Shown here: positions 1-64,000 of the stretch, in pieces
How positions within the stretch are numbered: position 1 is the first letter of the stretch
How the letters are laid out: each line of letters opens with the position of its first letter
Source of the DNA: Lentibacillus amyloliquefaciens
GTDB lineage: Bacteria > Bacillota > Bacilli > Bacillales > Amphibacillaceae
Direction: 5' to 3'
Length of the DNA: 64,000 nucleotides
Assembly (NCBI RefSeq): GCF_001307805.1
Contig: NZ_CP013862.1
Location: 1,736,001-1,800,000 of the forward strand
Notes under the pieces: generated by a model
Database searches by the model: none
The model's input: only the letters and a program-made list of their open reading frames with translations
Told to the model about the DNA's origin: nothing
Position numbers and translations under genes: made by a program

Positions 1-397
1 ATGGCGAGAAGGGGAAACACATCAATAGAAAGAGCGGCCCAAAGCCATGCCGTTCGACCCATACGGTTACCCGGCGAACTTGCTTATTACGGCGTATCAC
101 TTTAAATAGACGCTTGTCCCCAAGTTTCCGTATGACCCAAAATACCAGGATTGCACCACCACATGCGCCGATCCAGGAAAATATGAAACCTTTCCATAAG
201 CCATATGCTGCTGCATTGGCAAACACAAAGACAATTAACGGCAAAAACGGAAGAAATGCTTCTATAAATGGCAATAATATACCCGGCAGCGGTCCCAGGC
301 TTTCATATTCATTCAGTAATTCCTGAATGAATTCATCCATTTTTTCCTGTTCAAGCCACAGCCGCCAATCAGCCAGGCTGACATTTAGCAACTTCAT
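1..397 (-). CDS. TVP38/TMEM64-family membrane protein, 3' part missing
   Basis: The minus strand is open from an ATG at 397 to the window edge (about 132 residues visible), with an AAGGGGA ribosome-binding site upstream. The visible part has a polar N-terminus of about 35 residues, a hydrophobic segment rich in Phe, Leu and Pro with FLPFLPLIVFVFANAAAYG, then a second hydrophobic stretch ending at VFWVIRKLGDK. This is the start of the SNARE-associated (DedA-like) TVP38/TMEM64 family, integral membrane proteins of poorly defined function. It is probably the yhjE equivalent, because the divergent neighbour resembles yhjD and comK is next, as in the B. subtilis region. The C-terminus lies outside the window. 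Confidence 0.75.
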   Translation of the reverse strand, partial: MKLLNVSLADWRLWLEQEKMDEFIQELLNEYESLGPLPGILLPFIEAFLPFLPLIVFVFANAAAYGLWKGFIFSWIGACGGAILVFWVIRKLGDKRLFKVIRRNKQVRRVTVWVERHGFGPLFLLMCFPFSP

Positions 398-644
398 ATA
401 TTCTTTGTCCCCTTACTCAAAATCGTTTCATCATCTATTATAGCTAAATATATTTTACAGTAATCTTTACAAGCTGCATAGCAAAAATTACCAAACATTC
501 CCTCCACTTTAGCTTGTATCAGCCGAATGAAAGATGCCTCTTTCTTATCATTTTACCTCAAATTGAGTTTTTTAGTGTATTTTTTGTTCAATTTATCATA
601 TACTGATTACAATGGAACAAATGTTCGTTATTGGAGGGGATAGT

Positions 645-1034
645 TTGCGCTACTTGAATGATGAAGAATTACAACCGGCTTCACGCTTTCTGTTTCTTTC
701 GATGGCAATCGTGGTGATTCAGCAGGATCTCCAGACGATTGAGCAGGGGCGCTTTAAAATTAAGGAACCTTATACAAAACTTTTGGAAAAAATGCATTCC
801 GATGCTGTAAATGAACGGAAAGAACTGCGAAAGACCATGCGGGACAAAAAAATTCAGGTTATGGCATTGAATAAAAACGATTCATTTTCCTCGTATCTAT
901 TTCTTTGCAGGGGGCGGGAAGAAAAGCGTAATTATTTTAACCCGGCCATCCGCAAAAAAGTGGAGGCGATCATACAGGAACTCATGCGAAAGGCTCTGCA
1001 ACCACATCCGGATTATGCCTCTGCAGATACTTGA
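645..1034 (+). CDS. Conserved YhjD-like hypothetical protein
   Basis: A 129-residue protein read from a TTG at 645, chosen because GGAGGGG lies about 5 nt upstream; an in-frame ATG at 612 lies before that site. It has no signal peptide or membrane segment. It is charged and probably helical, with a basic middle and a C-terminal block containing CRGREEKRNYFNPAIRKKVE. I recognise it as the small conserved Bacillaceae protein next to the TVP38-family gene (YhjD in B. subtilis); the function is unknown. Its last 53 bases overlap the 3' end of comK on the other strand, so both transcripts share complementary tails. Confidence 0.6.
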   Translation: MRYLNDEELQPASRFLFLSMAIVVIQQDLQTIEQGRFKIKEPYTKLLEKMHSDAVNERKELRKTMRDKKIQVMALNKNDSFSSYLFLCRGREEKRNYFNPAIRKKVEAIIQELMRKALQPHPDYASADT

Positions 1035-1509
1035 TACGATTATCGAGTAAATAGCGGTACTGTGCTGTTCGCTGTACCTGGTTAAGCATCGAGCCAAGTG
1101 AGACAGACAGAATAATCGATTTCTGGTTTTTAAAAATGACCTCAGTCTGTCTTCCCGGCCCCTGATTGACCTGATCGATATGCGAATGGGCGATCCATGA
1201 ACATTTGGTATTGGATGGAGATGTTGTCGGAAAAAAGTACATGCCGCTGGTCGGATCGATTGAAATTGGGGCTTTGTGGGTGATGCCACAAATATCACGA
1301 GTCCCGTCCTGTCTTCCCCTGAGGCTGCTTCCGAAAAACTTGCAGGCATTATCAACCATTTTACTCGGGGCATAATGTATGGAATATTCTTCCCTATCTT
1401 CCAGGATGCGTGTGGCAGTGTTCCCGTTTTCATCCTGAATTGCGATAACAGCCATGGTGAGAGGTGTTATTTCATACGATGGGGCATAATAATTATTGAG
1501 CATAATCAT
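982..1509 (-). CDS. comK: Competence transcription factor ComK
   Basis: ComK is the DNA-binding master activator of late competence genes; it binds paired AT-boxes in the minor groove. The 175-residue product keeps family landmarks: the central CKFFGSSLRGRQDGT block, then ITHKAPISIDPTSGMYFFPT and a CSWIAHSHI segment, in the order seen in B. subtilis ComK (192 aa). It is shorter at the C-terminus. The start is either ATG 1509 or ATG 1503, both behind AAAGG. It overlaps the yhjD-like gene tail-to-tail by 53 bp. An AT-box lies upstream, consistent with autoactivation. Its presence suggests, but does not show, transformability. Confidence 0.88.
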   Translation of the reverse strand: MIMLNNYYAPSYEITPLTMAVIAIQDENGNTATRILEDREEYSIHYAPSKMVDNACKFFGSSLRGRQDGTRDICGITHKAPISIDPTSGMYFFPTTSPSNTKCSWIAHSHIDQVNQGPGRQTEVIFKNQKSIILSVSLGSMLNQVQRTAQYRYLLDNRIKYLQRHNPDVVAEPFA

Positions 1510-1583
1510 TCATCCTTTCATGTAAACATGAAAAGAAAGAGGCGTATCTATAATTTACCAATCAGACATAAAAATTGCAATAA

Positions 1584-1596
1584 AAAATTCAGTTTT
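1584..1596 (-). promoter_or_regulatory. Candidate ComK AT-box upstream of comK
   Basis: AAAA-TTCAG-TTTT matches the ComK half-site AAAA-N5-TTTT exactly, about 75-90 bp upstream of the comK start in very AT-rich DNA. ComK normally needs two boxes; I do not see a second perfect one at 8, 18 or 31 bp, so this is suggestive only. Confidence 0.4.
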
Positions 1597-1682
1597 TTCT
1601 TAAATTTTGACAAAAAGTTGATTGATAAAGAATTTATTTCGTATAATTTGTCAATTTTGACTGCCGCAGCCCGCATTCAAAT

Positions 1683-1727
1683 CAAAAAATAAGCAGTCCA
1701 TTTATATCGTTCTGCATTGGACTGCTT
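1683..1727 (-). terminator. Intrinsic terminator of lplJ
   Basis: A perfect 10-bp stem (AAGCAGTCCA at 1691-1700 with TGGACTGCTT at 1718-1727) is followed on the minus strand by a T-run at 1690-1685, about 70 bp beyond the lplJ stop. Confidence 0.85.
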
Positions 1728-1797
1728 AAAGATTTATTATTTTATATCTGCTTAAATCATGCTGTTCCTTTTTAACGGCAGCCGGTTCTCATCTGTA

Positions 1798-2793
1798 TTA
1801 ATACAGCAATTTAATAAATTCATCTTTAGGAATTTTGCCGAGATAATACGACACATCGAAATCTGCCAGTGCATCTTGAATCGCTTGGCGCTCATGGCGT
1901 ACGCCTATCAGTTTATTTTCAAGATCACTGATTTCACCCAATCCGAAAAAGTCGCCGTAGATTTTGCAGTTTTCAATCGTGCCGTTATTCACATCAAAGC
2001 GCACATCGACAAGCCCTGCGTCGAACTTATGGGATGCCTGCACGTTGAATTTAGGCGATTTGCCATAGTTCCATTCCCATTTTTGGTAACGGTGCTCTGA
2101 GATCTTATGAATTTCTTCCCAATCGGCGTCAGTCAGCTTATACTCCGGCACATCATTGACATTTTCCACTTCAAAAACGTGTTTTAAAATCATTTCTTTA
2201 AACTCGTCCATTGAAATCTTTTCATCAAGATATTCGGAAATGTTGGCGACACGGCTGCGAATTGATTTGATACCTTTTGATTCGATTTTTTCTTTGTTGA
2301 CATTTAATGCTGAGACAACATTTTCAATTTCCGAGTCAAGCATCAGTGTACCGTGGCTGAACATACGGCCTCTTGTTGAGAACATGGCATTACCCGAGAT
2401 TTTGCGGCCTTCCACAGCCAGGTCATTCCGCCCCTTCATTTCTGCCGGCACACCGACTTTGTTCAAAGCGTCCACAATCGGCTGGGTGAACTTCGCAAAA
2501 TCCTGGAAGCTTTCCCCGTCATCTTTCGTGATGAAACTGAAATTAAGATTTTGCTCATCATGATAAACCGCCCCGCCGCCGGACAGACGACGAACGACTT
2601 CGATACCGTTCTCATCCACATAATCGGTGTTTATTTCTTCAACTGAATTTTGATTCCGCCCGACAATAATCGAGGGTTTATTGATATAAAACAATAAATA
2701 TGTATCCTTTTCCCCGAAATTTTGCAGGATATACTCTTCAATTGCCAGATTTACAGTCGGGTCAGTGATGCCCTGGTTATCAATAAATTTCAC
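1798..2793 (-). CDS. lplJ: Lipoate-protein ligase LplJ
   Basis: Activates free lipoate with ATP and attaches it to lipoyl domains of 2-oxoacid dehydrogenases and GcvH in the cytoplasm. The 331-residue protein has the BPL/LplA fold signature RRLSGGGAVYHD, the lysine-containing GRKISGNA motif and the accessory C-terminal domain. The start is a GTG at 2793, because GGGAGG lies just upstream; an in-frame ATG at 2814 precedes that site. With the GTG the length matches B. subtilis LplJ. It lies downstream of yhfI, as in B. subtilis, with its own terminator. Confidence 0.93.
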   Translation of the reverse strand: MKFIDNQGITDPTVNLAIEEYILQNFGEKDTYLLFYINKPSIIVGRNQNSVEEINTDYVDENGIEVVRRLSGGGAVYHDEQNLNFSFITKDDGESFQDFAKFTQPIVDALNKVGVPAEMKGRNDLAVEGRKISGNAMFSTRGRMFSHGTLMLDSEIENVVSALNVNKEKIESKGIKSIRSRVANISEYLDEKISMDEFKEMILKHVFEVENVNDVPEYKLTDADWEEIHKISEHRYQKWEWNYGKSPKFNVQASHKFDAGLVDVRFDVNNGTIENCKIYGDFFGLGEISDLENKLIGVRHERQAIQDALADFDVSYYLGKIPKDEFIKLLY

Positions 2794-2864
2794 GACTCGT
2801 GCCTCCCTTGTCATTCTAACGTCCTATTAAATAGTTTAATAAAAATATCGGTGTCAAGCAAAAA

Positions 2865-3599
2865 TTACGATTTTTCCCACACAAGATCTTCTGCTGCCAG
2901 TTCAATACTCCCGTTGAAATATTGTTCTGCTTCTTTTACAAGGTCGTTGTTGTCACCATATTGCGGCAGATGGCTGAGAATAAGTTTTCCGGCTTTCGCT
3001 TTCTCAGCAATCATAGCGCCCTCTTTACTTGTCATATGTCCTGCGCCGGATCCGTCCTGATTTTCATAAAAATTACAGTCCGTAATCAGAAAATCAGCGT
3101 CTTTGGCAAAGTCATACCATTCTTCTTTAAAAGCTGTGTCAGCGGTATAGACAAGAACTGTCTCCCCGTCGGTAATCCGCATACCGTAACATGGCACCGG
3201 ATGGTCCGTTTGCAAAAAAGTGATGGTAAACGGGCCGATTTCCAATGATTCGGCTGGATCATAGGCGATCCCTTCTGTATTTTTATGTGTTAATGACTTG
3301 AAACCTTCCTCATCTTCTGTATGCCCGTATATCGGCAGAATTTCATTGCTTTTTCGAATATACGACTGGACCAGCCATGCATACTGCAGAACGCCGATAT
3401 CAGCCACATGATCGTTGTGATAATGTGACAGAATGACCGCATCAAGATCCATGACATGTTTGATCGTTTGCAGTTTGGACAATGAGCCGCTGCCGGCATC
3501 AATTAATAACGTAAAATCATCCTGTTCAAGTAAATATGCGGACGTCGCGCCACCCGGGGCAGGATACCCGCCCCAGTAGCCAACAATCGTTAATTTCAT
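2865..3599 (-). CDS. yhfI: YhfI-like metallo-beta-lactamase-fold hydrolase
   Basis: A 244-residue cytoplasmic protein of the metallo-beta-lactamase fold, ribonuclease Z/YhfI group. The metal-binding motif SHYHNDHVAD is near residue 60; later ligands are likely in TDHPVPCYG, YTADTAF and LSHLPQYG. The substrate is not known; the family includes phosphodiesterases. ATG 3599 follows GAGGTGA. It precedes lplJ on the same strand with about 70 bp between, and is divergent from yhfH, an arrangement shared with B. subtilis. Confidence 0.85.
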   Translation of the reverse strand: MKLTIVGYWGGYPAPGGATSAYLLEQDDFTLLIDAGSGSLSKLQTIKHVMDLDAVILSHYHNDHVADIGVLQYAWLVQSYIRKSNEILPIYGHTEDEEGFKSLTHKNTEGIAYDPAESLEIGPFTITFLQTDHPVPCYGMRITDGETVLVYTADTAFKEEWYDFAKDADFLITDCNFYENQDGSGAGHMTSKEGAMIAEKAKAGKLILSHLPQYGDNNDLVKEAEQYFNGSIELAAEDLVWEKS

Positions 3600-3657
3600 A
3601 AATTTTCACCTCAAAAATTTAAATTTTGTTGTAACACAGTATTGACATCATGCATAC

Positions 3658-3666
3658 TGTTATAAT
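3658..3666 (+). promoter_or_regulatory. Extended -10 promoter of yhfH
   Basis: TGTTATAAT is an extended -10 element (TGnTATAAT) about 37 bp before the yhfH start. A TTGACA at 3642-3647 is only 13 bp away, too close to serve as a canonical -35. Confidence 0.5.
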
Positions 3667-3702
3667 ACAATAGTTTTAACAAAATAAAGGGGATGTTAAC
3701 AC

Positions 3703-3831
3703 ATGATGAACGTTGTCGAGTTTTTCCGAAATCTGCCGCGAAAAAAATGCCGCAACTGCGGTCACGAAATGTTTGAAAAAGCCGATTGTTACGGTAATCT
3801 GTGTGACGAATGTGACCACCCGGCAAGATAA
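3703..3831 (+). CDS. yhfH: YhfH-family small zinc-ribbon-like protein
   Basis: A 42-residue ORF starting MMNVVEFFRNLP after AAAGGGGAT. It carries two CxxC pairs (CRNCG and CDEC) about 15 residues apart, a plausible four-cysteine zinc site. Small proteins of this pattern sit between yhfI and neighbouring genes in B. subtilis (YhfH family). No function is known. Its position, length and cysteines make it a real gene despite its size. Confidence 0.8.
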   Translation: MMNVVEFFRNLPRKKCRNCGHEMFEKADCYGNLCDECDHPAR

Positions 3832-3968
3832 TTCATCTGTACCACCTTATGCTCATTGTACGCGAATCTTATACTTTCTTTCCATTGATACAGCTATTCA
3901 TACAGCTGTGTCTTTTTTTGTACAAAATGTTATGATTATTTTATAGTTCGAAATAAAGGAGATTTCAT

Positions 3969-5774
3969 ATGACAATTAAACGATTGAAGCGTTCTGAAGT
4001 GCCGAATGAACAGACTTGGGACTTGACTGATTTATTCGCATCACATGAAGAGTGGGAAAACGAATTAAATGCCCTCCAGGCCAACGTCAGTGACGTCACA
4101 CAATATAAGGGTCGGCTCATACAAAATCCCAAAACTATATTAAGCGGTCTGAAATCTTATGAACGTTTTGAAAAGCGCCTGATCCGTGTTGCGACTTACG
4201 CAAATCTAAAATCAGCAACCGATGGGTCAGATCCTCAAAACCAGGCGGATTCAGCCAAAGTATCATCGGTTCTTGCAGAAATCGGTGCTAAATTATCATT
4301 CGTTGAGAATGAACTGCTGGAATTGCCGAGTGATGCTATTGATCACTTGATAGAAGAAGAACCGGAACTGACAACATACCGTAAGATTCTCGAGGATATC
4401 TTCGAGAAAAAACCATTCACACTGGCACCGGAAATTGAAGAAACATTGGCAGCGCTCAGCGAGGTACATAATGCACCATTCATGATTTATGAGCGGAGCA
4501 AATCATCAGATATGACTTTTCGTTCCATAAAGGATGAAAATGGGGCAGAGCTGCCGATGTCATCCGCTCTTTACGAGGACAGCTATGAAACGTCACCGGA
4601 TGCTACTATTCGTAAACAAGCATATGACGCATTCACCAGTACGTTGAATCAATATAAAAATACTTATGCTGCAGCATATGCCACCGAAGTAACGAAACAG
4701 GTTACGATGTCACGACTTCGTTCCTACGACTCCGTTACCGATATGCTGCTCCATTCGCAGCAAGTGACTAAAGATATGTATCATAACCAGCTTGATGTTA
4801 TCCAACAGGAACTTGCACCTCATATGCGCCGGTTTGTCAAGCTGAAACAGGAGAAGCTCGGCCTTAGGAAGATGCATTTTTATGACTTAAAAGCACCGCT
4901 CGATCCTGATTTCAATCCTTCCACAACGTTTGAGGAAGCGACGGAAACAATACAAGAAGCACTGAAGGTTATGGGACCTGAGTACAGTGAGATTATACGA
5001 AAAGGCATCAATAATCGCTGGGTAGACCGGTCTGACAACGTTGGAAAACAGACAGGGGCGTTTTGTGCGTCACCATATGGCGTTCATCCATATATTTTAG
5101 TGACATGGACAGATACAATGCGCGGAGCATTTGTATTGGCCCATGAACTGGGGCATGCAGGGCATTTCTACCTTGCCGGTGAAAACCAGTCGCTTGTTAA
5201 TACAGAACCATCCACCTATTTTGTCGAGGCGCCTTCAACATTAAACGAATTACTGCTTGCAGATCATATGATAGCCAAAACAGATGATAAACGGATGAAA
5301 CGCTGGGTTATCAGCCAGCTGCTCGAAACATACTACCATAACTTTGTCACCCATCTTTTGGAAGGTGAATTCCAGCGCCGTGTATATGCATTGGCCGAAT
5401 CCGGCACACCACTTACAGAAGATGTATTAACCGGGGAGAAAAAAGAAGCGCTTCAAAATTTCTGGGGCGATGCAGTGGAAATCGATGATGGCGCCGGTCT
5501 GACATGGATGCGCCAGCCGCACTATTACATGGGTTTATATCCATATACTTATTCAGCCGGACTGACAATTTCAACGGCTATGGCCGGTAAAATCCGTGAA
5601 GAAGGACAACCCGCTGTCGACCGCTGGCTTTCTGTATTAAAAGCCGGCGGAACGATGAAGCCGCTTGACTTGGCTGAAAAGGCCGGCATCGACATGTCCC
5701 AGCCTGATGCCATCAGGGAAGCTGTTGCCTACGTCGGAGAGCTGGTTGACGAACTGGAAAAGAGTTATGAATAG
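3969..5774 (+). CDS. pepF: Oligoendopeptidase F, M3 family
   Basis: A cytoplasmic zinc metallopeptidase that cuts short oligopeptides. The 601-residue protein has the M3 catalytic helix AHELGHAGHF (HExxH near residue 396) with the third ligand in a downstream helix near STLNELLLADH. Length is normal for PepF (about 600). ATG 3969 follows AAGGAG. It stands alone between yhfH and the haem operon and ends in a strong terminator. Possible roles are peptide turnover during growth and sporulation; paralogues are common in Bacillaceae. Confidence 0.92.
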   Translation: MTIKRLKRSEVPNEQTWDLTDLFASHEEWENELNALQANVSDVTQYKGRLIQNPKTILSGLKSYERFEKRLIRVATYANLKSATDGSDPQNQADSAKVSSVLAEIGAKLSFVENELLELPSDAIDHLIEEEPELTTYRKILEDIFEKKPFTLAPEIEETLAALSEVHNAPFMIYERSKSSDMTFRSIKDENGAELPMSSALYEDSYETSPDATIRKQAYDAFTSTLNQYKNTYAAAYATEVTKQVTMSRLRSYDSVTDMLLHSQQVTKDMYHNQLDVIQQELAPHMRRFVKLKQEKLGLRKMHFYDLKAPLDPDFNPSTTFEEATETIQEALKVMGPEYSEIIRKGINNRWVDRSDNVGKQTGAFCASPYGVHPYILVTWTDTMRGAFVLAHELGHAGHFYLAGENQSLVNTEPSTYFVEAPSTLNELLLADHMIAKTDDKRMKRWVISQLLETYYHNFVTHLLEGEFQRRVYALAESGTPLTEDVLTGEKKEALQNFWGDAVEIDDGAGLTWMRQPHYYMGLYPYTYSAGLTISTAMAGKIREEGQPAVDRWLSVLKAGGTMKPLDLAEKAGIDMSQPDAIREAVAYVGELVDELEKSYE

Positions 5775-5781
5775 AAAGTCT

Positions 5782-5811
5782 GTGCTCCGGTGTCGGCCGG
5801 AGCACTTTTTT
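5782..5811 (+). terminator. Intrinsic terminator of pepF
   Basis: GTGCTCCGG at 5782-5790 pairs with CCGGAGCAC at 5797-5805 around a 6-nt loop, then six T residues. Confidence 0.92.
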
Positions 5812-5827
5812 ATATCAGAAAGTGATG

Positions 5828-6007
5828 CTTCTGTTGATATTTCCTTTATTCTGTCGATACAATTAATCTTCTGCAGATAAGTTTTTTCTTCTGTTGATAT
5901 AATCGCTCATCTGTTGATTTCCCCGGCCTTCTGTCGATATTATCATTCTTCCGTTGATTTAATTTCTCTTCTGCAGATTCCTGGCTTCTTCTGCCGATAC
6001 CCGTTAT
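5828..6007. repeat. Nine-unit array with exact 20-bp period
   Basis: A core of the form CTTCTGTYGATA recurs at 5828, 5848, 5868, 5888, 5908, 5928, 5948, 5968 and 5988, exactly 20 bp apart. The first ~12 bp of each unit are conserved (CTTCTGTTGAT, CTTCTGTCGAT, CTTCTGCAGAT and CTTCTGCCGAT variants) and the remaining 8 bp differ completely. The period is not a multiple of three, so it does not encode a protein repeat. It fills the gap between the pepF terminator and the haem-operon terminator. Confidence 0.9.
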
Positions 6008-6023
6008 ATAACATTTAACTGTA

Positions 6024-6057
6024 CAAAAAAACGGCATCAAACACAAGTTTGATGCCG
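6024..6057 (-). terminator. Intrinsic terminator of pbpF-hemEHY
   Basis: CGGCATCAAAC (6032-6042) pairs perfectly with GTTTGATGCCG (6047-6057) around a 4-nt loop, followed on the minus strand by seven T residues. It lies 14 bp beyond the hemY stop. Confidence 0.92.
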
Positions 6058-6070
6058 GTCACACGCACAT

Positions 6071-7477
6071 TTAATCCCGTAAATAATCCAGCACATCATT
6101 AACAGCTTTTTCCCCCTGCCCGATGCAGTCAGGGATGCCAACGCCTTCGTAAGAGCTGCCTGCTATAAATACGCCAGGAAAGTTTTCTTCCATGTTTTCC
6201 CGTACATTCGCAATTCGCTCGGTGTGGCCGACTGTGTATTGCGGCATGGCATTTTTCCAGCGGCTGATGACACTGAATTCAGGTTTCTCAGTTATATTCA
6301 TCGTTTTGTTTAAATCATTCATGACAATATCAGTAATCTCTTCATCAGATAAATCAACCACTTCTTGATCGCTCGGTTTCCCGACATAGCAGCGGACCAG
6401 TGCTTTTCCTTCAGGCACAGCGTTTGGCCATTTTTTATGGGTCCAAGTGCATGCTGTTATTCTAAAATCACTATTACGGGACACAACAAAACCGGTCCCG
6501 TCAATGTCCCGCTCAATGGCTGATGCGTCAAACGCCATGGCGACATTGGCAACAGAGGTCGCCGGAATGTCTTTGAATTCATCAAACACGTTGAACTGAC
6601 TGAAGATATTAGGCAATGTATTGTGTGGTGTCGCCATAATAACTGCATCCGGTTTATAAACTTCACCATTGCTTAATAACACATGATAACCGTGCGCTTT
6701 CTTTTCGACATGGTCAACACCGACGCCAAGTGAAACACTGTCACCAAGAACAGATTCAAGCCGTTCCACCCATGTTTCCAGTCCATTTTCGAATGAGTAA
6801 AAGATGCCTTCTTTCTTACCGCCTGATTTTTTCTGTTTGGGCTGTTTTGGCGTCGTTTTTCGCAGACCTTTAATCAAGCTGCGGTGCTCTTGCTCCAACT
6901 GGTGAAAGTTCGGAAATGTGGCTTTAATGCTCATATTATCGATATCACCAGCATAAATCCCGGACAAGAGCGGTTCGATCAAATTCTCCACGAGTTCATT
7001 TCCAAAACGACGCCGGAAAAAGGTGCCCAATGACTGGTCCCCTGTTTTTCCTCTTGGTTTCGCAAAATCCATCCCGGCACGAAGTTTTCCCACGGGTGAA
7101 AAAATACCGGAAAACAAAAATGGACGTACCCTGACAGGAATGCCCATATACGATCCCTTTGGCATTTTATGCAACCGATTATCAACCAGAATATAGGACT
7201 GGCCTGTGCCGTTCTTTACAAGCTGATTGCTTAACCCAAGTTCGTTGACCAGCTTAACACCGGGCTGTTTCCGTGATAAAAAGGAGTCCGGCCCTTGCTC
7301 AATGACATATCCATTGCGCCTGGTTGTTTTAATTTTACCGCCAAGACGATTTCCTGCTTCAACAAGCCTGACCTCATATGGCAAGTCTTTTTCGTTAATT
7401 TCCTTCTGCAAGTAGTAGGCAGCGGATAAACCAGTTATCCCGCCGCCCGCAATCAATATCTTTTTCATTTCACTCAT
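6071..7477 (-). CDS. hemY: Coproporphyrinogen III oxidase, HemY/CgoX type
   Basis: A FAD-dependent oxidase that, in Firmicutes, oxidises coproporphyrinogen III to coproporphyrin III in the coproporphyrin-dependent haem pathway. The 468-residue protein opens with the dinucleotide-binding motif [14 protein letters not shown] and ends with [19 protein letters not shown], typical of the PPOX family. A Lys/Pro-rich linker ([13 protein letters not shown]) occurs near residue 215. Its ATG overlaps the hemH stop by 4 bp, so translation is probably coupled. It is last in the operon. Confidence 0.93.
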
Positions 7478-8412
7478 TGCACTTCACGCTTTACTTTTTT
7501 CATGACAACTTCAGCAAGGGTGGCAATGAATTGCGGATGCGCGTTTGGCATTTCCGGACGGTGATAATTCGCTCCAAGCTCATCACACACCACTTTGCAT
7601 TCATAATCATTGTCATAGAGCACTTCCAAGTGGTCAGCAATAAAACCGACCGGGGCATAAACGAATGAACGGAAACCTTCCTCTTCATACAATTCACGTG
7701 TCAGGTCCTGAACATCCGGCCCGAGCCATGGATCCGGCGTATTGCCTTCACTTTGCCAGCCGATAGCATAGTTCTGAACGCCTGTCTTCTCAGAAATCAG
7801 GCTGGCTGTTTCTTTCAACTGATCAGGATAGGGATCGCCGTCTTTCAAAATTTTTTTCGGCAAACTATGTGCAGAAACGACGAGCACAGCTTTTTCCCTT
7901 TCATCTTCAGACATCTCATCATAAACAGCGCTTATTGCATCAGCCCAATATTGGATAAAGCCCGGCTCATTGTACCAGCTTTCCACGGACTCAATCGAAA
8001 TGCCATATTTGTCCGCTGTATCATTGGCACGCTGATTATACGATTTGACACTGAAGGTTGAATAGTGCGGTGCCAAAACAATGGATACAGCTTCGTCAAT
8101 CCCGTCATTTGCCATTTGTTCAACAGCATCTTCAATAAATGGATGAATATGTTTCAATCCAATATACGCTTTGAATTCGACCTCATCTTGCATCACATTC
8201 AATTTTTCTTCCAGGGCATTTGTCTGTTCTTCCGTAATCCGTGCCAATGGTGAAATCCCGCCGATCGCTTTATACCGGTCTTTCAAATCCTGCAATGCTT
8301 CTTCTGACGGTTTTCTTCCATGACGGATATCTGTGTAGTATGGTTCAATGTCTTCTTCCTTATAAGGAGTGCCATACGCCATTACCAGCAAACCTAATTT
8401 TTTCTTTCCCAT
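7474..8412 (-). CDS. hemH: Coproporphyrin III ferrochelatase, HemH/CpfC
   Basis: Inserts Fe2+ into coproporphyrin III to make coproheme. The 312-residue soluble protein has the ferrochelatase landmarks LLVMAYGTP, an SAHSLP loop with the catalytic-region His, and [18 protein letters not shown] 8412 is chosen because GAGGTG lies 6 nt upstream; the in-frame GTG at 8421 is inside that site. It sits 24 bp after hemE and overlaps hemY by 4 bp, the hemEHY order of B. subtilis. Confidence 0.94.
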
Positions 8413-8436
8413 TTGCAACACCTCATCAGTCTCAAT

Positions 8437-9471
8437 TTATCGCCTCGAATAAGAATGGATAAGCTCAGTCAATTTTTTAAGTGTTTCCGGCTTGATATCC
8501 GGTGTGACACCATGACCAAGGTTAAAAACATGGTTGCCATCCTGCTTGCTTTCATCCAGAATCGCTTTGGTTTTAGTCTCAATTGTTTCCCAGTCTGCTA
8601 GCAAAACTGTCGGATCGAGATTTCCTTGCAGCACTTTGGTAACACCCAGCCGGCGCGCTTCGGCAATCGACGTGCGCCAGTCAAGGCCAATCACATCAAC
8701 CGGCAAGTCGTTCCATTCCGGAAGCAGATGCCGCGCACCAACACCGAAAACGATCAATGGCACGTTTTTCGTCCCGAGTTCCGAAAAAATCCGTTCCATG
8801 ACCGGCTTGATATAATAACGGTAATCCTCAACATTCAAAGCGCCTACCCACGAGTCAAAAATCTGTACAGCACGTGCCCCGGCATCAACTTGAGCTTTCA
8901 CATATGAAATGGTCATGTCAGCCAATTTATCCATTAATGCAAACCAGACATCCGGCTGACTGTACATCAACTTCTTTGTTTTGCTGTAGTTTTTGGAAGG
9001 CCCGCCTTCAATCATGTAACTTGCTAGTGTAAACGGAGCACCGCTGAATCCAATAAGCGGCACATCCAGCTGTTCTTCTGTCAAAAGACGAATCGTATCA
9101 AGAACATACGGCACGTCTGCTTTCGGATTAATCATGCCCAGCCGTTCGACGTCCTGATACGTTTGAATCGGATTATCGATTACCGGACCGATACCCTTTT
9201 TGATTTCAACATCCACGCCGAGTGACGGGAGCGGTGACATAATATCTTTATACAAAATGGCTGCATCTACACCGTAATGTTCAACAGGAAGGCGCGTAAC
9301 ATAAGCGCACAACTCCGGCTGATGCGTAATTTCAAATAAAGAATACTTTTCTTTCAGTTTGCGGTACTCTTTCTGAGATCTGCCCGCCTGACGCATAAAC
9401 CATGCAGGCGTATACTCCGTTTTCTCACCCTTGTATGCTTTTAGAATCGTATCATTAAAATATTTCGTCAC
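8437..9471 (-). CDS. hemE: Uroporphyrinogen decarboxylase HemE
   Basis: Decarboxylates the four acetates of uroporphyrinogen III to give coproporphyrinogen III. The 344-residue protein has the N-terminal signature [28 protein letters not shown], and GLDWRTS and NLGHGVTPD near the C-terminus. The start is GTG 9471, because AAAGGG sits 6 nt upstream of it; the in-frame GTG at 9480 touches the site. It is first of the three hem genes and about 130 bp downstream of pbpF. Confidence 0.94.
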
Positions 9472-9601
9472 TAACTTCACCCTTTATCCAACGTCAAATA
9501 ACTATCTATTTCTTACTATAGCGATTTTCAGCTCCGTTGTATAGAAAGCTTCGCGGATTGTCATCAATTTGTCTCAATTATGTTTGGTTCATCACATTGC
9601 T

Positions 9602-11734
9602 TCACGAGGAAATTTCCACTGTATTCGACCTTTTCCCCTCTATTTTAGTCAAGGGGTCATAAGGGACGACATAGTAGCTCGACCGATTGAAAATCTGAAT
9701 ACGATCAATCGTATATTCATGATCGCCTTTGACTTCACCAATCCGTTCATCTACCCCATCTTCCTCTTCCCGGTAAATACGATATACAACACGGTCATCT
9801 TCAGCCGCCGTCCATTCCAGTTTACCATTGAACAGGGACAGTCCCCTGAACGAATAACCGCCATGCAGTGTTATATCCTCAGGAAGGTCGATTGGTTTCG
9901 GGAGTGCTGCAACATTTTCCGGTTTCTCAAATGACGCAGCAAGGGACTTCTCGTGATCAATTTCAGATAAAATATCTTTGGTCAGCTGTGTCGGTTTCTC
10001 ACTTCCCGCTGTCAAATAATGATCTTCATCTGAACGATCATAACCCATCCACGCTGCGCTTACATATTCCGGTGTATAGCCGACAAACCACGCATCCTTC
10101 ACGGCATCATCAACATGCGGATGCTGTGTCGAACCTGTTTTGCCTGCCAATGCTTTTTCATAATGTCCGGAACTGCCCGTCCCTTCTGTTACCGCATCAG
10201 ACAAAATAGACGTCATGTTCCACGCTACCTGTGGGCTGAACACCTCAGAAGGTGTTGTTTCGCCTTCATAGACAACGTCATCTTCCCGATTGTAAATTTG
10301 ATTGATTGTCAAAGCATCGACCGTTTCACCGCTACTAGCAAATGATTGGTAGCTTTCTGCCAGTTGCAGTGGTGTTAAGCCTTCCGATAAACCGCCTAAT
10401 GCTATCGCCAGTCCCTCATCCTGAACCGGCAAATCGAGTTGATCCAAATATTTTTTTGAATAAGGAATCCCGATCTCGTTTAACAGCCATACTGCCGGTG
10501 CGTTTTTCGACTTCACAAGTGCTTCATAAATAGAAACTGCACCATCATACTGGTCATCATAATTGGTTGCCGTATAACCATCAATCGCCATCTCCTCGTC
10601 ACGAATCATTGTATAGGGCTGATAAGTCTCCTGCATCATGGCAGGGCCGTATACAGCAAGTGGTTTCATCGTTGAGCCAGGCTGACGGTTAACTACCACC
10701 CGGTTCAAATCACCAAGCTGATAATCTCTTCCGCCCACCGCTGCAGCGACTTTCCCGGACTCCTGTTCAAGCATAACAAAAGCGCCCTCAACGCCTTCTG
10801 TATTACCCGGGAAATAGGTATTATCCTGGAACTTGTCAAAGGCAATTTGCTGGATTTCTGTATCGATATTAACCACAATTTTGTAACCGCCGCGGAGCAC
10901 TTCTTCACTGGATAATTGATGATTGGTTTGTGCTTCTTTCAAAACCAGATCTATATAACTGGCTGCCCACGGCTTTGGCTCGTACTCCTGAACATCCAGG
11001 CCAAGCGTTTCACCCTTTGCTTGAGCACGTTCTTCAGTGGAAATAACACCTGTTTCCTCCATTGCCTGCATTACGACATTTCGCCGGTTTTCAGCTTTTT
11101 CGGGATGTCGCACCGGCGAATAACCATTTGGGGCTTTAGCCATTCCTGCAAGCAGAGCCCCTTCAGCTAGTGTTAAATCACCAGCCGACTTGTTGAAAAA
11201 TTTCTGGGATGCGGTCTCAATGCCATAGACACCTTCACCAAAGTAAATTTCATTCAAGTACAATTCAAAAATCTCATCTTTTGTAAAAATGCGCTCCAAA
11301 TGAAAGGCAGCCATAACTTCTTTCGTTTTCCGAAGCCATGTTTTATCATTTGTCAGAAACAGATTTTTGGCCAATTGCTGTGTGATTGTACTTGCCCCTT
11401 CAACTTTCGCCATCGCAATGATATCACGATAAACAGCACGTACAACCGATTTGAAGTCAACACCGCCGTGATTATAGAACCGTCTGTCTTCAATAGCTAT
11501 AAACGCTTGCCGGACATGATCGGGTATATCTTCAAGTGATATTGGTATCCGGTTCTCTTCATATAATTTCCCGATGACTGTTCCATCATTTGTTTCAATC
11601 GTTGTCGTCGCATCAAGTACCAAGTCTTCCTCATCAACAATAAGGGCGCCACCAAACAGAATAGCAGCGTAACCCATTGCTCCCAATGCCAACACGAAAA
11701 CAAGTGACAAGAACAGCCATTTAAGCTTCTTCAT
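9602..11734 (-). CDS. pbpF: Class A penicillin-binding protein (PbpF-like)
   Basis: A bifunctional peptidoglycan synthase of 710 residues. A short cytoplasmic tail and one membrane anchor (about residues 6-29) precede the glycosyltransferase 51 domain, seen in AIEDRRFYNHGG, GASTITQQLAKNLFL and LNEIYFGEGVYGIE. The transpeptidase domain has the active-site serine in GSTMKP, the KSKN box and GKTGST. A C-terminal FN3-like segment follows. Length and its position upstream of hemE match B. subtilis PbpF (PBP2c, expressed in sporulation). An ATG at 11734 follows GAGGTG at a rather long 13-nt distance. Confidence 0.9.
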   Translation of the reverse strand: MKKLKWLFLSLVFVLALGAMGYAAILFGGALIVDEEDLVLDATTTIETNDGTVIGKLYEENRIPISLEDIPDHVRQAFIAIEDRRFYNHGGVDFKSVVRAVYRDIIAMAKVEGASTITQQLAKNLFLTNDKTWLRKTKEVMAAFHLERIFTKDEIFELYLNEIYFGEGVYGIETASQKFFNKSAGDLTLAEGALLAGMAKAPNGYSPVRHPEKAENRRNVVMQAMEETGVISTEERAQAKGETLGLDVQEYEPKPWAASYIDLVLKEAQTNHQLSSEEVLRGGYKIVVNIDTEIQQIAFDKFQDNTYFPGNTEGVEGAFVMLEQESGKVAAAVGGRDYQLGDLNRVVVNRQPGSTMKPLAVYGPAMMQETYQPYTMIRDEEMAIDGYTATNYDDQYDGAVSIYEALVKSKNAPAVWLLNEIGIPYSKKYLDQLDLPVQDEGLAIALGGLSEGLTPLQLAESYQSFASSGETVDALTINQIYNREDDVVYEGETTPSEVFSPQVAWNMTSILSDAVTEGTGSSGHYEKALAGKTGSTQHPHVDDAVKDAWFVGYTPEYVSAAWMGYDRSDEDHYLTAGSEKPTQLTKDILSEIDHEKSLAASFEKPENVAALPKPIDLPEDITLHGGYSFRGLSLFNGKLEWTAAEDDRVVYRIYREEEDGVDERIGEVKGDHEYTIDRIQIFNRSSYYVVPYDPLTKIEGKRSNTVEISS

Positions 11735-11912
11735 CTTATTATTAATTCACCTCGTTATTAGTATACGACAATTTTTGCAGTGACGAAAGAATAATACTCA
11801 ATGTTACTTGATAATGATTACAAAATAACAGAGTATTAGTGTAGCACACAAAGATAACGGGTATGATAAACTAGCAGTAAATCCAGGCTGTTTTCTGTAA
11901 GTTTGTTGTTAC

Positions 11913-12300
11913 ACAAAATCCATAAAATGCGACGTAACTTTAGGTGTAAGTTGGTGCGTTGTCTACCGCTCCGGAAATATACTCCGCGCACCTTAGGGCG
12001 GCTGGTGAGCCTCCTCGTGCTCATCGCACTGCGGGGTCTCACCGATGCCTTTTCTCCCGCAGGAGTCGTCGTGTATTTCCTCTGCTGGTTTTGCGCTTTA
12101 TAATCTCATTAGTTTAGAGCTTAACTAAACTTCTCTTGTGAATGTTGATTGGAGTGGAGAGCAGTCGACTCCTGCGGGAAAACGGGCAGCTGAAGACCCC
12201 ACAGGAAGTGGTTTTCTTCCGAGGAGGCTGAAGCGTTGACCTAAGGTGCGCGACTGCCCGGAACGGAAATCAACATAGCACTTCGTCGCAGTTTTTATCA
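11913..12300. repeat. Composite palindromic repeat, copy A
   Basis: About 390 bp between divergent pbpF and hmoB, homologous to 47321-47766 and 59584-60034. It consists of two diverged arms in inverted orientation separated by AAACTTCTCTTGTGAATG-type sequence. In the right arm ATGTTGATT (12142-12150) pairs with AATCAACAT (12268-12276) and GCAGTCG pairs with CGACTGC; the left arm closes with GGAAATATAC and GTGTATTTCC. Ends carry TGCGACGTAA or TGCGACGAAG in inverted orientation. Open frames inside (for example 11903-12103) are read from the repeat and are not genes. The rest of the pbpF-hmoB gap shows no other feature. Confidence 0.88.
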
Positions 12301-12368
12301 ACTGCGAAGGTTAAGAAACCAACAATACTGACGAAAAGAGCCTAAATTTATAGCAAGGGGGATTCAAC

Positions 12369-12884
12369 ATGAATGCGTATATGACAAATGGAACACTGGA
12401 TTTTTTGAGAAAGCTTCCGGACAAACACCCTGACATTGATTTTTATTTTATGCGGGAAAATGCAAGCACACTTGTCTATTATGAAAGCGAGAAAAAAAGC
12501 ATCTTTGCATCGGGAAGATCGTATGAAGTCATCCTGCAAAATAGCACACTCAAGGATAATGGGTTTGTTGTTATGAATAACATCCCTGTAGCCGATGACG
12601 GTAAGGCAACGTTCGAGGATAAATTCAAACAGCGCCGGCAAAACGTTGAATCCATGCCAGGCTTTCAGGCATTCCGTCTATTAAGACCAAAGAAAGGCAA
12701 CACTTATATAGTCATGACGCAATGGGCTTCTGAGGCAGACTTTGAAAACTGGAAAAACTCGGATCAATTTAAACAAGCACATAAAGAAGGAAGCAACGTA
12801 AAACCGCCAGCCTACTTTCTTGACCGCCCATTCGTGACAAGTTATCGAATGATTGATTTAGAGGAAACAGACCAAACAAACTGA
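12369..12884 (+). CDS. hmoB: Haem-degrading monooxygenase HmoB-like (YhgC)
   Basis: A 171-residue cytoplasmic protein with a variable N-terminal half and a C-terminal antibiotic-biosynthesis monooxygenase (ABM) ferredoxin-like domain (about residues 62-145): VMNNIPVADDGKATFEDKFKQR, then PGFQAFRLLRP and TYIVMTQWASEADFENW. This matches B. subtilis HmoB, which opens haem to release iron. Start ATG 12369 follows AAGGGGG. It is divergent from pbpF-hemEHY, the same pairing of haem synthesis and breakdown genes found in B. subtilis. Confidence 0.87.
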   Translation: MNAYMTNGTLDFLRKLPDKHPDIDFYFMRENASTLVYYESEKKSIFASGRSYEVILQNSTLKDNGFVVMNNIPVADDGKATFEDKFKQRRQNVESMPGFQAFRLLRPKKGNTYIVMTQWASEADFENWKNSDQFKQAHKEGSNVKPPAYFLDRPFVTSYRMIDLEETDQTN

Positions 12885-12886
12885 TT

Positions 12887-13052
12887 TTATAAAGTGAATC
12901 TTCAATCAGTGGGGGTTTTCTTTCTTCCCCCACTGATTGTTAGATGAACGAATCGGACATTTACTGGCAGCCATCCCCCCACCTAATCTTCATCGTATAC
13001 TCGGAACATTTGAAGTGGGGGTCTTACTGCCAGTTACATGCGGGATAAGATA
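12887..13052 (+). repeat. Two-hairpin repeat element, copy 1 (subtype I)
   Basis: Directly downstream of hmoB. Hairpin 1 is AATCAGTGGGGG paired with CCCCCACTGATT (12904-12938). A conserved linker TTAGATGAACGAATCGGACA follows, then CTGGCAG, a long hairpin closed by CATCCCCCCA and TGGGGGT, and the conserved tail CTTACTGCCAGTTACATGCG. The family has related copies at 19753, 53460 and (minus strand) 60862-61017. It may also terminate hmoB, although no strong T-run follows hairpin 1. Confidence 0.85.
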
Positions 13053-13089
13053 AAAAAAACAAACAAGCTAGAGCACCTGCTCTAGCTTG
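13053..13089 (-). terminator. Terminator of the disulfide-exchange gene pair
   Basis: CAAGCTAGAGCA (13064-13075) pairs with TGCTCTAGCTTG (13078-13089), followed on the minus strand by TTTGTTTTTTTTA. It overlaps the stop of the thioredoxin-like gene. Confidence 0.88.
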
Positions 13090-13585
13090 CTTGTTCATTA
13101 TCTGAATCATTAGCAGCATATTCATTGAAAAAAGCTTCAAACAGTTCATTTTGCTGTGCCCCGTTAACCCGGTCAACTTCTTCTCCATTTTCAAAATAAA
13201 CGAGTGTCGGTGTGCTTTGTATAGCATACTCATTCCACGCACTCTCGAATTCAAGCAGGTTTATTTTTTTCATATCAACATTCATTTCCTCAGCAATCGG
13301 GACAAGCCTTGGTGTTAATTCCTGACAATGCGGACATGTCGGATCATAGAAATAGACCATCATATCTTCACCATTGTTCAGTTTCTCACTCAGCTCATCC
13401 GGTAAAATTTGATTCCCATAGTTAGGATTGTCCAATTGATCAATCGTTGCCTGATGCAGGTCATCTTTTCCATATGGGTTTTCGTTATCACCCATCGCCT
13501 GCTGATTTTTATAATCGATTACGAAATAAAGGGCTGCTAATAATACAACGATAGAGCTTAATATAATCATCATTTTCTTTTTCAT
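13082..13585 (-). CDS. Membrane-anchored thioredoxin-like thiol-disulfide oxidoreductase
   Basis: A 167-residue protein with one N-terminal hydrophobic segment (residues 5-24, signal or anchor) and an extracytoplasmic thioredoxin domain. The active site is CPHC within YFYDPTCPHCQELTP (about residue 88), with the cis-Pro region IQSTPTLVYF. It lies 9 bp after the DsbB-like gene, so the two probably form an oxidative disulfide-forming pair equivalent to BdbC with a BdbA/BdbD-type partner. The exact orthologue cannot be assigned by eye. Confidence 0.8.
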   Translation of the reverse strand: MKKKMMIILSSIVVLLAALYFVIDYKNQQAMGDNENPYGKDDLHQATIDQLDNPNYGNQILPDELSEKLNNGEDMMVYFYDPTCPHCQELTPRLVPIAEEMNVDMKKINLLEFESAWNEYAIQSTPTLVYFENGEEVDRVNGAQQNELFEAFFNEYAANDSDNEQAS

Positions 13586-13594
13586 AGGTTAATG

Positions 13595-14014
13595 TTACCC
13601 CCGTTTCCATATAAGAATATGCAATATAACGATAATAATGAAGGCAGTCCCGGCCAAGAATGGGATTGTGACAAAGCCGAAGTAATTCACGTATTCTGTA
13701 TTACATGGAACAGCGCCGCATGATCCGCCAGCTTCCTGAAGTGCCGGCACTTTCTGCACCATATAATGATAAATCGATACAATCATTCCGATACCACTTA
13801 AAATTAATCCCGGCAGTGCAATAGATGTATCTTTTTTTATAAGAGCTGTTCCGTAGATAATAACCAGCGGGTACATTAAAATCCGCTGAATCCAGCACAG
13901 TTCACAAGGCACGTAACCGAGGATTTCAGAAAAAAACAAGCTGCCGAGTACAGCCACAAGCGACTGTGTCCATATTATCATCAACAATGTTTCGTTTCTT
14001 TTTGCGTTTTCCAT
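13595..14014 (-). CDS. bdbC: DsbB-family disulfide oxidoreductase BdbC
   Basis: A 139-residue, four-helix membrane protein of the DsbB family that reoxidises extracytoplasmic thiol oxidoreductases by passing electrons to quinone. It has the first redox pair in PCELCWIQRIL (about residue 36) and a second pair in GGSCGAVPCNTEYVNYFG. Start ATG 14014 follows AAAGGA. It is upstream of, and probably co-transcribed with, the thioredoxin-like gene. Confidence 0.88.
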   Translation of the reverse strand: MENAKRNETLLMIIWTQSLVAVLGSLFFSEILGYVPCELCWIQRILMYPLVIIYGTALIKKDTSIALPGLILSGIGMIVSIYHYMVQKVPALQEAGGSCGAVPCNTEYVNYFGFVTIPFLAGTAFIIIVILHILIWKRG

Positions 14015-14151
14015 ATGGACGTCCTTTCATTTCATTTCTTACGTATTATACAGTGTAAACCAGCCGAAAATCAAAAAGGAAGTCTCTTGAAAACTGCTAT
14101 AATGATTAGAATAAGACGATTTTGTGAACGAATCTCATTTTCAACTCTCGC

Positions 14152-14799
14152 TTAGGCAGAAGTTTTCCCTCGTAAAGTCTGCAGCCATCTATACAGAAAA
14201 ATCAATCCTGTTAAGTAGATGAAACCAAAAATAAATCCAGCAATCACATCGGTTAAATAATGAACATTAATGATATAACGGCTGATGCCAATCAGAAATA
14301 TAAGCAGTGCCAGTCCGGTTTGAACACTTAATACAACTTTAGGCGATGTGAATTTTTGGGCAACAAAGTAAGCAAGCAAGCCGTAACACACCATCGAAAT
14401 CATCGCATGTCCGGATGGAAAACTGAAACCTTCCGCATTGGCTGCAACAAAAATGCTTGGCCGCTCACGTTCAACAAGCTGCTTAATCAGCACATTCAGG
14501 CCATGGCTCGTCAGTGTTCCCAGCCCAAAAACAAGTCCCGGCAGCCAGTCCCGGAAAGCATACCACAAAACAAGTGCCATAATAATCGTGAATGGTGTCA
14601 GAAACGTACCGGAGCCCAGCTCAGTTAACCAGCGAAATATCGTAAAAATAGTGGTATCCGCAAGTTCGTCCACAAGATTACGTGTTGCCTGATCAAGGTA
14701 GGGCACTTTTTCGTTGATGATACGAAAAACCCATATGCCAATTGTCAGAAGGATTGCTGATAAAACTAAAAAGCGGATATACCTTCGTCTGTTCCGCAC
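14152..14799 (-). CDS. PAP2-family membrane phosphatase
   Basis: A polytopic protein (about six membrane segments, 215 aa) with all three PAP2 motifs: KQLVERERPS, PSGHA, and SRYIINVHYLTDVIAG. These enzymes dephosphorylate lipid pyrophosphates or phosphatidylglycerophosphate at the outer membrane face; the substrate (undecaprenyl-PP or PGP) cannot be told. Start GTG 14799 is 8 nt after AGGAGG; the in-frame TTG at 14805 is too close to it. Confidence 0.88.
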   Translation of the reverse strand: MRNRRRYIRFLVLSAILLTIGIWVFRIINEKVPYLDQATRNLVDELADTTIFTIFRWLTELGSGTFLTPFTIIMALVLWYAFRDWLPGLVFGLGTLTSHGLNVLIKQLVERERPSIFVAANAEGFSFPSGHAMISMVCYGLLAYFVAQKFTSPKVVLSVQTGLALLIFLIGISRYIINVHYLTDVIAGFIFGFIYLTGLIFLYRWLQTLRGKTSA

Positions 14800-14953
14800 A
14801 TTCAATACCTCCTAATACTATCATATCTTATTTTAATCTGTCATAACAGTGTGTATGATCCGAGAATATGTATTATTAATTATGTTTCAGAAGACATAAC
14901 ACAGGGAAGATTAAAGGTGTGCTCTTATTATATTAGAAAGGTTGGGATATTAA

Positions 14954-15391
14954 ATGGATAAAGATCTTCAAAACTTGATTGACGGTCTGAACGATGACTT
15001 GTCACATGAATACGCAGCAGCAATTCAATATACGTACAGCGCGTCGGTTGTCAGCGGCTTATACCGTTCCGCTTTGAAACCGTTCTTTGAAAGCGAGATT
15101 AACGACGAAATGGGACATGCTTTGTATTTATCTGAAAAGATTAAAACACTGGGCGGAACACCAACAACAAAATCTGCTGACGTGGCACAGCCGACAGAAG
15201 TCAAAGACTTATTGGAAGCGTCATTAGAAGCTGAAAAGGCTACAATTGAACGTTATGAAAACCGTAAAAAACAAGCAGAAGCACTAGGCTTCACAGAACT
15301 TGTTGTTAAACTGGAAGATATGATTGCCGATGAAACAGGCCATGAGGAAGAAATACAACGCCTGCTGACTGATCCAAGAGTTAATAATTAA
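14954..15391 (+). CDS. Ferritin-like diiron protein
   Basis: A 145-residue all-helical protein of the ferritin-like superfamily. Likely diiron ligands are E19 (LSHEYAAAIQY), the ESEINDEMGHAL helix and EDMIADETGHEEE. The pattern is that of bacterioferritin/rubrerythrin-type domains without a rubredoxin part. Likely role: iron storage or oxidative protection. It is monocistronic, with a clear terminator. Confidence 0.8.
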   Translation: MDKDLQNLIDGLNDDLSHEYAAAIQYTYSASVVSGLYRSALKPFFESEINDEMGHALYLSEKIKTLGGTPTTKSADVAQPTEVKDLLEASLEAEKATIERYENRKKQAEALGFTELVVKLEDMIADETGHEEEIQRLLTDPRVNN

Positions 15392-15402
15392 AAGAATGGA
15401 GG

Positions 15403-15435
15403 CTGTTCCAAACCTGTCGTTTGGAGCAGTTTTTT
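15403..15435 (+). terminator. Terminator of the ferritin-like gene
   Basis: CTGTTCCAAAC pairs with GTTTGGAGCAG around a 5-nt loop and is followed by six T residues. Confidence 0.92.
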
Positions 15436-15491
15436 AATGCACTTAAATATAAGAATTCCGTCAAGTCAATCCAGTACTCATTTCTAAAAAA

Positions 15492-15500
15492 TGTTATAAT
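15492..15500 (+). promoter_or_regulatory. Extended -10 promoter of the M20 amidohydrolase
   Basis: TGTTATAAT, an extended -10, lies about 31 bp before the TTG start; there is no good -35. Confidence 0.5.
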
Positions 15501-15530
15501 AGTTGAAAAATAATCCGAGGAGGCGTTTCC

Positions 15531-16697
15531 TTGTTACAGGCTATACATAAAAAACTGGATGAACTCTACCCTGAGATGGTAGACATCCGACGCTATCTGC
15601 ACCAATACCCGGAACTCTCGTTTCAGGAGACAAAAACCGCACAATATATCGCCGACTTTTACGAGCAGCTTGCGATCCCCTATCAAAAAAATGTCGGCGG
15701 CAATGGCGTCATTGCTACGTTAAAAGGCGGCAAACCAGGCAAAACGATTGCACTCAGGGCTGATTTCGATGCCTTGCCGATCCAGGATGAAAAAAACGTC
15801 CCCTATAAATCAAAAGTAGATGGTGTTATGCATGCATGTGGTCATGACGGCCATACAGCCTCGCTTTTGACACTGGCCAAAACGATGAAAACCTTCCGGG
15901 ACAGCATGCCGGGAACGATTGTATTTGTGCATCAGCACGCGGAGGAATATGCACCGGGCGGAGCAAAACCGATTGTCGAATCAGGCGCACTTGACCATGT
16001 CGATGCCGTGTTCGGGACACATTTATGGGCCACTACCCCGTTTGGCGTGCTGCAAACAACCAAAGACGTATTCATGGCCGGAACCGACCGTTTCGAAATA
16101 ACAATCCAAGGGCAAGGCGGCCACGGGGCATACCCGCATGAAACGAAAGATGCGATTGTGCTCGGTTCCAAACTGGTGTCAGACCTTCAGCAAATCGTCA
16201 GCAGACGGCTGGACCCACTTGAAACTGCCGTTGTTACAATTGGCGTATTTGAAGCAGGGACAACGTTTAATGTGATTGCAGATAAAGCAAGAATCATCGG
16301 CTCGGTCAGACATTTAAACACTGCTGTTCAGGAAAAAGTCATTGCAGAAATGGAAAAAATTATTCAAGCTGTTTGTGCCGGAAACGATGCGGCCTACACA
16401 TTCGACTATGTTAGAGGCTATCCCCCTCTTGTTAACCATGAAGAGGAAGCAGAACTTGTTTTAAAGGCAGGCAGTAAGGTTGAGGAAGTTCATACCACAG
16501 AAGAAGTAAGGCCGGTTATGGCAGGAGAGGACTTCGCTTATTATACAATTGAAAAACCCGGTGCTTATTTTTTTACAGGGGCACAGAAAGAAGGTAACTA
16601 TTACCCGCACCATCATCCAAAATTTGACATTGATGAACGGGCAATACCTGTTGCGGCCAAAACACTTATCACAGCTTATTTTGAATATCAGACATAA
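15531..16697 (+). CDS. M20-family amidohydrolase (YhaA-like)
   Basis: A 388-residue metal-dependent amidohydrolase of the M20D group (aminoacylase/IAA-amino acid hydrolase-like). Metal-binding motifs include MHACGHDGHTA (about residue 105), HQHAEEYAPGGA and a GxGGHGAYPH dimerisation-domain block; a metal-binding region GEDFAYY lies near the C-terminus. The start is TTG 15531, seven nt after GAGGAGG. In B. subtilis yhaA is next to the ecs genes, as here. The physiological substrate is unknown; N-acyl amino acids are likely. Confidence 0.87.
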   Translation: MLQAIHKKLDELYPEMVDIRRYLHQYPELSFQETKTAQYIADFYEQLAIPYQKNVGGNGVIATLKGGKPGKTIALRADFDALPIQDEKNVPYKSKVDGVMHACGHDGHTASLLTLAKTMKTFRDSMPGTIVFVHQHAEEYAPGGAKPIVESGALDHVDAVFGTHLWATTPFGVLQTTKDVFMAGTDRFEITIQGQGGHGAYPHETKDAIVLGSKLVSDLQQIVSRRLDPLETAVVTIGVFEAGTTFNVIADKARIIGSVRHLNTAVQEKVIAEMEKIIQAVCAGNDAAYTFDYVRGYPPLVNHEEEAELVLKAGSKVEEVHTTEEVRPVMAGEDFAYYTIEKPGAYFFTGAQKEGNYYPHHHPKFDIDERAIPVAAKTLITAYFEYQT

Positions 16698-16722
16698 TTT
16701 GTTCAAGCAGAAAAAACACAGT

Positions 16723-16755
16723 AAAAGGCTGATCTTCAATGAGATCAGCCTTTTT
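16723..16755. terminator. Bidirectional terminator between the amidohydrolase and ecsB
   Basis: GGCTGATCT (16727-16735) pairs with AGATCAGCC (16742-16750), flanked by AAAA on the left and TTTTT on the right, so it can serve both convergent genes. Confidence 0.88.
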
Positions 16756-17972
16756 CATGATGCGCCTATTTTTTTCTTAACATATCTTTGAATAAACACG
16801 TAATTAAACAGCATGCCGCCAGCCAATACAGCCGCCGCACCAATCCATTCCTGCAAGCCGATAAATAACAGATCAAAGATAACCGTCTGAATCAGCATCA
16901 GCTGAAACAAAAGCTTTATGAGCGACTGCTCTTTCACACCCTCAGGAACCGGGTATAAATCAAGCCACATCACAGTCTTGTGGTGGTGGTATAATGTCAT
17001 CATCTGAAAAACGCTCATATATAAGAACAGCAGTGCAAAGAGCAACTTCATCCATATATTCGGGACGAAAACAATGAACAGCCCGCCGATCACAATCAGT
17101 CTGATGTACATCCCCAAATAGTCACCGCTGCGAACAAAGGAAATACGATATAAATAATCAAACGTATGCTTGTTCAAAAATGGCACTCTCGTGACAATCG
17201 ATACGAGCCAGTGCCTGCTTTTCACCTGATTTTTTAAATGAGGAACATCCGCAAACATATTGGCAATCCTGTAAAATGTCTGCATGCGGTTCCGGTCTTT
17301 CTCCACCAATAAGTCCCAGGCAATGCCGGGCTGTTTTCGGGAAACATTTAAATCATACAAGAACACCAGCGCAAATAATACAGTTGTCACACCGGCCCAA
17401 ACCGTCTCCCCTTCTACAAGAAAGTAAAAAACAGCCAAATTGAGCAGCAGCCGTACGCCCTGATCTACCCGGCGTGTCGCGGGCTCCCTTATTTTAAGCA
17501 TCCACCAGGTTGCAATTAAATTACCGGCTTTAAACACAAGGACTATAAGCAATATCAGCAAATAAACATTGCCTGCCCGCTCCGGATAAGAGGCAAAATA
17601 AAGCGGACCGAACGCTGCGCCTGCGAGCAGTATCAAATATAGCTGGACGACATAACTGTAAACCAGAGCATCCCTGAAATACGGTCCCATTTTATTCTCT
17701 GCAGCAATCAAAAACACTAAGTCGGGTTCTTTCAAGAGCGTTCTGGCCGGACTGTAACTGACCAAAAGGCCGAATGTTATGCCAATGATTGCTGCGGTGG
17801 GAAAGTCTTCCGGCAGTCCTTGGAGCCATTGCTGATAATAATAAGCCACAGCTGATACAAAAAAGAACATGGCAAATGCGATGTGACTGTTAAAAATGTA
17901 ACGTAGGTAGCGGCTGGTTTCCTTTATATGTGCCGCAAAACGCCCTTTAAAAAAGGCATGCGCATCAAACAT
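16755..17972 (-). CDS. ecsB: ABC transporter permease EcsB
   Basis: A 405-residue polytopic membrane protein with hydrophobic segments throughout and a charged region near residues 215-270. It is the partner of the EcsA ATPase. Ecs affects secretion, regulated intramembrane proteolysis (RasP) and competence in B. subtilis; the substrate has been proposed to be peptides. It starts within the last 8 bp of ecsA. The usual third gene ecsC is absent; the convergent amidohydrolase follows directly. Confidence 0.88.
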   Translation of the reverse strand: MFDAHAFFKGRFAAHIKETSRYLRYIFNSHIAFAMFFFVSAVAYYYQQWLQGLPEDFPTAAIIGITFGLLVSYSPARTLLKEPDLVFLIAAENKMGPYFRDALVYSYVVQLYLILLAGAAFGPLYFASYPERAGNVYLLILLIVLVFKAGNLIATWWMLKIREPATRRVDQGVRLLLNLAVFYFLVEGETVWAGVTTVLFALVFLYDLNVSRKQPGIAWDLLVEKDRNRMQTFYRIANMFADVPHLKNQVKSRHWLVSIVTRVPFLNKHTFDYLYRISFVRSGDYLGMYIRLIVIGGLFIVFVPNIWMKLLFALLFLYMSVFQMMTLYHHHKTVMWLDLYPVPEGVKEQSLIKLLFQLMLIQTVIFDLLFIGLQEWIGAAAVLAGGMLFNYVFIQRYVKKKIGAS

Positions 17973-18708
17973 GGCTATCTTCCTTTGTCAATTCCACATA
18001 TAAATCATCAAGAGCTGCCTCAGGCATATTGAAGTCCCGGCGTAATTCATCAAGTGTGCCGATTGCTCTGATCTCACCTTCATGCAGGATAATAAACCGG
18101 TCACAATTTCGTTCAGCTGTTGCCAGAATATGTGTTGACATTAAGACACCCGATCCATCTGACTTCATGTTATCCATCATCTGCAAGTAGGATTTTATGC
18201 CAAGCGGATCAAGCCCGACAAACGGCTCGTCCACTATATAAAGCGGCGGTTCAATCAAAAATGCACACATAATCATAACTTTTTGCCGCATCCCTTTTGA
18301 AAAATGTGTTGGAAACCACTGCAGCCGCTTTTCCATTCGAAACTCTTTAAGCAGCGGCGGAAGTCTTTTTTTAAACACATCTTCTGAAATATTATAGGCC
18401 ATTGCCGTCAGCCTGAGATGCTCGTATAGAGTCAATTCATCATACAGAATCGGCATTTCCGGTATATATGCCATTTGGTTCCTGTATGTGTCCGGATTTT
18501 CCTGAAACGTTTTTCCGTTGACAGCAACGGTTCCTCTTTTGGCCTGCATCAAACCGATGATATGTTTAATTGTCGTACTCTTGCCGGCACCATTCAATCC
18601 GATAAGCCCGACAATTTCGCCGGGATAAAGATCAAACGATATGCCGTGCAGCACGTTTTTATGTGTATAACCGCCATGTAAATTATCGATACGAAGCAAA
18701 GGTTCCAC
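17965..18708 (-). CDS. ecsA: ABC transporter ATP-binding protein EcsA
   Basis: A 247-residue ATPase with Walker A GLNGAGKSTT, a divergent signature region FSKGMRQKVMIMCAF, and Walker B LYIVDEPFVGLDP. The start is a GTG at 18708 after GGGAGG. It overlaps ecsB by 8 bp and is divergent from hit, the same arrangement as in B. subtilis. Confidence 0.93.
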   Translation of the reverse strand: MEPLLRIDNLHGGYTHKNVLHGISFDLYPGEIVGLIGLNGAGKSTTIKHIIGLMQAKRGTVAVNGKTFQENPDTYRNQMAYIPEMPILYDELTLYEHLRLTAMAYNISEDVFKKRLPPLLKEFRMEKRLQWFPTHFSKGMRQKVMIMCAFLIEPPLYIVDEPFVGLDPLGIKSYLQMMDNMKSDGSGVLMSTHILATAERNCDRFIILHEGEIRAIGTLDELRRDFNMPEAALDDLYVELTKEDSHV

Positions 18709-19325
18709 AAGCGTTCCTCCCAGTTCTCACTTAATTAAAATTTTACCACGTTTACCCCGTCATAACAAAACAAACTCCTCGCCTCTATTCGACAACACCG
18801 GATGTAATATTTGAAAGACATCCTATCAAAGGGGTCTTGCTTTAAAATTAATCAATAAAGATGTATAAAAAATATATGACCGCAACACACTATAAATGAA
18901 GCAAAGAGGATGTACAAAATCATATAATTTCGCATTACACACAAATGAGGTGTTTGTGATCGGTAATTAGGTGATTGTCAGAAGAGATCTTAAGTTGCGC
19001 ATCATAATTGATGTAAAGCGGATCTTCCAAACGTTCCATCTAATGCTTTAAACCTTTTTGCCAGAACGTCCCAAGCCACTTGGGACATTGACAAATCGGT
19101 TTTTGTAATAACGTTAAAAGCAACATGCGGTTTAACAAAGATTACAAAGTCCCCAACGTTAGATGCATTGTCATCCTCTTGCTTCTTAAAGCAGGCAGAC
19201 TCACTTAAAACGTGAGTCTGGCCTGTTATTTTTTTGTTTTCAGTTCTTTTACGCCATTCACAAAGCTTTACTTTTCACCCGATTTCTTTATACAATGATT
19301 AAAAACAGGTATAGGAGTGATTGGC
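18709..19325. other. Long ecsA-hit intergenic region with an internal hairpin
   Basis: About 600 bp with no credible ORF. It contains a perfect hairpin GTCCCAAG-cca-CTTGGGAC near 19067-19085 without a T-run, and a strong terminator at 19192-19235. Promoters for ecsA and hit must also lie here, but I cannot pick them with confidence. Confidence 0.5.
19192..19235 (+). terminator. Orphan terminator or attenuator upstream of hit
   Basis: CAGACTCAC pairs with GTGAGTCTG around a 7-nt loop (19196-19220), extended imperfectly by CAGG and CCTG, and followed by TTATTTTTTTG. No gene precedes it on this strand, so it ends an unseen RNA or attenuates hit. Confidence 0.75.
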
Positions 19326-19751
19326 ATGGCTCATGAAGATTGTATTTTTTGTAAGATCATTGATGGCGAAATTCCATCAGCAAAGGTTTATGAGGATGAC
19401 GACGTTTATGCATTCCTTGATATCAGTCAAGTGACGAAAGGGCATACATTGGTGATTCCAAAAACACATACAAAAAATATTTATGAAACACCCCCTGAAG
19501 TCGCCGGTAAATTATTTGAGCGTGTTCCATATATCGCAAATGCTATTAAAAAAGCATATCAGCCAGCCGGCATGAACTTGCTTAACAATAATGAGAAACT
19601 TGCAGACCAGTCAGTATTCCATCTACATATCCATCTCTTGCCCCGCTATGGAGATGAAGACGGCTTCTCATTCAATTGGCAGGTTTATTCGGATGATTAC
19701 TCCCAGGACGATCTGCAGCAAATTGCTAAAGAAATTAATGAAGCATTGTAA
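19326..19751 (+). CDS. hit: HIT-family nucleotide-binding protein
   Basis: A 141-residue histidine-triad hydrolase of the Hint type (acts on nucleoside phosphoramidates or AMP-linked compounds). It starts AHEDCIFCKIIDGEIPS and has the triad FHLHIHLLPR near residue 100. ATG 19326 is used because GGAGTG lies 6 nt before it; an in-frame GTG at 19317 is part of that site. Divergent from ecsA. Confidence 0.92.
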   Translation: MAHEDCIFCKIIDGEIPSAKVYEDDDVYAFLDISQVTKGHTLVIPKTHTKNIYETPPEVAGKLFERVPYIANAIKKAYQPAGMNLLNNNEKLADQSVFHLHIHLLPRYGDEDGFSFNWQVYSDDYSQDDLQQIAKEINEAL

Positions 19752-19752
19752 G

Positions 19753-19872
19753 TAAAGCGAAACTTCATTCAGCGGGGTGTTTTTCCGCTGAATGTTAGTT
19801 GAGCAGAATCGGGCATTTAGGAACAGTTAGCCGCTGTTTTTAAGCGGTTTACTGTCCTGTACATGCGGGATA
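19753..19872 (+). repeat. Two-hairpin repeat element, copy 2 (subtype II)
   Basis: Directly after hit. Hairpin 1 is CATTCAGCGG paired with CCGCTGAATG. The linker TTAGTTGAGCAGAATCGGGC leads to CATTTAGGAACAGTTA, hairpin 2 CCGC-tgtttttaa-GCGG, and the tail TTTACTGTCCTGTACATGCG. The layout is the same as copies at 12887, 53460 and 60862, with different stem sequences. Confidence 0.85.
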
Positions 19873-19918
19873 TAAGGGTCAGAAAATTATAACTGTACTG
19901 TATATTTTCAAGCTTTTC

Positions 19919-19927
19919 TGTTATAAT
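19919..19927 (+). promoter_or_regulatory. Extended -10 promoter of trpP
   Basis: TGTTATAAT at 19919-19927, about 80 bp upstream of trpP, places the transcript start so that the leader contains the TRAP-like triplets. Confidence 0.55.
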
Positions 19928-19979
19928 GAGTTTACGCTTTCGCAGCTGGCAATCAGTGCACAGCTGGAAAACTAAAAAC

Positions 19980-20027
19980 GAGGTTAGCTGAGAAGAGGAG
20001 AGGTAAAAATGAATACGAGGGTTTTAG
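19980..20027 (+). promoter_or_regulatory. TRAP-type binding site over the trpP ribosome-binding site
   Basis: Triplets GAG, TAG, GAG, GAG, GAG begin at 19980, 19985, 19990, 19995 and 20000, exactly 2 nt apart, and cover the Shine-Dalgarno. GAG at 20017 and TAG at 20025 follow inside the coding start; CAG triplets lie upstream. Known TRAP targets have GAG/TAG repeats with 2-3 nt spacers, and TRAP represses trpP translation in B. subtilis. This predicts repression by tryptophan-bound TRAP. Confidence 0.75.
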
Positions 20028-20530
20028 TGCTTTTATCATTGTTATTGGGGATTGGTGCTGTTTTACACTTTGTCGTTCCACCCTTTATTTACGGAATGAA
20101 ACCAGACATGCTGCTGTCTATGATGTTTTTGGGTATCATTCTGTTTCCTAAGACAAATTATGTTGTGGTGTTATCTTTAGCGGCAGGCGTCATTTCCGCT
20201 TTAACAACTCAGACACCCGGCGGACAGATTGCCAACATGATTGATAAACCAATCACCGGTATTTTGTTTTTCGCTTTGCTGCTGTTAGTGAAAGACCGGA
20301 TAAATCCTAAATTTAATGTTCCAGTATTAACAGCCATCGGAACAATGATTAGCGGTTCCATATTTTTAACAGTGGCACTTTATATGATTGGTCTGATGGA
20401 AGGGGCATTTCTGGTATTGTTCGGAACCATTGTGCTGCCCGCAGCTGCATTGAATACAGCATTCATGATTATCATCTACCCAATCGTTCAAAACATTTTA
20501 AAACAGTCACGCCCGCTGTCTACCGTCTGA
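20009..20530 (+). CDS. trpP: Tryptophan transporter TrpP
   Basis: A 173-residue integral membrane protein with about five to six hydrophobic segments. It has the family blocks GAVLHFVVPPFIYGMKPDM and GVISALTTQTPGGQIANMID, closely like B. subtilis TrpP (YhaG), the TRAP-controlled tryptophan uptake protein. The family resembles substrate-binding S components, but no energising gene is adjacent. Start ATG 20009; translation is predicted to be controlled by the overlapping triplet array. Confidence 0.88.
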   Translation: MNTRVLVLLSLLLGIGAVLHFVVPPFIYGMKPDMLLSMMFLGIILFPKTNYVVVLSLAAGVISALTTQTPGGQIANMIDKPITGILFFALLLLVKDRINPKFNVPVLTAIGTMISGSIFLTVALYMIGLMEGAFLVLFGTIVLPAAALNTAFMIIIYPIVQNILKQSRPLSTV

Positions 20531-20550
20531 TTTATACGGTAAACTTCATT

Positions 20551-20587
20551 AATCCTCTGGCACACGTACTTGTCAGAGGATTTTTTC
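20551..20587 (+). terminator. Terminator of trpP
   Basis: AATCCTCTG pairs with CAGAGGATT and merges into a run of T residues. Confidence 0.88.
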
Positions 20588-20666
20588 AAAATTAAATTTA
20601 AATGAATGTTTTTTGATGTTCCAAACAGGTAAAGTTATATGGAGAGTCTGAAAGGAGCGTAATGTT

Positions 20667-21023
20667 ATGGGGAAAGGAAAATCCATACTTCTCGGAATTG
20701 TTGTAGGGGGAACAATAAGTGCTGCTGTCACGTTGTTAAACGCGCCCGATTCCGGGAAGAATCTTCGAAATCGTGCCAAGGAGCAAAGTTTCGAATGGAA
20801 AGATCTATTGGACAAATTAAAAGATAATAGCATGCAGCTGAAAAATCAGCTCACTGAAACTTCAAAAGAAGGTGCTGTCCTCATCAAGGAATTAACGCAG
20901 GAAATGAAAAACTCAGTAGAAGAATGGAAAAAAACAATTGAGCCGCATCAGGAAAATATCCACGAATATTTGGAACAGATTGAATCCAGCTTGAAAGATT
21001 TGGAAGAAAAATCTAAGGAATGA
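20667..21023 (+). CDS. yhaH: YtxH-domain protein YhaH
   Basis: A 118-residue protein with an N-terminal hydrophobic segment rich in Gly (ILLGIVVGGTISAAVTLLNAP, residues 8-28) and a long charged helical tail likely to form a coiled coil. This is the YtxH/gas-vesicle-like pattern of YhaH, a general-stress protein of unknown function. It neighbours trpP and hit in the conserved yha cluster and has its own terminator. Confidence 0.85.
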   Translation: MGKGKSILLGIVVGGTISAAVTLLNAPDSGKNLRNRAKEQSFEWKDLLDKLKDNSMQLKNQLTETSKEGAVLIKELTQEMKNSVEEWKKTIEPHQENIHEYLEQIESSLKDLEEKSKE

Positions 21024-21045
21024 ACCTTTGAACCAATTAAATAGT

Positions 21046-21090
21046 CCCGATTTCTGCATCATAGAACACAGAAATCGGGGCTATTTTTAT
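21046..21090 (+). terminator. Terminator of yhaH
   Basis: CCCGATTTCTG pairs perfectly with CAGAAATCGGG, followed by GCTATTTTTAT. Confidence 0.88.
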
Positions 21091-21121
21091 ACGCCTTAAT
21101 AACAATTTTCTCACCATAATA

Positions 21122-21149
21122 AAAGCTGCCCCATCTAAGGGGCAGCTTT
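21122..21149 (-). terminator. Probable terminator of the opuA operon
   Basis: AAAGCTGCCCC pairs with GGGGCAGCTTT around a 6-nt loop; on the minus strand it is followed by a short T-rich stretch. It lies 20 bp past the opuAC stop. Confidence 0.8.
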
Positions 21150-21168
21150 ATTATTTAGAGGCCGATGT

Positions 21169-22137
21169 TTATTCACCAAGTCCTTCTGTCCATTTTTCAA
21201 GAAGATCCGGATTGTCTTCAAGGAACTGGCTTGCTACGTCAGCTGGTTCTCCACCATCATTGATCGCTACAAGCAGCTCATTTTCCATTTCTGTATCGTA
21301 ATCTTCTGTCAGACGCTGTATAACTTCATATGCTGCAGGTGAGTCTTCTTTGAAGCTTGTGTGTGCTACAGCTTCGATACGGTCACCTTCACCACCGTAG
21401 ACTTCTTCAGGGTCTTCCAGCATCTTCAAATCCATTTCTGCAAATTTCCAATGTGGCTTCCAGCCTGGAACAATGATTGGTTCCTCATTTTCAATGGCTG
21501 ACTGCAGTTCTGACAGCATAGCACCTTCAGAACTTGATTGCAGTTCCCAATTTTCCAAACCGTAAGTGTCAATTGCATCTTGAGTGCTCTGCATGACACC
21601 GGCACCAGGGTCAATACCTGTAATCGTCCAATCTGTTGCTTCACCCAATTCCTCATTGCCTTTCAGGTCTTCAATGGCGCTAACATCCATATATGATGGA
21701 ACTGTCATTCCAAGAGGTGCCTGTGCCACGAATTCACCAATAACTTCCACATCTTCACCATATTGCTCCTGATACGATTGGTGTGTAGCCGGCAGCCAAG
21801 AAGCTGTCATAAATGATGCATCATCACTGGCAACACTTGTCCACATCGAACCAGCATCAACCTGTGACGTTTCCACAGTGTATCCAACTTCTTCAAGCGT
21901 TTGCTTCACTAAAGGCGTACGAGCAATAGCACCTGCCCACGCGACGTACGGTATAGTCAGTTCACTTTCACCAAGTTCCACACTTTCACTGCCTGAACTG
22001 TCTCCGCTGTCACCGCTATCGGCACTGTCGCCGGAGCCGTCACTGCTTTCCTCTTCACTTCCGCCGCCGCATGCTGCCAATGTAAGTGCCAGCACAAGTG
22101 CTGCAGCTATTCCCCAAAATCTATATTTCTTAAACAT
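21169..22137 (-). CDS. opuAC: Glycine betaine-binding lipoprotein OpuAC
   Basis: A 322-residue solute-binding lipoprotein: signal peptide with lipobox LAAC at residue 23, then an acidic Ser/Asp/Gly linker of about 30 residues, then the OpuAC domain (ELTIPYVAWAGAIARTPLVK onward) with the tryptophans used for betaine cages. Strongly acidic composition fits a halotolerant cell. It is third in the opuAA-opuAB-opuAC operon, 84 bp after opuAB; ATG 22137 follows AAGGAGG. Confidence 0.9.
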   Translation of the reverse strand: MFKKYRFWGIAAALVLALTLAACGGGSEEESSDGSGDSADSGDSGDSSGSESVELGESELTIPYVAWAGAIARTPLVKQTLEEVGYTVETSQVDAGSMWTSVASDDASFMTASWLPATHQSYQEQYGEDVEVIGEFVAQAPLGMTVPSYMDVSAIEDLKGNEELGEATDWTITGIDPGAGVMQSTQDAIDTYGLENWELQSSSEGAMLSELQSAIENEEPIIVPGWKPHWKFAEMDLKMLEDPEEVYGGEGDRIEAVAHTSFKEDSPAAYEVIQRLTEDYDTEMENELLVAINDGGEPADVASQFLEDNPDLLEKWTEGLGE

Positions 22138-22221
22138 AAGAAATTGACCTCCTTAAAATAATAATAATTTATATGTTCAGGCACCTGCCCTGATTATAGG
22201 GCAGAGAACCCGGAAACATCC

Positions 22222-23061
22222 TTAATCTTTATTTGCCCCCTGTGTAATACGATCAAGCAGCATCGCTAGTATTACAAGGGACAAGCCACCTTCAAAGCCA
22301 GGGCCAATTGCAACCTGTGTTACAGCACGATAAACGACTGTACCAAGGCCTGGCGCTCCGACCATTGAAGCGATGACAACCATCGATAATGAAAGCATGA
22401 TTGTCTGGTTAATACCTGCCATGATTGTTGGCATGGCAAGTGGAATCTGTACTTTCCCCAGTCTCTGTCCGGTTGATGAACCGAACGCATTGGATGCCTC
22501 AATCAATTCTTGATCCACCTGGCGAATACCAAGGTTCGTCAGCCTAACGGTGGGTGGCATGGAGAAGATAATCGTCGCCACGACACCGGGTACCATACCC
22601 AAGCTGAAGAATACGACCGCTGGAATTAAGTAAACGAAAGCAGGCATTGTCTGCATGAAGTCGAGTATAGGGGTTATAATTGCCTGTACAGCATTTTTTT
22701 GTGACATCCAGATACCAATTGGAATTCCAATAAGCATCGAAATTACAACAGAAACCAACACCAACGCAACTGTTTCAAGGGTTTCAGGCCAATAACCAAG
22801 GTTGTTAATGAGCCCCAGCCCTATAAGACCAAATAGGCCAAGTTTCCAGTTCACAACCCACCAAGCGAGTAATGCAACTAAAACAATAAGCAATATTGGT
22901 GGCACTAATTCCAGTAACACCACAAAATTCTCTGTTATAAATCCAAGGACTGCTGTAATAGTATCAAAGACAGCCGAAAACGACGCAGTTAAGAAGTCAA
23001 CAAATGATTCGACCCATTGTGCCAATGGTAATTTGGGGAAAAGTGTTCCTTCATTATCCAT
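22222..23061 (-). CDS. opuAB: Glycine betaine ABC transporter permease OpuAB
   Basis: A 279-residue permease with about seven membrane segments and the EAA-type loop [21 protein letters not shown] near residue 188. It works with OpuAA and OpuAC to import glycine betaine as an osmoprotectant. It overlaps opuAA by 8 bp. ATG 23061 follows GGGGGTG. Confidence 0.92.
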
Positions 23062-24268
23062 TTGTTACTTCACCCCCATTTTCATTCAACACTTCATTGT
23101 TGCCGGCTAACGCACCGATCACTGAACCTCTGACAACAATACCTAACAGTTTTCCAGCTTCATCAACAACCGAGAGCGGTGCTTTTTCATCAGCCATTGG
23201 TTCAAATATGTCAACAAGCAATGTCTCCTGATGTACGGTTGGAATATCGGTTGTAAGGATATCTTCCAAGTTTTTATTTTCCTTAGCAGCATCTGACGCC
23301 TCGTCTGCTGTTACATAGCCGAGTAATTTTTGTTGCTTATCGACTACATAAATAGTTGAAATACCATCGTCTTTCATTAACTTCAGTGCAACATTAGCAC
23401 CGCGATCAACTGAAACTGTTTCAGCACGCTTCATCACATGTCCTGCTGTCAGCACTTTCGCCAGATCGACATCTTCCACGAAACGCTCCACATAATCGTT
23501 GGCAGGATCCATCAAAATTTCTTCAGCTGTTCCGATCTGCACGATACTGCCATCTTTCATAAGAGCGATTCGGTCACCGATTCGAAGCGCTTCGTTCAAG
23601 TCGTGTGTAATAAAGACAATGGTTTTACGAACACGCTGCTGCAGATCCATCAATTCATCTTGCATATCTTTACGGATCAATGGGTCCAAAGCACTGAATG
23701 CCTCGTCCATCAGAAGAATCTCCGGATCATTGGCAAGTGCCCGCGCCAGTCCGACACGCTGCTGCATACCACCCGAAAGCTCACTCGGATACTTATCCAT
23801 ATATCCGCCCAAGCCAACCAATTCAAGAGCATCAGTTGCCTTTTTTTCGCGTTCCGACTTGTCAATCCCTTGAATCTCAAGCCCGTACTCCGCATTCTTG
23901 AGTATAGTCTTGTGCGGCAGCAATGCGAAATTCTGGAAAACCATACTCATTTTTTTCCTGCGTATATCACGGAGCTTTTCTTTACTCATGTCTGTTATAT
24001 TATCGTCTCCAAGCATGACATCACCTGAAGTTGGTTCGATTAAACGGTTCAGCATACGAACCAATGTGGATTTACCACTGCCGGATAAACCCATAATAAC
24101 AAAGACTTCACCTTCTTCAACTTCAAATGAAGCCTGGTTAACACCCACCGTCATGCCTGTCAGTTTCAAAATCTCATCCTTGGATTTTTTCTCTTCCAAG
24201 TATTTGACAGCTTGCTTCGGGCGCCTGCCGAAAATCTTTGTTAATCGATCAACCTTGATTTTACTCAT
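23054..24268 (-). CDS. opuAA: Glycine betaine ABC transporter ATPase OpuAA with CBS pair
   Basis: A 404-residue ATPase. Walker A is GLSGSGKST, the signature is [15 protein letters not shown] and Walker B is [13 protein letters not shown]. Two CBS domains follow (about residues 275-395), which in OpuA-type transporters sense ionic strength or nucleotides and gate transport. First gene of the operon; ATG 24268 follows GAGGTG. Divergent from a GbsR-family regulator gene. Confidence 0.93.
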
Positions 24269-24618
24269 TCTTTCACCTCACTCACTCCAGAAATTCTGGG
24301 ATTAATACATTATAATACATGAATTAAATTCCATGTACTGCGAAATCGTCATGGTCACACTCCTGAAAAAGAATTACAAATAAGCCGCACGCTTTCAGCA
24401 GGTTTTCTATTAAATCTGCTATCCTCCGTTTGATTATGCAGAGGATAATAGTCCTGCAACTTTTTCATCAGATGAATTACAAAAAACATTCCCAAAGCTA
24501 TTTGGTTTGGAATAAACATTAATTTATAACCGACCTCGCATCGCTCACTCTTAATACTATATAACTATCAAAGAAAAAATTCAAATATAAAATACCGATA
24601 ATTTTATACATAATTTCC

Positions 24619-24636
24619 ATACAGTTTGTACTGTAT
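24619..24636. promoter_or_regulatory. Perfect palindrome in the opuA/regulator intergenic region
   Basis: ATACAGT-ttgt-ACTGTAT is a perfect 7-bp inverted repeat in the 492-bp divergent gap, about 125 bp before the regulator gene. It is a candidate operator for the divergently encoded GbsR-family protein. The rest of the gap is AT-rich; I see no other clear signal. Confidence 0.5.
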
Positions 24637-24760
24637 AAATAAATTTCGGACCATTCTTAGAATTCCTCCGTTTTCCGCCATTTTTCAGGCTTTTTATATA
24701 TTTTAATTCATATTAATTTTCATGTAACCTTTATACAGCGGTGTCATTTAGGGGGATTTT

Positions 24761-25234
24761 ATGTATAATTCAGTAACTGAAGACATTACCAATAAAATTA
24801 TTTTGGAGTTTGCCAAAACAATTGAAATGTTTGGTTTTAGCACCTCGGAAGCGCGATTATTTGTTTATTTATATTTGCAGGATCAGCCAAAGACGTTGGA
24901 TGACATGAGTAAAGCTTTTGGGAAAAGTAAGACGACAATGAGCACAAGCATACGAAACTTGTCCAACAACGGACTTGTCACACTTGTATGGAAAAAAGGT
25001 GTCAGAAAAGATTTATATGAAGCAAATAAAGCACTATTCAAGACATTTATGGACGGCTATATCAGCAAGTGGATTGAAGCATCCAGCGATCAAACAAATA
25101 CACTGAAGCAAATACAGCAAGACGTGGAAAAGCGTGATACAAAAGAATTATCGAAAACATACGATGATTTGGCTGACATCATCGATTTTCACCAGCAAAT
25201 CGAAATCTCGTTCAATAAACTGGCGCACAATTGA
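24761..25234 (+). CDS. GbsR-family transcriptional regulator, probable opuA regulator
   Basis: A 157-residue MarR-like winged-helix protein of the GbsR/OpcR group: MFGFSTSEARLFVYLYLQDQ, then the recognition part SKTTMSTSIRNLSNNGLVTLVWKKGVRKDLY. GbsR proteins are choline- or salinity-responsive repressors of betaine synthesis and uptake genes. Divergence from opuA strongly suggests that operon is its target. ATG 24761 follows AGGGGG. A second paralogue is at 29028-29603. Confidence 0.85.
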   Translation: MYNSVTEDITNKIILEFAKTIEMFGFSTSEARLFVYLYLQDQPKTLDDMSKAFGKSKTTMSTSIRNLSNNGLVTLVWKKGVRKDLYEANKALFKTFMDGYISKWIEASSDQTNTLKQIQQDVEKRDTKELSKTYDDLADIIDFHQQIEISFNKLAHN

Positions 25235-25282
25235 CTTAATCCATTGGAAGATCCGTCTGCCGACTTTTTACAGGACTCACGT

Positions 25283-25612
25283 TCATTTTTCCAAAATGCT
25301 TATAAATTCACCCATTAAAGAAGGATAGTATCCTTCTTTTTTTAATGCATAAACCAATGTGTTGGGGTCAAATCTTTCATTCAACATGCCCGCAAATTGA
25401 ACTAATAGCGATGAGAAATTCAGAAATCCCTCTTCTTTCTGCTTTTGATATTGCAGCTCCAATTCATCCAGCATGTAAAAAAGATTTTCATATTCAGACT
25501 TCGTTATGTTCTGTTCAATAATCATTTTTGTAAATGGAAATTGATTTAAATCAATCGTTTTCGCTAACAATTGAAGATGGAAATTAATCGTTTCGTTCTG
25601 TCCATTATTCAT
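25283..25612 (-). CDS. yhaI: DUF1878-family protein YhaI
   Basis: A small soluble helical protein (109 aa from ATG 25612; two upstream TTG codons are alternatives behind GGGGGT). The blocks IDLNQFPFTKMIIEQNITKSEYENL and FAGMLNERFDP resemble B. subtilis YhaI; the function is unknown. Its 3' end contains the hairpin used as terminator by the convergent regulator gene. Confidence 0.75.
   Translation of the reverse strand: MNNGQNETINFHLQLLAKTIDLNQFPFTKMIIEQNITKSEYENLFYMLDELELQYQKQKEEGFLNFSSLLVQFAGMLNERFDPNTLVYALKKEGYYPSLMGEFISILEK
25317..25342 (+). terminator. Terminator of the GbsR-family gene, inside yhaI
   Basis: AAGAAGGATA pairs with TATCCTTCTT, followed by T residues; the same bases encode the KKEGYYPS segment of yhaI on the other strand. 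Confidence 0.75.
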
Positions 25613-25782
25613 CAACAAAATGACCCCCGGAGTGAATATTATTCAAACACTTCTCACACGCTTTTGTGATGGCGTTTTAAAAAAGAAAAAAATTTTTGTC
25701 GAACCTATTGATTTTTGCACATCAAAGTACTATGATGCTTTAAGGAAATCTGATCAATAACTTCTGCAGGAGGGGATTAAAA

Positions 25783-26340
25783 ATGAATTGCTGGCAAATT
25801 ATCAATTTCAATAAAGAGTTCGGTATAAACAGGTTGTATCTGCAATCATTTTTAGTCGGCCTCTTAAGTTTTATCATTTTATATATACCATTTTCAATCA
25901 GGCATGGCACCTCCGGAATAGATGAAACCGGCGTGATCCCTTTAGTCATTGGATTGTGTTTGCTGCCGATCTTACATTCATTCACGCATATTCTACCTTT
26001 AATAGTGATGAATAAACAGGCAAGACTGATTTATAAACGAAACACACTACTATTTCCAATTGTTAATTATTATACTAAAAAATACCTGTCTAAAAAAGTT
26101 TCATTGTTTGCTGCAATGGCTCCCACGTTATTAATTACAATACCAAGTGTGGCAGCAACTTTCTTATTCAGTGATTTCTATGTTTACTTTCTGATTTTCA
26201 CGTCTGTTCACACAGCGCTGACATTTACAGATTTTCTATATATCAGATATATTGTCAAAGCGCCCAAAAGCTCGTATATCGAAAACAGCAATAATGAAAT
26301 TACAATTCTTGTAAACAAGGACAATAAATCGGCTATATAG
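25783..26340 (+). CDS. DUF3267-type membrane protein (YhaJ-like)
   Basis: A 185-residue protein with about four membrane segments and the metalloprotease-like pattern HSFTHILPL near residue 66, typical of DUF3267 proteins. ATG 25783 follows GGAGGGG. In the yhaI-yhaJ-prsA position of B. subtilis, so it is likely the yhaJ equivalent. Function unknown; any peptidase activity is speculative. Confidence 0.65.
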   Translation: MNCWQIINFNKEFGINRLYLQSFLVGLLSFIILYIPFSIRHGTSGIDETGVIPLVIGLCLLPILHSFTHILPLIVMNKQARLIYKRNTLLFPIVNYYTKKYLSKKVSLFAAMAPTLLITIPSVAATFLFSDFYVYFLIFTSVHTALTFTDFLYIRYIVKAPKSSYIENSNNEITILVNKDNKSAI

Positions 26341-26352
26341 CCGATTTATTTT
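26321..26352 (+). terminator. Terminator of the YhaJ-like gene
   Basis: AAATCGGCTA pairs with TAGCCGATTT, followed by ATTTTATG; the stop codon of the gene lies within the stem. Confidence 0.8.
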
Positions 26353-26515
26353 ATGTATTATAAAGTAATGGTGCATTAGGCTCTTTAATTGAGTATTTCT
26401 CGCACACTGCCAATCAAGGATTCAAACCGCTAAAAAATTTATACTGTTCATGATAGGAATCTTTTGATAAAGTATTAAATATGGATGATGTGGTATCCTT
26501 TTAAGGGGTTTTGAA

Positions 26516-26701
26516 ATGGATTTAATTTTTCCGTTTTATGCAATACTGGTTCTCTTGATATTTAATTCCCTGACCCAGCAATTTTGCACGAAAATGGAAA
26601 TGAAAGAGAAAAAACAATCTTCCATGTTCCGTGTCATTAATCTTATGGTTCTCGTATTACTCATATCCTCTTATGTGAGAGTATTAAATGCAACCGTTTA
26701 A
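26516..26701 (+). CDS. Small two-helix membrane protein
   Basis: A 61-residue ORF with AAGGGG 8 nt before its ATG. Two hydrophobic segments (residues 2-18 and 40-58) flank a charged loop MEMKEKKQSS. I do not recognise the family. Good ribosome-binding site, same strand as prsA, 76 bp before it. Likely a genuine small membrane protein. Confidence 0.55.
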   Translation: MDLIFPFYAILVLLIFNSLTQQFCTKMEMKEKKQSSMFRVINLMVLVLLISSYVRVLNATV

Positions 26702-26777
26702 CGCCTATTATACTTTCTAAATTGGATCATAAATTAGCTTATGAAAAATCGAACATATAGCTAGGAGAGTGCTCAGA

Positions 26778-27695
26778 ATGAAGAAAACAGCTATCGCGGC
26801 TGCATTGACAGCCACTATTTTAACATTAACCGCCTGTAATTCAGGTGAGGGTGATCCGGACGTTGTTGCCGAAACAAGCGCCGGGGACGTCACAAAAGAA
26901 AAATTCTACCAGGAGATGAAATCACAGTCGGGTCAGCAGGTTTTGCAGCAATTAGTTACGCGTCAAGTATTGAATGACAATTATGACGTATCGGACGAGC
27001 AAGTTGAGACAGAAGTTCAAAATACGAAAGATCAGCTTGGTGACCAATTTGAGATGTTCCTGCAGCAGCAAGGAATTCCGGATGAGGAGGCATACGCTGA
27101 AAGAATCCGTCTAAGCCTTCTGCAAATGGAAGCAGCTGCCGAAGATATGGACATCACAGAGGAAGACATGCAGAACCGTTATGATCGTATGCAGACAGAA
27201 ATTAAAGCACAGCATATTCTGGTTGAAGACGAAAAAACAGCCAATGAAGTAAAATCCGAACTGGATAACGGTGGCGATTTCGCTTCTCTTGCACAGGAAC
27301 ATTCCACTGACACTGCATCAGCACAAAACGGCGGCGACTTAGGTTATTTCACTGCTGGCGACATGGTGCCCGCTTTTGAAGATGCAGCATATGGTATGGA
27401 AGCCGGTGAAGTAAGTGATCCGGTTGAATCCGATAACGGTTTTCACATTATAAAAGTAAATGACAAACGGGAAACTGAAGCGGATATTGGTTCTTTCGAG
27501 GAAGAGAAAGAAAGCATCCGCAGAGGCATTATTAACCAACGGATGGATCCTCAGGCATTGCGGGAGAAAGTTAACAGCTTGATTGAGGAATCTGATGTTA
27601 ATATTCAGGCAGAAGGACTCGAAGATATCTTCGAACAGCAAAATTCAGGACAAGGTCAGGGACAGGGCCAAGGCCAGGGTCAAGGACAAGGCTAA
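26778..27695 (+). CDS. prsA: Foldase lipoprotein PrsA
   Basis: A 305-residue membrane-anchored foldase for exported proteins. Signal peptide with lipobox LTAC (Cys 20), N-terminal chaperone region, one parvulin PPIase domain (about residues 130-225, AQHILVEDEKTA to GFHIIKV), then a C-terminal chaperone helix region. ATG 26778 follows GGAGAG; the in-frame GTG at 26769 lies in that site. The extreme C-terminus is a run of Gly-Gln dipeptides, probably flexible. Monocistronic with a strong terminator. Confidence 0.93.
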   Translation: MKKTAIAAALTATILTLTACNSGEGDPDVVAETSAGDVTKEKFYQEMKSQSGQQVLQQLVTRQVLNDNYDVSDEQVETEVQNTKDQLGDQFEMFLQQQGIPDEEAYAERIRLSLLQMEAAAEDMDITEEDMQNRYDRMQTEIKAQHILVEDEKTANEVKSELDNGGDFASLAQEHSTDTASAQNGGDLGYFTAGDMVPAFEDAAYGMEAGEVSDPVESDNGFHIIKVNDKRETEADIGSFEEEKESIRRGIINQRMDPQALREKVNSLIEESDVNIQAEGLEDIFEQQNSGQGQGQGQGQGQGQG

Positions 27696-27701
27696 AATAA
27701 A

Positions 27702-27737
27702 AACTGCTGATTCACAAAAGTGGATCAGCAGTTTTTT
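27702..27737 (+). terminator. Terminator of prsA
   Basis: AACTGCTGATTCAC pairs with GTGGATCAGCAGTT, then a T-run. Confidence 0.9.
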
Positions 27738-27745
27738 AACGTCAA

Positions 27746-27943
27746 TTATTGTGGCAGCCTTTGTTTATGGCTCTGCCTTTGTCTCCGTTCTTCTTCCATC
27801 CGGTCTATATAAATTTTGCCTTCCTGTTCAATATACTGCTGCTCTAGCCTGTGTTCTGCTCTTGTCGCTCTAAAAGCCATAAAACCGCTCAAAAAAATGA
27901 AAAGTATCATCATAAAAACCCACCAGGGCAAGCCCAGGATCAT
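27746..27943 (-). CDS. yhaL: Sporulation membrane protein YhaL
   Basis: A 65-residue protein: one N-terminal membrane segment with PWWVF at the start, then a charged tail QQYIEQEGKIYIDRMEEER. This matches YhaL, a sigma-controlled sporulation protein in B. subtilis. The ATG at 27943 is chosen because GGAGG lies 8 nt upstream of it, inside a longer open frame that begins at 27964. Confidence 0.8.
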   Translation of the reverse strand: MILGLPWWVFMMILFIFLSGFMAFRATRAEHRLEQQYIEQEGKIYIDRMEEERRQRQSHKQRLPQ

Positions 27944-28031
27944 CCCCATTTCCTCCTTGTCCATGAATGAATCTGCTTCATGTATATGCCTGAAAAAGAG
28001 AAAACATAACCTATTCCATTAAATCTTTGGA

Positions 28032-28979
28032 CTAGTTTTCTTCAAAGAGCGGCTTGTAAAATGAGCGGTTATCAAGTGCAAACAGCCGCTCAGTGAATTC
28101 CCCCGGTTTGACTTTTTCCAGTGACCGGTTAAGCATGTTCATCCGTGCATCAATCAAGTCAATTAAATGCAACAATTCCCCTTCCCGGATTAATGGTGCC
28201 TTAGGGCTTCCCCATTCTGCCTTGCCATGATGAGAAAGAATCAGATGCTGCAAAATTAATACCTCTTCACCTTCAATTTGCAATTCTTTGGCCATATTTC
28301 CAATTTCTTCAACCATTATTGGAATATGACCCATCAATTTGCCTTCCAGTGTATAGGATGTTGTCACGACTCCTGACAACTCTTTCACTTTACCAAGGTC
28401 ATGCAAAATCACCCCTGCATACAACAAGTCTTTATTCGTTTGAGGATACAGGTTGTGAAGTTCTTTCGCGAGTGCAAGCATGCTGACAACATGGTGAGCC
28501 AGGCCTGACACATATTCATGATGGTTCTTCGCTGCTGCGGGATATGTCAGAAGGGCTTCCTGATATTTTTTGATAAGAGCCCGCACAATACGCTGCAATG
28601 ATGGATTTTCCATTTCAAAAATGGTTTCGGTCAGTTTTTCCATCAGCACATCTTGATCTACAGGTGCCTTTTCAACAAAATCTGAAACTTGAACGCCGTC
28701 TGTCGGCTGGGAAGGCCGGATGGAGAATATCTTCAGCTGCGGTTTCCCCCTGAACTGATTGACTTCTCCTGAAAGTTTCACGATCTGCTCAGGAACAAAC
28801 ACGTCTTCATCCTCTTTTGTTGCATCCCATAATTTCGCTTCAATTTCGCCTGTGGCATCACGCAGTATTAATGTCAAAAATGGTTTTCCGTTACTGGCTA
28901 CCCCGCGTGATGCAGCTTTGATGAGTATGAAACTGTCGAACGCATCACCAACACTGTAATGTCCTATCCCTTTTTTCAA
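28032..28979 (-). CDS. yhaM: 3'-5' exoribonuclease YhaM
   Basis: A 315-residue exoribonuclease that degrades single-stranded RNA and DNA from the 3' end. An N-terminal OB-fold (about residues 10-90) is followed by an HD domain with [10 protein letters not shown] near residue 190 and [15 protein letters not shown]. The start is TTG 28979, preceded by GGAGGAAG. It is separate from the recombination gene cluster that follows yhaM in B. subtilis; gbsR comes next upstream here. Confidence 0.92.
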
Positions 28980-29027
28980 ATTGCTTCCTCCCCCTTCTTC
29001 ACTTCAAAAAGTTTGATGCCGGTTAGT

Positions 29028-29603
29028 TCAATCGTTCTCTTTGTCTGTCTCCTGTGTGTTTTTCGGTATGTAATCGAAAATTTCCCCGGACTCGACCACT
29101 TGAATAAACTTCATCAGCCATTTGTAATAATTTTGTGCATAGCGCAGACGTTCGATATCACGTTCAATTCTATCTTTCAATTCGTGATCGCTGGTTTTAC
29201 TGGCTATTTTCTGAAGATCCAGTATGGTTTCATCGGCTTCTTCAATATTTGTTTCAGTATGATGCCGCCAGCGGTTGCCAAACAGTGAGGTGAATGATTT
29301 ATACCAATCTTCTTCTGATTGGTATAAATCTTTCCGTTCCCCTCTTCTGAATGTTGATTCAACCATTTTCATATCTGATAATGCGCGGACGCCTGTCGAC
29401 ATGCTGGTTTTGCTCATTTTAAGAGCTTCACGCATACCATCCAGCGTCATTGGTTTATCTGAAAAATACAACACGCCGTATAAGCGCCCGACAGATGATG
29501 TAATACCATACAAGTTCATGTTTTTGGCGATGACCTGAATGAATTTTTCAATCGCTTCCTCGTATTTTTCTTCTTCAGTAGATGCATGTTTGTTATCGGA
29601 CAA
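29028..29603 (-). CDS. gbsR: Choline-responsive repressor GbsR-like
   Basis: A 191-residue MarR-like regulator; blocks NMNLYGITSSVGRLYGVLYFSDKPMTLD and SKTSMSTGVRALSDMKMVE match B. subtilis GbsR closely. GbsR represses choline uptake and gbsAB, with choline as inducer. The start is TTG 29603, six nt after GGAGGG; an in-frame ATG further upstream (29687) gives a non-conserved extension. No gbsAB genes occur in this window, so its targets are elsewhere. Confidence 0.87.
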   Translation of the reverse strand: MSDNKHASTEEEKYEEAIEKFIQVIAKNMNLYGITSSVGRLYGVLYFSDKPMTLDGMREALKMSKTSMSTGVRALSDMKMVESTFRRGERKDLYQSEEDWYKSFTSLFGNRWRHHTETNIEEADETILDLQKIASKTSDHELKDRIERDIERLRYAQNYYKWLMKFIQVVESGEIFDYIPKNTQETDKEND

Positions 29604-29866
29604 TGGAATCCCTCCATATGTATGGTAAGAGGTTTTAATTAGTGGCATAACTTTATGCTGATAAAAGTAATTGTCACTCGGCTCCACCCGCCATCACTGT
29701 GTTCAGACTGGTGTTTGTGCCTTTGAACATATCTGAAAATAGTTTATCATTAATGTCAGCTGAATGCGAACAGAAATCATCGGTTTCTCTGCCATCACAC
29801 GGTTTGCCTCTTCCCTCTTTTATGGTATGTTTAAAACAAGCAAAATAAAGATTAGGGGGCGTGACG

Positions 29867-30052
29867 ATGCAAACTTATTTTTTGACTGTTTTTGACCAAA
29901 CTGGGGAACGATTGCTCAACGAAACCTTTGAAGCCAGTGGCAATTGGGAAGCGAAAAAAATTGGCCAAACGCGGCTTGACGAAGAAGGATACAGTGAGTA
30001 TACCCACCGCTGTGTGTCACCAAATGCAAAACTTGTCTTATTTCACCGGTGA
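29867..30052 (+). CDS. yhzD: YhzD-family small protein
   Basis: A 61-residue protein starting MQTYFLTVFDQTGERLLNE and ending HRCVSPNAKLVLFHR, closely like the small B. subtilis protein YhzD of unknown function. ATG 29867 follows AGGGGG. Monocistronic. Confidence 0.8.
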   Translation: MQTYFLTVFDQTGERLLNETFEASGNWEAKKIGQTRLDEEGYSEYTHRCVSPNAKLVLFHR

Positions 30053-30121
30053 AGTTAACCTTATTAACCTTCCAAATAATTGGGATCCTCTCTCGCAACT
30101 CTAACCTAACATAATCTAAAG

Positions 30122-30158
30122 AAAGGTGGCATGTCGATACAATATATGCCACCTTTTT
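30122..30158. terminator. Bidirectional terminator between yhzD and the hydratase gene
   Basis: AAAGGTGGCAT pairs with ATGCCACCTTT, followed by TTTTT on the plus strand. Confidence 0.88.
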
Positions 30159-30189
30159 GTAAATCCGAACGGTAATTTCGACGCATGAA

Positions 30190-30960
30190 TCATTCCCCGT
30201 TAAAAACCGGCTTGCGTTTTTCCCTGAAAGCTTCAACACCTTCGCGGTGGTCTTTGGTATGGAGCAATTCCCATTGTGTTTGCCGTTCTGCTTGCAGGAA
30301 GCTTTTGAGCCTGTCGATATTTTGATCGTGATAAATCTTTTTCGTCTTCAGCATGGAACTAATCGGAGAGATGAGAATTTTCTCAGACATATGTACAGCC
30401 TCTTCCATCGCATTTTTATCAGCCAGCACATCTACAAGTCCCATTGTTTCGGCTGTCCTGCCCTGAACTTGTTCCATCCCCCATATGAATTGCTTCGCCC
30501 GCTGCACGCCAATGCGCTCACTCAGCCAGAAATGTCCGCCGCCATCCGGAGCAAGGCCAATTCCAATAAATAACATACCAAGTTTAGCCTCCACGTCAGC
30601 CACTGCGTAATCCGCCGTTAACGCAAGACTTAAACCCAGGCCCGCAGCAGAACCATGAATGGCTGAAATGACGATTTTAGGCATACTGTACAGTTTCAGA
30701 ACCGCTTCTTCAATTTGCCCCATTACTTCCTGATAATAATCCTCTCCGGCCAAATCAACCATCATGCCGATGTCGCCCCCTGCGGAAAACGCTTTCCCTT
30801 TACCGCTTAAAATAACAACTTTATCATCATTCTCTTCAACCTGACCCAGCACATGATTCAATTCAGTCAACATATCTCGGTCCATCGCATTATACCGCTG
30901 GGGCCTGTTTAAATAAACATACGACACTTGATTTTTGCTTTCGAATAAGACAGTACTCAT
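30190..30960 (-). CDS. Enoyl-CoA hydratase/isomerase family protein (YhaR-like)
   Basis: A 256-residue crotonase-fold enzyme: KGKAFSAGGDIGMM and ISAIHGSAAGLGLSLALTADY form the CoA-binding oxyanion-hole region. The catalytic Glu positions look atypical (GIGLAPDGGGHFW has Asp), so hydratase activity is not certain. ATG 30960 follows GGGGTGG. It resembles YhaR of the same B. subtilis region. Confidence 0.82.
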   Translation of the reverse strand: MSTVLFESKNQVSYVYLNRPQRYNAMDRDMLTELNHVLGQVEENDDKVVILSGKGKAFSAGGDIGMMVDLAGEDYYQEVMGQIEEAVLKLYSMPKIVISAIHGSAAGLGLSLALTADYAVADVEAKLGMLFIGIGLAPDGGGHFWLSERIGVQRAKQFIWGMEQVQGRTAETMGLVDVLADKNAMEEAVHMSEKILISPISSMLKTKKIYHDQNIDRLKSFLQAERQTQWELLHTKDHREGVEAFREKRKPVFNGE

Positions 30961-31041
30961 CCTATCCACCCCTTCAATTAAGTATGTATAGACATGATTC
31001 GTGAAATTTATCAAAAATCCTTCTTTTTTCGTTTAAAACAG

Positions 31042-31075
31042 AAATGCCCCGCAGCATTTAGAAGCTGCGGGGCAA
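31042..31075 (-). terminator. Probable terminator of yheA
   Basis: GCCCCGCAGC pairs with GCTGCGGGGC around an 8-nt loop; the T-tract on the minus strand is weak (ATTTCTGTTTT). Confidence 0.7.
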
Positions 31076-31084
31076 AATTGTTGC

Positions 31085-31450
31085 TTATTCGTTTGATTCT
31101 TCTTCTTCCGGATTGCCGTAAAGTTCTTCAAGCGGTTTTGTAATGATACTGCTGACATCATTAATGACAACGTTCAAACGCTGCTCCTCTTCCATTAATT
31201 TGGAAATGTCTTCATGCTGCTGTACCAATTCAACAACTTTCCGGGCTTCTTCAACTTCCTCTTCGGAGATTTCCTGACCCTGCATTTGTTTTTCCTGAAG
31301 TTCCATTTGGGTGTTACGGAAGTTATCAAACATTTTCTTTGCTGATTCATCCGCCATAACGGCATCATATGCGTTTTTCAGGCTATTGAATTCTTCGCTG
31401 TTGCGAATTGCTTTTTCCAAATCGTATGCACTATCATAAATATTAGCCAC
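31085..31450 (-). CDS. yheA: UPF0342/YlbF-family protein YheA
   Basis: A 121-residue helical protein: YDSAYDLEKAIRNSEEF, MADESAKKMFDNFRNTQ and VVELVQQHEDISKLMEEEQR match YheA, a YlbF/YmcA-like fold of unknown function. GTG 31450 follows AAGGAGG. The C-terminus is acidic. Confidence 0.88.
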   Translation of the reverse strand: MANIYDSAYDLEKAIRNSEEFNSLKNAYDAVMADESAKKMFDNFRNTQMELQEKQMQGQEISEEEVEEARKVVELVQQHEDISKLMEEEQRLNVVINDVSSIITKPLEELYGNPEEEESNE

Positions 31451-31602
31451 GATACATCCTCCTTCATTTTGTCTAAACTAACTATAACAGACGTTGGTAC
31501 CACTGTATACAGTTAGGAAAAAGACAAGCAAATGCATAATTGATTTTCGATTCTATCATACATTGCTATAATGAAAAAAAGGATAGGGAAAAGAGGCATT
31601 TT

Positions 31603-32475
31603 ATGATCGATCAACTGCGTAAAATTTTTTCTTCATTAATTTTTTCTCAGGATATAGCAGAAAATGATAAAAATAACTACAAATGGTTTATGACAGCAAA
31701 TGACGAATTAATTGGCATTCATAACAGTGAGTTGACGGCAAAAGATATCCAGCTGTTAAAGACGTTTTTATGGCCTCATCATATTGCCTTACCGGATTTA
31801 ACACCCGAAGAAAAATCATGGCGTACATATATCAGTACTGATGATATTCCTGATGCGGCATCCATGACATTCCGTTTTATCCACTTTTCATTTCAGCCGG
31901 ATCAGATAAAGCCTGCATTATTTAAAGAGGCTGTGAATGAATTCTTTGCCAAACAGGTTCCTGTTCTATGGGAGAATGACCATGAAGGGATTATCGTTGA
32001 AACTGAGCCCGACGAACCTATCTCATATGAAACCATCATCGATACTCTCATGAGCGATCTTGCCGTCAGCATCCATTTTTTCATAGGCCCGTTTATGACA
32101 TCGCTCACCGAGGCTAAAGAAGGTTATCAAAAACTTATGAAAGGTGTCGGCACTGCAAAAAAATATTCCGGTAAGCCGGTTACAACCTATGTCGAAGCTC
32201 TGCCATATATGCTGATCGAGCAAACAGAAAGAACTTTTCGAAAAGGCTTTGCCCACACGGTTTTAGCCGGGGCGATAGACGATAACGAACTGCTCAACAC
32301 GGCAGAAACGTTTATTACGTGCAATTTAAATATTTCGTTGACCGCAAAGGAATTATACCTTCACCGCAATAGCCTGCAGTATCGGCTAGATAAATTTAAG
32401 GAGAAAACCAATATCGACATACGTGACTTCCACCAGGCAGCGACTGTTTATTTGGCAATACTGGCAAACAAATAA
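31603..32475 (+). CDS. PucR/CdaR-type helix-turn-helix protein
   Basis: A 290-residue protein whose C-terminal 60 residues are a PucR-type HTH_30 domain ([29 protein letters not shown]). The N-terminal part has no recognisable sensory domain. ATG 31603 follows AGAGG; an upstream in-frame start at 31540 lies before the site. It sits 107 bp before msmX and may regulate it; the effector is unknown. Confidence 0.78.
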
Positions 32476-32582
32476 CGATATGCACAAAAGAAACCGTTTT
32501 ATTTGTGCATATTTGCCATTTACAGCACCTCCCCGGACTAGCTAGAATTAATACAAATGCTTACATAACAGGGGGACTAAAA

Positions 32583-33680
32583 ATGGCTGAAATGCGATTG
32601 GAACAAATCAAAAAGAACTATGATAAAAACGTTACGGCTGTAAATAATTTTAATCTTGAGATTGAGGATAAGGAATTCATTGTGTTTGTCGGCCCATCCG
32701 GCTGCGGCAAATCCACCACATTAAGAATGATTGCCGGTCTGGAAGAAATAACCGACGGATCATTATACATTAACGATCAGCGAATGAATGATATCGCACC
32801 AAAAGACCGTGATATCGCCATGGTTTTCCAAAACTACGCTTTATATCCGCATATGAACGTTTATGACAACATGGCTTTCGGTTTAAAGCTCAGGAAATTT
32901 AAAAAAGACGAGATTGATAAAAGAGTCCAGAACGCCGCTAACATTCTGGGCCTGGAAGATTATCTAAACCGTAAACCAAAGGCATTATCAGGCGGACAGC
33001 GCCAGCGTGTGGCTCTTGGCCGGGCAATTGTCCGTGATGCGAAAGTATTCCTGATGGACGAACCACTGTCCAATCTGGATGCAAAGCTCCGTGTACAAAT
33101 GCGTGCGGAAATTCAAAAGCTGCACCAGCGTCTTCAAACGACAACGATTTATGTAACTCACGACCAGACAGAAGCCATGACAATGGCCACTCGACTCGTT
33201 GTTATGAAAGATGGCATTATTCAACAGGTAGGCGTGCCAAAAGACGTTTATGACCAGCCGGAAAATATGTTTGTTGCCGGTTTCATCGGTGCCCCGTCAA
33301 TGAATTTTCTTAACGGCACAATTAAGGATGGATACTTTGTCAGTGAAGAGACGACTATAAAGATTCCTGAGGGCAAAATGAAAACACTTCGTAACCAGGG
33401 ATATATGGATAAAGAGATTGTGCTGGGCATCCGGCCTGAGGATATCCATGATGAACCGGCATTCATTGAAGCAAGCCCGGACACAAAAATTTCAGCCACC
33501 ATTGATGTAGCTGAGTTGATGGGAGCCGAATCATATTTATACTCAAATTTCAATGAACAGGACTTCATAGCACGGGTTGACGCCCGGTCAGATATTCGTG
33601 GCGGGGACAAAATCGATCTTGCCTTTGACATGAACAAAGCTCTTTTCTTTGATAGTGAAACCGAAGAACGCATTCGATAA
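32583..33680 (+). CDS. msmX: Shared sugar ABC transporter ATPase MsmX
   Basis: A 365-residue ATPase of the MalK/UgpC/MsmX group. Walker A is GPSGCGKST, the signature [15 protein letters not shown] and Walker [14 protein letters not shown], with a C-terminal TOBE/MOI-type domain. In Bacillus, MsmX energises several oligosaccharide importers whose permeases are encoded elsewhere; none is adjacent here. ATG 32583 follows GGGGGA. The length matches B. subtilis MsmX. Confidence 0.9.
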
Positions 33681-33732
33681 ATCTTAAACGTATAAATTCA
33701 CGTTAAATGTAAAAAATACCAATTGAAGAAAG

Positions 33733-33770
33733 CAGAGGGAAGCTTCTAAAAACTTCCCTCTGTCTTTTGT
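33733..33770 (+). terminator. Terminator of msmX
   Basis: CAGAGGGAAG pairs with CTTCCCTCTG, followed by TCTTTTGTC. Confidence 0.78.
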
Positions 33771-33810
33771 CATAAGGGGGGCTTTCCCTTATTGAAGCCA
33801 TTCAATATTA

Positions 33811-34005
33811 TTATTGTCCACTAAATTGAGATTGAGCTGACTGAACCAGACGCTTGGTAATCTCACCGCCAACAGAACCGTTTGCACGAGAAGTCGTATC
33901 AGCACTAAGGTTGACACCAAACTCTGAGGCAATCTCAGTTTTCATTTGATTCAAAGCTTGTTCAGCGCCAGGAACGACCAGCTGATTTGAATTGTTATTA
34001 GCCAT
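33811..34005 (-). CDS. Small acid-soluble spore protein, alpha/beta type
   Basis: A 64-residue DNA-binding spore protein. The germination-protease site TEIASEFGV and the conserved blocks [16 protein letters not shown] and [12 protein letters not shown] are intact. ATG 34005 is preceded by a strong GGAGGTGAT. It shows that the organism forms endospores. Expression is expected in the forespore. Confidence 0.93.
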
Positions 34006-34147
34006 ATTTATCACCTCCTGTACGCATTATTGTGAGCAGATCTCGGAAACTTATCATGAAATTCCGCTGGTAATTGTTGCTTATAACGATTTAAAACCTT
34101 ACAACCGCATTCCACGCTTTGGGTTTCAAATGGCCGGCCACTCACAT

Positions 34148-34181
34148 AAAAACTCACTACCTGAGAAGATAGTGAGTTTTT
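34148..34181. terminator. Terminator of fumC
   Basis: AAAAACTCACTA pairs with TAGTGAGTTTTT; it is symmetrical and can act in either direction. The 143 bp between this and the SASP gene hold nothing I can support. Confidence 0.85.
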
Positions 34182-34195
34182 GCAGTTTGTGTCCT

Positions 34196-35581
34196 TTATT
34201 TTGGATAGGTCATATCTTTTGGATTGACGTATTTTTCGAATTCATCTTCAGTAAGCAAGTCAAGTTCGACAGCAGCTTCTTTCAATGTCGAATTATCATT
34301 AAATGCCTTCTTAGCAATTTTGGCTGCATTTTCATAGCCGATGTGCGGATTCAAAGCGGTTACCAGCATTAATGAATCGCGCAAATACTGTTCGATTTTT
34401 TCCAGATCCGGCTCAAGTCCCTGCATACACCGCTCATCAAATGACAGCATAGCATCTGCCAGAAGTTGACAGGATTGCAGAAAGTTATAAGCAATAACCG
34501 GTTTAAATACGTTTAGCTCAAAATTACCCTGACTTGCTGCAAATCCGATTGCCGCATCATTTCCCATCACTTGTGTCGCTGCCATCGTAACTGCTTCAGG
34601 CTGTGTCGGATTGACTTTACCAGGCATGATCGAGCTTCCGGGTTCATTTGCCGGAATTGTAATCTCACCAATGCCTGAACGTGGTCCGCTTGCCAGCCAG
34701 CGTACATCATTGGCAATTTTCATTAAATCTGCAGCCAGTCCCTTTAAAGCGCCATGAACATGAACTGTGTCATCATGGCTTGTTAATGCATGAAATTTAT
34801 TCGGAGCGGATTTAAATGTTTTGCCGGTTTCCTCAGCGACAGCTTTCGTCACAGCCTCCGAAAAATCAGGATGTGCATTTAGCCCTGTCCCAACAGCGGT
34901 TCCACCGATAGCCAAATCTCTTACATAGTCGATACTTTCAGAAATCATCGTTTCTGATTTTTCCAGCATGCGATGCCAGCCGCTAATTTCCTGTCCCAGC
35001 GTTAAAGGCGTGGCGTCCTGCAAATGCGTTCTGCCAATTTTAACCACTTCCTGAAATGCCTCAACCTTCTCGCCCATCGTGTCTTTCAGTGTTTTCACAG
35101 CAGGCAAAACATGATCTTCCAGCTTCAAAACAAAAGCTATATGCATCGCTGTCGGATAAGTGTCGTTGGAGCTTTGCGATTTATTGACGTCATCATTCGG
35201 ATGAAGGGCCACATCAATGCCATTCTCTTTCAGCCATTTTGTTCCAACATAAGCAATGACCTCGTTCACGTTCATATTGGATTGGGTGCCGCTTCCTGTT
35301 TGCCATACAACCAACGGAAAATGATCATCGAGATTTCCTTCCACAATCTGATCGGCAGCATAACCAATCGCATCTGCTTTTTGTTTGTCAAGTAAACCCA
35401 GTTCGCTATTTGCTTTCGCAGCACTTTTTTTAAGAATGGCAAATGCCCGAATGACTTCAATCGGCATTTTTTCGCCGCCAATAGGGAAGTTTTGCTTACT
35501 TCGCTGTGTCTGGGCTCCCCAATACTTATCTGCCGGCACTTTCATTTCTCCCAGTGTATCTTTTTCTATCCGGTAATCCAC
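34196..35581 (-). CDS. fumC: Class II fumarate hydratase
   Basis: Reversible hydration of fumarate to L-malate in the TCA cycle. The 461-residue protein has [18 protein letters not shown] substrate-site sequence, [11 protein letters not shown] and the family signature [13 protein letters not shown]. The start is GTG 35581 preceded by AAGGAGG, giving the length of B. subtilis CitG (462). Upstream, 35582-35736 holds only AT-rich DNA. Confidence 0.94.
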
Positions 35582-35736
35582 ATTGACTGCCTCCTTATGT
35601 ATAGAGATGTGATATGATATCTTATTTAATTGTAACAAAATAAAGGTAGCGGGTGTTAGCAGAAATGATGTGATTTGTCGAAAAAGAAGGTGTTGCTCAC
35701 CAACGTCCCAATTACAATGCTGTTTATTTAAGAAAG

Positions 35737-35774
35737 ATCCAGCTTCACCTCACAATGAGGTTCTGAAGCTGGAT
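35737..35774. other. Long imperfect hairpin beyond the Bce-type operon
   Basis: ATCCAGCTTC pairs with GAAGCTGGAT, with an inner CCTCA/TGAGG stem. On the minus strand it is followed by CTTTCTTAAAT, so it may end the Bce-type operon about 135 bp past its stop. The T-tract is poor. Confidence 0.55.
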
Positions 35775-35909
35775 GATGAAAGCAGGCAAAGCTGACGATG
35801 GTTTCTCGGGCACATGTTTCTGTTCTCCGGCCCATGTTTTTTTTCCAGGGAGCGATATATGCTTCCGAGTTATTACAGCAAGTACTTCGCAGTTTATAGA
35901 GAAAACGGT

Positions 35910-37808
35910 CTAATAAAAAACTGCGCTTCTAATCTGTTTCGTGTAAAAATACCTGACAATTCCGAAATAAATAATCTGAATCACTGCAAATGTTCCAAGC
36001 ACCATTGCCGCTTCATTAACAAGGTTATAATCAAATAAATGGGACAAGGCAGTCAAAGCAACAGATCCGTGAATCAAAGCGACAACAATCGGTGCAAAAA
36101 ACAGGAGTGCTGTCTGACGGTTAATCACTTTTTTCAGTTCTTTATCAGTCAAGCCCATTTTAGCAATCGACTTAAATTTAGTCTTATCCTGATCAAGATC
36201 TGAATACAACCGGAAATACAGGAAACTTCCTGCCGATACGAAGAATACAATTCCGATAAACAATCCGATAAACAACACAGGCCCAAAACTCTTATTGATG
36301 GTATAAATATCATGATCAATCGCCTGGAATCTGCCTGGGTTAAATTTGTTTTTCAATATCCCCCCGGCTTCGATGATGGACTCCTGGGAACCATGTGTCG
36401 CCTGCCAGGTTGTATACGATCTTGTTTCAACAGAGTCCGGCAACGCGTTAAATGTTTCATCATCAACAATATAATAAGAGTACATTTCCGGCAGCACAAC
36501 TGTTGACATCAATCGGTCCGGATGAATGCTCCCGCCATCCGCCAGTTCAATCGGAACATCCATCAGCCGTTCTTTTTTAGATGCACCTACCAGAACTCTT
36601 GAACTATCCCGTACGACAATCGCTTCCTCGCCACCGACATCAACTTCCTTCTTATCTAGAAGCTCAGCAAAACGATTATACTCTGATTCAGTAGCAATCA
36701 ACACTTCAGGCCGTTCGCTGTTGTCCACTTCAAAATAATTCATTTCAACTGAAGCCTTTTCAGTCTGAACATCATAGTTGTTCAGTGTTTCATCAATCGT
36801 CTCGCTTTGTTCCTCTGTCAACGGTTCATCTCCTTCAAAGGGAGAGTACATAAACGTATATGGATTCAATTCCTTTACATCTTTTGTCAAATAAGACTGG
36901 AACCCGTACAGTGAGCCAATCGCACTAAATGCAACGGTTGAAATAATTGCCACCATGAAAAACGTTCGAGCATTATCTTTCATCCGAAATGATAAATCTG
37001 AGAAAAGCACCATATTTGTTTTCCGCCAAAAAATACCCTTTCTGCCCTTCAGCCGCCGAATCACATAAACACTCAACTGCGTAAACAACAAATATGTGCC
37101 TATTGTCACGACAATGATCACCGGCAGCATAGCTAAGATAACTTGCTGTGCCTGCACATATAGAGCCGTTGCGTAACCTGCAGCAAGCAATACTGCAGCA
37201 ATAATGGCCAGCGTGACAGACGCTTTCGGCTCACCTTTCGACTGTTTATCCGCCTTGATCAGATCCCCAAGCTTCCGGGTTCTGAGAATAAATGACACAA
37301 ACAGCGAGACAAACAAAAACAATAAAATAAACGATATAAAGGTGACAACAATGGCCCATAACGGAAAATAAAAATTAAGTGCTTCGTCAATTACCAGAAC
37401 GTTTTCCGCAAGCAAAAGGATCGCCTTAGCAAACACGAGGCCCAGCAAAATCCCGGCCAATGTTGCAAAAAAGCCGATCAACATGTTTTCCATAAAGATC
37501 ATCAGACGGACTTGCTTTGTTGACATTCCCTGCATCATTAAGAGACCGAATTCCTTCTTGCGCGATTGTAAAAATGAACTCATTGAATACAGCACAAAGA
37601 AAAAAGAAAACACATAAATAATACCGCCTGCAACAGCCATGCCATACAATACTTCGAATCTGATCGATCCATCAAAGAATGCAGGGTGAAAAGCAAAAAT
37701 GGCAAACGTAAAAAACACCATCACTGTAAACAGACTGCTCAAAAAGTAAGCAGCGTATAAACGCTTGTTGCGGATGACATTATTAATCGCGAACTGACGA
37801 AAAGTCAC
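35910..37808 (-). CDS. BceB-type ABC transporter permease
   Basis: A 632-residue FtsX-domain permease with about ten membrane segments and one large extracellular region (about residues 310-520) between the seventh and eighth, the hallmark of Bce-type transporters that sense and remove cell-wall-active peptides from lipid II-cycle intermediates. GTG 37808 is chosen, 7 nt after GGAGGGG. It overlaps the ATPase gene by 26 bp. The drug or peptide recognised cannot be read from the sequence. Confidence 0.87.
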   Translation of the reverse strand: MTFRQFAINNVIRNKRLYAAYFLSSLFTVMVFFTFAIFAFHPAFFDGSIRFEVLYGMAVAGGIIYVFSFFFVLYSMSSFLQSRKKEFGLLMMQGMSTKQVRLMIFMENMLIGFFATLAGILLGLVFAKAILLLAENVLVIDEALNFYFPLWAIVVTFISFILLFLFVSLFVSFILRTRKLGDLIKADKQSKGEPKASVTLAIIAAVLLAAGYATALYVQAQQVILAMLPVIIVVTIGTYLLFTQLSVYVIRRLKGRKGIFWRKTNMVLFSDLSFRMKDNARTFFMVAIISTVAFSAIGSLYGFQSYLTKDVKELNPYTFMYSPFEGDEPLTEEQSETIDETLNNYDVQTEKASVEMNYFEVDNSERPEVLIATESEYNRFAELLDKKEVDVGGEEAIVVRDSSRVLVGASKKERLMDVPIELADGGSIHPDRLMSTVVLPEMYSYYIVDDETFNALPDSVETRSYTTWQATHGSQESIIEAGGILKNKFNPGRFQAIDHDIYTINKSFGPVLFIGLFIGIVFFVSAGSFLYFRLYSDLDQDKTKFKSIAKMGLTDKELKKVINRQTALLFFAPIVVALIHGSVALTALSHLFDYNLVNEAAMVLGTFAVIQIIYFGIVRYFYTKQIRSAVFY

Positions 37809-38547
37809 TGTCATCCCCTCCCATCAAGGAAAGCGTGTCAATGATGCTTTGGAAAAACGTCTGCCGGCTTTTGCCCCGATGAATTTCAGAATAAAACTTG
37901 CCGTCCCGGATAAACACAACCCGGTCCGCATAACTTGCCGCTTGCGGATCATGCGTGACAAGCATCATCGTTGTGTTTTCTTTTTTATTAAGGGTCTCAA
38001 GCATGCCCATGACATCTTTGGATGATTTCGAATCAAGATTCCCTGTCGGCTCGTCGGCCAAGAGCAATTTTGGCTGATGGATCATCGCTCTGGCAATGGC
38101 TGCCCGTTGCGCCTGTCCACCGGAAATCTCATGGACCCGTTTGCCCATAATGCCGGAAATCCCTAGCTTTTCGGAAATCGTTTTAGCTTTATCCTCCATC
38201 TCCTTCACACGCTTACCGTCCAATGTCAATGGCAGCACCATATTTTCTTCAACCGTCAAGGTGTGCAGCAGATTGAACTCCTGAAAAACAAACCCCAATT
38301 CCCGGCGGCGAAACTTGGCAAGATCATTCCTGCCCAGAACATGCGGTTTTCTTTCCTCAACCAGTACTTCACCGGTTGTCGGCTCATCAATGGTGGCGAC
38401 CATATTGAGCAGTGTCGTCTTCCCGCTCCCCGATGGTCCCATAATGGCGACAAATTCTCCTTTTTCAATGTCGAGATCAATATTCGACAAGGCGCGGTAG
38501 GCGACTTTTCCTTCGTACACTTTGCTCACATTATTCACTTTCAGCAT
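37783..38547 (-). CDS. BceA-type ABC transporter ATPase
   Basis: A 254-residue ATPase of the MacB/LolD/BceA group: Walker A GPSGSGKTT, Q-loop VFQEFNLL, signature ISGGQAQRAAIARAM, Walker B LLLADEPTGNLD. ATG 38547 follows AAAGGAG. It pairs with the overlapping permease and lies about 90 bp after the kinase gene. Confidence 0.9.
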   Translation of the reverse strand: MLKVNNVSKVYEGKVAYRALSNIDLDIEKGEFVAIMGPSGSGKTTLLNMVATIDEPTTGEVLVEERKPHVLGRNDLAKFRRRELGFVFQEFNLLHTLTVEENMVLPLTLDGKRVKEMEDKAKTISEKLGISGIMGKRVHEISGGQAQRAAIARAMIHQPKLLLADEPTGNLDSKSSKDVMGMLETLNKKENTTMMLVTHDPQAASYADRVVFIRDGKFYSEIHRGKSRQTFFQSIIDTLSLMGGDDSDFSSVRD

Positions 38548-38637
38548 ATTTCTGCTCCTTTCAAATGACAACATTAATTCTATTCATAGTGTACCGCCTT
38601 CCGCCTTGACGAACGATCGATTTCTCTTTCATTTTCC

Positions 38638-39639
38638 TTACATTGTTGTAATGTTTTGAGCCGGTGAAAACAAAATACGAAATGTTGTCCCCTTACCAAC
38701 GGTACTTTCCATTTCAATCCCGTGCCCCAAATAATCAGCCACTTCTTTGACAAGAAACAGCCCCATGCCAGTTGATTCTCTGTACTTGCGGCCATTTTCC
38801 CCGGTATAAAATGCACTGAAAATCCGTTTTTGATCTTCTTCAGGAATGCCGACACCGGAATCTGTCACTTCAAAAATGGCTGATCCATCACGTTCATAAA
38901 GTGAAATTTCCATTTGTCTGCTTATCCCGGCTGAATATTTCACGGCGTTTTGAATAAGTTGTGTGATGATGAACATCAGCCATTTCTGATCTGTTTCCAC
39001 ACTGATTCCGGCCCGTTCTGTTTCCAGTTTTGGATAGACTTCATTGCGGATGAAGAAGCGCTTATTTTCCCGGTTGACTTCCTGGATAAGATCTTCCAGT
39101 GCAACTGGTTTAATCCGGAAATCCTCCTCGATTGTGCGGAGGCGCGCCATGTATAATACCGTGCTCAGCCCTGTTTTAATACGCTCGGTTTCTTCGCGGA
39201 TATTTGATGATTCCGGCTCATCAAGATCCTGGGCCGTCAATTCGATGACCGAGAGCGGTGTTTTCATTTGATGGACCCAGCGATCGATAAACGTCATATG
39301 CTCCTCTTTTTGTGCCTCAGTTTCTCCAATCCGACGCTCATAAATCCGGTACTGCGATTTCAGCAATTTCTCAAGTGCTTCGGCAATCGGTATCTGCTCC
39401 GTTTTCTGCAATGATTCATCAAGTGATTCCATCGGTTTCTCAAGCCTTTTGTAAAACGCCCGCCGTGTCATATAGCAATACACGAGATAACAGCTGAATA
39501 AAAAGAACCCAAGAAAAATGGCATAGAACAACGTCTGGAAGTCCCGATAGCCATCAAGCCACAGGATAAGAATAATGAGACCAAACTGTCCAACCTGAAA
39601 TCCGATCAATAATTGATGATCTTTAATGAACAGCTTCAT
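38638..39639 (-). CDS. BceS-type intramembrane-sensing histidine kinase
   Basis: A 333-residue kinase with two close N-terminal membrane helices (about residues 10-57) and almost no extracellular loop, as in BceS. The H-box is FIDRWVHQMKTPLSVIEL, where the first His is the phosphorylation site; N and G boxes QNAVKYS and DSGVGIPEEDQ follow. It overlaps the response-regulator stop as ATGA. Such kinases depend on their BceAB transporter for signalling. Confidence 0.9.
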   Translation of the reverse strand: MKLFIKDHQLLIGFQVGQFGLIILILWLDGYRDFQTLFYAIFLGFFLFSCYLVYCYMTRRAFYKRLEKPMESLDESLQKTEQIPIAEALEKLLKSQYRIYERRIGETEAQKEEHMTFIDRWVHQMKTPLSVIELTAQDLDEPESSNIREETERIKTGLSTVLYMARLRTIEEDFRIKPVALEDLIQEVNRENKRFFIRNEVYPKLETERAGISVETDQKWLMFIITQLIQNAVKYSAGISRQMEISLYERDGSAIFEVTDSGVGIPEEDQKRIFSAFYTGENGRKYRESTGMGLFLVKEVADYLGHGIEMESTVGKGTTFRILFSPAQNITTM

Positions 39640-40343
39640 GACCCCTCTACTCCATTCCAAGTCACACACAAACGGTAGCCTGCTCCGCGGACTGTTTCAA
39701 CCGCACCTGTGATACCGAGCTCCTGAAACTTTTTGCGAACCCGTGTTATATTTACGTTAAGCGTGTTTTCATCGACATATGTTTGGTCATCCCACAGTTT
39801 TTCCAATAAATCCTCCCTGCCTGCCACCCGAGGATGCCGGCCCATCAAGCTTTCTATAATATTCGCTTCTTTTTTGGTGAGGGGTGTCACATCGGTACCG
39901 AATCTGAGCTCAAGTCGTTCCGGGAACAGCTTCAGTCCATCTTTCTGCAAAATACGTTCTTGATGGCCCAACGCATATTCCCCATACGCCCGTCGTAATT
40001 GGCTGCGGATTTTGGCCATCACGACATCCGGATGGAACGGTTTGGTAATAAAGTCATCGCCGCCATTCTCCAGTGCCATGACCTGATCCATCTCCCCGGT
40101 ACGGGCAGAAATGAATATAACCGGACAAACTGACTCAAGACGGATCTGCCGACACCAATAAAATCCATCAAAACTGGGAAGATTGATATCCAACAGAACC
40201 AGATCCGGTTGGAACCAGTGAAATGAATCCATCGGGTTTTCGAAATTATCCACTGTCAACACGGCATAGCTGTATTTTTCTATAAACGTGTGCAAGTAAC
40301 CGGCTATTTTCGGATCATCTTCCAAAATCATGATTTTTTCCAC
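39636..40343 (-). CDS. OmpR-family response regulator, BceR type
   Basis: A 235-residue regulator: receiver domain with acidic pocket LEDDP, phosphorylation Asp in LVLLDINLPSFDG, and Lys in ITKPFHPD; then a winged-helix DNA-binding domain (LTKKEANIIESL onward). GTG 40343 follows AGAGGG. First gene of the regulator-kinase-ATPase-permease operon. Confidence 0.9.
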   Translation of the reverse strand: MEKIMILEDDPKIAGYLHTFIEKYSYAVLTVDNFENPMDSFHWFQPDLVLLDINLPSFDGFYWCRQIRLESVCPVIFISARTGEMDQVMALENGGDDFITKPFHPDVVMAKIRSQLRRAYGEYALGHQERILQKDGLKLFPERLELRFGTDVTPLTKKEANIIESLMGRHPRVAGREDLLEKLWDDQTYVDENTLNVNITRVRKKFQELGITGAVETVRGAGYRLCVTWNGVEGS

Positions 40344-40522
40344 GACTAACCCTCTTTTCAAACAATCTTTTGGTATGATTATAACATTATATAATCGTAT
40401 CTTTTGTAGAAAAAAAGCTATTCAGATGCACGTTGTCACAAAATAGTAAGTATTTGAGCATTTTTTCAGAACTTTTTATTTTATACTGTAAAATAGAACG
40501 TATAGGCAGGAGGATCTTCATT

Positions 40523-41437
40523 ATGCCTAATATTTGGACACATATTCTTTTTTGTGAAAACGTAATGGATTCGGTTAAAGATCCAAATTCATATTTGCAG
40601 CAGGAAGCGTACATGAAGCTGGGTGCACAAGGCCCGGATCCATTTTTTTATTACAATTTTTGGCCATGGATTAATAATGAGTCTGTAACGAATATAGGGT
40701 TAAAACTTCACACGGATAAATGCGGCGAATTTCTGCTGGATATGATCGAGAAAGCTAGTGATATGGACAGTCAAACACAAGCTTACGTATTCGGATTTAC
40801 AACGCACCATATACTTGATCGCAATACACACCCTTATATACATTACCGTGCCGGATATGAAGGAAATAAACATCAGGAGCTGGAAGTGCTGATTGATACA
40901 TTAATGATGGAAAAATATCATCATTTAGAAACGTGGAAAGCCAATGTCTCAAATGAAATCAGTGTGGGCCCCAAACTTGATAAAAGCGTTGTCGATTTGC
41001 TGCATCAGACTATTGATGCCCATTATCCCGAGAGCAGTATGAAATCCAATCATTATATTCAAAAAGCTTACCGGGACATGAAATTGGCCCTGAAACTGCT
41101 GGCTGATCCATATGGATGGAAAAAGATATTTTTAAAGCCGCTGATTTCGCCCTTTTCACATCAGCCGGTTAAAGATAATGCCGATTATTTAAATTTAGAA
41201 CACACAACCTGGTATCATCCGGCAACAAATGAACCTTGTAGCAAAAGTTTCATCGATCTGTACAATCAAGCCTGGACAGAAGGAATCGAAATTATGTCCG
41301 AAGTAATTACTTATTGGAACACACGTGATAATACCAGCAAAGAGCGACTTGGCGAAATGATTGGCAATATATCGTATGATACCGGCAAACCGCTTGCCTT
41401 AGGTCTTGAAAATAAATACAGTGAACCAATTGTGTGA
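40523..41437 (+). CDS. Zinc-dependent phospholipase C-family protein
   Basis: A 304-residue protein of the Zn-dependent phospholipase C/S1-P1-like superfamily: start MPNIWTHILFCE, then GAQGPDPFFYYN, GFTTHHILDRNTHPYIHYRAG with clustered metal-binding His and Asp, and HQELEVLIDTLMMEKYH. There is no signal peptide, so it is probably cytoplasmic; the substrate is unknown. ATG 40523 follows GCAGGAGG. It is divergent from the Bce-type operon and ends in a strong terminator. Confidence 0.82.
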   Translation: MPNIWTHILFCENVMDSVKDPNSYLQQEAYMKLGAQGPDPFFYYNFWPWINNESVTNIGLKLHTDKCGEFLLDMIEKASDMDSQTQAYVFGFTTHHILDRNTHPYIHYRAGYEGNKHQELEVLIDTLMMEKYHHLETWKANVSNEISVGPKLDKSVVDLLHQTIDAHYPESSMKSNHYIQKAYRDMKLALKLLADPYGWKKIFLKPLISPFSHQPVKDNADYLNLEHTTWYHPATNEPCSKSFIDLYNQAWTEGIEIMSEVITYWNTRDNTSKERLGEMIGNISYDTGKPLALGLENKYSEPIV

Positions 41438-41458
41438 ACAAATACGCGACCAAAAAAT

Positions 41459-41506
41459 GAAAGCTTTCACGCCGCTGCCTGCCGGTGTGAAAGCTTTTCG
41501 TTTTTT
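41459..41506 (+). terminator. Terminator of the phospholipase-like gene
   Basis: GAAAGCTTTCAC pairs with GTGAAAGCTTTTC around a 16-nt loop, followed by TTTTTT. Confidence 0.88.
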
Positions 41507-41527
41507 ATAACCCTGCAAGAAACTGAC

Positions 41528-41680
41528 CTACTTAAATAATTTCTGCAGCATTTTACCTGTTCCTTTTCCTGCCACTCTGCGTCCGATTCGTTTACCAACC
41601 TTGCCCTTTTTAACAGCATTAACATCGCCGAGAATTTTGGAAACTGTATATAATACTTTTCGTATATTATTGATCTTCAT
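41528..41680 (-). CDS. Small basic conserved protein
   Basis: A 50-residue, strongly basic protein (start MKINNIRKVLYTVSKILGD; tail rich in Lys, Arg and Gly) with GAGGGGGAG before its ATG. It lies 26 bp after the MFS gene on the same strand. I know of similar short proteins in Bacillaceae but no function. It could bind nucleic acid or membrane; this is inference from charge only. Confidence 0.6.
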   Translation of the reverse strand: MKINNIRKVLYTVSKILGDVNAVKKGKVGKRIGRRVAGKGTGKMLQKLFK

Positions 41681-41706
41681 GAGTCTCCCCCTCACCTGTA
41701 TCGGAT

Positions 41707-42978
41707 TCATTTGGCGTATTGCTTTGCCTGTTCGATACCTTTTTCGATATTGACAAACCTTAATAAAATAATACCCGCTATAAAGAAGACAAGCAATGAT
41801 ATGATACCAAGTCTGCTGGAACCGGTCAGCTGACCAACAATTCCGAACAGAAACGGGCCAAAGACAGCTGCAAACTTTGAGGAAATCCCGTAAAATCCGA
41901 AAAACTCTGCTTTCTTATTTGCCGGCACCATCCTGCTGTATATCGACCTGCTAAGTGCCTGTGCACCACCCTGGACCATTCCAACACATATTGCCAGCAT
42001 ATAAAAGTGCAAAGCAGACGCCATGAAATAACCGAGAACAACAACGCCTATATAAACGTATAACGTCAGATACAATGCTTTTTTTGCTGTTATTTTTGAT
42101 GCCAGCCAGCCAAAGAAAAACGTAAACGGAATACCGACAAATTGGGTGATCAGCAATGCTATAATCAAAGAATTTGAATCAATGCCAATCCCACGACCAT
42201 AAATCGTCGCCATTCTTATAATCGTTGAAATACCATCATTATACAGCCAAAACGCAATAAGAAAAATTAATAAATGCTTAAACTGCCTTATTTCTTTAAA
42301 CGTATTCACGACCCTGGAAAAGCCGATTGCCACATAAGATTTGTCCCGCTTTTCTCTTGTTTTCTTCTCTTCACGCACGTTTTTAAACAGCGGTATTGAG
42401 AATATAAACCACCATAAACCGACGGAAGCAAAAGACAACTGACTGGCCGTGGTGACATCCGGTATGCCAAACCAGGAATAATTCGTAATCATTAAAATAT
42501 TGATGGCCAGCAATAAGCCACCGCCTATGTAGCCAAAAGCAAAACCGGCTGACGATAATTTATCCATTTCCTTCTCATTCTCAGCAAGCTCGGGTAGAAA
42601 TGCATCATAAAAAACGTTTGCACCGGAAAAACCAATATTCCCGACAATCAACAGGATCGATGCAAAAAGATAATCGCCTTCCCCGACAAAAGCGAGCAGA
42701 ATACTGGCAATGATTCCCATATAAGCAAAAAAGCGCAGAAATTTCTTTTTCGCCGCAGAAAAGTCACTGATGGCTCCCAATATCGGAGCCAGAACAGCTA
42801 CAATCAAAACCGCAATTGACTGGGAATAGCCCCAGTAACTTTCTGCCAGATTCTCTTCCAGCCCCACAGCTGCCACATCGTAATAAAAAATTGGAAGAAC
42901 AGCTGCCATAATCGTTGTTGCAAATGCAGAGTTCCCGAAGTCATACAACATCCAGCTGAATGCCGTTTTCTTTTTCAT
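41707..42978 (-). CDS. Atg22/UMF1-like MFS transporter
   Basis: A 423-residue protein with about twelve membrane segments. The start KKKTAFSWMLYDFGNSAFATTI is characteristic of the Atg22-like UMF1 family of major-facilitator transporters; the substrate is unknown, possibly amino acids. ATG 42978 follows GAGGGGGGG. It shares a strand with the small basic protein downstream. Confidence 0.82.
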   Translation of the reverse strand: MKKKTAFSWMLYDFGNSAFATTIMAAVLPIFYYDVAAVGLEENLAESYWGYSQSIAVLIVAVLAPILGAISDFSAAKKKFLRFFAYMGIIASILLAFVGEGDYLFASILLIVGNIGFSGANVFYDAFLPELAENEKEMDKLSSAGFAFGYIGGGLLLAINILMITNYSWFGIPDVTTASQLSFASVGLWWFIFSIPLFKNVREEKKTREKRDKSYVAIGFSRVVNTFKEIRQFKHLLIFLIAFWLYNDGISTIIRMATIYGRGIGIDSNSLIIALLITQFVGIPFTFFFGWLASKITAKKALYLTLYVYIGVVVLGYFMASALHFYMLAICVGMVQGGAQALSRSIYSRMVPANKKAEFFGFYGISSKFAAVFGPFLFGIVGQLTGSSRLGIISLLVFFIAGIILLRFVNIEKGIEQAKQYAK

Positions 42979-43044
42979 ACAATCCCCCCCTCTTCCTAAC
43001 CATATCAAATCATCAATGTACTAAAATTGCAATAAGTTTCGCAT

Positions 43045-43074
43045 AAAAAAAGCCTCACCAAATAAAGGCAAGGC
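43045..43074 (-). terminator. Terminator of the IDEAL-domain gene
   Basis: GCCTTGCC and GGTGAGGC (minus strand) pair around a 7-nt loop and are followed by seven T residues. Confidence 0.8.
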
Positions 43075-43095
43075 ATTCTTGTTAAAAAAGAAAGA

Positions 43096-43329
43096 TTATT
43101 CCCATACGTAATGTCTGTATTCTTTTGACAACCGGACGAACGTTTCCTTGTCCTCTGTATCAATCGAATGATTGATAGCCGCTTGGAGTTTTTGCTTATT
43201 CCAGCTGAAACATAATTCATCCAATATTAATTGGGCAGATAACTTCATTTCAAACGGTACCTCTCGTTTTGCTTTAATGGCTCCTCCTGCATAACGATAA
43301 AGCTGATAGACCACCTTCTGTTTCTTCAT
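43096..43329 (-). CDS. IDEAL-domain small protein
   Basis: A 77-residue protein: a basic N-terminus followed by an IDEAL-type segment (LILDELCFSWNKQKLQAAIN, then SIDTEDKETFVRLSKEY). The domain is short, helical and of unknown function; it occurs in several Bacillaceae proteins including ComK-related regulators. ATG 43329 follows AAGGGGG. Confidence 0.72.
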   Translation of the reverse strand: MKKQKVVYQLYRYAGGAIKAKREVPFEMKLSAQLILDELCFSWNKQKLQAAINHSIDTEDKETFVRLSKEYRHYVWE

Positions 43330-43492
43330 TGGAACATTCCCCCTTGTTCCTTTTTTCCATTATCCTAAATAATAAGAAGTTTTGCAAGTATAAATTTTAA
43401 TATTGGTGAATTTTCTATCATTAATACAAGCTTCATCACATCTAAAAAACCGCTAAAAAGCGACAAATTTCCTGACATGACATAACATCCGT

Positions 43493-44689
43493 CTACGGTT
43501 TTATATTACGATAGCCAAGAAAGCTTGCGATTAGCGCAAAGATAGCTAACACACTGGCCATCCAGCTAATATTACCTTTCATCATGACAGCGATGACCGG
43601 CGGACCGGAAGCAACGCCGGTAAATCGCATCGCACTGTAAATCGATGTGATCGCGCCGCGGACACTTTTTTCCAAACTTTCCGTTATCATCGCATCCAGG
43701 CAAGGGAGTGCCATCCCGATACCGGTCCCGCATATAAAGAAAATGGATAGCAAATAAACAGGATGATCCATAAATGGAATAACCGCCACTGAAGCACCGG
43801 TTAAAATAATCCCGGTAAATGTCACCCACTTCATAATTTTTAATTTATCCTTTATTTTCCTGCCGGTTATAAATGATGCAACCGATAACGCCAGTAAAGG
43901 AACAGCAAGAAGAATCCCTTTCCAAATACCTTCGTAGCCGTATTTCTCTTCCAAAATACTGGATAAATAAAAAAGAAACCCGAACAGGATAAACATCAAT
44001 ATGGCGCCAATGAAAAACACAGCCACAAGCCACCTGCCATGCTTGCTGAAAGTATCCTTCGCGAGTTCCACGTATTCTTTGAAATGGGTTTCGTTCTCAC
44101 CACCCTTGTTTTTAATCAGGAAGATCACCATCAATACAGAAACGATACAAAATAATGGAATCGAATAAAACGGCAAGTACCAAACAAGTGCTGCAAGAGC
44201 AGCTCCCAGTATTGGGCTTAAGACTTTCCCGACTGTATTTGACGTTTCGACAATCCCAAGTGTTGTACTGGCTTCCTTGTCATCTTTAAAAATATCGCCT
44301 ACAAGCGGAAGGACAATTGGAAATGCCCCTGATGCACCAACACCCTGCAATATTCTTCCAGCTACAATGACAAGAAACGGACTATCCATCAATTGAGATG
44401 CCAAACCGGCAATCAAACCGCCAATACCGGTTATGATTAATGAAGGAATAATGACTTTCTTCCGGCCAAATCGATCCGATAAGAATCCCGCAACCGGAAT
44501 TAAAAAAATGGCCACAACTGAATAGGCCGTAATGATATAACTCGATTGAAGTTTCGAAATATCCAATGCCTGTTCCATAACCGGAAGAATGGGGATAAGC
44601 ATTGAATTGCCCAGTGTCATTATCAGTGGTATTGATGCCAGAGATATGACTGCCCAGCGTTTTTCCTGTTCGTTCAGACGTTCAGTCAT
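43493..44689 (-). CDS. DHA1-type MFS drug-efflux-like transporter
   Basis: A 398-residue, twelve-helix transporter with the motif-A region GFLSDRFGRKKVIIPSL and motif-C-like GRILQGVGASGAFPIVLP, typical of proton-driven drug antiporters. ATG 44689 follows AAGGAG. The substrate cannot be assigned. Monocistronic; no clear terminator seen. Confidence 0.85.
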   Translation of the reverse strand: MTERLNEQEKRWAVISLASIPLIMTLGNSMLIPILPVMEQALDISKLQSSYIITAYSVVAIFLIPVAGFLSDRFGRKKVIIPSLIITGIGGLIAGLASQLMDSPFLVIVAGRILQGVGASGAFPIVLPLVGDIFKDDKEASTTLGIVETSNTVGKVLSPILGAALAALVWYLPFYSIPLFCIVSVLMVIFLIKNKGGENETHFKEYVELAKDTFSKHGRWLVAVFFIGAILMFILFGFLFYLSSILEEKYGYEGIWKGILLAVPLLALSVASFITGRKIKDKLKIMKWVTFTGIILTGASVAVIPFMDHPVYLLSIFFICGTGIGMALPCLDAMITESLEKSVRGAITSIYSAMRFTGVASGPPVIAVMMKGNISWMASVLAIFALIASFLGYRNIKP

Positions 44690-44915
44690 AAACTTTCTCC
44701 TTCGCTTTATATGATCACTAAATTTACTATTTACCAGGCAGCAAGTTTTATTCCCCATTGTCTTTTTGTTTAAGGCATCAAAATTTGCAGGAACTCAAAA
44801 TATATAGTCATGGCTGTTAATGTTTCTCTGGACTCATCTGACAGGAGTTTGATAGACTGTTATACCTACAGAGCGGCTTGTATAAAGCACGTGTTCAATT
44901 GGAGGCTGTTTTTTA

Positions 44916-45782
44916 ATGGATCAGGCAGATGATTTAAAAAAAGGTGAAAAAGGCGCCTGGCTCAGCATCTGTGCGTATATTGTCCTGGCAATCGTCAAAT
45001 TGATTATTGCTTCGATTGGAAACTCCCAAAGTTTGTGGGCAGATGGGTTAAACAATACGACTGACGTTGTCGCCTCAGTTGCTGTTTTAGTTGGATTGAA
45101 AATATCGAGAAAGCCACCGGATGCTGATCATCATTACGGACATTCCCGTGCTGAAACAATTGCTTCCCTTTTTGCAGCGTTTGTTATCGCAACGGTTGGC
45201 ATCCAGGTAATTGTGAATATAGTCAGGCAGCTGTTTGCCGGGGAAACAGTACAGCCGGATATGCTGACAGCCTGGACCGCACTCGGAGCAGCTGTTGTGA
45301 TGTTTAGTGTTTATCGCTACAATGTTTCGCTTGCAAAAAAAATTGGCAGCAGTTCACTTAATGCCGCAGCTCAGGATAACCGTTCGGACGCTTTCGTCAG
45401 CATTGGCGCATTTATCGGCATAATCGGTGCGCAATTTGGTCTTTTTTGGCTTGATCCCTTCGCAGGCCTGATTGTCGGTATTATCATCTGTAAAACGGCA
45501 TGGGATATATTCAGAGAGGCAACCCATACATTGACTGACGGGTTTGACGCGAAGCAAATCAAGACAATAAAAACTGATATTGCGAAGGTTTCAGAAGTTA
45601 AACAAGTCATTGATATTAAAGGGAGAGTTCATGGAAATCAGGCATTTATTGAGGTAACGATCCTGGTTAATCCGGAACTAAATGTTAAAGAAAGTCACGC
45701 CATCACAGAAAAAATAGAAGACTTCCTTCGGGAAAAACATAATATAACCTATGCGCATATTCATATCGAGCCTTATGAATAA
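44916..45782 (+). CDS. Cation diffusion facilitator (CDF) transporter
   Basis: A 288-residue protein with six membrane helices and a cytoplasmic C-terminal domain. Metal sites are visible in ADGLNNTTDVVAS (helix 2), DADHHYGHSRAE and DNRSDAFVS (helix 5). Family members export Zn2+, Mn2+ or Fe2+; DxxxD-type sites and the overall sequence are compatible with the MneP/MneS manganese group, but this is not certain. ATG 44916 follows GGAGG. Confidence 0.88.
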   Translation: MDQADDLKKGEKGAWLSICAYIVLAIVKLIIASIGNSQSLWADGLNNTTDVVASVAVLVGLKISRKPPDADHHYGHSRAETIASLFAAFVIATVGIQVIVNIVRQLFAGETVQPDMLTAWTALGAAVVMFSVYRYNVSLAKKIGSSSLNAAAQDNRSDAFVSIGAFIGIIGAQFGLFWLDPFAGLIVGIIICKTAWDIFREATHTLTDGFDAKQIKTIKTDIAKVSEVKQVIDIKGRVHGNQAFIEVTILVNPELNVKESHAITEKIEDFLREKHNITYAHIHIEPYE

Positions 45783-45892
45783 AAACGCAAAACGCTCGCC
45801 AGCGGATTACATGCCATGTTGCTTTATGGAGAAGCCGGCTGCCCGGCGTTGGAAAAGAACATGATACATTTGCCATGTTTTCCCTGGTATTT

Positions 45893-46186
45893 TTACATTG
45901 TCAACAGAAAAACCGTTAAAATAGCCCCTATAACGACTAAAATAACGTTTAAACCCAAATATGCCAAGAGCACTGCAGCGGCTCCGCCCAGAAGACCGAT
46001 CAGCGGCTGCTCGGGAATGACACTCAAAATACCCGGGAAAATGAGCGCTCCCAGTGCTGCATAGGGAATCGCAGCCAGCCAGCGGTTCACCCAATCCCGA
46101 AACTGCAGTTTATCAACAATAAACGCCGGGATTATTCTTGGAATCATCGTTACAAGTGCCATGCCTATAATAATTGCAATAATCAT
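45893..46186 (-). CDS. azlD: AzlD-family branched-chain amino acid exporter subunit
   Basis: A 97-residue protein with about four membrane helices and MIPRIIPAFIVDKLQF-type AzlD sequence. It overlaps the azlC stop as ATGA. AzlC and AzlD together export branched-chain amino acids and related compounds. Confidence 0.88.
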   Translation of the reverse strand: MIIAIIIGMALVTMIPRIIPAFIVDKLQFRDWVNRWLAAIPYAALGALIFPGILSVIPEQPLIGLLGGAAAVLLAYLGLNVILVVIGAILTVFLLTM

Positions 46187-46911
46187 TGTTCTTCCCCCTT
46201 AAGCAAAAACACACCGCTCAGGCCGCCCAGTACCGTTCCACACACGATCGCCCAGCCTTCACTCATAAACTGGCTGCACAGGAGGTTAATGAGCATCGCG
46301 ATAATGGCAACAAGCCCGACGCGCCATTGTTTTTTCACCGATGGAATAAGCAGTCCAATAAACATCGCATATAACGCAATTCCCATACTTTGACTTAACT
46401 GCTCAGGAATAACATCACCCAGGACCCCTCCCAAAAAAGAGCCCGCAATCCAGGCAATATAAGCTGTCAAAATAAGAGCCAAGTAAAAATAGGAACCTTT
46501 TTCTTTTTTTGCCTCTGTTGTATGTAATGCCGATACGGCAAACGTTTCATCCGTCAATCCCATTGATAGAGGGATTTTCCATTTGAGTCCAAATCTCCGC
46601 AAATAATTCACAAACGACAGGCTCATGACAAAATGACGGAAATTAAGCACAAACGTGGCAACTACAATTTCAACTGCTCCAGCACCCAGTGCGATCATAT
46701 TCGCTCCCATAAACTGACTGGCACCGGCAAACACCATCACACTCATTAATGTCAGTTCGGTGACTGACATTCCCGCCTGTTTTGCCAGCACCCCATATGC
46801 AAGTGCAATCGGCAAGTAGCCAAGCATTATGGGGAAACCGACTGCAATCCCTCTGCGAAACATATGTATTGATTGGGATGTATTTTGATGATCAGCTGTG
46901 TCTGTATCCAT
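46183..46911 (-). CDS. azlC: AzlC-family branched-chain amino acid exporter subunit
   Basis: A 242-residue membrane protein: RRGIAVGFPIMLGYLPIALAYG and VMVFAGASQFMGANMI are hallmark AzlC blocks. ATG 46911 follows GGGAGGG. Translationally coupled with azlD. No Lrp-type azlB regulator adjoins it. Confidence 0.9.
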   Translation of the reverse strand: MDTDTADHQNTSQSIHMFRRGIAVGFPIMLGYLPIALAYGVLAKQAGMSVTELTLMSVMVFAGASQFMGANMIALGAGAVEIVVATFVLNFRHFVMSLSFVNYLRRFGLKWKIPLSMGLTDETFAVSALHTTEAKKEKGSYFYLALILTAYIAWIAGSFLGGVLGDVIPEQLSQSMGIALYAMFIGLLIPSVKKQWRVGLVAIIAMLINLLCSQFMSEGWAIVCGTVLGGLSGVFLLKGEEQ

Positions 46912-46998
46912 TTCCGTCCCTCCCCAAAAGAAAATTAAGATAATTACATCTTATATGCGTCATCACAAAAAAGCAATAATTGAAAATAGACGTTCCCA

Positions 46999-47028
46999 TT
47001 GACAATGAGCAGCTTCACCATTTATAGT
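46999..47028 (+). promoter_or_regulatory. Sigma-A-type promoter of the T-box leader
   Basis: TTGACA at 46999-47004 and TATAGT at 47023-47028 are 18 bp apart, just upstream of the T-box stem I. Confidence 0.7.
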
Positions 47029-47049
47029 CAATATTATATTTTAACGAAA

Positions 47050-47298
47050 ATATCGAATCCGTGAATGCGAAGTAGAATCTGAAACAAGCAGCAATGAGAG
47101 ACGGGGCGCATGGTGAAAGCACCGGCAATTCAGGTTTGAATTACACATTCGAATCAGACGGATATTAATTGAGTGGATGAGCCGGAGGAATGACTGCACG
47201 CATCGCATGAATGTTTTGCGCGCTTTTAGGGAGACTCATCAATCAGGGTGGTAACGCGGAGTAAAGCTTCGTCCCTAACAAGGGATGAGGCTTTTTTA
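47050..47298 (+). ncRNA. T-box riboswitch (candidate tyrosine specifier)
   Basis: The conserved T-box sequence AGGGTGGTAACGCGG (47245-47259) is followed by a terminator: AGCTTCGTCCCT pairs with AGGGATGAGGCT, then TTTTTT (47265-47297). The stem I base is ATCCGT (47057-47062) with ACGGAT (47158-47163), and TCTGA with TCAGA; AGTAGA and an apical GGTGAAAGCACC are present. In the 3' side of the specifier region the best codon is TAC (47142-47144), Tyr, followed by A. Downstream is an NhaC-family transporter, a family recalled to include predicted tyrosine transporters under Tyr T-boxes. Confidence 0.88.
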
Positions 47299-47320
47299 TT
47301 TTGCCTCTTTTCTAAGTTAT

Positions 47321-47766
47321 GACACAAAATCCATAAACTGCGACGTAAGTGCTATGTTGATTTCCGTTCCGAACAGTCGCGCACCTTAGGGCAACACTTC
47401 AGCCTCCTCGGAAGAAAACCGCTTCCTGCTCAGGTCTCAGCTGCCCGTTTTCCCGCAGGAGTCGACTGCCTTCCACTCCAATCAACATTCACAAGTGAGG
47501 TTTAGTTAATCACCAAATCAATGAGATTATAAAGCGCAAAACCAGTGGAGGAAATACACGACGACTCCTGCGGGAGCATAGGCATAGGTGAGATCCCGCA
47601 GTGCGACAGCAATCTTTTCTGCGAGGAGTGCTGCATCACTGAAACCACTTGCAACACGACGAGCACGAGGAGGCTCACCAGCCGCCCTAAGGTGCGCGGA
47701 GTATATTTCCGAAGCGGCTCATGGAATCAAACATTTATTATAGTACGTCGCACTTTACATCAAGTG
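47321..47766. repeat. Composite palindromic repeat, copy B
   Basis: About 446 bp lying between the T-box terminator and the NhaC-family gene. It has the same two inverted arms as copies A and C: the ATGTTGATT/AATCAACAT arm first, then the GGAAATACAC/GTATATTTCC arm. The left end carries ACACAAAATCCATAAACTGC; the right end (reverse) carries GTGCGACGTA. Open frames within it are not genes. Confidence 0.88.
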
Positions 47767-47820
47767 TAGAGGTAAAGCACTGTAAAATTTACGAAAAGAG
47801 TTAAAAGGAGGATTTACATC

Positions 47821-49191
47821 ATGTTTCCGGTGCAGCCAAAATATAAGCCGGCGTTGGTTGAATCAATTCTATTTTTTATTTTAACAGTTAGTCTCATCAG
47901 TTATTTTTTAATTGGGCTGGGAACAGAACCGCACATTCCGATCCTAATCGCTCTGTTGCTTACAGTCACATATGGGCTGGCTAGAGGCATTTCTTTCAAA
48001 GACCTTGAAGAGAGTATGATCGCCGGAGCCAGGTCAGGCATGGCAGCTGTTTTCCTCTTTTTAGTAATCGGTATATTGATCAGCAGCTGGATGATCAGTG
48101 GAACAATTCCCCTCTTGATCAACACTGGTTTCACCTTTATCGGGGGAACGTGGTTTTATGGTATTGTGTTTGCTGTTACAGCCATCATTGGCGTTTCATT
48201 GGGCAGTTCGCTGACAACTGTTGCAACAATTGGGGTCGCTTTTATCGGGATGGCAAGCGCGATGGATGCATCGATGGCCATTACAGCCGGTGCAATCGTC
48301 TCCGGAGCATTTTTCGGTGATAAAATGTCTCCCTTGTCAGATACAACAAATTTGGCTTCCACGATTGTCCAAGTCGATTTGTTCAGTCATATTAAACATA
48401 TGAGTCTGACGACTATTCCGGCATTTCTCATTTCATTTGTTATTTTTGCAATTCTGTCACCCGCTGAAACCGTTTCTGTAGAAAATTTGGACGCATATAT
48501 GACAAGTCTGGAAGCGACCGGCCTGATTCATTGGACGTCTTGGATACCGCTTGTCATCCTGGTTTTGGCCACATTTTTTCGAATACCTGCATTCATTTCT
48601 TTAGCCGTGAGCAGCGTGATAGCAACATTTCTTGCCAGTATAACGAGCGGTCTTTCCTGGGGCGATATTTGGGCGATCTGGTTTAACGGCTATACAGCTG
48701 AAACCGGTTTTGAACCCGTAGACAGCTTATTGACAAAAGGCGGCATCAACAGCATGTTGTTTACAATTTCACTTGTCATTTTGGCACTTGGATTTGGAGG
48801 GCTGTTATTCGTAACAGGCATTATCCCCTCAATCTTGTCATCATTCCAGGAAAAACTGCAAAAAGTGCGGTCGATTATTATATCAACCGCTTCAACAGCA
48901 ATTGGTATTAACGTACTGATTGGCGAACAATACTTGTCTGTAATGCTGACGGGGGAAACATTTAAAGGTGTGTACAAGCAAGCTGGGTTGTCCAATAAGG
49001 TATTGGCCAGGTCCCTGGAGGATGCCGGTACCGTTATTAACCCGCTCGTTCCATGGAGTGTGTGCGGTGTGTTTATTGCTGATGTCCTCGGTGTCCCAGT
49101 AGTGACTTACCTGCCATTTGCCTTTTTCTGCCTGCTAAGCCCGCTCATTACGATGACTTTTGGCGGAAGAGTTTTGAAAATACGAAAATAA
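47821..49191 (+). CDS. NhaC-family sodium-coupled transporter, T-box controlled
   Basis: A 456-residue protein with about eleven membrane segments: GARSGMAAVFLFLVIGILIS, GSSLTTVATIGVAFIGMAS and SGAFFGDKMSPLSDTTNLA are NhaC-family blocks. NhaC members include Na+/H+ antiporters, malate/lactate antiporters and predicted amino-acid transporters. The upstream T-box argues for an amino acid, most likely tyrosine, as substrate. ATG 47821 follows AAAGGAGG. A repeat element separates it from the T-box terminator. Confidence 0.87.
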   Translation: MFPVQPKYKPALVESILFFILTVSLISYFLIGLGTEPHIPILIALLLTVTYGLARGISFKDLEESMIAGARSGMAAVFLFLVIGILISSWMISGTIPLLINTGFTFIGGTWFYGIVFAVTAIIGVSLGSSLTTVATIGVAFIGMASAMDASMAITAGAIVSGAFFGDKMSPLSDTTNLASTIVQVDLFSHIKHMSLTTIPAFLISFVIFAILSPAETVSVENLDAYMTSLEATGLIHWTSWIPLVILVLATFFRIPAFISLAVSSVIATFLASITSGLSWGDIWAIWFNGYTAETGFEPVDSLLTKGGINSMLFTISLVILALGFGGLLFVTGIIPSILSSFQEKLQKVRSIIISTASTAIGINVLIGEQYLSVMLTGETFKGVYKQAGLSNKVLARSLEDAGTVINPLVPWSVCGVFIADVLGVPVVTYLPFAFFCLLSPLITMTFGGRVLKIRK

Positions 49192-49213
49192 TTCATCTTA
49201 GGTGTTGTCATGT

Positions 49214-49242
49214 AAAAAATCCCCATGGGCAGGGGATTTTTT
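49214..49242. terminator. Bidirectional terminator after the NhaC-family gene
   Basis: AAAAAATCCCC pairs with GGGGATTTTTT; it also touches the stop codon of the convergent cobalamin-binding gene. Confidence 0.88.
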
Positions 49243-50005
49243 AGTCCAATATTTCTGTCAATTTCCGCAGACCTTCAAGCAATCTTGGTGAAGGACGGCA
49301 AAAAAGCGATTCTTCCAGGACATGAATGTTGTCACCTTTAACAGCCTTCATCTCCTGCCAGCCAGGCCTTCGCTTCACAAGCTCAGGTCGCATTTTCGAC
49401 TCCTTTACACCTACCCAAACCATACAAATATAATCAGGCTCGCGAACTTTGACATCTTCCCAGTCTGTCTGTACGCTCGCTTTATCTTCGGTATCAAAAA
49501 TATTGCGCGCACCAGCCAACTGACTTATTTCGGTAAGCCAATTGATACCACCGGGTGTAAAAACCGGCTTCGGCCACCATTCCCAGTATAAAGACGGCCT
49601 ATAGTCCTTGTTTCGTGCCGCTTCACGGAAGTTTTCGACCTCGCTGCGGAATGCGGCAGCCTTATCCAGACCAAGTTTTTCCTCACCCAGTGCTTTTCCG
49701 GTAATTTCAAGGTCACCGGCAATCTCTTCTAAAGAATTAGGGTTCAGAATTATATACGGTAATTTCCGTTCATCAAGCGCTTCAATATTTTTCTCCATAC
49801 CCGGAACGCTGAGTGAAGCAATTACCAAATCGGGATTTAATTCTTCCACTTTGTCCATATCAATTGATAAATCCGGGCCGACCTTTGGCAAATGCTGCAC
49901 TTCCGATGGCCAGTCGGAATAGTTATCAACACCGACCAGCAAATCCGTTTTCCCGAGATATTCGACAACTTCTGTGTTGCTTGGACAGATTGAGACGACG
50001 CGCAT
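49241..50005 (-). CDS. Cobalamin-binding BtuF-like protein without signal peptide
   Basis: A 254-residue periplasmic-binding-protein fold (TroA/BtuF type): RVVSICPSNTEVVEYLG, KVGPDLSIDMDKVEELNPDL and YWEWWPKPVFTPGGINWL. There is no signal peptide or lipobox, so unlike a transporter lipoprotein it may be cytoplasmic; this group is usually called cobalamin-binding protein. ATG 50005 follows AAGGAGGG. No ABC permease or ATPase is adjacent. Confidence 0.8.
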   Translation of the reverse strand: MRVVSICPSNTEVVEYLGKTDLLVGVDNYSDWPSEVQHLPKVGPDLSIDMDKVEELNPDLVIASLSVPGMEKNIEALDERKLPYIILNPNSLEEIAGDLEITGKALGEEKLGLDKAAAFRSEVENFREAARNKDYRPSLYWEWWPKPVFTPGGINWLTEISQLAGARNIFDTEDKASVQTDWEDVKVREPDYICMVWVGVKESKMRPELVKRRPGWQEMKAVKGDNIHVLEESLFCRPSPRLLEGLRKLTEILD

Positions 50006-50085
50006 CAGCATCCCTCCTTTCCGGAACATCCTGTCTTCAAAAGAATTTCAGACAGCAGTAATTAACGGACAGACTTCTTTTTATA

Positions 50086-50838
50086 TTATTGATCCTGATC
50101 GGTTGTCAGCATTGGGCCATCCTTTGTAATAACAACAGTATGCTCATATTGCGCAGAGCGGCCTTGATCAACCGTGCGGGCAGTCCAGTTGTTGGCATCC
50201 ATTTTACTGTGCCAGCTGCCTTCGTTAATCATAGGTTCTATTGTAATGACCATACCTTCTTTTAACCGCGTACCTTTATTTGGCAAGCCAAAATGCGGAA
50301 TGTGCGGTTCTTCATGCAAAGTCGGACCAATACCATGTCCGGTGAAATCGCGAACGACCGAGAAACCTTCCCCTTCAGCATATGTCTGAATGGCATGACC
50401 GATATCACCGAGCCGATTGCCAGGACGTGCCTGTTCAATTCCTTTATAAAGCGATTGTTTCGTGACGTTGAGAAGTTTTTCGCCTTTTTCATCAAGTTTT
50501 CCGACCTTATAAGTCCATGCCGAATCCGCCAAACCACCATTCAGATTAACGACCATGTCGATTGTTACAATATCCCCTTCAACAAGTTCTTCTTCCCGGG
50601 GAAACCCATGGCAAATCTCATCATTAACCGAGGCGCATGTTGCATAAGGGTAACCACTGAACCCTTTTTGTTCAGGTGTTGCACCATGGTCAGCCAAAAA
50701 CTTTTCCGCAAAGGCATCAATTTCCATCGTCGTGATACCCGGTTTAATCATTTTAGCTATTTCTTTATGGCATTTAACGAGTACATCCCCCGCAGCTTGC
50801 ATTTTTTCAATTTCGCGTTTACTTTTACGTGTAATCAT
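50086..50838 (-). CDS. map: Type I methionine aminopeptidase
   Basis: Removes initiator Met from new proteins. The 250-residue protein has the five metal ligands in IDMVVNLNGGLADSAW (two Asp), GHGIG (His), TIEPM (Glu) and EHTVV (Glu). ATG 50838 follows AAAGG and the block MITRKSKREIEKMQAAGDVL is a normal Map start. The frame stays open for another 108 codons upstream, but that extension is an intergenic repeat (51052-51168), not protein. This is likely one of two Map paralogues, since it is not in the ribosomal-protein operon. Confidence 0.93.
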   Translation of the reverse strand: MITRKSKREIEKMQAAGDVLVKCHKEIAKMIKPGITTMEIDAFAEKFLADHGATPEQKGFSGYPYATCASVNDEICHGFPREEELVEGDIVTIDMVVNLNGGLADSAWTYKVGKLDEKGEKLLNVTKQSLYKGIEQARPGNRLGDIGHAIQTYAEGEGFSVVRDFTGHGIGPTLHEEPHIPHFGLPNKGTRLKEGMVITIEPMINEGSWHSKMDANNWTARTVDQGRSAQYEHTVVITKDGPMLTTDQDQ

Positions 50839-50924
50839 ATCGTTCGTCCTTTCTCCAAAACCTTCTTTAAAACGAGCATCCAAAAACCAACTATCCAGCC
50901 CATTCACTCCAATAATTGTACCAC

Positions 50925-50965
50925 AAAGTAAAACTTCATTCAGGGGGCGATTTTTCCCGGTGAAT
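50925..50965 (+). repeat. Remnant of the two-hairpin element (hairpin 1 only)
   Basis: AAAACTTCATTCAGGGGG, then a loop and CCCGGTGAATGT, resembles the first hairpin of copies at 19753 and 53460. The second half is missing. It lies antisense, just upstream of map. Confidence 0.5.
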
Positions 50966-51051
50966 GTCCGCAGTTTTCGTTCCCCGCGAATTCCACCAGA
51001 AAAAATACAGAGGAGCAGATCCTTCCCCTGCATTTTAAAAAAAACTGTTTT

Positions 51052-51168
51052 TAGAGGTTGTTCAAAAAGTCCGGTGAAAATGACACGTTGGCTTGTTTCT
51101 CCGCTGCTCGAAATTGCGTCGCCTCGAACTTCCCGGTCCTTTTTATCCTCCTTTTTGAACACGCTCTT
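51052..51168. repeat. Small element with terminal inverted repeats (MITE-like)
   Basis: About 117 bp bounded by TTAGAGGTTGTTCAAAAAGT and, inverted, AAAGAGCGTGTTCAAAAAGG. The inside is GC-richer and matches a short intergenic repeat I have seen in other Bacillaceae. It has no ORF of its own; read on the minus strand it creates a false N-terminal extension of map. Confidence 0.75.
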
Positions 51169-51175
51169 TTAGTCT

Positions 51176-51934
51176 TTAAAAGTAGTCTGAGGCGTGATAT
51201 ATTTTACCATTTTCGACACTTGTCTCATCAGTCAATATATCAATGAGTATACCGCCGATTGCATCAGTACTTTTGAGCTTATTATTTTCTTTATATGCCC
51301 GAAATTGTTCAACGTCACGAAAAGCATCTTCATCGCTTGCGCGGATTCTTTCCTGCATTTCAGTATCCATGATTCCCGGACTGAAGGCAATAACTTTATT
51401 TTGGGTATTTAATTCTTCCTGTTCAAGAGCTGCGGTTTGAGTAAACATATTGATGCCGGCCTTGGATGTGCAATAGGCGCTCCAGCCATACATCGGTCTT
51501 TCCGCCGCTCCTGACGAGATCGTTGTTCCAATAAACCTGATATCCTTTTCAACTGCATTTTTTAAAAACAAATTCGTCAGGATCATCGGGGCGATGGTGT
51601 TCACCTGCATATGATGTGCCACGTCAGCACTTTCGGTATTCATGGATTTATCTACGGGTTCAAGCACCGCAGCATTATTAATTAAGTAAACTGTCTCCGG
51701 CTCTCGCGAAAAGATCTCCTCACTAATTTGTGAAAAGGTTTGTTCCGTTTCCTCCAGATCACCCAGATCACAGGCATAATGTTTATAATCAACATTGTTC
51801 TCAAGAGCAATATCAGCCAATTTGTCCTGACTGCTTCGGGATACGCCAACGACATTAATGCCTGATTCCATTAGCAGCTTAGCAATTGATTCACCTAACC
51901 CTTTTGAAACACCAGTAACAACTGCATGTCGCAT
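51176..51934 (-). CDS. SDR oxidoreductase, benzil reductase YueD-like
   Basis: A 252-residue NADPH-dependent short-chain dehydrogenase: TGVSKGLGES cofactor loop, NNAAVL, catalytic Ser in GTTISSGAA and YCTSK (Tyr, Lys). It resembles YueD, which reduces benzil to (S)-benzoin; the natural substrate is unknown. ATG 51934 follows AAAGGGGG. Confidence 0.82.
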   Translation of the reverse strand: MRHAVVTGVSKGLGESIAKLLMESGINVVGVSRSSQDKLADIALENNVDYKHYACDLGDLEETEQTFSQISEEIFSREPETVYLINNAAVLEPVDKSMNTESADVAHHMQVNTIAPMILTNLFLKNAVEKDIRFIGTTISSGAAERPMYGWSAYCTSKAGINMFTQTAALEQEELNTQNKVIAFSPGIMDTEMQERIRASDEDAFRDVEQFRAYKENNKLKSTDAIGGILIDILTDETSVENGKIYHASDYF

Positions 51935-52051
51935 AAAATGATCCCCCTTTCATTTATATACTAAGTACTTACCCATTTCACCCGATTGAAAACCATTCGC
52001 CCTGTCCATTGATTTGTTCTGTATTCGGGCAGAGGACCAGAACAACGACTT

Positions 52052-53419
52052 TTAATCGTTGATTTCCGCCCAATAGCGCACAAGCGTTTCCATACCCTTA
52101 TCAAAACTGTCTAATGGAAAGCTCTCATTCGGTGAGTGCAGCCTGTCATCAGGGGTGCCAAACCCGAGCAACACAATCGGTATATTATAAATGTCTTCAA
52201 TCCACTCAACAACCGGGATAGATCCGCCCATCCGCACATAGACTGTCTCTTTGTCAAATGCTTCCGAATAGCTTTTGGCCGCTTTTTTAATGAGCGGATT
52301 ATCCGGCGCCACTTTGTACGCTTTTGCCGACAGTTTTTCTTTTTTCACTTCAACGGTTACTCCTGTTGGCGCAACATTATGAATATGCGCCTCAAGCAAT
52401 TCCTGTATTTTTGCAGGATCCTGGCCGGGAACAAGACGGCAGGTGATTTTTGCTGTCGCCGTTGATGGGATAATCGTTTTTGTCCCTTCTCCCTGATAAC
52501 CGCCATACATTCCGTTAATTTCAAAAGTAGGCCTTGCCATAGTATGTTCTTTAGCAGTGTAGCCTTTTTCAGATACAGTCTCATTAACACCTGTAGACGC
52601 TTCGTAATATTCACCCTGGACATTTTTAATCAGTTCCCGCTCATGCTCAGTAAGCGGTTCAACACCGTCATAAAAGCCATCAACGGTTACAACTTCATCT
52701 TCATTCTTCATCGAAGCCAGAATATGATTGAGAGCCATAATCGGATTGCGGACAGCTCCTCCATACATGCCTGAATGCAGGTCATGGTCAGGACCCGTTA
52801 CATTTATCTCAATCCCTGTAAACCCTTTTAACCCGTACAAAATAGTGGGCTGATTTTCAGAAACCATTCCGGAATCTGAAATAACAGCAAAATCAGCATC
52901 GAATTGGTCTTTCTTATCATGCAGCGTTTTGTAAAGATTTTCACTGCCGATTTCTTCTTCCCCTTCAATACAGACTTTGACATTCAACGGCAGCTTTCCT
53001 TCTGTGTTCATATAAGCTTCAAAAACAGCCAAGTGCATGAAAACCTGTCCTTTATCATCACTTGAACCGCGCGCATATAAACGGCCATCCCTGACTTCCG
53101 GTTTGAACGGTTCGCTCTTCCACTCCTCAATCGGGTCTACCGGCTGAACATCATAATGGCCATAAAATAATACAGTCGGCGCATCAGAGCCTGCCTGGTT
53201 ATATTCAGCAAAAATGAGCGGATGACCCCCAGTATCCTGCTGTTCAACCTTATCAAACCCGATTTTCTTTAAATAAGATTCCAAGTACTCAGCGGCTTCG
53301 TTAATATCTTGTTTATGTACACTGTCCGTACTGACACTTGGTATCGATAAAAATGAATGGAGCTTATCCAGCAGCTGCTTACGATTTTCGGATAAATACT
53401 GCAATACTTGCTCACTCAT
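52052..53419 (-). CDS. M20-family dipeptidase
   Basis: A 455-residue metallopeptidase (M20A/CNDP-like). Metal sites: LFYGHYDVQPVDP (His), GSSDDKGQ (Asp), EGEEEIGSEN (Glu), ISDSGM and a C-terminal His in DDRLHSPNESF. Lid domain with GPDHDLHSGMYGG. ATG 53419 follows GGAG. Cleaves dipeptides in the cytoplasm. Confidence 0.9.
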   Translation of the reverse strand: MSEQVLQYLSENRKQLLDKLHSFLSIPSVSTDSVHKQDINEAAEYLESYLKKIGFDKVEQQDTGGHPLIFAEYNQAGSDAPTVLFYGHYDVQPVDPIEEWKSEPFKPEVRDGRLYARGSSDDKGQVFMHLAVFEAYMNTEGKLPLNVKVCIEGEEEIGSENLYKTLHDKKDQFDADFAVISDSGMVSENQPTILYGLKGFTGIEINVTGPDHDLHSGMYGGAVRNPIMALNHILASMKNEDEVVTVDGFYDGVEPLTEHERELIKNVQGEYYEASTGVNETVSEKGYTAKEHTMARPTFEINGMYGGYQGEGTKTIIPSTATAKITCRLVPGQDPAKIQELLEAHIHNVAPTGVTVEVKKEKLSAKAYKVAPDNPLIKKAAKSYSEAFDKETVYVRMGGSIPVVEWIEDIYNIPIVLLGFGTPDDRLHSPNESFPLDSFDKGMETLVRYWAEIND

Positions 53420-53459
53420 TGGCCTCAACTCCTTCCATAGATTTTATCTCATTTTAGCA

Positions 53460-53584
53460 TAAAGCGAAACTTCATTCAGCGGAATTGGTTTTCATTCCGA
53501 TGAATGTTAGTTGAGCAGAATCAGGCATTTAGGGACAGTTAGCCGCCGTTCTTCGGCGGGTTACTGACCTTTAGATGCGGGGAA
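53460..53584 (+). repeat. Two-hairpin repeat element, copy 3 (subtype II)
   Basis: Between the dipeptidase start and luxS, oriented against both. Hairpin 1 CATTCAGCGGAAT/ATTCCGATGAATG; linker TTAGTTGAGCAGAATCAGGC; ATTTAGGGACAGTTA; hairpin 2 GCCGCC-gttctt-CGGCGG; tail TTACTGACCTTTAGATGCGG. A second partial start (AAGCGAAACTTCA) follows at 53585. Confidence 0.85.
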
Positions 53585-53618
53585 AAGCGAAACTTCAAGC
53601 GGTGGTCCTTTTCTGAGC

Positions 53619-53646
53619 AAAAAAAGACAGCCTTCCTCAAGACTGC
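53619..53646 (-). terminator. Terminator of luxS
   Basis: On the minus strand CAGTCTT pairs with AAGGCTG and is followed by seven T residues, 37 bp beyond the stop. Confidence 0.82.
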
Positions 53647-53682
53647 CTGATACATAACCATCGCCGATTCAAATCACCTGTG

Positions 53683-54150
53683 TTATTCTGCAAAAACCTG
53701 ATTCCACTCATCTTTTTTAGCGAGCATATCTTCAGCAATCGTTTTCGCACCTTCAAGACTATGGTTGGCTGCCCAGCCGCACTGCACTTCATTGCATGCC
53801 GGCACTTCATCCGCGTTGAGAACATCTTTTAATGTGTTTTCAAGTGCACTAGTGACATCATCATAGCTATCATTGTTCAAGATTTGCAAATAAAAACCTG
53901 TCTGGCATCCCATCGGGCCAATGTCAAGAACATTTTCCATGTGATTGCGGATATTTTCTGCCATTAAATGTTCTATTGAATGTAATCCCGGCATATCCAT
54001 ATGTTCTTTATTCGGCTGTTTAAACCGGATATCGTATTTATATACCTTATCTCCACTCATCCCTGTCGTGACACCAGTCAAACGAACATAAGGCGCTGCA
54101 ACTTTTGTGTGATCCAGATTAAAACTTTCCACGTTCATTTTTTCAGCCAT
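53683..54150 (-). CDS. luxS: S-ribosylhomocysteine lyase LuxS
   Basis: Splits S-ribosylhomocysteine into homocysteine and the AI-2 precursor DPD. The 155-residue protein has the metal motif [14 protein letters not shown] and the catalytic Cys/second-shell region [11 protein letters not shown], with the third ligand His missing from view only because of spacing: [19 protein letters not shown] 54150 follows AAGGAG. Monocistronic. Confidence 0.93.
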
Positions 54151-54270
54151 GAATATCGCTCCTTTATTGACTAAAACGCATCATTTCTAACTCAAAGTTA
54201 ACATTAAAACCAGCAAGTGTAAAAAATTCTGTACACGGAACGATTATTCATTGAAGATTGAATGACAAAC

Positions 54271-54309
54271 AAAAAAGGGTGAACACATGACCTGTGCCAC
54301 CCTTTTTTT
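54271..54309. terminator. Bidirectional terminator between the spore lipoprotein gene and luxS
   Basis: AAAAAAGGGTG pairs with CACCCTTTTTTT, with an inner ACACA/TGTG pairing. Confidence 0.88.
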
Positions 54310-54314
54310 GTTTG

Positions 54315-54992
54315 TTAATTATTATCCTGCTGTGGAAAGACGCGTTCAATCATATTGCCCATTTGGTCGAACAGCCCTTCAACAGGTTCACCGCTGTCAG
54401 CATCATCAGCATAATTATTGGCCAGATCCATGAAATCAGGGTTTGTCGACACATACACATTGTCAACGTCCGAATCCACATCTTTTACGATGCCGGAGAT
54501 TTTTTCTTTCACAGCATCTGTGAGCTCGCCGCCTTTATTGTTGTTATCGTTATTATTGGTTGTCCCATTAATATTTGCGCCGTTATTATTGTTGGTATTG
54601 TTGTTGGCGTTGTTACCATTATTATTGTTGCCGTTGTTGTCCTGGTCAAGTTCAGCAGCTACATATGCATTATTGTCCGTTTTGATAACATAGGCATTGT
54701 CAATTCCATCAACGTCGTTTGCAATACGTTCGGCTGCTTCATCAGCCAATTCATACTGATCTTCATTATTTCCTCCGTCATTTGTATTGCGTGTCCGGTT
54801 GCCATTGTTAAACTCGTTGTCGTTCCGGTTGTTCATGTTGTCGTTATCCATATCACCATCAAAACGGGTTTGTTCAACATTATTATCATTTTGACCTTCT
54901 TCTGTACCATTGTTGTTCTGGTTATCGGTTCCACAAGCAGCAAGAACAAGGAACATGGCAATCAGTAATAGGCTAAAAAGTTTCCATTTCAT
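54315..54992 (-). CDS. YhcN/YlaJ-family sporulation lipoprotein, Asn-rich
   Basis: A 225-residue lipoprotein: lipobox LAAC (Cys 20), an Asn/Asp-rich linker to about residue 78, then the YhcN/YlaJ domain (ELADEAAERIANDVDGIDNAYVI, and KEKISGIVKDVDSDVDNVYVS). The domain is split by an Asn/Gly run of about 35 residues (about 119-153). Family members sit in the spore inner membrane or cortex region and influence germination. ATG 54992 follows AAGGAGG. Confidence 0.85.
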   Translation of the reverse strand: MKWKLFSLLLIAMFLVLAACGTDNQNNNGTEEGQNDNNVEQTRFDGDMDNDNMNNRNDNEFNNGNRTRNTNDGGNNEDQYELADEAAERIANDVDGIDNAYVIKTDNNAYVAAELDQDNNGNNNNGNNANNNTNNNNGANINGTTNNNDNNNKGGELTDAVKEKISGIVKDVDSDVDNVYVSTNPDFMDLANNYADDADSGEPVEGLFDQMGNMIERVFPQQDNN

Positions 54993-55151
54993 AGTTAAAT
55001 CCTCCTTACCGTTTTGTCGTTAGTATGCAGCAGTAATAAGGATTTATACGTTAACAGAAATTGGCAATGACACCAAATTTGTTTCAGACAATATAAATGA
55101 AATTTGGGAAGGCTAATAACTGATCCTTTTCTATATGAAGGAGGTCAAATA

Positions 55152-55388
55152 ATGGAAATAGCTGATTATGACAAAGCGTTATATTTCACCTTGTGGGGAC
55201 AGTGGGATGAATTGCTTGTACTGATGGTACGCACAAATGATGACATGCTGTCCAAAAAAATCCAGTTTTTCCTGCATGCTTATCACTACTCGCCTGAACA
55301 AGTAAAAATTATCGAAACACATGACGAGTTGCTGTATTATATTGACCATGCTATGAAATACACGCCACCTGTTGCGATGGAAGTATAA
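55152..55388 (+). CDS. YhdB-like small protein
   Basis: A 78-residue soluble protein: EIADYDKALYFTLWGQWDEL, then MVRTNDDMLSKKIQFFLHAY. Resembles the B. subtilis YhdB family, function unknown. ATG 55152 is preceded by AAGGAGG at good spacing. Its 3' flank is the left end of the IS element. Confidence 0.65.
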   Translation: MEIADYDKALYFTLWGQWDELLVLMVRTNDDMLSKKIQFFLHAYHYSPEQVKIIETHDELLYYIDHAMKYTPPVAMEV

Positions 55389-55459
55389 AAAAATACCTTT
55401 ACAGGGTTGTAAAGCACTTTAAAGTAGGAAAGAGGCTGGGACAAAACCCAGTAAAATTG

Positions 55460-55505
55460 AAAAAGCGTGGTACTTATCGATTAGGTAATGTACCACGCTT
55501 TTTTT
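55460..55505 (+). terminator. Terminator at the left end of the IS
   Basis: AAAGCGTGGTAC pairs with GTACCACGCTTT, followed by T residues; likely shields the transposase from read-through transcription. Confidence 0.85.
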
Positions 55506-55590
55506 ATATTATCGTTAATTTTTAGTAAACAAAAAGGATCGCCTCTGATAAAATTAAAGTAACCACACAATAACCATCGGAGGGATCCTT

Positions 55591-57339
55591 ATGTTTAAAC
55601 ATTATAACATGAATCAAGTGGTTTTGCCTTTAGATTTAGAAATAAAAATAGAGGAAAATGATATTGCCTATGCCGTCAATGACGTCGTGGAAACTATCCC
55701 GGATGATGCCTTCACAGGTTTCCGGCGCGAAACAGGCTGCCCAGCTTATCATCCGCGCATGATGATGAAGATTATTTTATGTGCTTACACGCAATCTGTT
55801 TTCTCCGGCAGAAAGATCGAAGGATTACTACATGACAGTGTCCGTATGATGTGGCTGGCTCAGGGATATGAACCAACGTATCGCACCATCAATCGATTTC
55901 GTGTGCATCCAGAGGTTAAAGAGTTATTGCGTCAATGCTTCGTCCAATTCCGCTGCCAGCTTGTACAGGAAAAACAGATTGATGAAGAAGCGATTTTCAT
56001 CGATGGGACCAAGATTGAAGCGAATGCCAATAAATACACATTTGTTTGGCGGAAAGCGATAGAGAAACACAGCGCCAAATTGGTGGAGAAGTCCAATCAA
56101 ATGTATGATGAATTGCTGGAAAACGAAATTATCCCGGAGATTGAACGGGAAAGCGAGGACGAATTATCCACCGATGAACTCAGGCAAATAGCTGAGAAAC
56201 TGGATGAGAAAGTCGAAGCGTATGACAAAGAGATTGAGGCACGTGAAAAAGGAAGCGAACGGAAACAGCTTCGTTCCGAACGTAAAGCACCGAAACAATA
56301 CCGCAAACGGTTCAGGGACTTTGTCGTGCGCAAACAGAAATATAAGCAGGACATGAAAATTTTCGGGGAACGCAACAGTTACTCCAAGACAGACCATGAT
56401 GCCACGTTTATGCGCATGAAAGATGACCATATGAGGAACGGCCAGCTGAAAGCAGGTTATAATGTGCAGCTTGCGACAGAGGGTCAATACGCGCTCGCTT
56501 ACGATGTATTCCCAAACCCGACGGACACACGTACTTTCGTTCCTTTCCTGGATCATATTGAGGAAGGTTACTTTGAGCTGCCTAAGTATATTGTGGCTGA
56601 CGCAGGTTATGGCAGTGAACAAAATTACGAAGACGTCCTCGAGAACCGGGAACGCACGCCCCTGATTACATACAACCAATACCGGAAAGAAAAGAAAAAG
56701 AAATACAGAAATAACCCTTTCCATTCCGCCAATTGGGAATATAACACGGAAAACGATTATTTTATCTGCCCGAATGACCAAAAAGTAACATTCCGTTACC
56801 TATCCCAACGAACAGACCGGTACGGCTATACACGGACCTTCAGAGTTTACGAGTGTGAGGACTGTTCAGGGTGCCCACTGCGTTCCCAATGCACCAAAGC
56901 GAAGGAAGGGAATAACCGGAAAATTTATTATAACGCGAAGTGGGAAAGCCAAAAAGCCTACACAAGACAACAGCTTTCGGAAGAAGAAACTGGCGAAGTT
57001 TACGGGCGACGTAAAATCGATGTGGAGCCAGTCTTCGGATTTCTGAAGGCTAATTTGCGTTTCCCGCGTTTCTCAGTCAGGGGGCAGGAGAAAGTGAAAA
57101 ATGAATTAGGATTTGCATTCATGGCGGTGAACTTGAGAAAGTACACCGCCAAAAAGACAAATCCTACCTTAGATAATAACAACCATTTAAATCAAAAAGG
57201 TTCCAACCATCAAAAACTGATGATTGGAACCCTTTTTAAGTCATTTTTGGCTAGTTATGTCCCAGCCTCTTTCCTTTATGATATCCTGATTATTTTGGGC
57301 CTTTACCATTGTTATGTTTTCCTTTGTCATGACCTTTAG
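55591..57339 (+). CDS. IS1182-family DDE transposase
   Basis: A 582-residue transposase: N-terminal DUF772-type domain (ETGCPAYHPRMMMKIILCAYTQ), catalytic region IDGTKIEANANKYTFVW (first Asp), VADAGYGSEQNYE (second Asp), a Cys cluster (YECEDCSGCPLRSQC) and GRRKIDVEPVFGFLKANLRF (Glu). ATG 55591 follows GGAGGG. The frame does not stop before the right inverted repeat; it continues 65 bp into flanking DNA and overlaps the 3' end of rsgI on the other strand. Confidence 0.92.
   Translation: MFKHYNMNQVVLPLDLEIKIEENDIAYAVNDVVETIPDDAFTGFRRETGCPAYHPRMMMKIILCAYTQSVFSGRKIEGLLHDSVRMMWLAQGYEPTYRTINRFRVHPEVKELLRQCFVQFRCQLVQEKQIDEEAIFIDGTKIEANANKYTFVWRKAIEKHSAKLVEKSNQMYDELLENEIIPEIERESEDELSTDELRQIAEKLDEKVEAYDKEIEAREKGSERKQLRSERKAPKQYRKRFRDFVVRKQKYKQDMKIFGERNSYSKTDHDATFMRMKDDHMRNGQLKAGYNVQLATEGQYALAYDVFPNPTDTRTFVPFLDHIEEGYFELPKYIVADAGYGSEQNYEDVLENRERTPLITYNQYRKEKKKKYRNNPFHSANWEYNTENDYFICPNDQKVTFRYLSQRTDRYGYTRTFRVYECEDCSGCPLRSQCTKAKEGNNRKIYYNAKWESQKAYTRQQLSEEETGEVYGRRKIDVEPVFGFLKANLRFPRFSVRGQEKVKNELGFAFMAVNLRKYTAKKTNPTLDNNNHLNQKGSNHQKLMIGTLFKSFLASYVPASFLYDILIILGLYHCYVFLCHDL
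57194..57237 (+). terminator. Terminator-like hairpin near the right end of the IS
   Basis: GGTTCCAACCATC pairs with GATGATTGGAACC, followed by CTTTTT; it lies within the transposase frame. Confidence 0.8.
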
Positions 57340-58579
57340 CTTTGCCGTTGTTATGGTTGGTCTTACCATGACCTTTGGCTTTGCCGTTGTTATGGTTGGA
57401 CTTGCCATGGCCTTTGGCTTTGCCGTTGTTATGTTTGGATTTGTCATGACCCTTAGCTTTGCCGTTGTTATGTTTGGATTTGTCATGGCCTTTAGCTTTG
57501 CCGTTGTTATGTTTGGACTTGCCATGGCCTTTAGCTTTGCCGTTGTTATGTTTGGATTTGTCATGACCCTTAGCTTTGCCGTTATTATAGTTGGCTTTGC
57601 CCTCGTCATGATTATTTGTATTTTTATTTCCAGGTCCATTTCTTTTTGTATCGCTGTTTGGCTTACTATTGTTAGTCTTCAACCCGGTATTTTGATTCTT
57701 CTTTTGGCTGCTTTCAGGTTTATCCGGCTGTTCGGATTTTATGGCAGGATTTTCATCGGAAGATTCTATATGCTCGCTTTTGTCTGTATCTTTTTCATTG
57801 GAATTGGAACCGGAATCTGAATTATCTTGCTGTATGTTGTAAAATGAATGTATAATATCTCTTTCATCATCATTAATGAAGGTATCCATTTCTGCTTGAA
57901 TACTGTTTTTTAAGCTAACATTTTCATTTGAAAGGTTTCTTGCCATCAATTCATTCATCGATCGCTCATTGTCCAGCGACTTATCATGGATTTCTTTTGG
58001 GATCTGAAACGTTACAATCCCCCAGTCTTGATCATTCTCCCCAAAATACTCATCAATCATTTGTGTCACAGAAAATTCTTCTTGTGCATCCTCAGCATAA
58101 CTGACACCTGCAAGTATATTTTTGCCGTTCTTTAACAGGGCTGCTTCTTCACTTTTAGTAATAATCTGCTGAATGACCTTTTCTAAATGCTTCCCTTTAT
58201 AACCTGTCAGCATTGGAAGAAACGATTTAGCATCATCATTCAAAGGCGCTATCGACTTAACATTCAGTTGATTATCAATTTCCAATTCCAAATTTGGATT
58301 GATTGTAATATTAACATATGCATATGTTTTGTCTTTATCTGTCATAAAATAAAACGGCACAAAAAGCAGCATTAGGCACGCCATTACAGCTGCGAATGCG
58401 CCGCGTTTTTTATTGTTTATGTAGTGAAACATCTTAGGGCGCTGAGCGGAAAGCGGCTGGTAATTGACTTCCATGCCAATCGATACATTTTCCAGGGGAC
58501 GCGCTTTTTGAAACGTACCATCTCTTCGCATTACAATGATGTAATTGCGATGTTTTTCCATCACAATTCCTTTTTTCAC
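57290..58579 (-). CDS. rsgI: Anti-sigma-I factor RsgI-like with tandem-repeat tail
   Basis: A 429-residue membrane protein. The N-terminal RsgI anti-sigma domain (about residues 5-55, MEKHRNYIIVMRRDGTFQKA) is cytoplasmic, one membrane helix follows (about 60-81), and then an extracellular domain AYVNITINPNLELEIDNQLNV to about residue 250. A Ser/Asp/Lys linker leads to seven 13-residue repeats at the C-terminus. It restrains SigI. The GTG start overlaps the sigI stop (TAGTG), so translation is coupled. The IS right end lies 16 bp beyond its stop. Confidence 0.88.
   Translation of the reverse strand: MKKGIVMEKHRNYIIVMRRDGTFQKARPLENVSIGMEVNYQPLSAQRPKMFHYINNKKRGAFAAVMACLMLLFVPFYFMTDKDKTYAYVNITINPNLELEIDNQLNVKSIAPLNDDAKSFLPMLTGYKGKHLEKVIQQIITKSEEAALLKNGKNILAGVSYAEDAQEEFSVTQMIDEYFGENDQDWGIVTFQIPKEIHDKSLDNERSMNELMARNLSNENVSLKNSIQAEMDTFINDDERDIIHSFYNIQQDNSDSGSNSNEKDTDKSEHIESSDENPAIKSEQPDKPESSQKKNQNTGLKTNNSKPNSDTKRNGPGNKNTNNHDEGKANYNNGKAKGHDKSKHNNGKAKGHGKSKHNNGKAKGHDKSKHNNGKAKGHDKSKHNNGKAKGHGKSNHNNGKAKGHGKTNHNNGKAKGHDKGKHNNGKGPK
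57293..57586 (-). repeat. 39-bp coding tandem repeat in rsgI
   Basis: Seven full copies and a partial one of a 13-residue unit NNGKAKGHDKSKH, with D/G, S/T and K/N variation, at residues 332-429. Composition is Lys, His, Asn and Gly only, so the tail is cationic and unstructured and could bind wall polymers or metal. Confidence 0.9.
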
Positions 58580-59310
58580 TAACCCACCCCCTTAAGATAC
58601 TCCTTAAGATACGTATAATCTCCATCCAGAATTATAAAAATTGCGAGAATGAACTTTCGGTTTCGCTCCAGCGTTTTTTTACTGACATTTACCTGCCTGG
58701 CCAAATCTTTTAGCGGCATTTTTTTCTTAGCTTTAACATAAGAATTGAATTCCGCATCGTTATGCAGCATCCGTGCAACTGAAATTGCTGTTTCGCGGGC
58801 ATCCCGATGTTTGGGTGAAACCTTTGTCAGCTGACTTAAAGACAACCTGTAGATGTCGAGCTTCTCTTTGAAATCTAAAATTTCTTCGCGGAGCTGAAGA
58901 GCATGCTGTTCTTTCCGATAGGACTCATTAACCGCCAATATTTCAACCGGATTCTCCATTTGTTCCTCATTATAGTTATCATCCAAGGACACTGTTGCTG
59001 GCGTTTTTTGGATATAACGGATATAATCAATGACTTTTCGTTTCACCACAAGTTTAGAAAAAGCCAGAAAAGAACCGCCTTTTTTCGGGCAATAAGACAT
59101 CATGGCCTCATTAAAAGCATTTAAGCCAACGCTGAATTCATCATCAGTTTGCGGATCGATATAACGCTTGCACACTTCTGAAACGCATTTAGCGATAAAT
59201 GGCTGATAGGATTTCAGAAGATGATGTTGAATCCCCTGATCCCCCTCCTGAGCTGAAAGTATCATATCTTCAAGTGGTGTTTCTGTTAATGGCTGATTGC
59301 TCATAAACAT
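58579..59310 (-). CDS. sigI: RNA polymerase sigma factor SigI
   Basis: A 243-residue sigma-70-related factor. The region-2 block is FSVGLNAFNEAMMSYCPKKGGSF and VVKRKVIDYIRYIQK; the C-terminal HTH is LKDLARQVNVSKKTLERNRKFI. In Bacillus SigI governs heat and cell-wall-related genes and its own operon. ATG 59310 follows GGAGGTG. Operon sigI-rsgI; the 270 bp upstream is AT-rich and I find no convincing SigI-type promoter by eye. Confidence 0.92.
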   Translation of the reverse strand: MFMSNQPLTETPLEDMILSAQEGDQGIQHHLLKSYQPFIAKCVSEVCKRYIDPQTDDEFSVGLNAFNEAMMSYCPKKGGSFLAFSKLVVKRKVIDYIRYIQKTPATVSLDDNYNEEQMENPVEILAVNESYRKEQHALQLREEILDFKEKLDIYRLSLSQLTKVSPKHRDARETAISVARMLHNDAEFNSYVKAKKKMPLKDLARQVNVSKKTLERNRKFILAIFIILDGDYTYLKEYLKGVG

Positions 59311-59583
59311 ACAACACCTCCAGCCACTATAAAATACGGTTCTAACAAGTGTTTTATGGGTGTAGGTTTAAGTGTATTCATTTTAGTTCGAGTTAATTCG
59401 TTATTGTTCAGCATACATTCACCATCTTTTATGAGAATCTGACTGATTTCCCTAATCGTAACGTATCAAGCCACCTGTTTCGACAACAGATGTATTACAT
59501 TTCATTTAAAAACACGTTACTTTTTTAAGACAGCAGTATTTAAAGAAACTTTTCGTGAATTTCACTGTCCATTGATCCTCGCA

Positions 59584-60034
59584 ATTGATAAAAACTGCGA
59601 CGTAAGTGCTATGTTGATTACCGTTCCGGGCAGTCGCGCACCTTAGGGCAACGCTCCAGCCTCCTCGGAAGAAAACCGCTTCCTGCTCAGGTCTAGCTGC
59701 CCGTTTTCCCGCAGGAGTCGACTGCCCTCCACTCCAATCAACATTCACAAGAGAAGTTTAGTTAAGATCCAAAATAATGAGATTATAAAGCGCGACACCA
59801 GCGGAGGAAATACACGACGGCTCCTGCGGGAGAAAAGGCATCGGTGAGACCCCGCAGTGCGACAGCAATCTTTTCTGCGAGGAGTGCTGCTTCCACTGAA
59901 TCAACTTGCAACACAACGAGCACGAGGAGGCTCACCAGCCGCCCTAAGGCGCGCGGAGTGTATTTCCGGAGCGGTAGACGACGCACAACTTACACCTAAA
60001 GTTATTTCGCAGTTTATGGATCTTGTGTCATAAC
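59584..60034. repeat. Composite palindromic repeat, copy C
   Basis: About 450 bp between sigI and the PRC-barrel gene. Arms as in copies A and B: AATCAACAT-type outer pairing with GGGCAGTCG/CGACTGCCC in the left arm, and GGAAATACAC/GTGTATTTCC in the right arm. Ends: TTGATAAAAACTGCGACGTA on the left; GTTATTTCGCAGTTTATGGA on the right. Open frames inside are repeat-derived. Confidence 0.88.
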
Positions 60035-60059
60035 AACAATCTTTAAGAAGACAGCCATA

Positions 60060-60116
60060 ATAAAAATAAAGGTGTACTCTAAAAGTCAGGATAAGACATG
60101 ACTTTTAGAGTACACC
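60060..60116 (-). terminator. Very long-stem terminator of the PRC-barrel gene
   Basis: A perfect 18-bp stem (60071-60088 with 60099-60116) and 10-nt loop, followed on the minus strand by TTTATTTTTA; 28 bp beyond the stop. Confidence 0.85.
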
Positions 60117-60144
60117 TGGAACTAACTATTCTTTTCATAAATGG

Positions 60145-60846
60145 TCATAATGCTTCAATGATGGCTTCTTTTGATTCATAATCTGTTTGGTCGTTCAGGT
60201 CCTCCAAATCGCTATCGATGTAGATATCGCCCCCCAGCCAATCGACTGACTGGATTATATCAACCTTTAAAGCAAGAAATCTATCCTCAGAAGGAAGGTG
60301 TGCCTTTTGGATCACAATATATCGTATTTTCCAATAACTGTCATCAATTATAAAATCCGCAACATCACCGATTTTGCCATCATTCGCATGAACTCTGAAC
60401 TCCCATGTGTCATTTTCACTGCGCAAATTGTGTTCAGGTTCATTCGACATTTCTTGTGCTTCCAGTTCCTGATCATCGATATTGACTCCGGGCATGTCCT
60501 CGACACCCCAGAGCAGACCACCCAGCCAATATCTGCTCCAGCCGTAATAACCTGTCAAAGCCATTTCCAAATCCTTGGAAAAGGTAGCATCTACCGGGAT
60601 TGAAGGGCTGTTTCGGACAGTTTCTTTGTCATGTTTCACATCGATTTGCTGATTGTCAGTATCAATTGATGCAAAAGCCGCCGGTGAAAGCAGTATACGT
60701 CTTGTCGGCAGCCATTTTCTCGCATCCAGTACAGCATAACGGACGACCCATTTTTTATCATCAAAATACAAATCCTGAATCTTTCCCATCTGTCCATCAG
60801 AAGCTTCAATATGATATGTGTTTAAATCTGTTGTGAAATACAGCAT
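60145..60846 (-). CDS. Tandem PRC-barrel domain protein
   Basis: A 233-residue soluble acidic protein with two PRC-barrel modules: residues about 5-72 (DGQMGKIQDLYFDDKKWVVRYAVLD) and about 145-215 (DGKIGDVADFIIDDSYWKIRYIVIQ). PRC-barrels occur in photosynthetic reaction centres, RimM and stress proteins; the role here is unknown. ATG 60846 follows GGAGG and lies 16 bp after a two-hairpin repeat. Confidence 0.82.
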   Translation of the reverse strand: MLYFTTDLNTYHIEASDGQMGKIQDLYFDDKKWVVRYAVLDARKWLPTRRILLSPAAFASIDTDNQQIDVKHDKETVRNSPSIPVDATFSKDLEMALTGYYGWSRYWLGGLLWGVEDMPGVNIDDQELEAQEMSNEPEHNLRSENDTWEFRVHANDGKIGDVADFIIDDSYWKIRYIVIQKAHLPSEDRFLALKVDIIQSVDWLGGDIYIDSDLEDLNDQTDYESKEAIIEAL

Positions 60847-60861
60847 TGTAAACCTCCTACT

Positions 60862-61017
60862 GTTTATCCCGCATGTAACTGACAGTAAGACCCCATCTCA
60901 AATGTGCGCGTATACGATAAAGATTATTTGGGGGATGGCTGCCAGTATATGTCCGATTCGTTCATCTAACAATCAGCAGGGGAAGAAAGATACCCCTCTG
61001 ATTGAATATATTCACTT
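60862..61017 (-). repeat. Two-hairpin repeat element, copy 4 (subtype I, minus strand)
   Basis: Read on the minus strand: AATCAGAGGGG...CCCCTGCTGATT, linker TTAGATGAACGAATCGGACA, CTGGCAG, then the CATCCCCC hairpin closed by TGGGG and the tail CTTACTGTCAGTTACATGCG. Nearly the same as copy 1 in linker and tail but with changed stem bases. Its end is 16 bp from the PRC-barrel gene start. Confidence 0.85.
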
Positions 61018-61099
61018 TATCACCCGCCTGAACGGGAATGAAGGTGATGTTTCCTATTACAGGACTTTTCCCTCAGAAAGTTCGGGCTAAACAGCAGAA

Positions 61100-61921
61100 T
61101 CAGTTTTGATGATAATCATAATAATAATCAATTGGTATAAATAAACCGACCCGTCCATGTGTGTCATGATGCAGTGTCGCAAACACGATACCAATCACCT
61201 TGCCATCCTGATTGATCACCGGGCTGCCGCTGTTCCCCCGGTAAACCGGAGCCTCCATCATAACGACCGGTTCTTCCCATCCACTTAATTGGATATCATC
61301 AATCACGGTGCCCTTGTTTGCTATGCCGCTGAACCTGATCGGATTACCGATGAAATAAACCTGCTCATTGCCCGGATCATAAGTCGTTTCGTTTGCCAGT
61401 TCAAGATGGGGAAGCTGTTCTCCGCTGACATCCAGCACGGCTAAATCCACAGACGGATACGAGGCTGCAACTTCCCCGGAGAATAGTCCTTCTTCAGGAT
61501 AAGCCACGGTCACCGATTCCTCATCTTCTATCACATGGTGGTTAGTTACAATCATCCCATCAGCCGATATTGAAAAGCCTGTTCCTCTTGAATCATCCGT
61601 TTCGATAACAACCACTGACTCTTTGTATGTCTGGATGTCTTCCTGTGTCGACAGTTGGGCCGATGAGATCAAAAAATCGATTGCCGGAATGGAAAAGGTC
61701 CTCGGAATAAGCGAGACAACATTTAATACCATTACGCCCGCAATCAGCCAAAATAACCATTTAGGAAACGGCGGCTTGGGTTTTCTATTTCCTTTTTTTT
61801 TCTTTTCTTTTGCAAGTGCTTTTTGCCGTTCCTCTTCAACCAATTCATAGAGCTCTTCCTCATCCAGCTCCTCATATAAATCATCATCTATAACGTCACG
61901 GTTTCTCTTGTCGTTATCCAT
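61100..61921 (-). CDS. Membrane-anchored trypsin-like serine protease
   Basis: A 273-residue protein: acidic cytoplasmic N-terminus (about 55 residues), basic stretch KEKKKKGNRKPKP, one membrane helix (about 62-80), then an extracellular chymotrypsin-fold protease. Catalytic residues are visible: His in VTNHHVI, Asp in SVDLAVL, Ser in RGNSGSPV. There is no C-terminal PDZ domain, unlike HtrA/DegP family members. ATG 61921; the ribosome-binding site GGCGGTG is moderate. Confidence 0.87.
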   Translation of the reverse strand: MDNDKRNRDVIDDDLYEELDEEELYELVEEERQKALAKEKKKKGNRKPKPPFPKWLFWLIAGVMVLNVVSLIPRTFSIPAIDFLISSAQLSTQEDIQTYKESVVVIETDDSRGTGFSISADGMIVTNHHVIEDEESVTVAYPEEGLFSGEVAASYPSVDLAVLDVSGEQLPHLELANETTYDPGNEQVYFIGNPIRFSGIANKGTVIDDIQLSGWEEPVVMMEAPVYRGNSGSPVINQDGKVIGIVFATLHHDTHGRVGLFIPIDYYYDYHQN

Positions 61922-62126
61922 AAAACACCGCCCAGCAGCACTCATTATCACATTAATCCTTATCAGATATAAGGAAAGTTTTACTATTCTTCTATTATAC
62001 CATTTTCAAGCATTAAGAATGAATCTGTAACCAACGAACCATGAACAATTTATCCATTAATTTGCCATATTTAAATGTGATAATCATCACATTTTTACAT
62101 TATTATGATGAAATAAGTCATAAAAA

Positions 62127-62135
62127 TGATATAAT
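62127..62135 (+). promoter_or_regulatory. Extended -10 promoter of the membrane protein/carbonic anhydrase pair
   Basis: TGATATAAT at 62127-62135 lies 35 bp before ATG 62170 and downstream of an in-frame ATG at 62041, supporting the shorter protein. Confidence 0.5.
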
Positions 62136-62169
62136 TTTCACAGAAAACTTGATACGGGTGTTGGTGTTT

Positions 62170-63231
62170 ATGTTACTAAAAGGGGATTACAATAAAATTG
62201 AACCGGCTTCAGGCGCTATTATCATGGCATGCGGTATTTTCCTGATTGGAGCTGTGGAGGCATTTCCGACACTCGATGTCGAATATGGCAAATACCTGGC
62301 ATTTTTTCTGCTGATCGCATGGGTGATTATTTACAAAGATTTGTCGATACAGTTCTTTCACAGGGATTTCCTTGTTCCATTCATTCAAAATCCGGTCAAC
62401 TCGTTTGTCATCGGAACATGGATTGCCGGTGTATCTGTTCTCTGTAATGTATTCCTGAGATACTTTCCGGAAATTTTATTGCTGACACAGGCAATGGCCA
62501 TTTTCAATACATTCTTATGGCTTTTCTTTCTGGTTAATTGCTTTTATAATTTCAAACAGTTATTATTTGATTACACAGACTTTCCTGTTCACGGTGCCAT
62601 ATTGCTCTCAACAGTTGGGACGCAATCCATCGTTATTTTATTGAATAATGTCTTTTTCCAGCTTCCCGTATACTTTGCTGAAGCCATGATCGTACTTGGC
62701 CTCGTTTTTTATCTTGCCGGCACTATATTGCTTTTTAACAGATATATCAGACACCATAACTGGACGCTTGCAGATGATTGGGCCAACACGAATTGCATTA
62801 TCCACGGAGCCTTGTCCATTACCGGCCTGGCCATTGTCACAACAAATACATTCACACCTGGATTCGTCACGTATTTTTGGTTTTTGGTGTTTATCTTATT
62901 AATTATTGTTGAAGCAATTGAAGTGCTCCGTGTCGTTAATCGGATCAAACAATATGGCTGGAACAAGGCGTTTTTTACGTATGATGTCACCCAATGGTCC
63001 CGAAATTTTACATTCGGCATGTTCTATACATTTACATTGGTAATGCAGGCAAATCCCTTTTATCCGATTGCTGAAGGGCTTTATAATTTTCAGCGGACGT
63101 TTTTGGACTATTGGGCATGGGTTGTGCTTGCGGCTATTCTGTGGGAAATAGCCATCTTCATCAAGGCAAGACTAACCGAATTATACAATGAAAAATTGAT
63201 CCTCACTAATACAAATCAAAAGGAAGGATGA
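62170..63231 (+). CDS. Polytopic membrane protein, unknown function
   Basis: A 353-residue protein with about nine to ten hydrophobic segments. The beginning KIEPASGAIIMACGIFLIG recalls the tellurite-resistance/dicarboxylate (TDT/SLAC1) transporter start, but I cannot confirm the family. ATG 62170 is used because a promoter-like extended -10 lies between it and the in-frame ATG 62041. It ends 6 bp before a carbonic anhydrase gene whose ribosome-binding site overlaps its stop, so the two are probably co-expressed. Confidence 0.65.
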   Translation: MLLKGDYNKIEPASGAIIMACGIFLIGAVEAFPTLDVEYGKYLAFFLLIAWVIIYKDLSIQFFHRDFLVPFIQNPVNSFVIGTWIAGVSVLCNVFLRYFPEILLLTQAMAIFNTFLWLFFLVNCFYNFKQLLFDYTDFPVHGAILLSTVGTQSIVILLNNVFFQLPVYFAEAMIVLGLVFYLAGTILLFNRYIRHHNWTLADDWANTNCIIHGALSITGLAIVTTNTFTPGFVTYFWFLVFILLIIVEAIEVLRVVNRIKQYGWNKAFFTYDVTQWSRNFTFGMFYTFTLVMQANPFYPIAEGLYNFQRTFLDYWAWVVLAAILWEIAIFIKARLTELYNEKLILTNTNQKEG

Positions 63232-63237
63232 CCGTAA

Positions 63238-63789
63238 ATGCTTCTCGAAGACATACTTGAATACAATAAGCAATTTGTGAACGACAAAAAATACGAACCG
63301 CTGAAGACCGATAACATACCCAATAAACGCACTGTTATTTTCACATGTATGGATACACGATTAACCGAACTGCTGCCAAAAGCCCTGGACATAAAAAATG
63401 GCGATGTTAAAATGGTTAAAAATGCCGGTGCGATTCTTCGTGACCCATTCGACAGCGTCATGAAAAGCATTCTAGTGGCCATTCACGAATTAAAGGCAGA
63501 ACAGGTTATGGTAATTGGACACCATGATTGCGGCATGTCCCATACAGATCCGGAAGCATTCAAGCAGGGCCTGCTGGAAAAAGGGATTTCAGAGGAAACA
63601 CTTAACACACTCACACGCAGCGGAATCGATCTTGAAAGTGAATTCAGCGGGTTCGATTCTGTAGAAGACTCCGTTGAAGAAAGTGTTTCTGTTGTTCGCA
63701 ATCACTCTCTATTGCCATCGTATGTGAATGTTCACGGTCTGGTCATCGACCCTGCGACAGGTAAATTGGACTTGGTGACAAAGGAATAA
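63238..63789 (+). CDS. Beta-class carbonic anhydrase
   Basis: A 183-residue zinc enzyme interconverting CO2 and bicarbonate. Zinc ligands: Cys in FTCMDTRL (with the Asp-Arg dyad), then His and Cys in GHHDCGM. It resembles the small YtiB-type enzymes of Bacillus. GGAAGG lies about 10 nt upstream of ATG. It is the second gene of the pair with the polytopic membrane protein. Confidence 0.88.
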   Translation: MLLEDILEYNKQFVNDKKYEPLKTDNIPNKRTVIFTCMDTRLTELLPKALDIKNGDVKMVKNAGAILRDPFDSVMKSILVAIHELKAEQVMVIGHHDCGMSHTDPEAFKQGLLEKGISEETLNTLTRSGIDLESEFSGFDSVEDSVEESVSVVRNHSLLPSYVNVHGLVIDPATGKLDLVTKE

Positions 63790-63820
63790 GAAAAGCCGGC
63801 TTATAATTACCGGCTTTTCT
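63789..63820. terminator. Bidirectional terminator after the carbonic anhydrase gene
   Basis: AGAAAAGCCGG pairs with CCGGCTTTTCT around a 10-nt loop. Confidence 0.88.
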
Positions 63821-63824
63821 TGTA

Positions 63825-64000
63825 TCACGTATGATATTCTTCGCTCTCTTCCACGTCCTCAGCTGCCAATCCGGACAGTACATGAACACGTAAAATGAAT
63901 CCGATTAATTTTTCCTCTTCATTGACAACTGCCAATGGAAAACTTGACCCAAGTGTTTTCGGAATTAAATCATTGATATATTCATCCCGATTTACAATGG
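63825..64000 (-). CDS. C-terminus of a CBS-domain protein (OpuAA-like)
   Basis: The minus strand is open from the window edge to TGA 63825-63827. The 57 visible residues read DEYINDLIPKTLGSSFPLAV then EEEKLIGFILRVHVLSGLAA and an acidic tail. This is the last CBS domain of a pair; the wording is like the end of OpuA-type betaine transporter ATPases, so a second osmoprotectant importer may lie beyond the edge. Other CBS-pair proteins are possible. Confidence 0.6.
   Translation of the reverse strand, partial: IVNRDEYINDLIPKTLGSSFPLAVVNEEEKLIGFILRVHVLSGLAAEDVEESEEYHT

Follow-up and report, generated by a model that had tools for sequence, protein, structure and literature searches.

Which kind of repeat lies scattered through the window, that is, the whole stretch of 64,000 nucleotides of the Lentibacillus amyloliquefaciens genome analysed here? 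A preliminary description had reported four copies of an element built of hairpin 1, a linker, the motif CATTTA, a GnCAG block and hairpin 2, had sorted them into two subtypes, and had left the family unnamed. The repeat is a short, non-coding two-hairpin DNA element, present in many copies dispersed between genes. The description was right on the element but understated it, as the four copies belong to a large family. All four were found when the window was rescanned (132.4, 122.9, 134.3 and 109.2 bits, scores which are not independent because the same copies helped to build the search model), and their parts follow the order described. The features of the window, with the limits of each copy taken to include its flanking pentamers, are:

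Copy A, 12888..13049, plus strand: long subtype, left ATAAA at 12889-12893, right ATAAG at 13045-13049.
Hairpin 1 of copy A, 12894..12949, plus strand: 2x2 GA/GA internal loop near the foot.
Conserved linker GAATCGG of copy A, 12950..12956, plus strand.
Hairpin 2 of copy A, 12957..13043 (limits approximate), plus strand: stems CTGGCAG/CTGCCAG and CCCCCAC/GTGGGGG.
Copy B, 19751..19874, plus strand: short subtype, left GTAAA, right ATATA, flanked by a HIT-domain gene and trpP.
Copy C, 53458..53586, plus strand: short subtype, left ATAAA, right GAAAA.
Copy D, 60863..61021, minus strand: long subtype, ATAAA at each end, flanked by a trypsin-like protease gene and a PRC-barrel gene.
Possible decayed hairpin 1, 50922..51004, plus strand: 14.1 bits, E 0.34, not established.

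The last entry corresponds to a remnant placed by the preliminary description at 50925-50965; by eye it resembles a decayed hairpin 1, and its score does not establish it as a member. Copy A starts 3 bases past the stop of a gene encoding an ABM domain (Pfam), and copy C lies between two minus-strand genes, luxS and that of an M20 peptidase. A second partial copy appears by eye to start right after copy C, from about 53582. Three features are missing from the preliminary description. The stem of hairpin 1 continues through AWCT/AGWT, the "GnCAG block" and "TTACTGnC" are the two sides of one hairpin 2 stem, and ATAAA is found at both ends of the element.

The genome hosts at least 150 copies: of 150 candidates that were scored, each one reaches E 0.01 or better against the model. 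These matches are bimodal in length, measuring mainly 115-134 and 145-164 bases, which bears out the two subtypes. A 14-base core, allowing 2 mismatches at most, gives 262+234 hits genome-wide, and a reversed control pattern 54+52 hits; this excess, together with the 150 model matches, indicates that the element is not a product of chance. A model search of 12 genomes of the genus identified elements in 9. The distribution is patchy: three genomes carry no copies, two carry 2 and 6, and seven carry 27-149. Genomes G003 (90 copies) and G007 (70 copies) are among the rich ones, G006 among those with none. Beyond the genus, the element was found in 98 of the 159 genomes searched for the family, in 112 of 397 for the order, and in 40 of 398 for the class. 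Hosts include Lentibacillus, Oceanobacillus, Virgibacillus, Aquibacillus and Pseudalkalibacillus, as well as many further genera of Bacilli.

The family still has no name. The window gave no Rfam match at gathering score, and five element loci gave four matches far below it, all to unrelated families. The family was not found under another name in a literature search which included excerpts of PMC4666352 and PMC8725734, the main bcr1 papers falling outside its scope. One copy used as query matched none of 50,697 phage records. Carriage by phages was also considered in pattern scans of IMG/VR, and set aside; 3 and 1 contigs were retrieved, their matches being weak, shortened or interrupted copies.

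Pairing of the stems is conserved through compensatory change, as had been proposed from the four copies along with selection on secondary structure. In alignment A2 (26 copies of the L. amyloliquefaciens genome) 95.3% of cells are paired, and two-sided changes occur at 15 of 36 pairs, a number reached by 1 of 500 shuffles (mean 11.1). Slid controls show two-sided change at no more than 5 pairs and at most 44.5% pairing; on the measure of further pair types, 28 of 500 shuffles did as well. In A6, made of 43 distinct class-wide copies aligned to the model and hence biased towards the structure, 95.7% of cells are paired, and 30 of 36 pairs changed on both sides (shuffle mean 13.8, 0 of 500 shuffles; slid controls up to 14 pairs and 45.1% pairing). 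The same compensation was observed when hairpin 1 was anchored by its sequence alone (189 of 203 copies, 14 with fewer than 6 of 9 pairs being dropped), one position being A-T in 97 copies, T-A in 83 and C-G in 6. A cross-family model, R2, has a poorer consensus structure, and no search rests on it.

G-U exceeds A-C 29:13 in the sequence-anchored count and 46:16 class-wide, the latter in overlapping alignments from which rows with fewer than 25 usable pairs or less than 75% Watson-Crick pairs had been dropped. Among 172 elements that measure 110-175 bases and have recognisable ends, the written strand is the better-folding one in 146 with RNA parameters and in 107 with DNA parameters. The GA/GA loop is present in 139 of 155 copies.

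Copies are dispersed between genes, terminate in ATAAA-like pentamers, and have element-free counterparts in relatives. In 57 copies of the genome ATAAA marks the left end of 48, the right end of 34, and both ends of 30; beyond the pentamers no strong base preference is seen. Terminal inverted repeats were not observed by eye in alignments A2 and A5, the ends reading GTGAA... and ...GCGGG. Alignments to relatives span the site without the element at 6 of 7 loci queried (at locus 1366955, as given by the match listing alone), and the element is absent from the site of copy D in the four relatives aligned (G007, G004, G005, G010). Some relatives, such as G007 at copy A, gave two separate pieces at a site; among these loci, L302 lacks a hairpin 1 start motif. 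The empty site of copy D in G004 has exactly one ATAAA, while that of locus L277, ATAAATAAA, has two overlapping pentamers and shows no single one. At locus 345323 the stop codon TAA of a gene falls inside the left ATAAA of the element; of 6 relatives lacking the element, 4 keep TAA and a fifth has TGA, so the left pentamer came there from the target. A 5-bp target duplication would yield the same element ends. Copies resemble each other within the genome, as 26 of the 57 with 1 kb flanks have a partner elsewhere at least 90% identical (97.6% at best); orthologous flanks at the sites compared are about 66-84% identical between species.

Orientation follows replication in four of five genomes. 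The element runs against the leading strand in 104 of 150 copies in L. amyloliquefaciens (p 2.5e-6), 82 of 90 in G140 (p 1.4e-16), 40 of 56 in G236 (p 0.002; the best 56 of 60 matches), and 37 of 57 in G010 (p 0.03; the best 57 of 63 matches), where origin and terminus were placed by eye from sampled GC skew and tandem copies are taken as independent in the p values. G483, in which the skew is weak and origin and terminus uncertain, shows no bias (19 of 37, the best 37 of 58 matches). Direction of the surrounding genes has less weight. Both neighbours were available for 55 of 57 copies in L. amyloliquefaciens and 27 of 28 loci in G140; where both lie on the lagging strand, the element still runs against the leading strand in 7 of 9 and 2 of 2 cases, respectively. 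Among 144 loci of other genomes, duplicates by flank removed, 65 elements have the same direction as the local coding strand and 79 the opposite one, with no significant trend (p 0.28).

The element looks mobile, a trait that the preliminary description had not noted. It is probably best explained, in our opinion, as a non-autonomous, fork-inserted mobile repeat recognised through the fold of one strand. The unit would be MITE-like, devoid of terminal inverted repeats, and during chromosome replication would insert at the pentamer ATAAA, which reads TTTAT on the opposite strand. Its intermediate would be one of the strands alone, as single-stranded DNA or as RNA, recognised by the two-hairpin fold; the folded strand is presumably the written one (ATAAAGTGAA...). 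An enzyme acting in trans would move the element, and the strand bias would arise from insertion itself, rather than from later selection. A weak point is that copies of the L. amyloliquefaciens genome located between convergent or divergent genes run against the leading strand in only 12 of 21 cases; in G140 they do so in 11 of 12. Also against this reading, neither PF01797 (Y1) nor RVT_1, the two enzyme families searched, tracks the presence of the element within the genus. An autonomous version, carrying a gene between the element ends, was not found in 386 loci (2.28 Mb, partly overlapping), in which a strict motif search paired only 191 of 323 five-prime ends.

The alternative that survives best, though unlikely, is a non-autonomous derivative of IS200/IS605 (Y1 HUH) elements, in which the 5'-TTTAT...TTTAT-3' strand would be active, the hairpins would serve as end hairpins, and a TnpA supplied in trans would insert the unit 3' of TTTAT on the lagging-strand template. 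IS200/IS605 and their non-autonomous derivatives similarly lack inverted repeats, and feature hairpins at both ends, a short asymmetric target, and an orientation tied to replication. According to parts of PMC5371812 and PMC6006769, IS608 and ISDra2 favour the template of the lagging strand, and the orientation of the family's elements tracks replication. The TTTAT-bearing strand of the two-hairpin element is that of the lagging-strand template, the place of insertion of IS200/IS605 elements, and the replication-linked orientation, seen in four of five genomes and not in G483, is as this reading predicts. However, the strand that folds better is the complementary one; a plain IS200/IS605 scheme fails to accommodate both observations, because the better-folding strand is not that of the lagging-strand template. 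The long covarying hairpins exceed the 20-25 nt reported in the portion of PMC6006769 available. The Y1 transposase itself (PF01797) was rejected as mobiliser, in a test limited, as the one on reverse transcriptases, to one Pfam family and 12 genomes, several of which are drafts. It has no match in the L. amyloliquefaciens genome despite the 150 or more copies. Within the genus 10 of the 12 genomes are matched, and all three that lack the element are among these 10; the same search matches E. coli and 4 others of 14 control genomes. Neither the element model nor the hairpin 1 motif matched at 20 Y1 loci of the genus. A Y1 transposase may have been lost from the L. amyloliquefaciens genome.

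It is very improbable that the family stems from a retrotransposed, SINE-like small RNA. The written strand would be the RNA, pairing through its 3' AUAAA with TTTAT at a nick in the lagging-strand template, from where a reverse transcriptase would extend. The G-U excess, the GA/GA loop and the lower RNA folding energy of the written strand are features of this type, and priming on the lagging-strand template would agree with the orientation. Yet reverse transcriptases (PF00078, RVT_1) were rejected as candidates, having no match in the element-rich G003 and G007 and matching the element-free G006; at 30 such loci no hairpin 1 motif was found. We know of no precedent for such a retrotransposed element.

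Very improbable too is a cis-acting mRNA element, either a UTR structure or a processing site, spread and kept for gene regulation. The repeats are intergenic, often adjoin a gene end, and covary as RNA does; bcr1-bcr3 repeats of B. cereus are often found in UTRs, as stated in part of PMC3446304. Against this, elements are not enriched in the sense of flanking genes (19 antisense and 15 sense pairs in L. amyloliquefaciens, 52 and 36 elsewhere, duplicates by flank removed). Least probable of all is a chromosome-organising DNA motif of selected orientation, as KOPS and Chi, not actively mobile: orientation is strong in G140 and tracks replication more than gene direction, but 3 of 12 genomes of the genus have no match, copies are absent at the orthologous sites compared, and the bias is only moderate in three genomes and nil in G483.

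A fork-inserted mobile repeat, the reading preferred here, may be extended to a class-wide, previously undescribed single-strand mobile element of Bacilli, coupled to replication and recognised by the fold of one strand, with its two long hairpins and tandem G-A loop. Its mobiliser would then belong neither to the Y1 transposases of PF01797 nor to the reverse transcriptases of RVT_1. This extension is doubtful, if possible; were the enzyme of neither type, the mechanism of mobility would be new.

In 2004, Okstad reportedly described TTTAT as flanking each end of bcr1; the two-hairpin family likewise has the TTTAT/ATAAA pentamer at both ends. The bcr1 repeats belong to group A (bcr1-bcr3) of the Bacillus cereus group, and measure 147-167 bp in a table of PMC2267715. 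They occur in 11-130 copies per genome and have a TTTAT motif tied to mobility (part of PMC6542083), and are intergenic and MITE-like (part of PMC3446304). Judged by published descriptions alone, seen in part, bcr1 and the two-hairpin family are alike in size, copy number, pentamer, and intergenic MITE-like nature. In contrast, published accounts limit bcr1 to the B. cereus group, and the named hosts of the two-hairpin family are other genera. Through this likeness, a repeat type reported only from that group would be joined to a structured family whose hosts span dozens of Bacilli genera.

REP/BIME repeats, moved by RAYT (TnpA_REP), are also palindromic, intergenic and sometimes in tandem, but are 20-40 bp long and bear GTAG or CGTC tags (part of PMC3733652), and the L. 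amyloliquefaciens genome has no match to PF01797 (RAYT). MITEs of the RUP, NEMIS and ERIC type are similarly small, non-coding and multicopy, with a short repeated target at both ends, but differ in having terminal inverted repeats. The family offers one consensus fold and a testable rule, an ATAAA target and an orientation set by the fork, and its alignments supply a model that Rfam lacks. Bhal-1 (B. halodurans), Efa-1 (E. faecalis) and other repeats of Firmicutes, compared by description alone from the table in PMC2267715, are also intergenic, feature conserved stem-loops, and measure up to about 163 bp.

Non-coding repeats made by two hairpins and bounded by ATAAA-like pentamers mark the genome of Lentibacillus amyloliquefaciens, and most likely represent a widespread, non-autonomous, replication-oriented mobile element. 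The four copies named in the preliminary description were all found on re-inspection of the window (flanking pentamers included):

12888-13049, plus strand, copy A (long subtype)
19751-19874, plus strand, copy B (short subtype)
53458-53586, plus strand, copy C (short subtype)
60863-61021, minus strand, copy D (long subtype)

The genome is one contig of 3,858,284 bases, the window corresponding to residues 1736001-1800000. When 2 mismatches at most were allowed, a 14-base core gave 262+234 hits, vs 54+52 for the reversed pattern. A covariance model (R1) was built on 26 copies from this genome; 150/150 scored candidates matched it at E 0.01 or better, and the genome hosts therefore at least 150 copies, a lower limit, as scored candidates are a subset of 1431. 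The 57 copies analysed with 1 kb flanks sit between ORFs of at least 90 codons, and 6 of the 57 are overlapped by such ORFs; copy D is spanned by an antisense ORF of 91 codons.

Hairpin 1 features, from the foot upward, G-C and U-A pairs and a 2x2 internal loop; four pairs follow (AACU/AGUU or AUCU/AGAU), then a long stem, set off from them by a small bulge. The linker GAATCGG separates it from hairpin 2, where an outer part reading CATT/ATG or CCTT/AAGG leads into a middle stem, with variants such as CTGGCAG/CTGCCAG and GGACAGT/ACTGTCC, then into an inner stem, the end of which, long or short, denotes the two subtypes. Selection on secondary structure, suggested in the same description, is supported by two-sided pair changes, found in 15/36 pairs in the 26 L. 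amyloliquefaciens copies (95.3% of cells paired, 31.5-44.5% in control slid structures) and in 30/36 pairs in 43 distinct class-wide copies, the alignment of which was fitted to the model (95.7% paired). Counts for hairpin 1 on sequence anchors alone gave a similar compensation pattern (189/203 copies used). Some copies (L007, about 1420-1495; L085:626-812, minus strand; L068:1501-1570, minus strand; L274:9084-9310) have, instead of the 3' side of hairpin 1, a foreign module, AACAAAGGCTAAG...CGCCTTTGTGACCT...GCAGGCC, which recurs across several genomes and is present on a viral contig. A deletion derivative in an IMG/VR contig (L275, about 10051-10106, minus strand) kept both ends, and lost most of both hairpins.

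The strand that reads ATAAA (not TTTAT) at the pentamers has the better predicted RNA fold in 146/172 elements (mean -56.2 vs -50.9 kcal/mol for the complement), and is the better folder in 107/172 elements with DNA parameters. The 2x2 loop is GA/GA in 139/155 copies; tandem sheared G-A pairs may form in both RNA and DNA, and the complement would feature C-T mismatches. G-U exceed A-C combinations in four partly overlapping alignments (46:16, 31:16, 96:72, 51:22), as on sequence anchors alone (29:13). Fold, loop and G-U excess thus point to selection acting on this strand, as RNA or single-stranded DNA.

End statistics were derived from 57 of the 150 copies, with 1 kb flanks. The left pentamer is ATAAA in 48/57, the right one ATAAA in 34/57 and GAAAA in 7/57; no strong base preference was found outside the pentamers in these flanks. 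The element lacks terminal inverted repeats. Tandem copies have one pentamer in common, and model matches overlap by six bases (the pentamer plus one) in 8 pairs of neighbours. Arrays of five (G483:C1:1671664-1672431) and four copies (G143:C145:6716-7333) sharing pentamers were noticed in two compared genomes. Flanks of seven copies, joined around one pentamer, were compared with 11 genomes of the genus. Element-free alignments run through the insertion site for 6/7 loci; for the seventh, a spanning match comes from the flank search alone. Exact junctions are clear in some sites only, because flank identity is about 66-84%. The element is absent at the copy D site in 4/4 relatives aligned, one of which (G004) has one ATAAA, with AGGAGG shortly downstream. 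At locus 345323 the stop codon within ATAAA is TAA in 4/6 relatives, TGA in one. The best-matching relative for locus 3203827 (84% identity) reads ATAAATAAA, a sequence which does not demonstrate a single pentamer. By eye, the element lies between a stop codon and an apparent intrinsic terminator hairpin at loci 104630 and 3203827. Loci L013 and L029 have in common, in the right flank, a downstream GGACCGAGAAGTTCGAGGCGGC, apparently another repeat.

The covariance-model search proposed earlier found R1 matches at genus, family, order and class level. Elements reside in 9/12 genomes of the genus (E 1e-4): seven genomes have 27 to 149 matches each, two others have 6 and 2, and the remaining three have none. 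In nested, larger samples, searched with stricter filters and 18 or 7 candidates scored per genome, they were found in 98/159 genomes and 32/46 genera of the family, 112/397 genomes and 54/135 genera of the order, 40/398 genomes and 23/146 genera of the class. Hosts named among 73 loci include Lentibacillus, Oceanobacillus, Aquibacillus and Virgibacillus. Full copies reside on a Pseudalkalibacillus plasmid, partial copies on Peribacillus plasmids. The Klebsiella grimontii plasmid pNY3A (CP079755.1) has a shortened copy, flanked on each side by ATAAA (L272:3000-3092), within a 29-35% G+C stretch close to restriction and DUF262 genes; either contamination of the record or a Gram-positive origin of the stretch may account for it.

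Profile searches detected no match to PF01797 (Y1 transposase/RAYT) in L. amyloliquefaciens. PF01797 matches were found in 10/12 genomes of the genus, including all three devoid of the element, and none of 20 PF01797 loci contained R1 matches. Reverse transcriptase (RVT_1) matches occur in 8/12 genomes, several of the genus assemblies being drafts, and none in G003 and G007, both rich in copies. The mobilising enzyme may have been lost, or be located elsewhere. In a genome with only 6 elements, contig G009:C7 matches RVT_1 four times; three of these reverse transcriptase genes, equal in score, have 619 codons each, and the other has 621.

With origin and terminus placed by eye from sampled GC skew, 104/150 L. 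amyloliquefaciens copies run against the leading strand, as do 82/90 in G140, 40/56 in G236 (best 56 of 60 matches) and 37/57 in G010 (best 57 of 63). The count is 19/37, without bias, in G483 (best 37 of 58), where skew is weak and origin and terminus uncertain. Nine origin/terminus choices left 45 to 48 of the 150 copies along the leading strand. Gene direction does not explain this bias well. In small samples (28 of the best loci for G140), elements run against the leading strand in 17/25 (L. amyloliquefaciens) and 12/13 (G140) cases when both neighbours are on the leading strand, in 7/9 and 2/2 when both are on the lagging strand, in 12/21 and 11/12 when neighbours are convergent or divergent; L. 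amyloliquefaciens copies with convergent neighbours split equally, 5 to 5. Relative to the local coding strand, 65 of 144 loci from other genomes have the same and 79 the opposite orientation, a trend which is not significant (p 0.28).

In the literature consulted, the nearest published repeat is bcr1 of the Bacillus cereus group, alike by description in size (PMC2267715), copy number, TTTAT motif (PMC6542083), and intergenic, MITE-like nature (PMC3446304). The nearest mechanism is that of IS200/IS605 insertion sequences, having in common end hairpins, an asymmetric target and orientation following replication (PMC5371812, PMC6006769). Membership is not claimed, because a defining feature, the transposase, was searched for and gave no PF01797 match in the L. 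amyloliquefaciens genome. The TTTAT strand lies on the lagging-strand template, yet the opposite strand folds better, and strand signals are at odds with a plain IS200/IS605 scheme.
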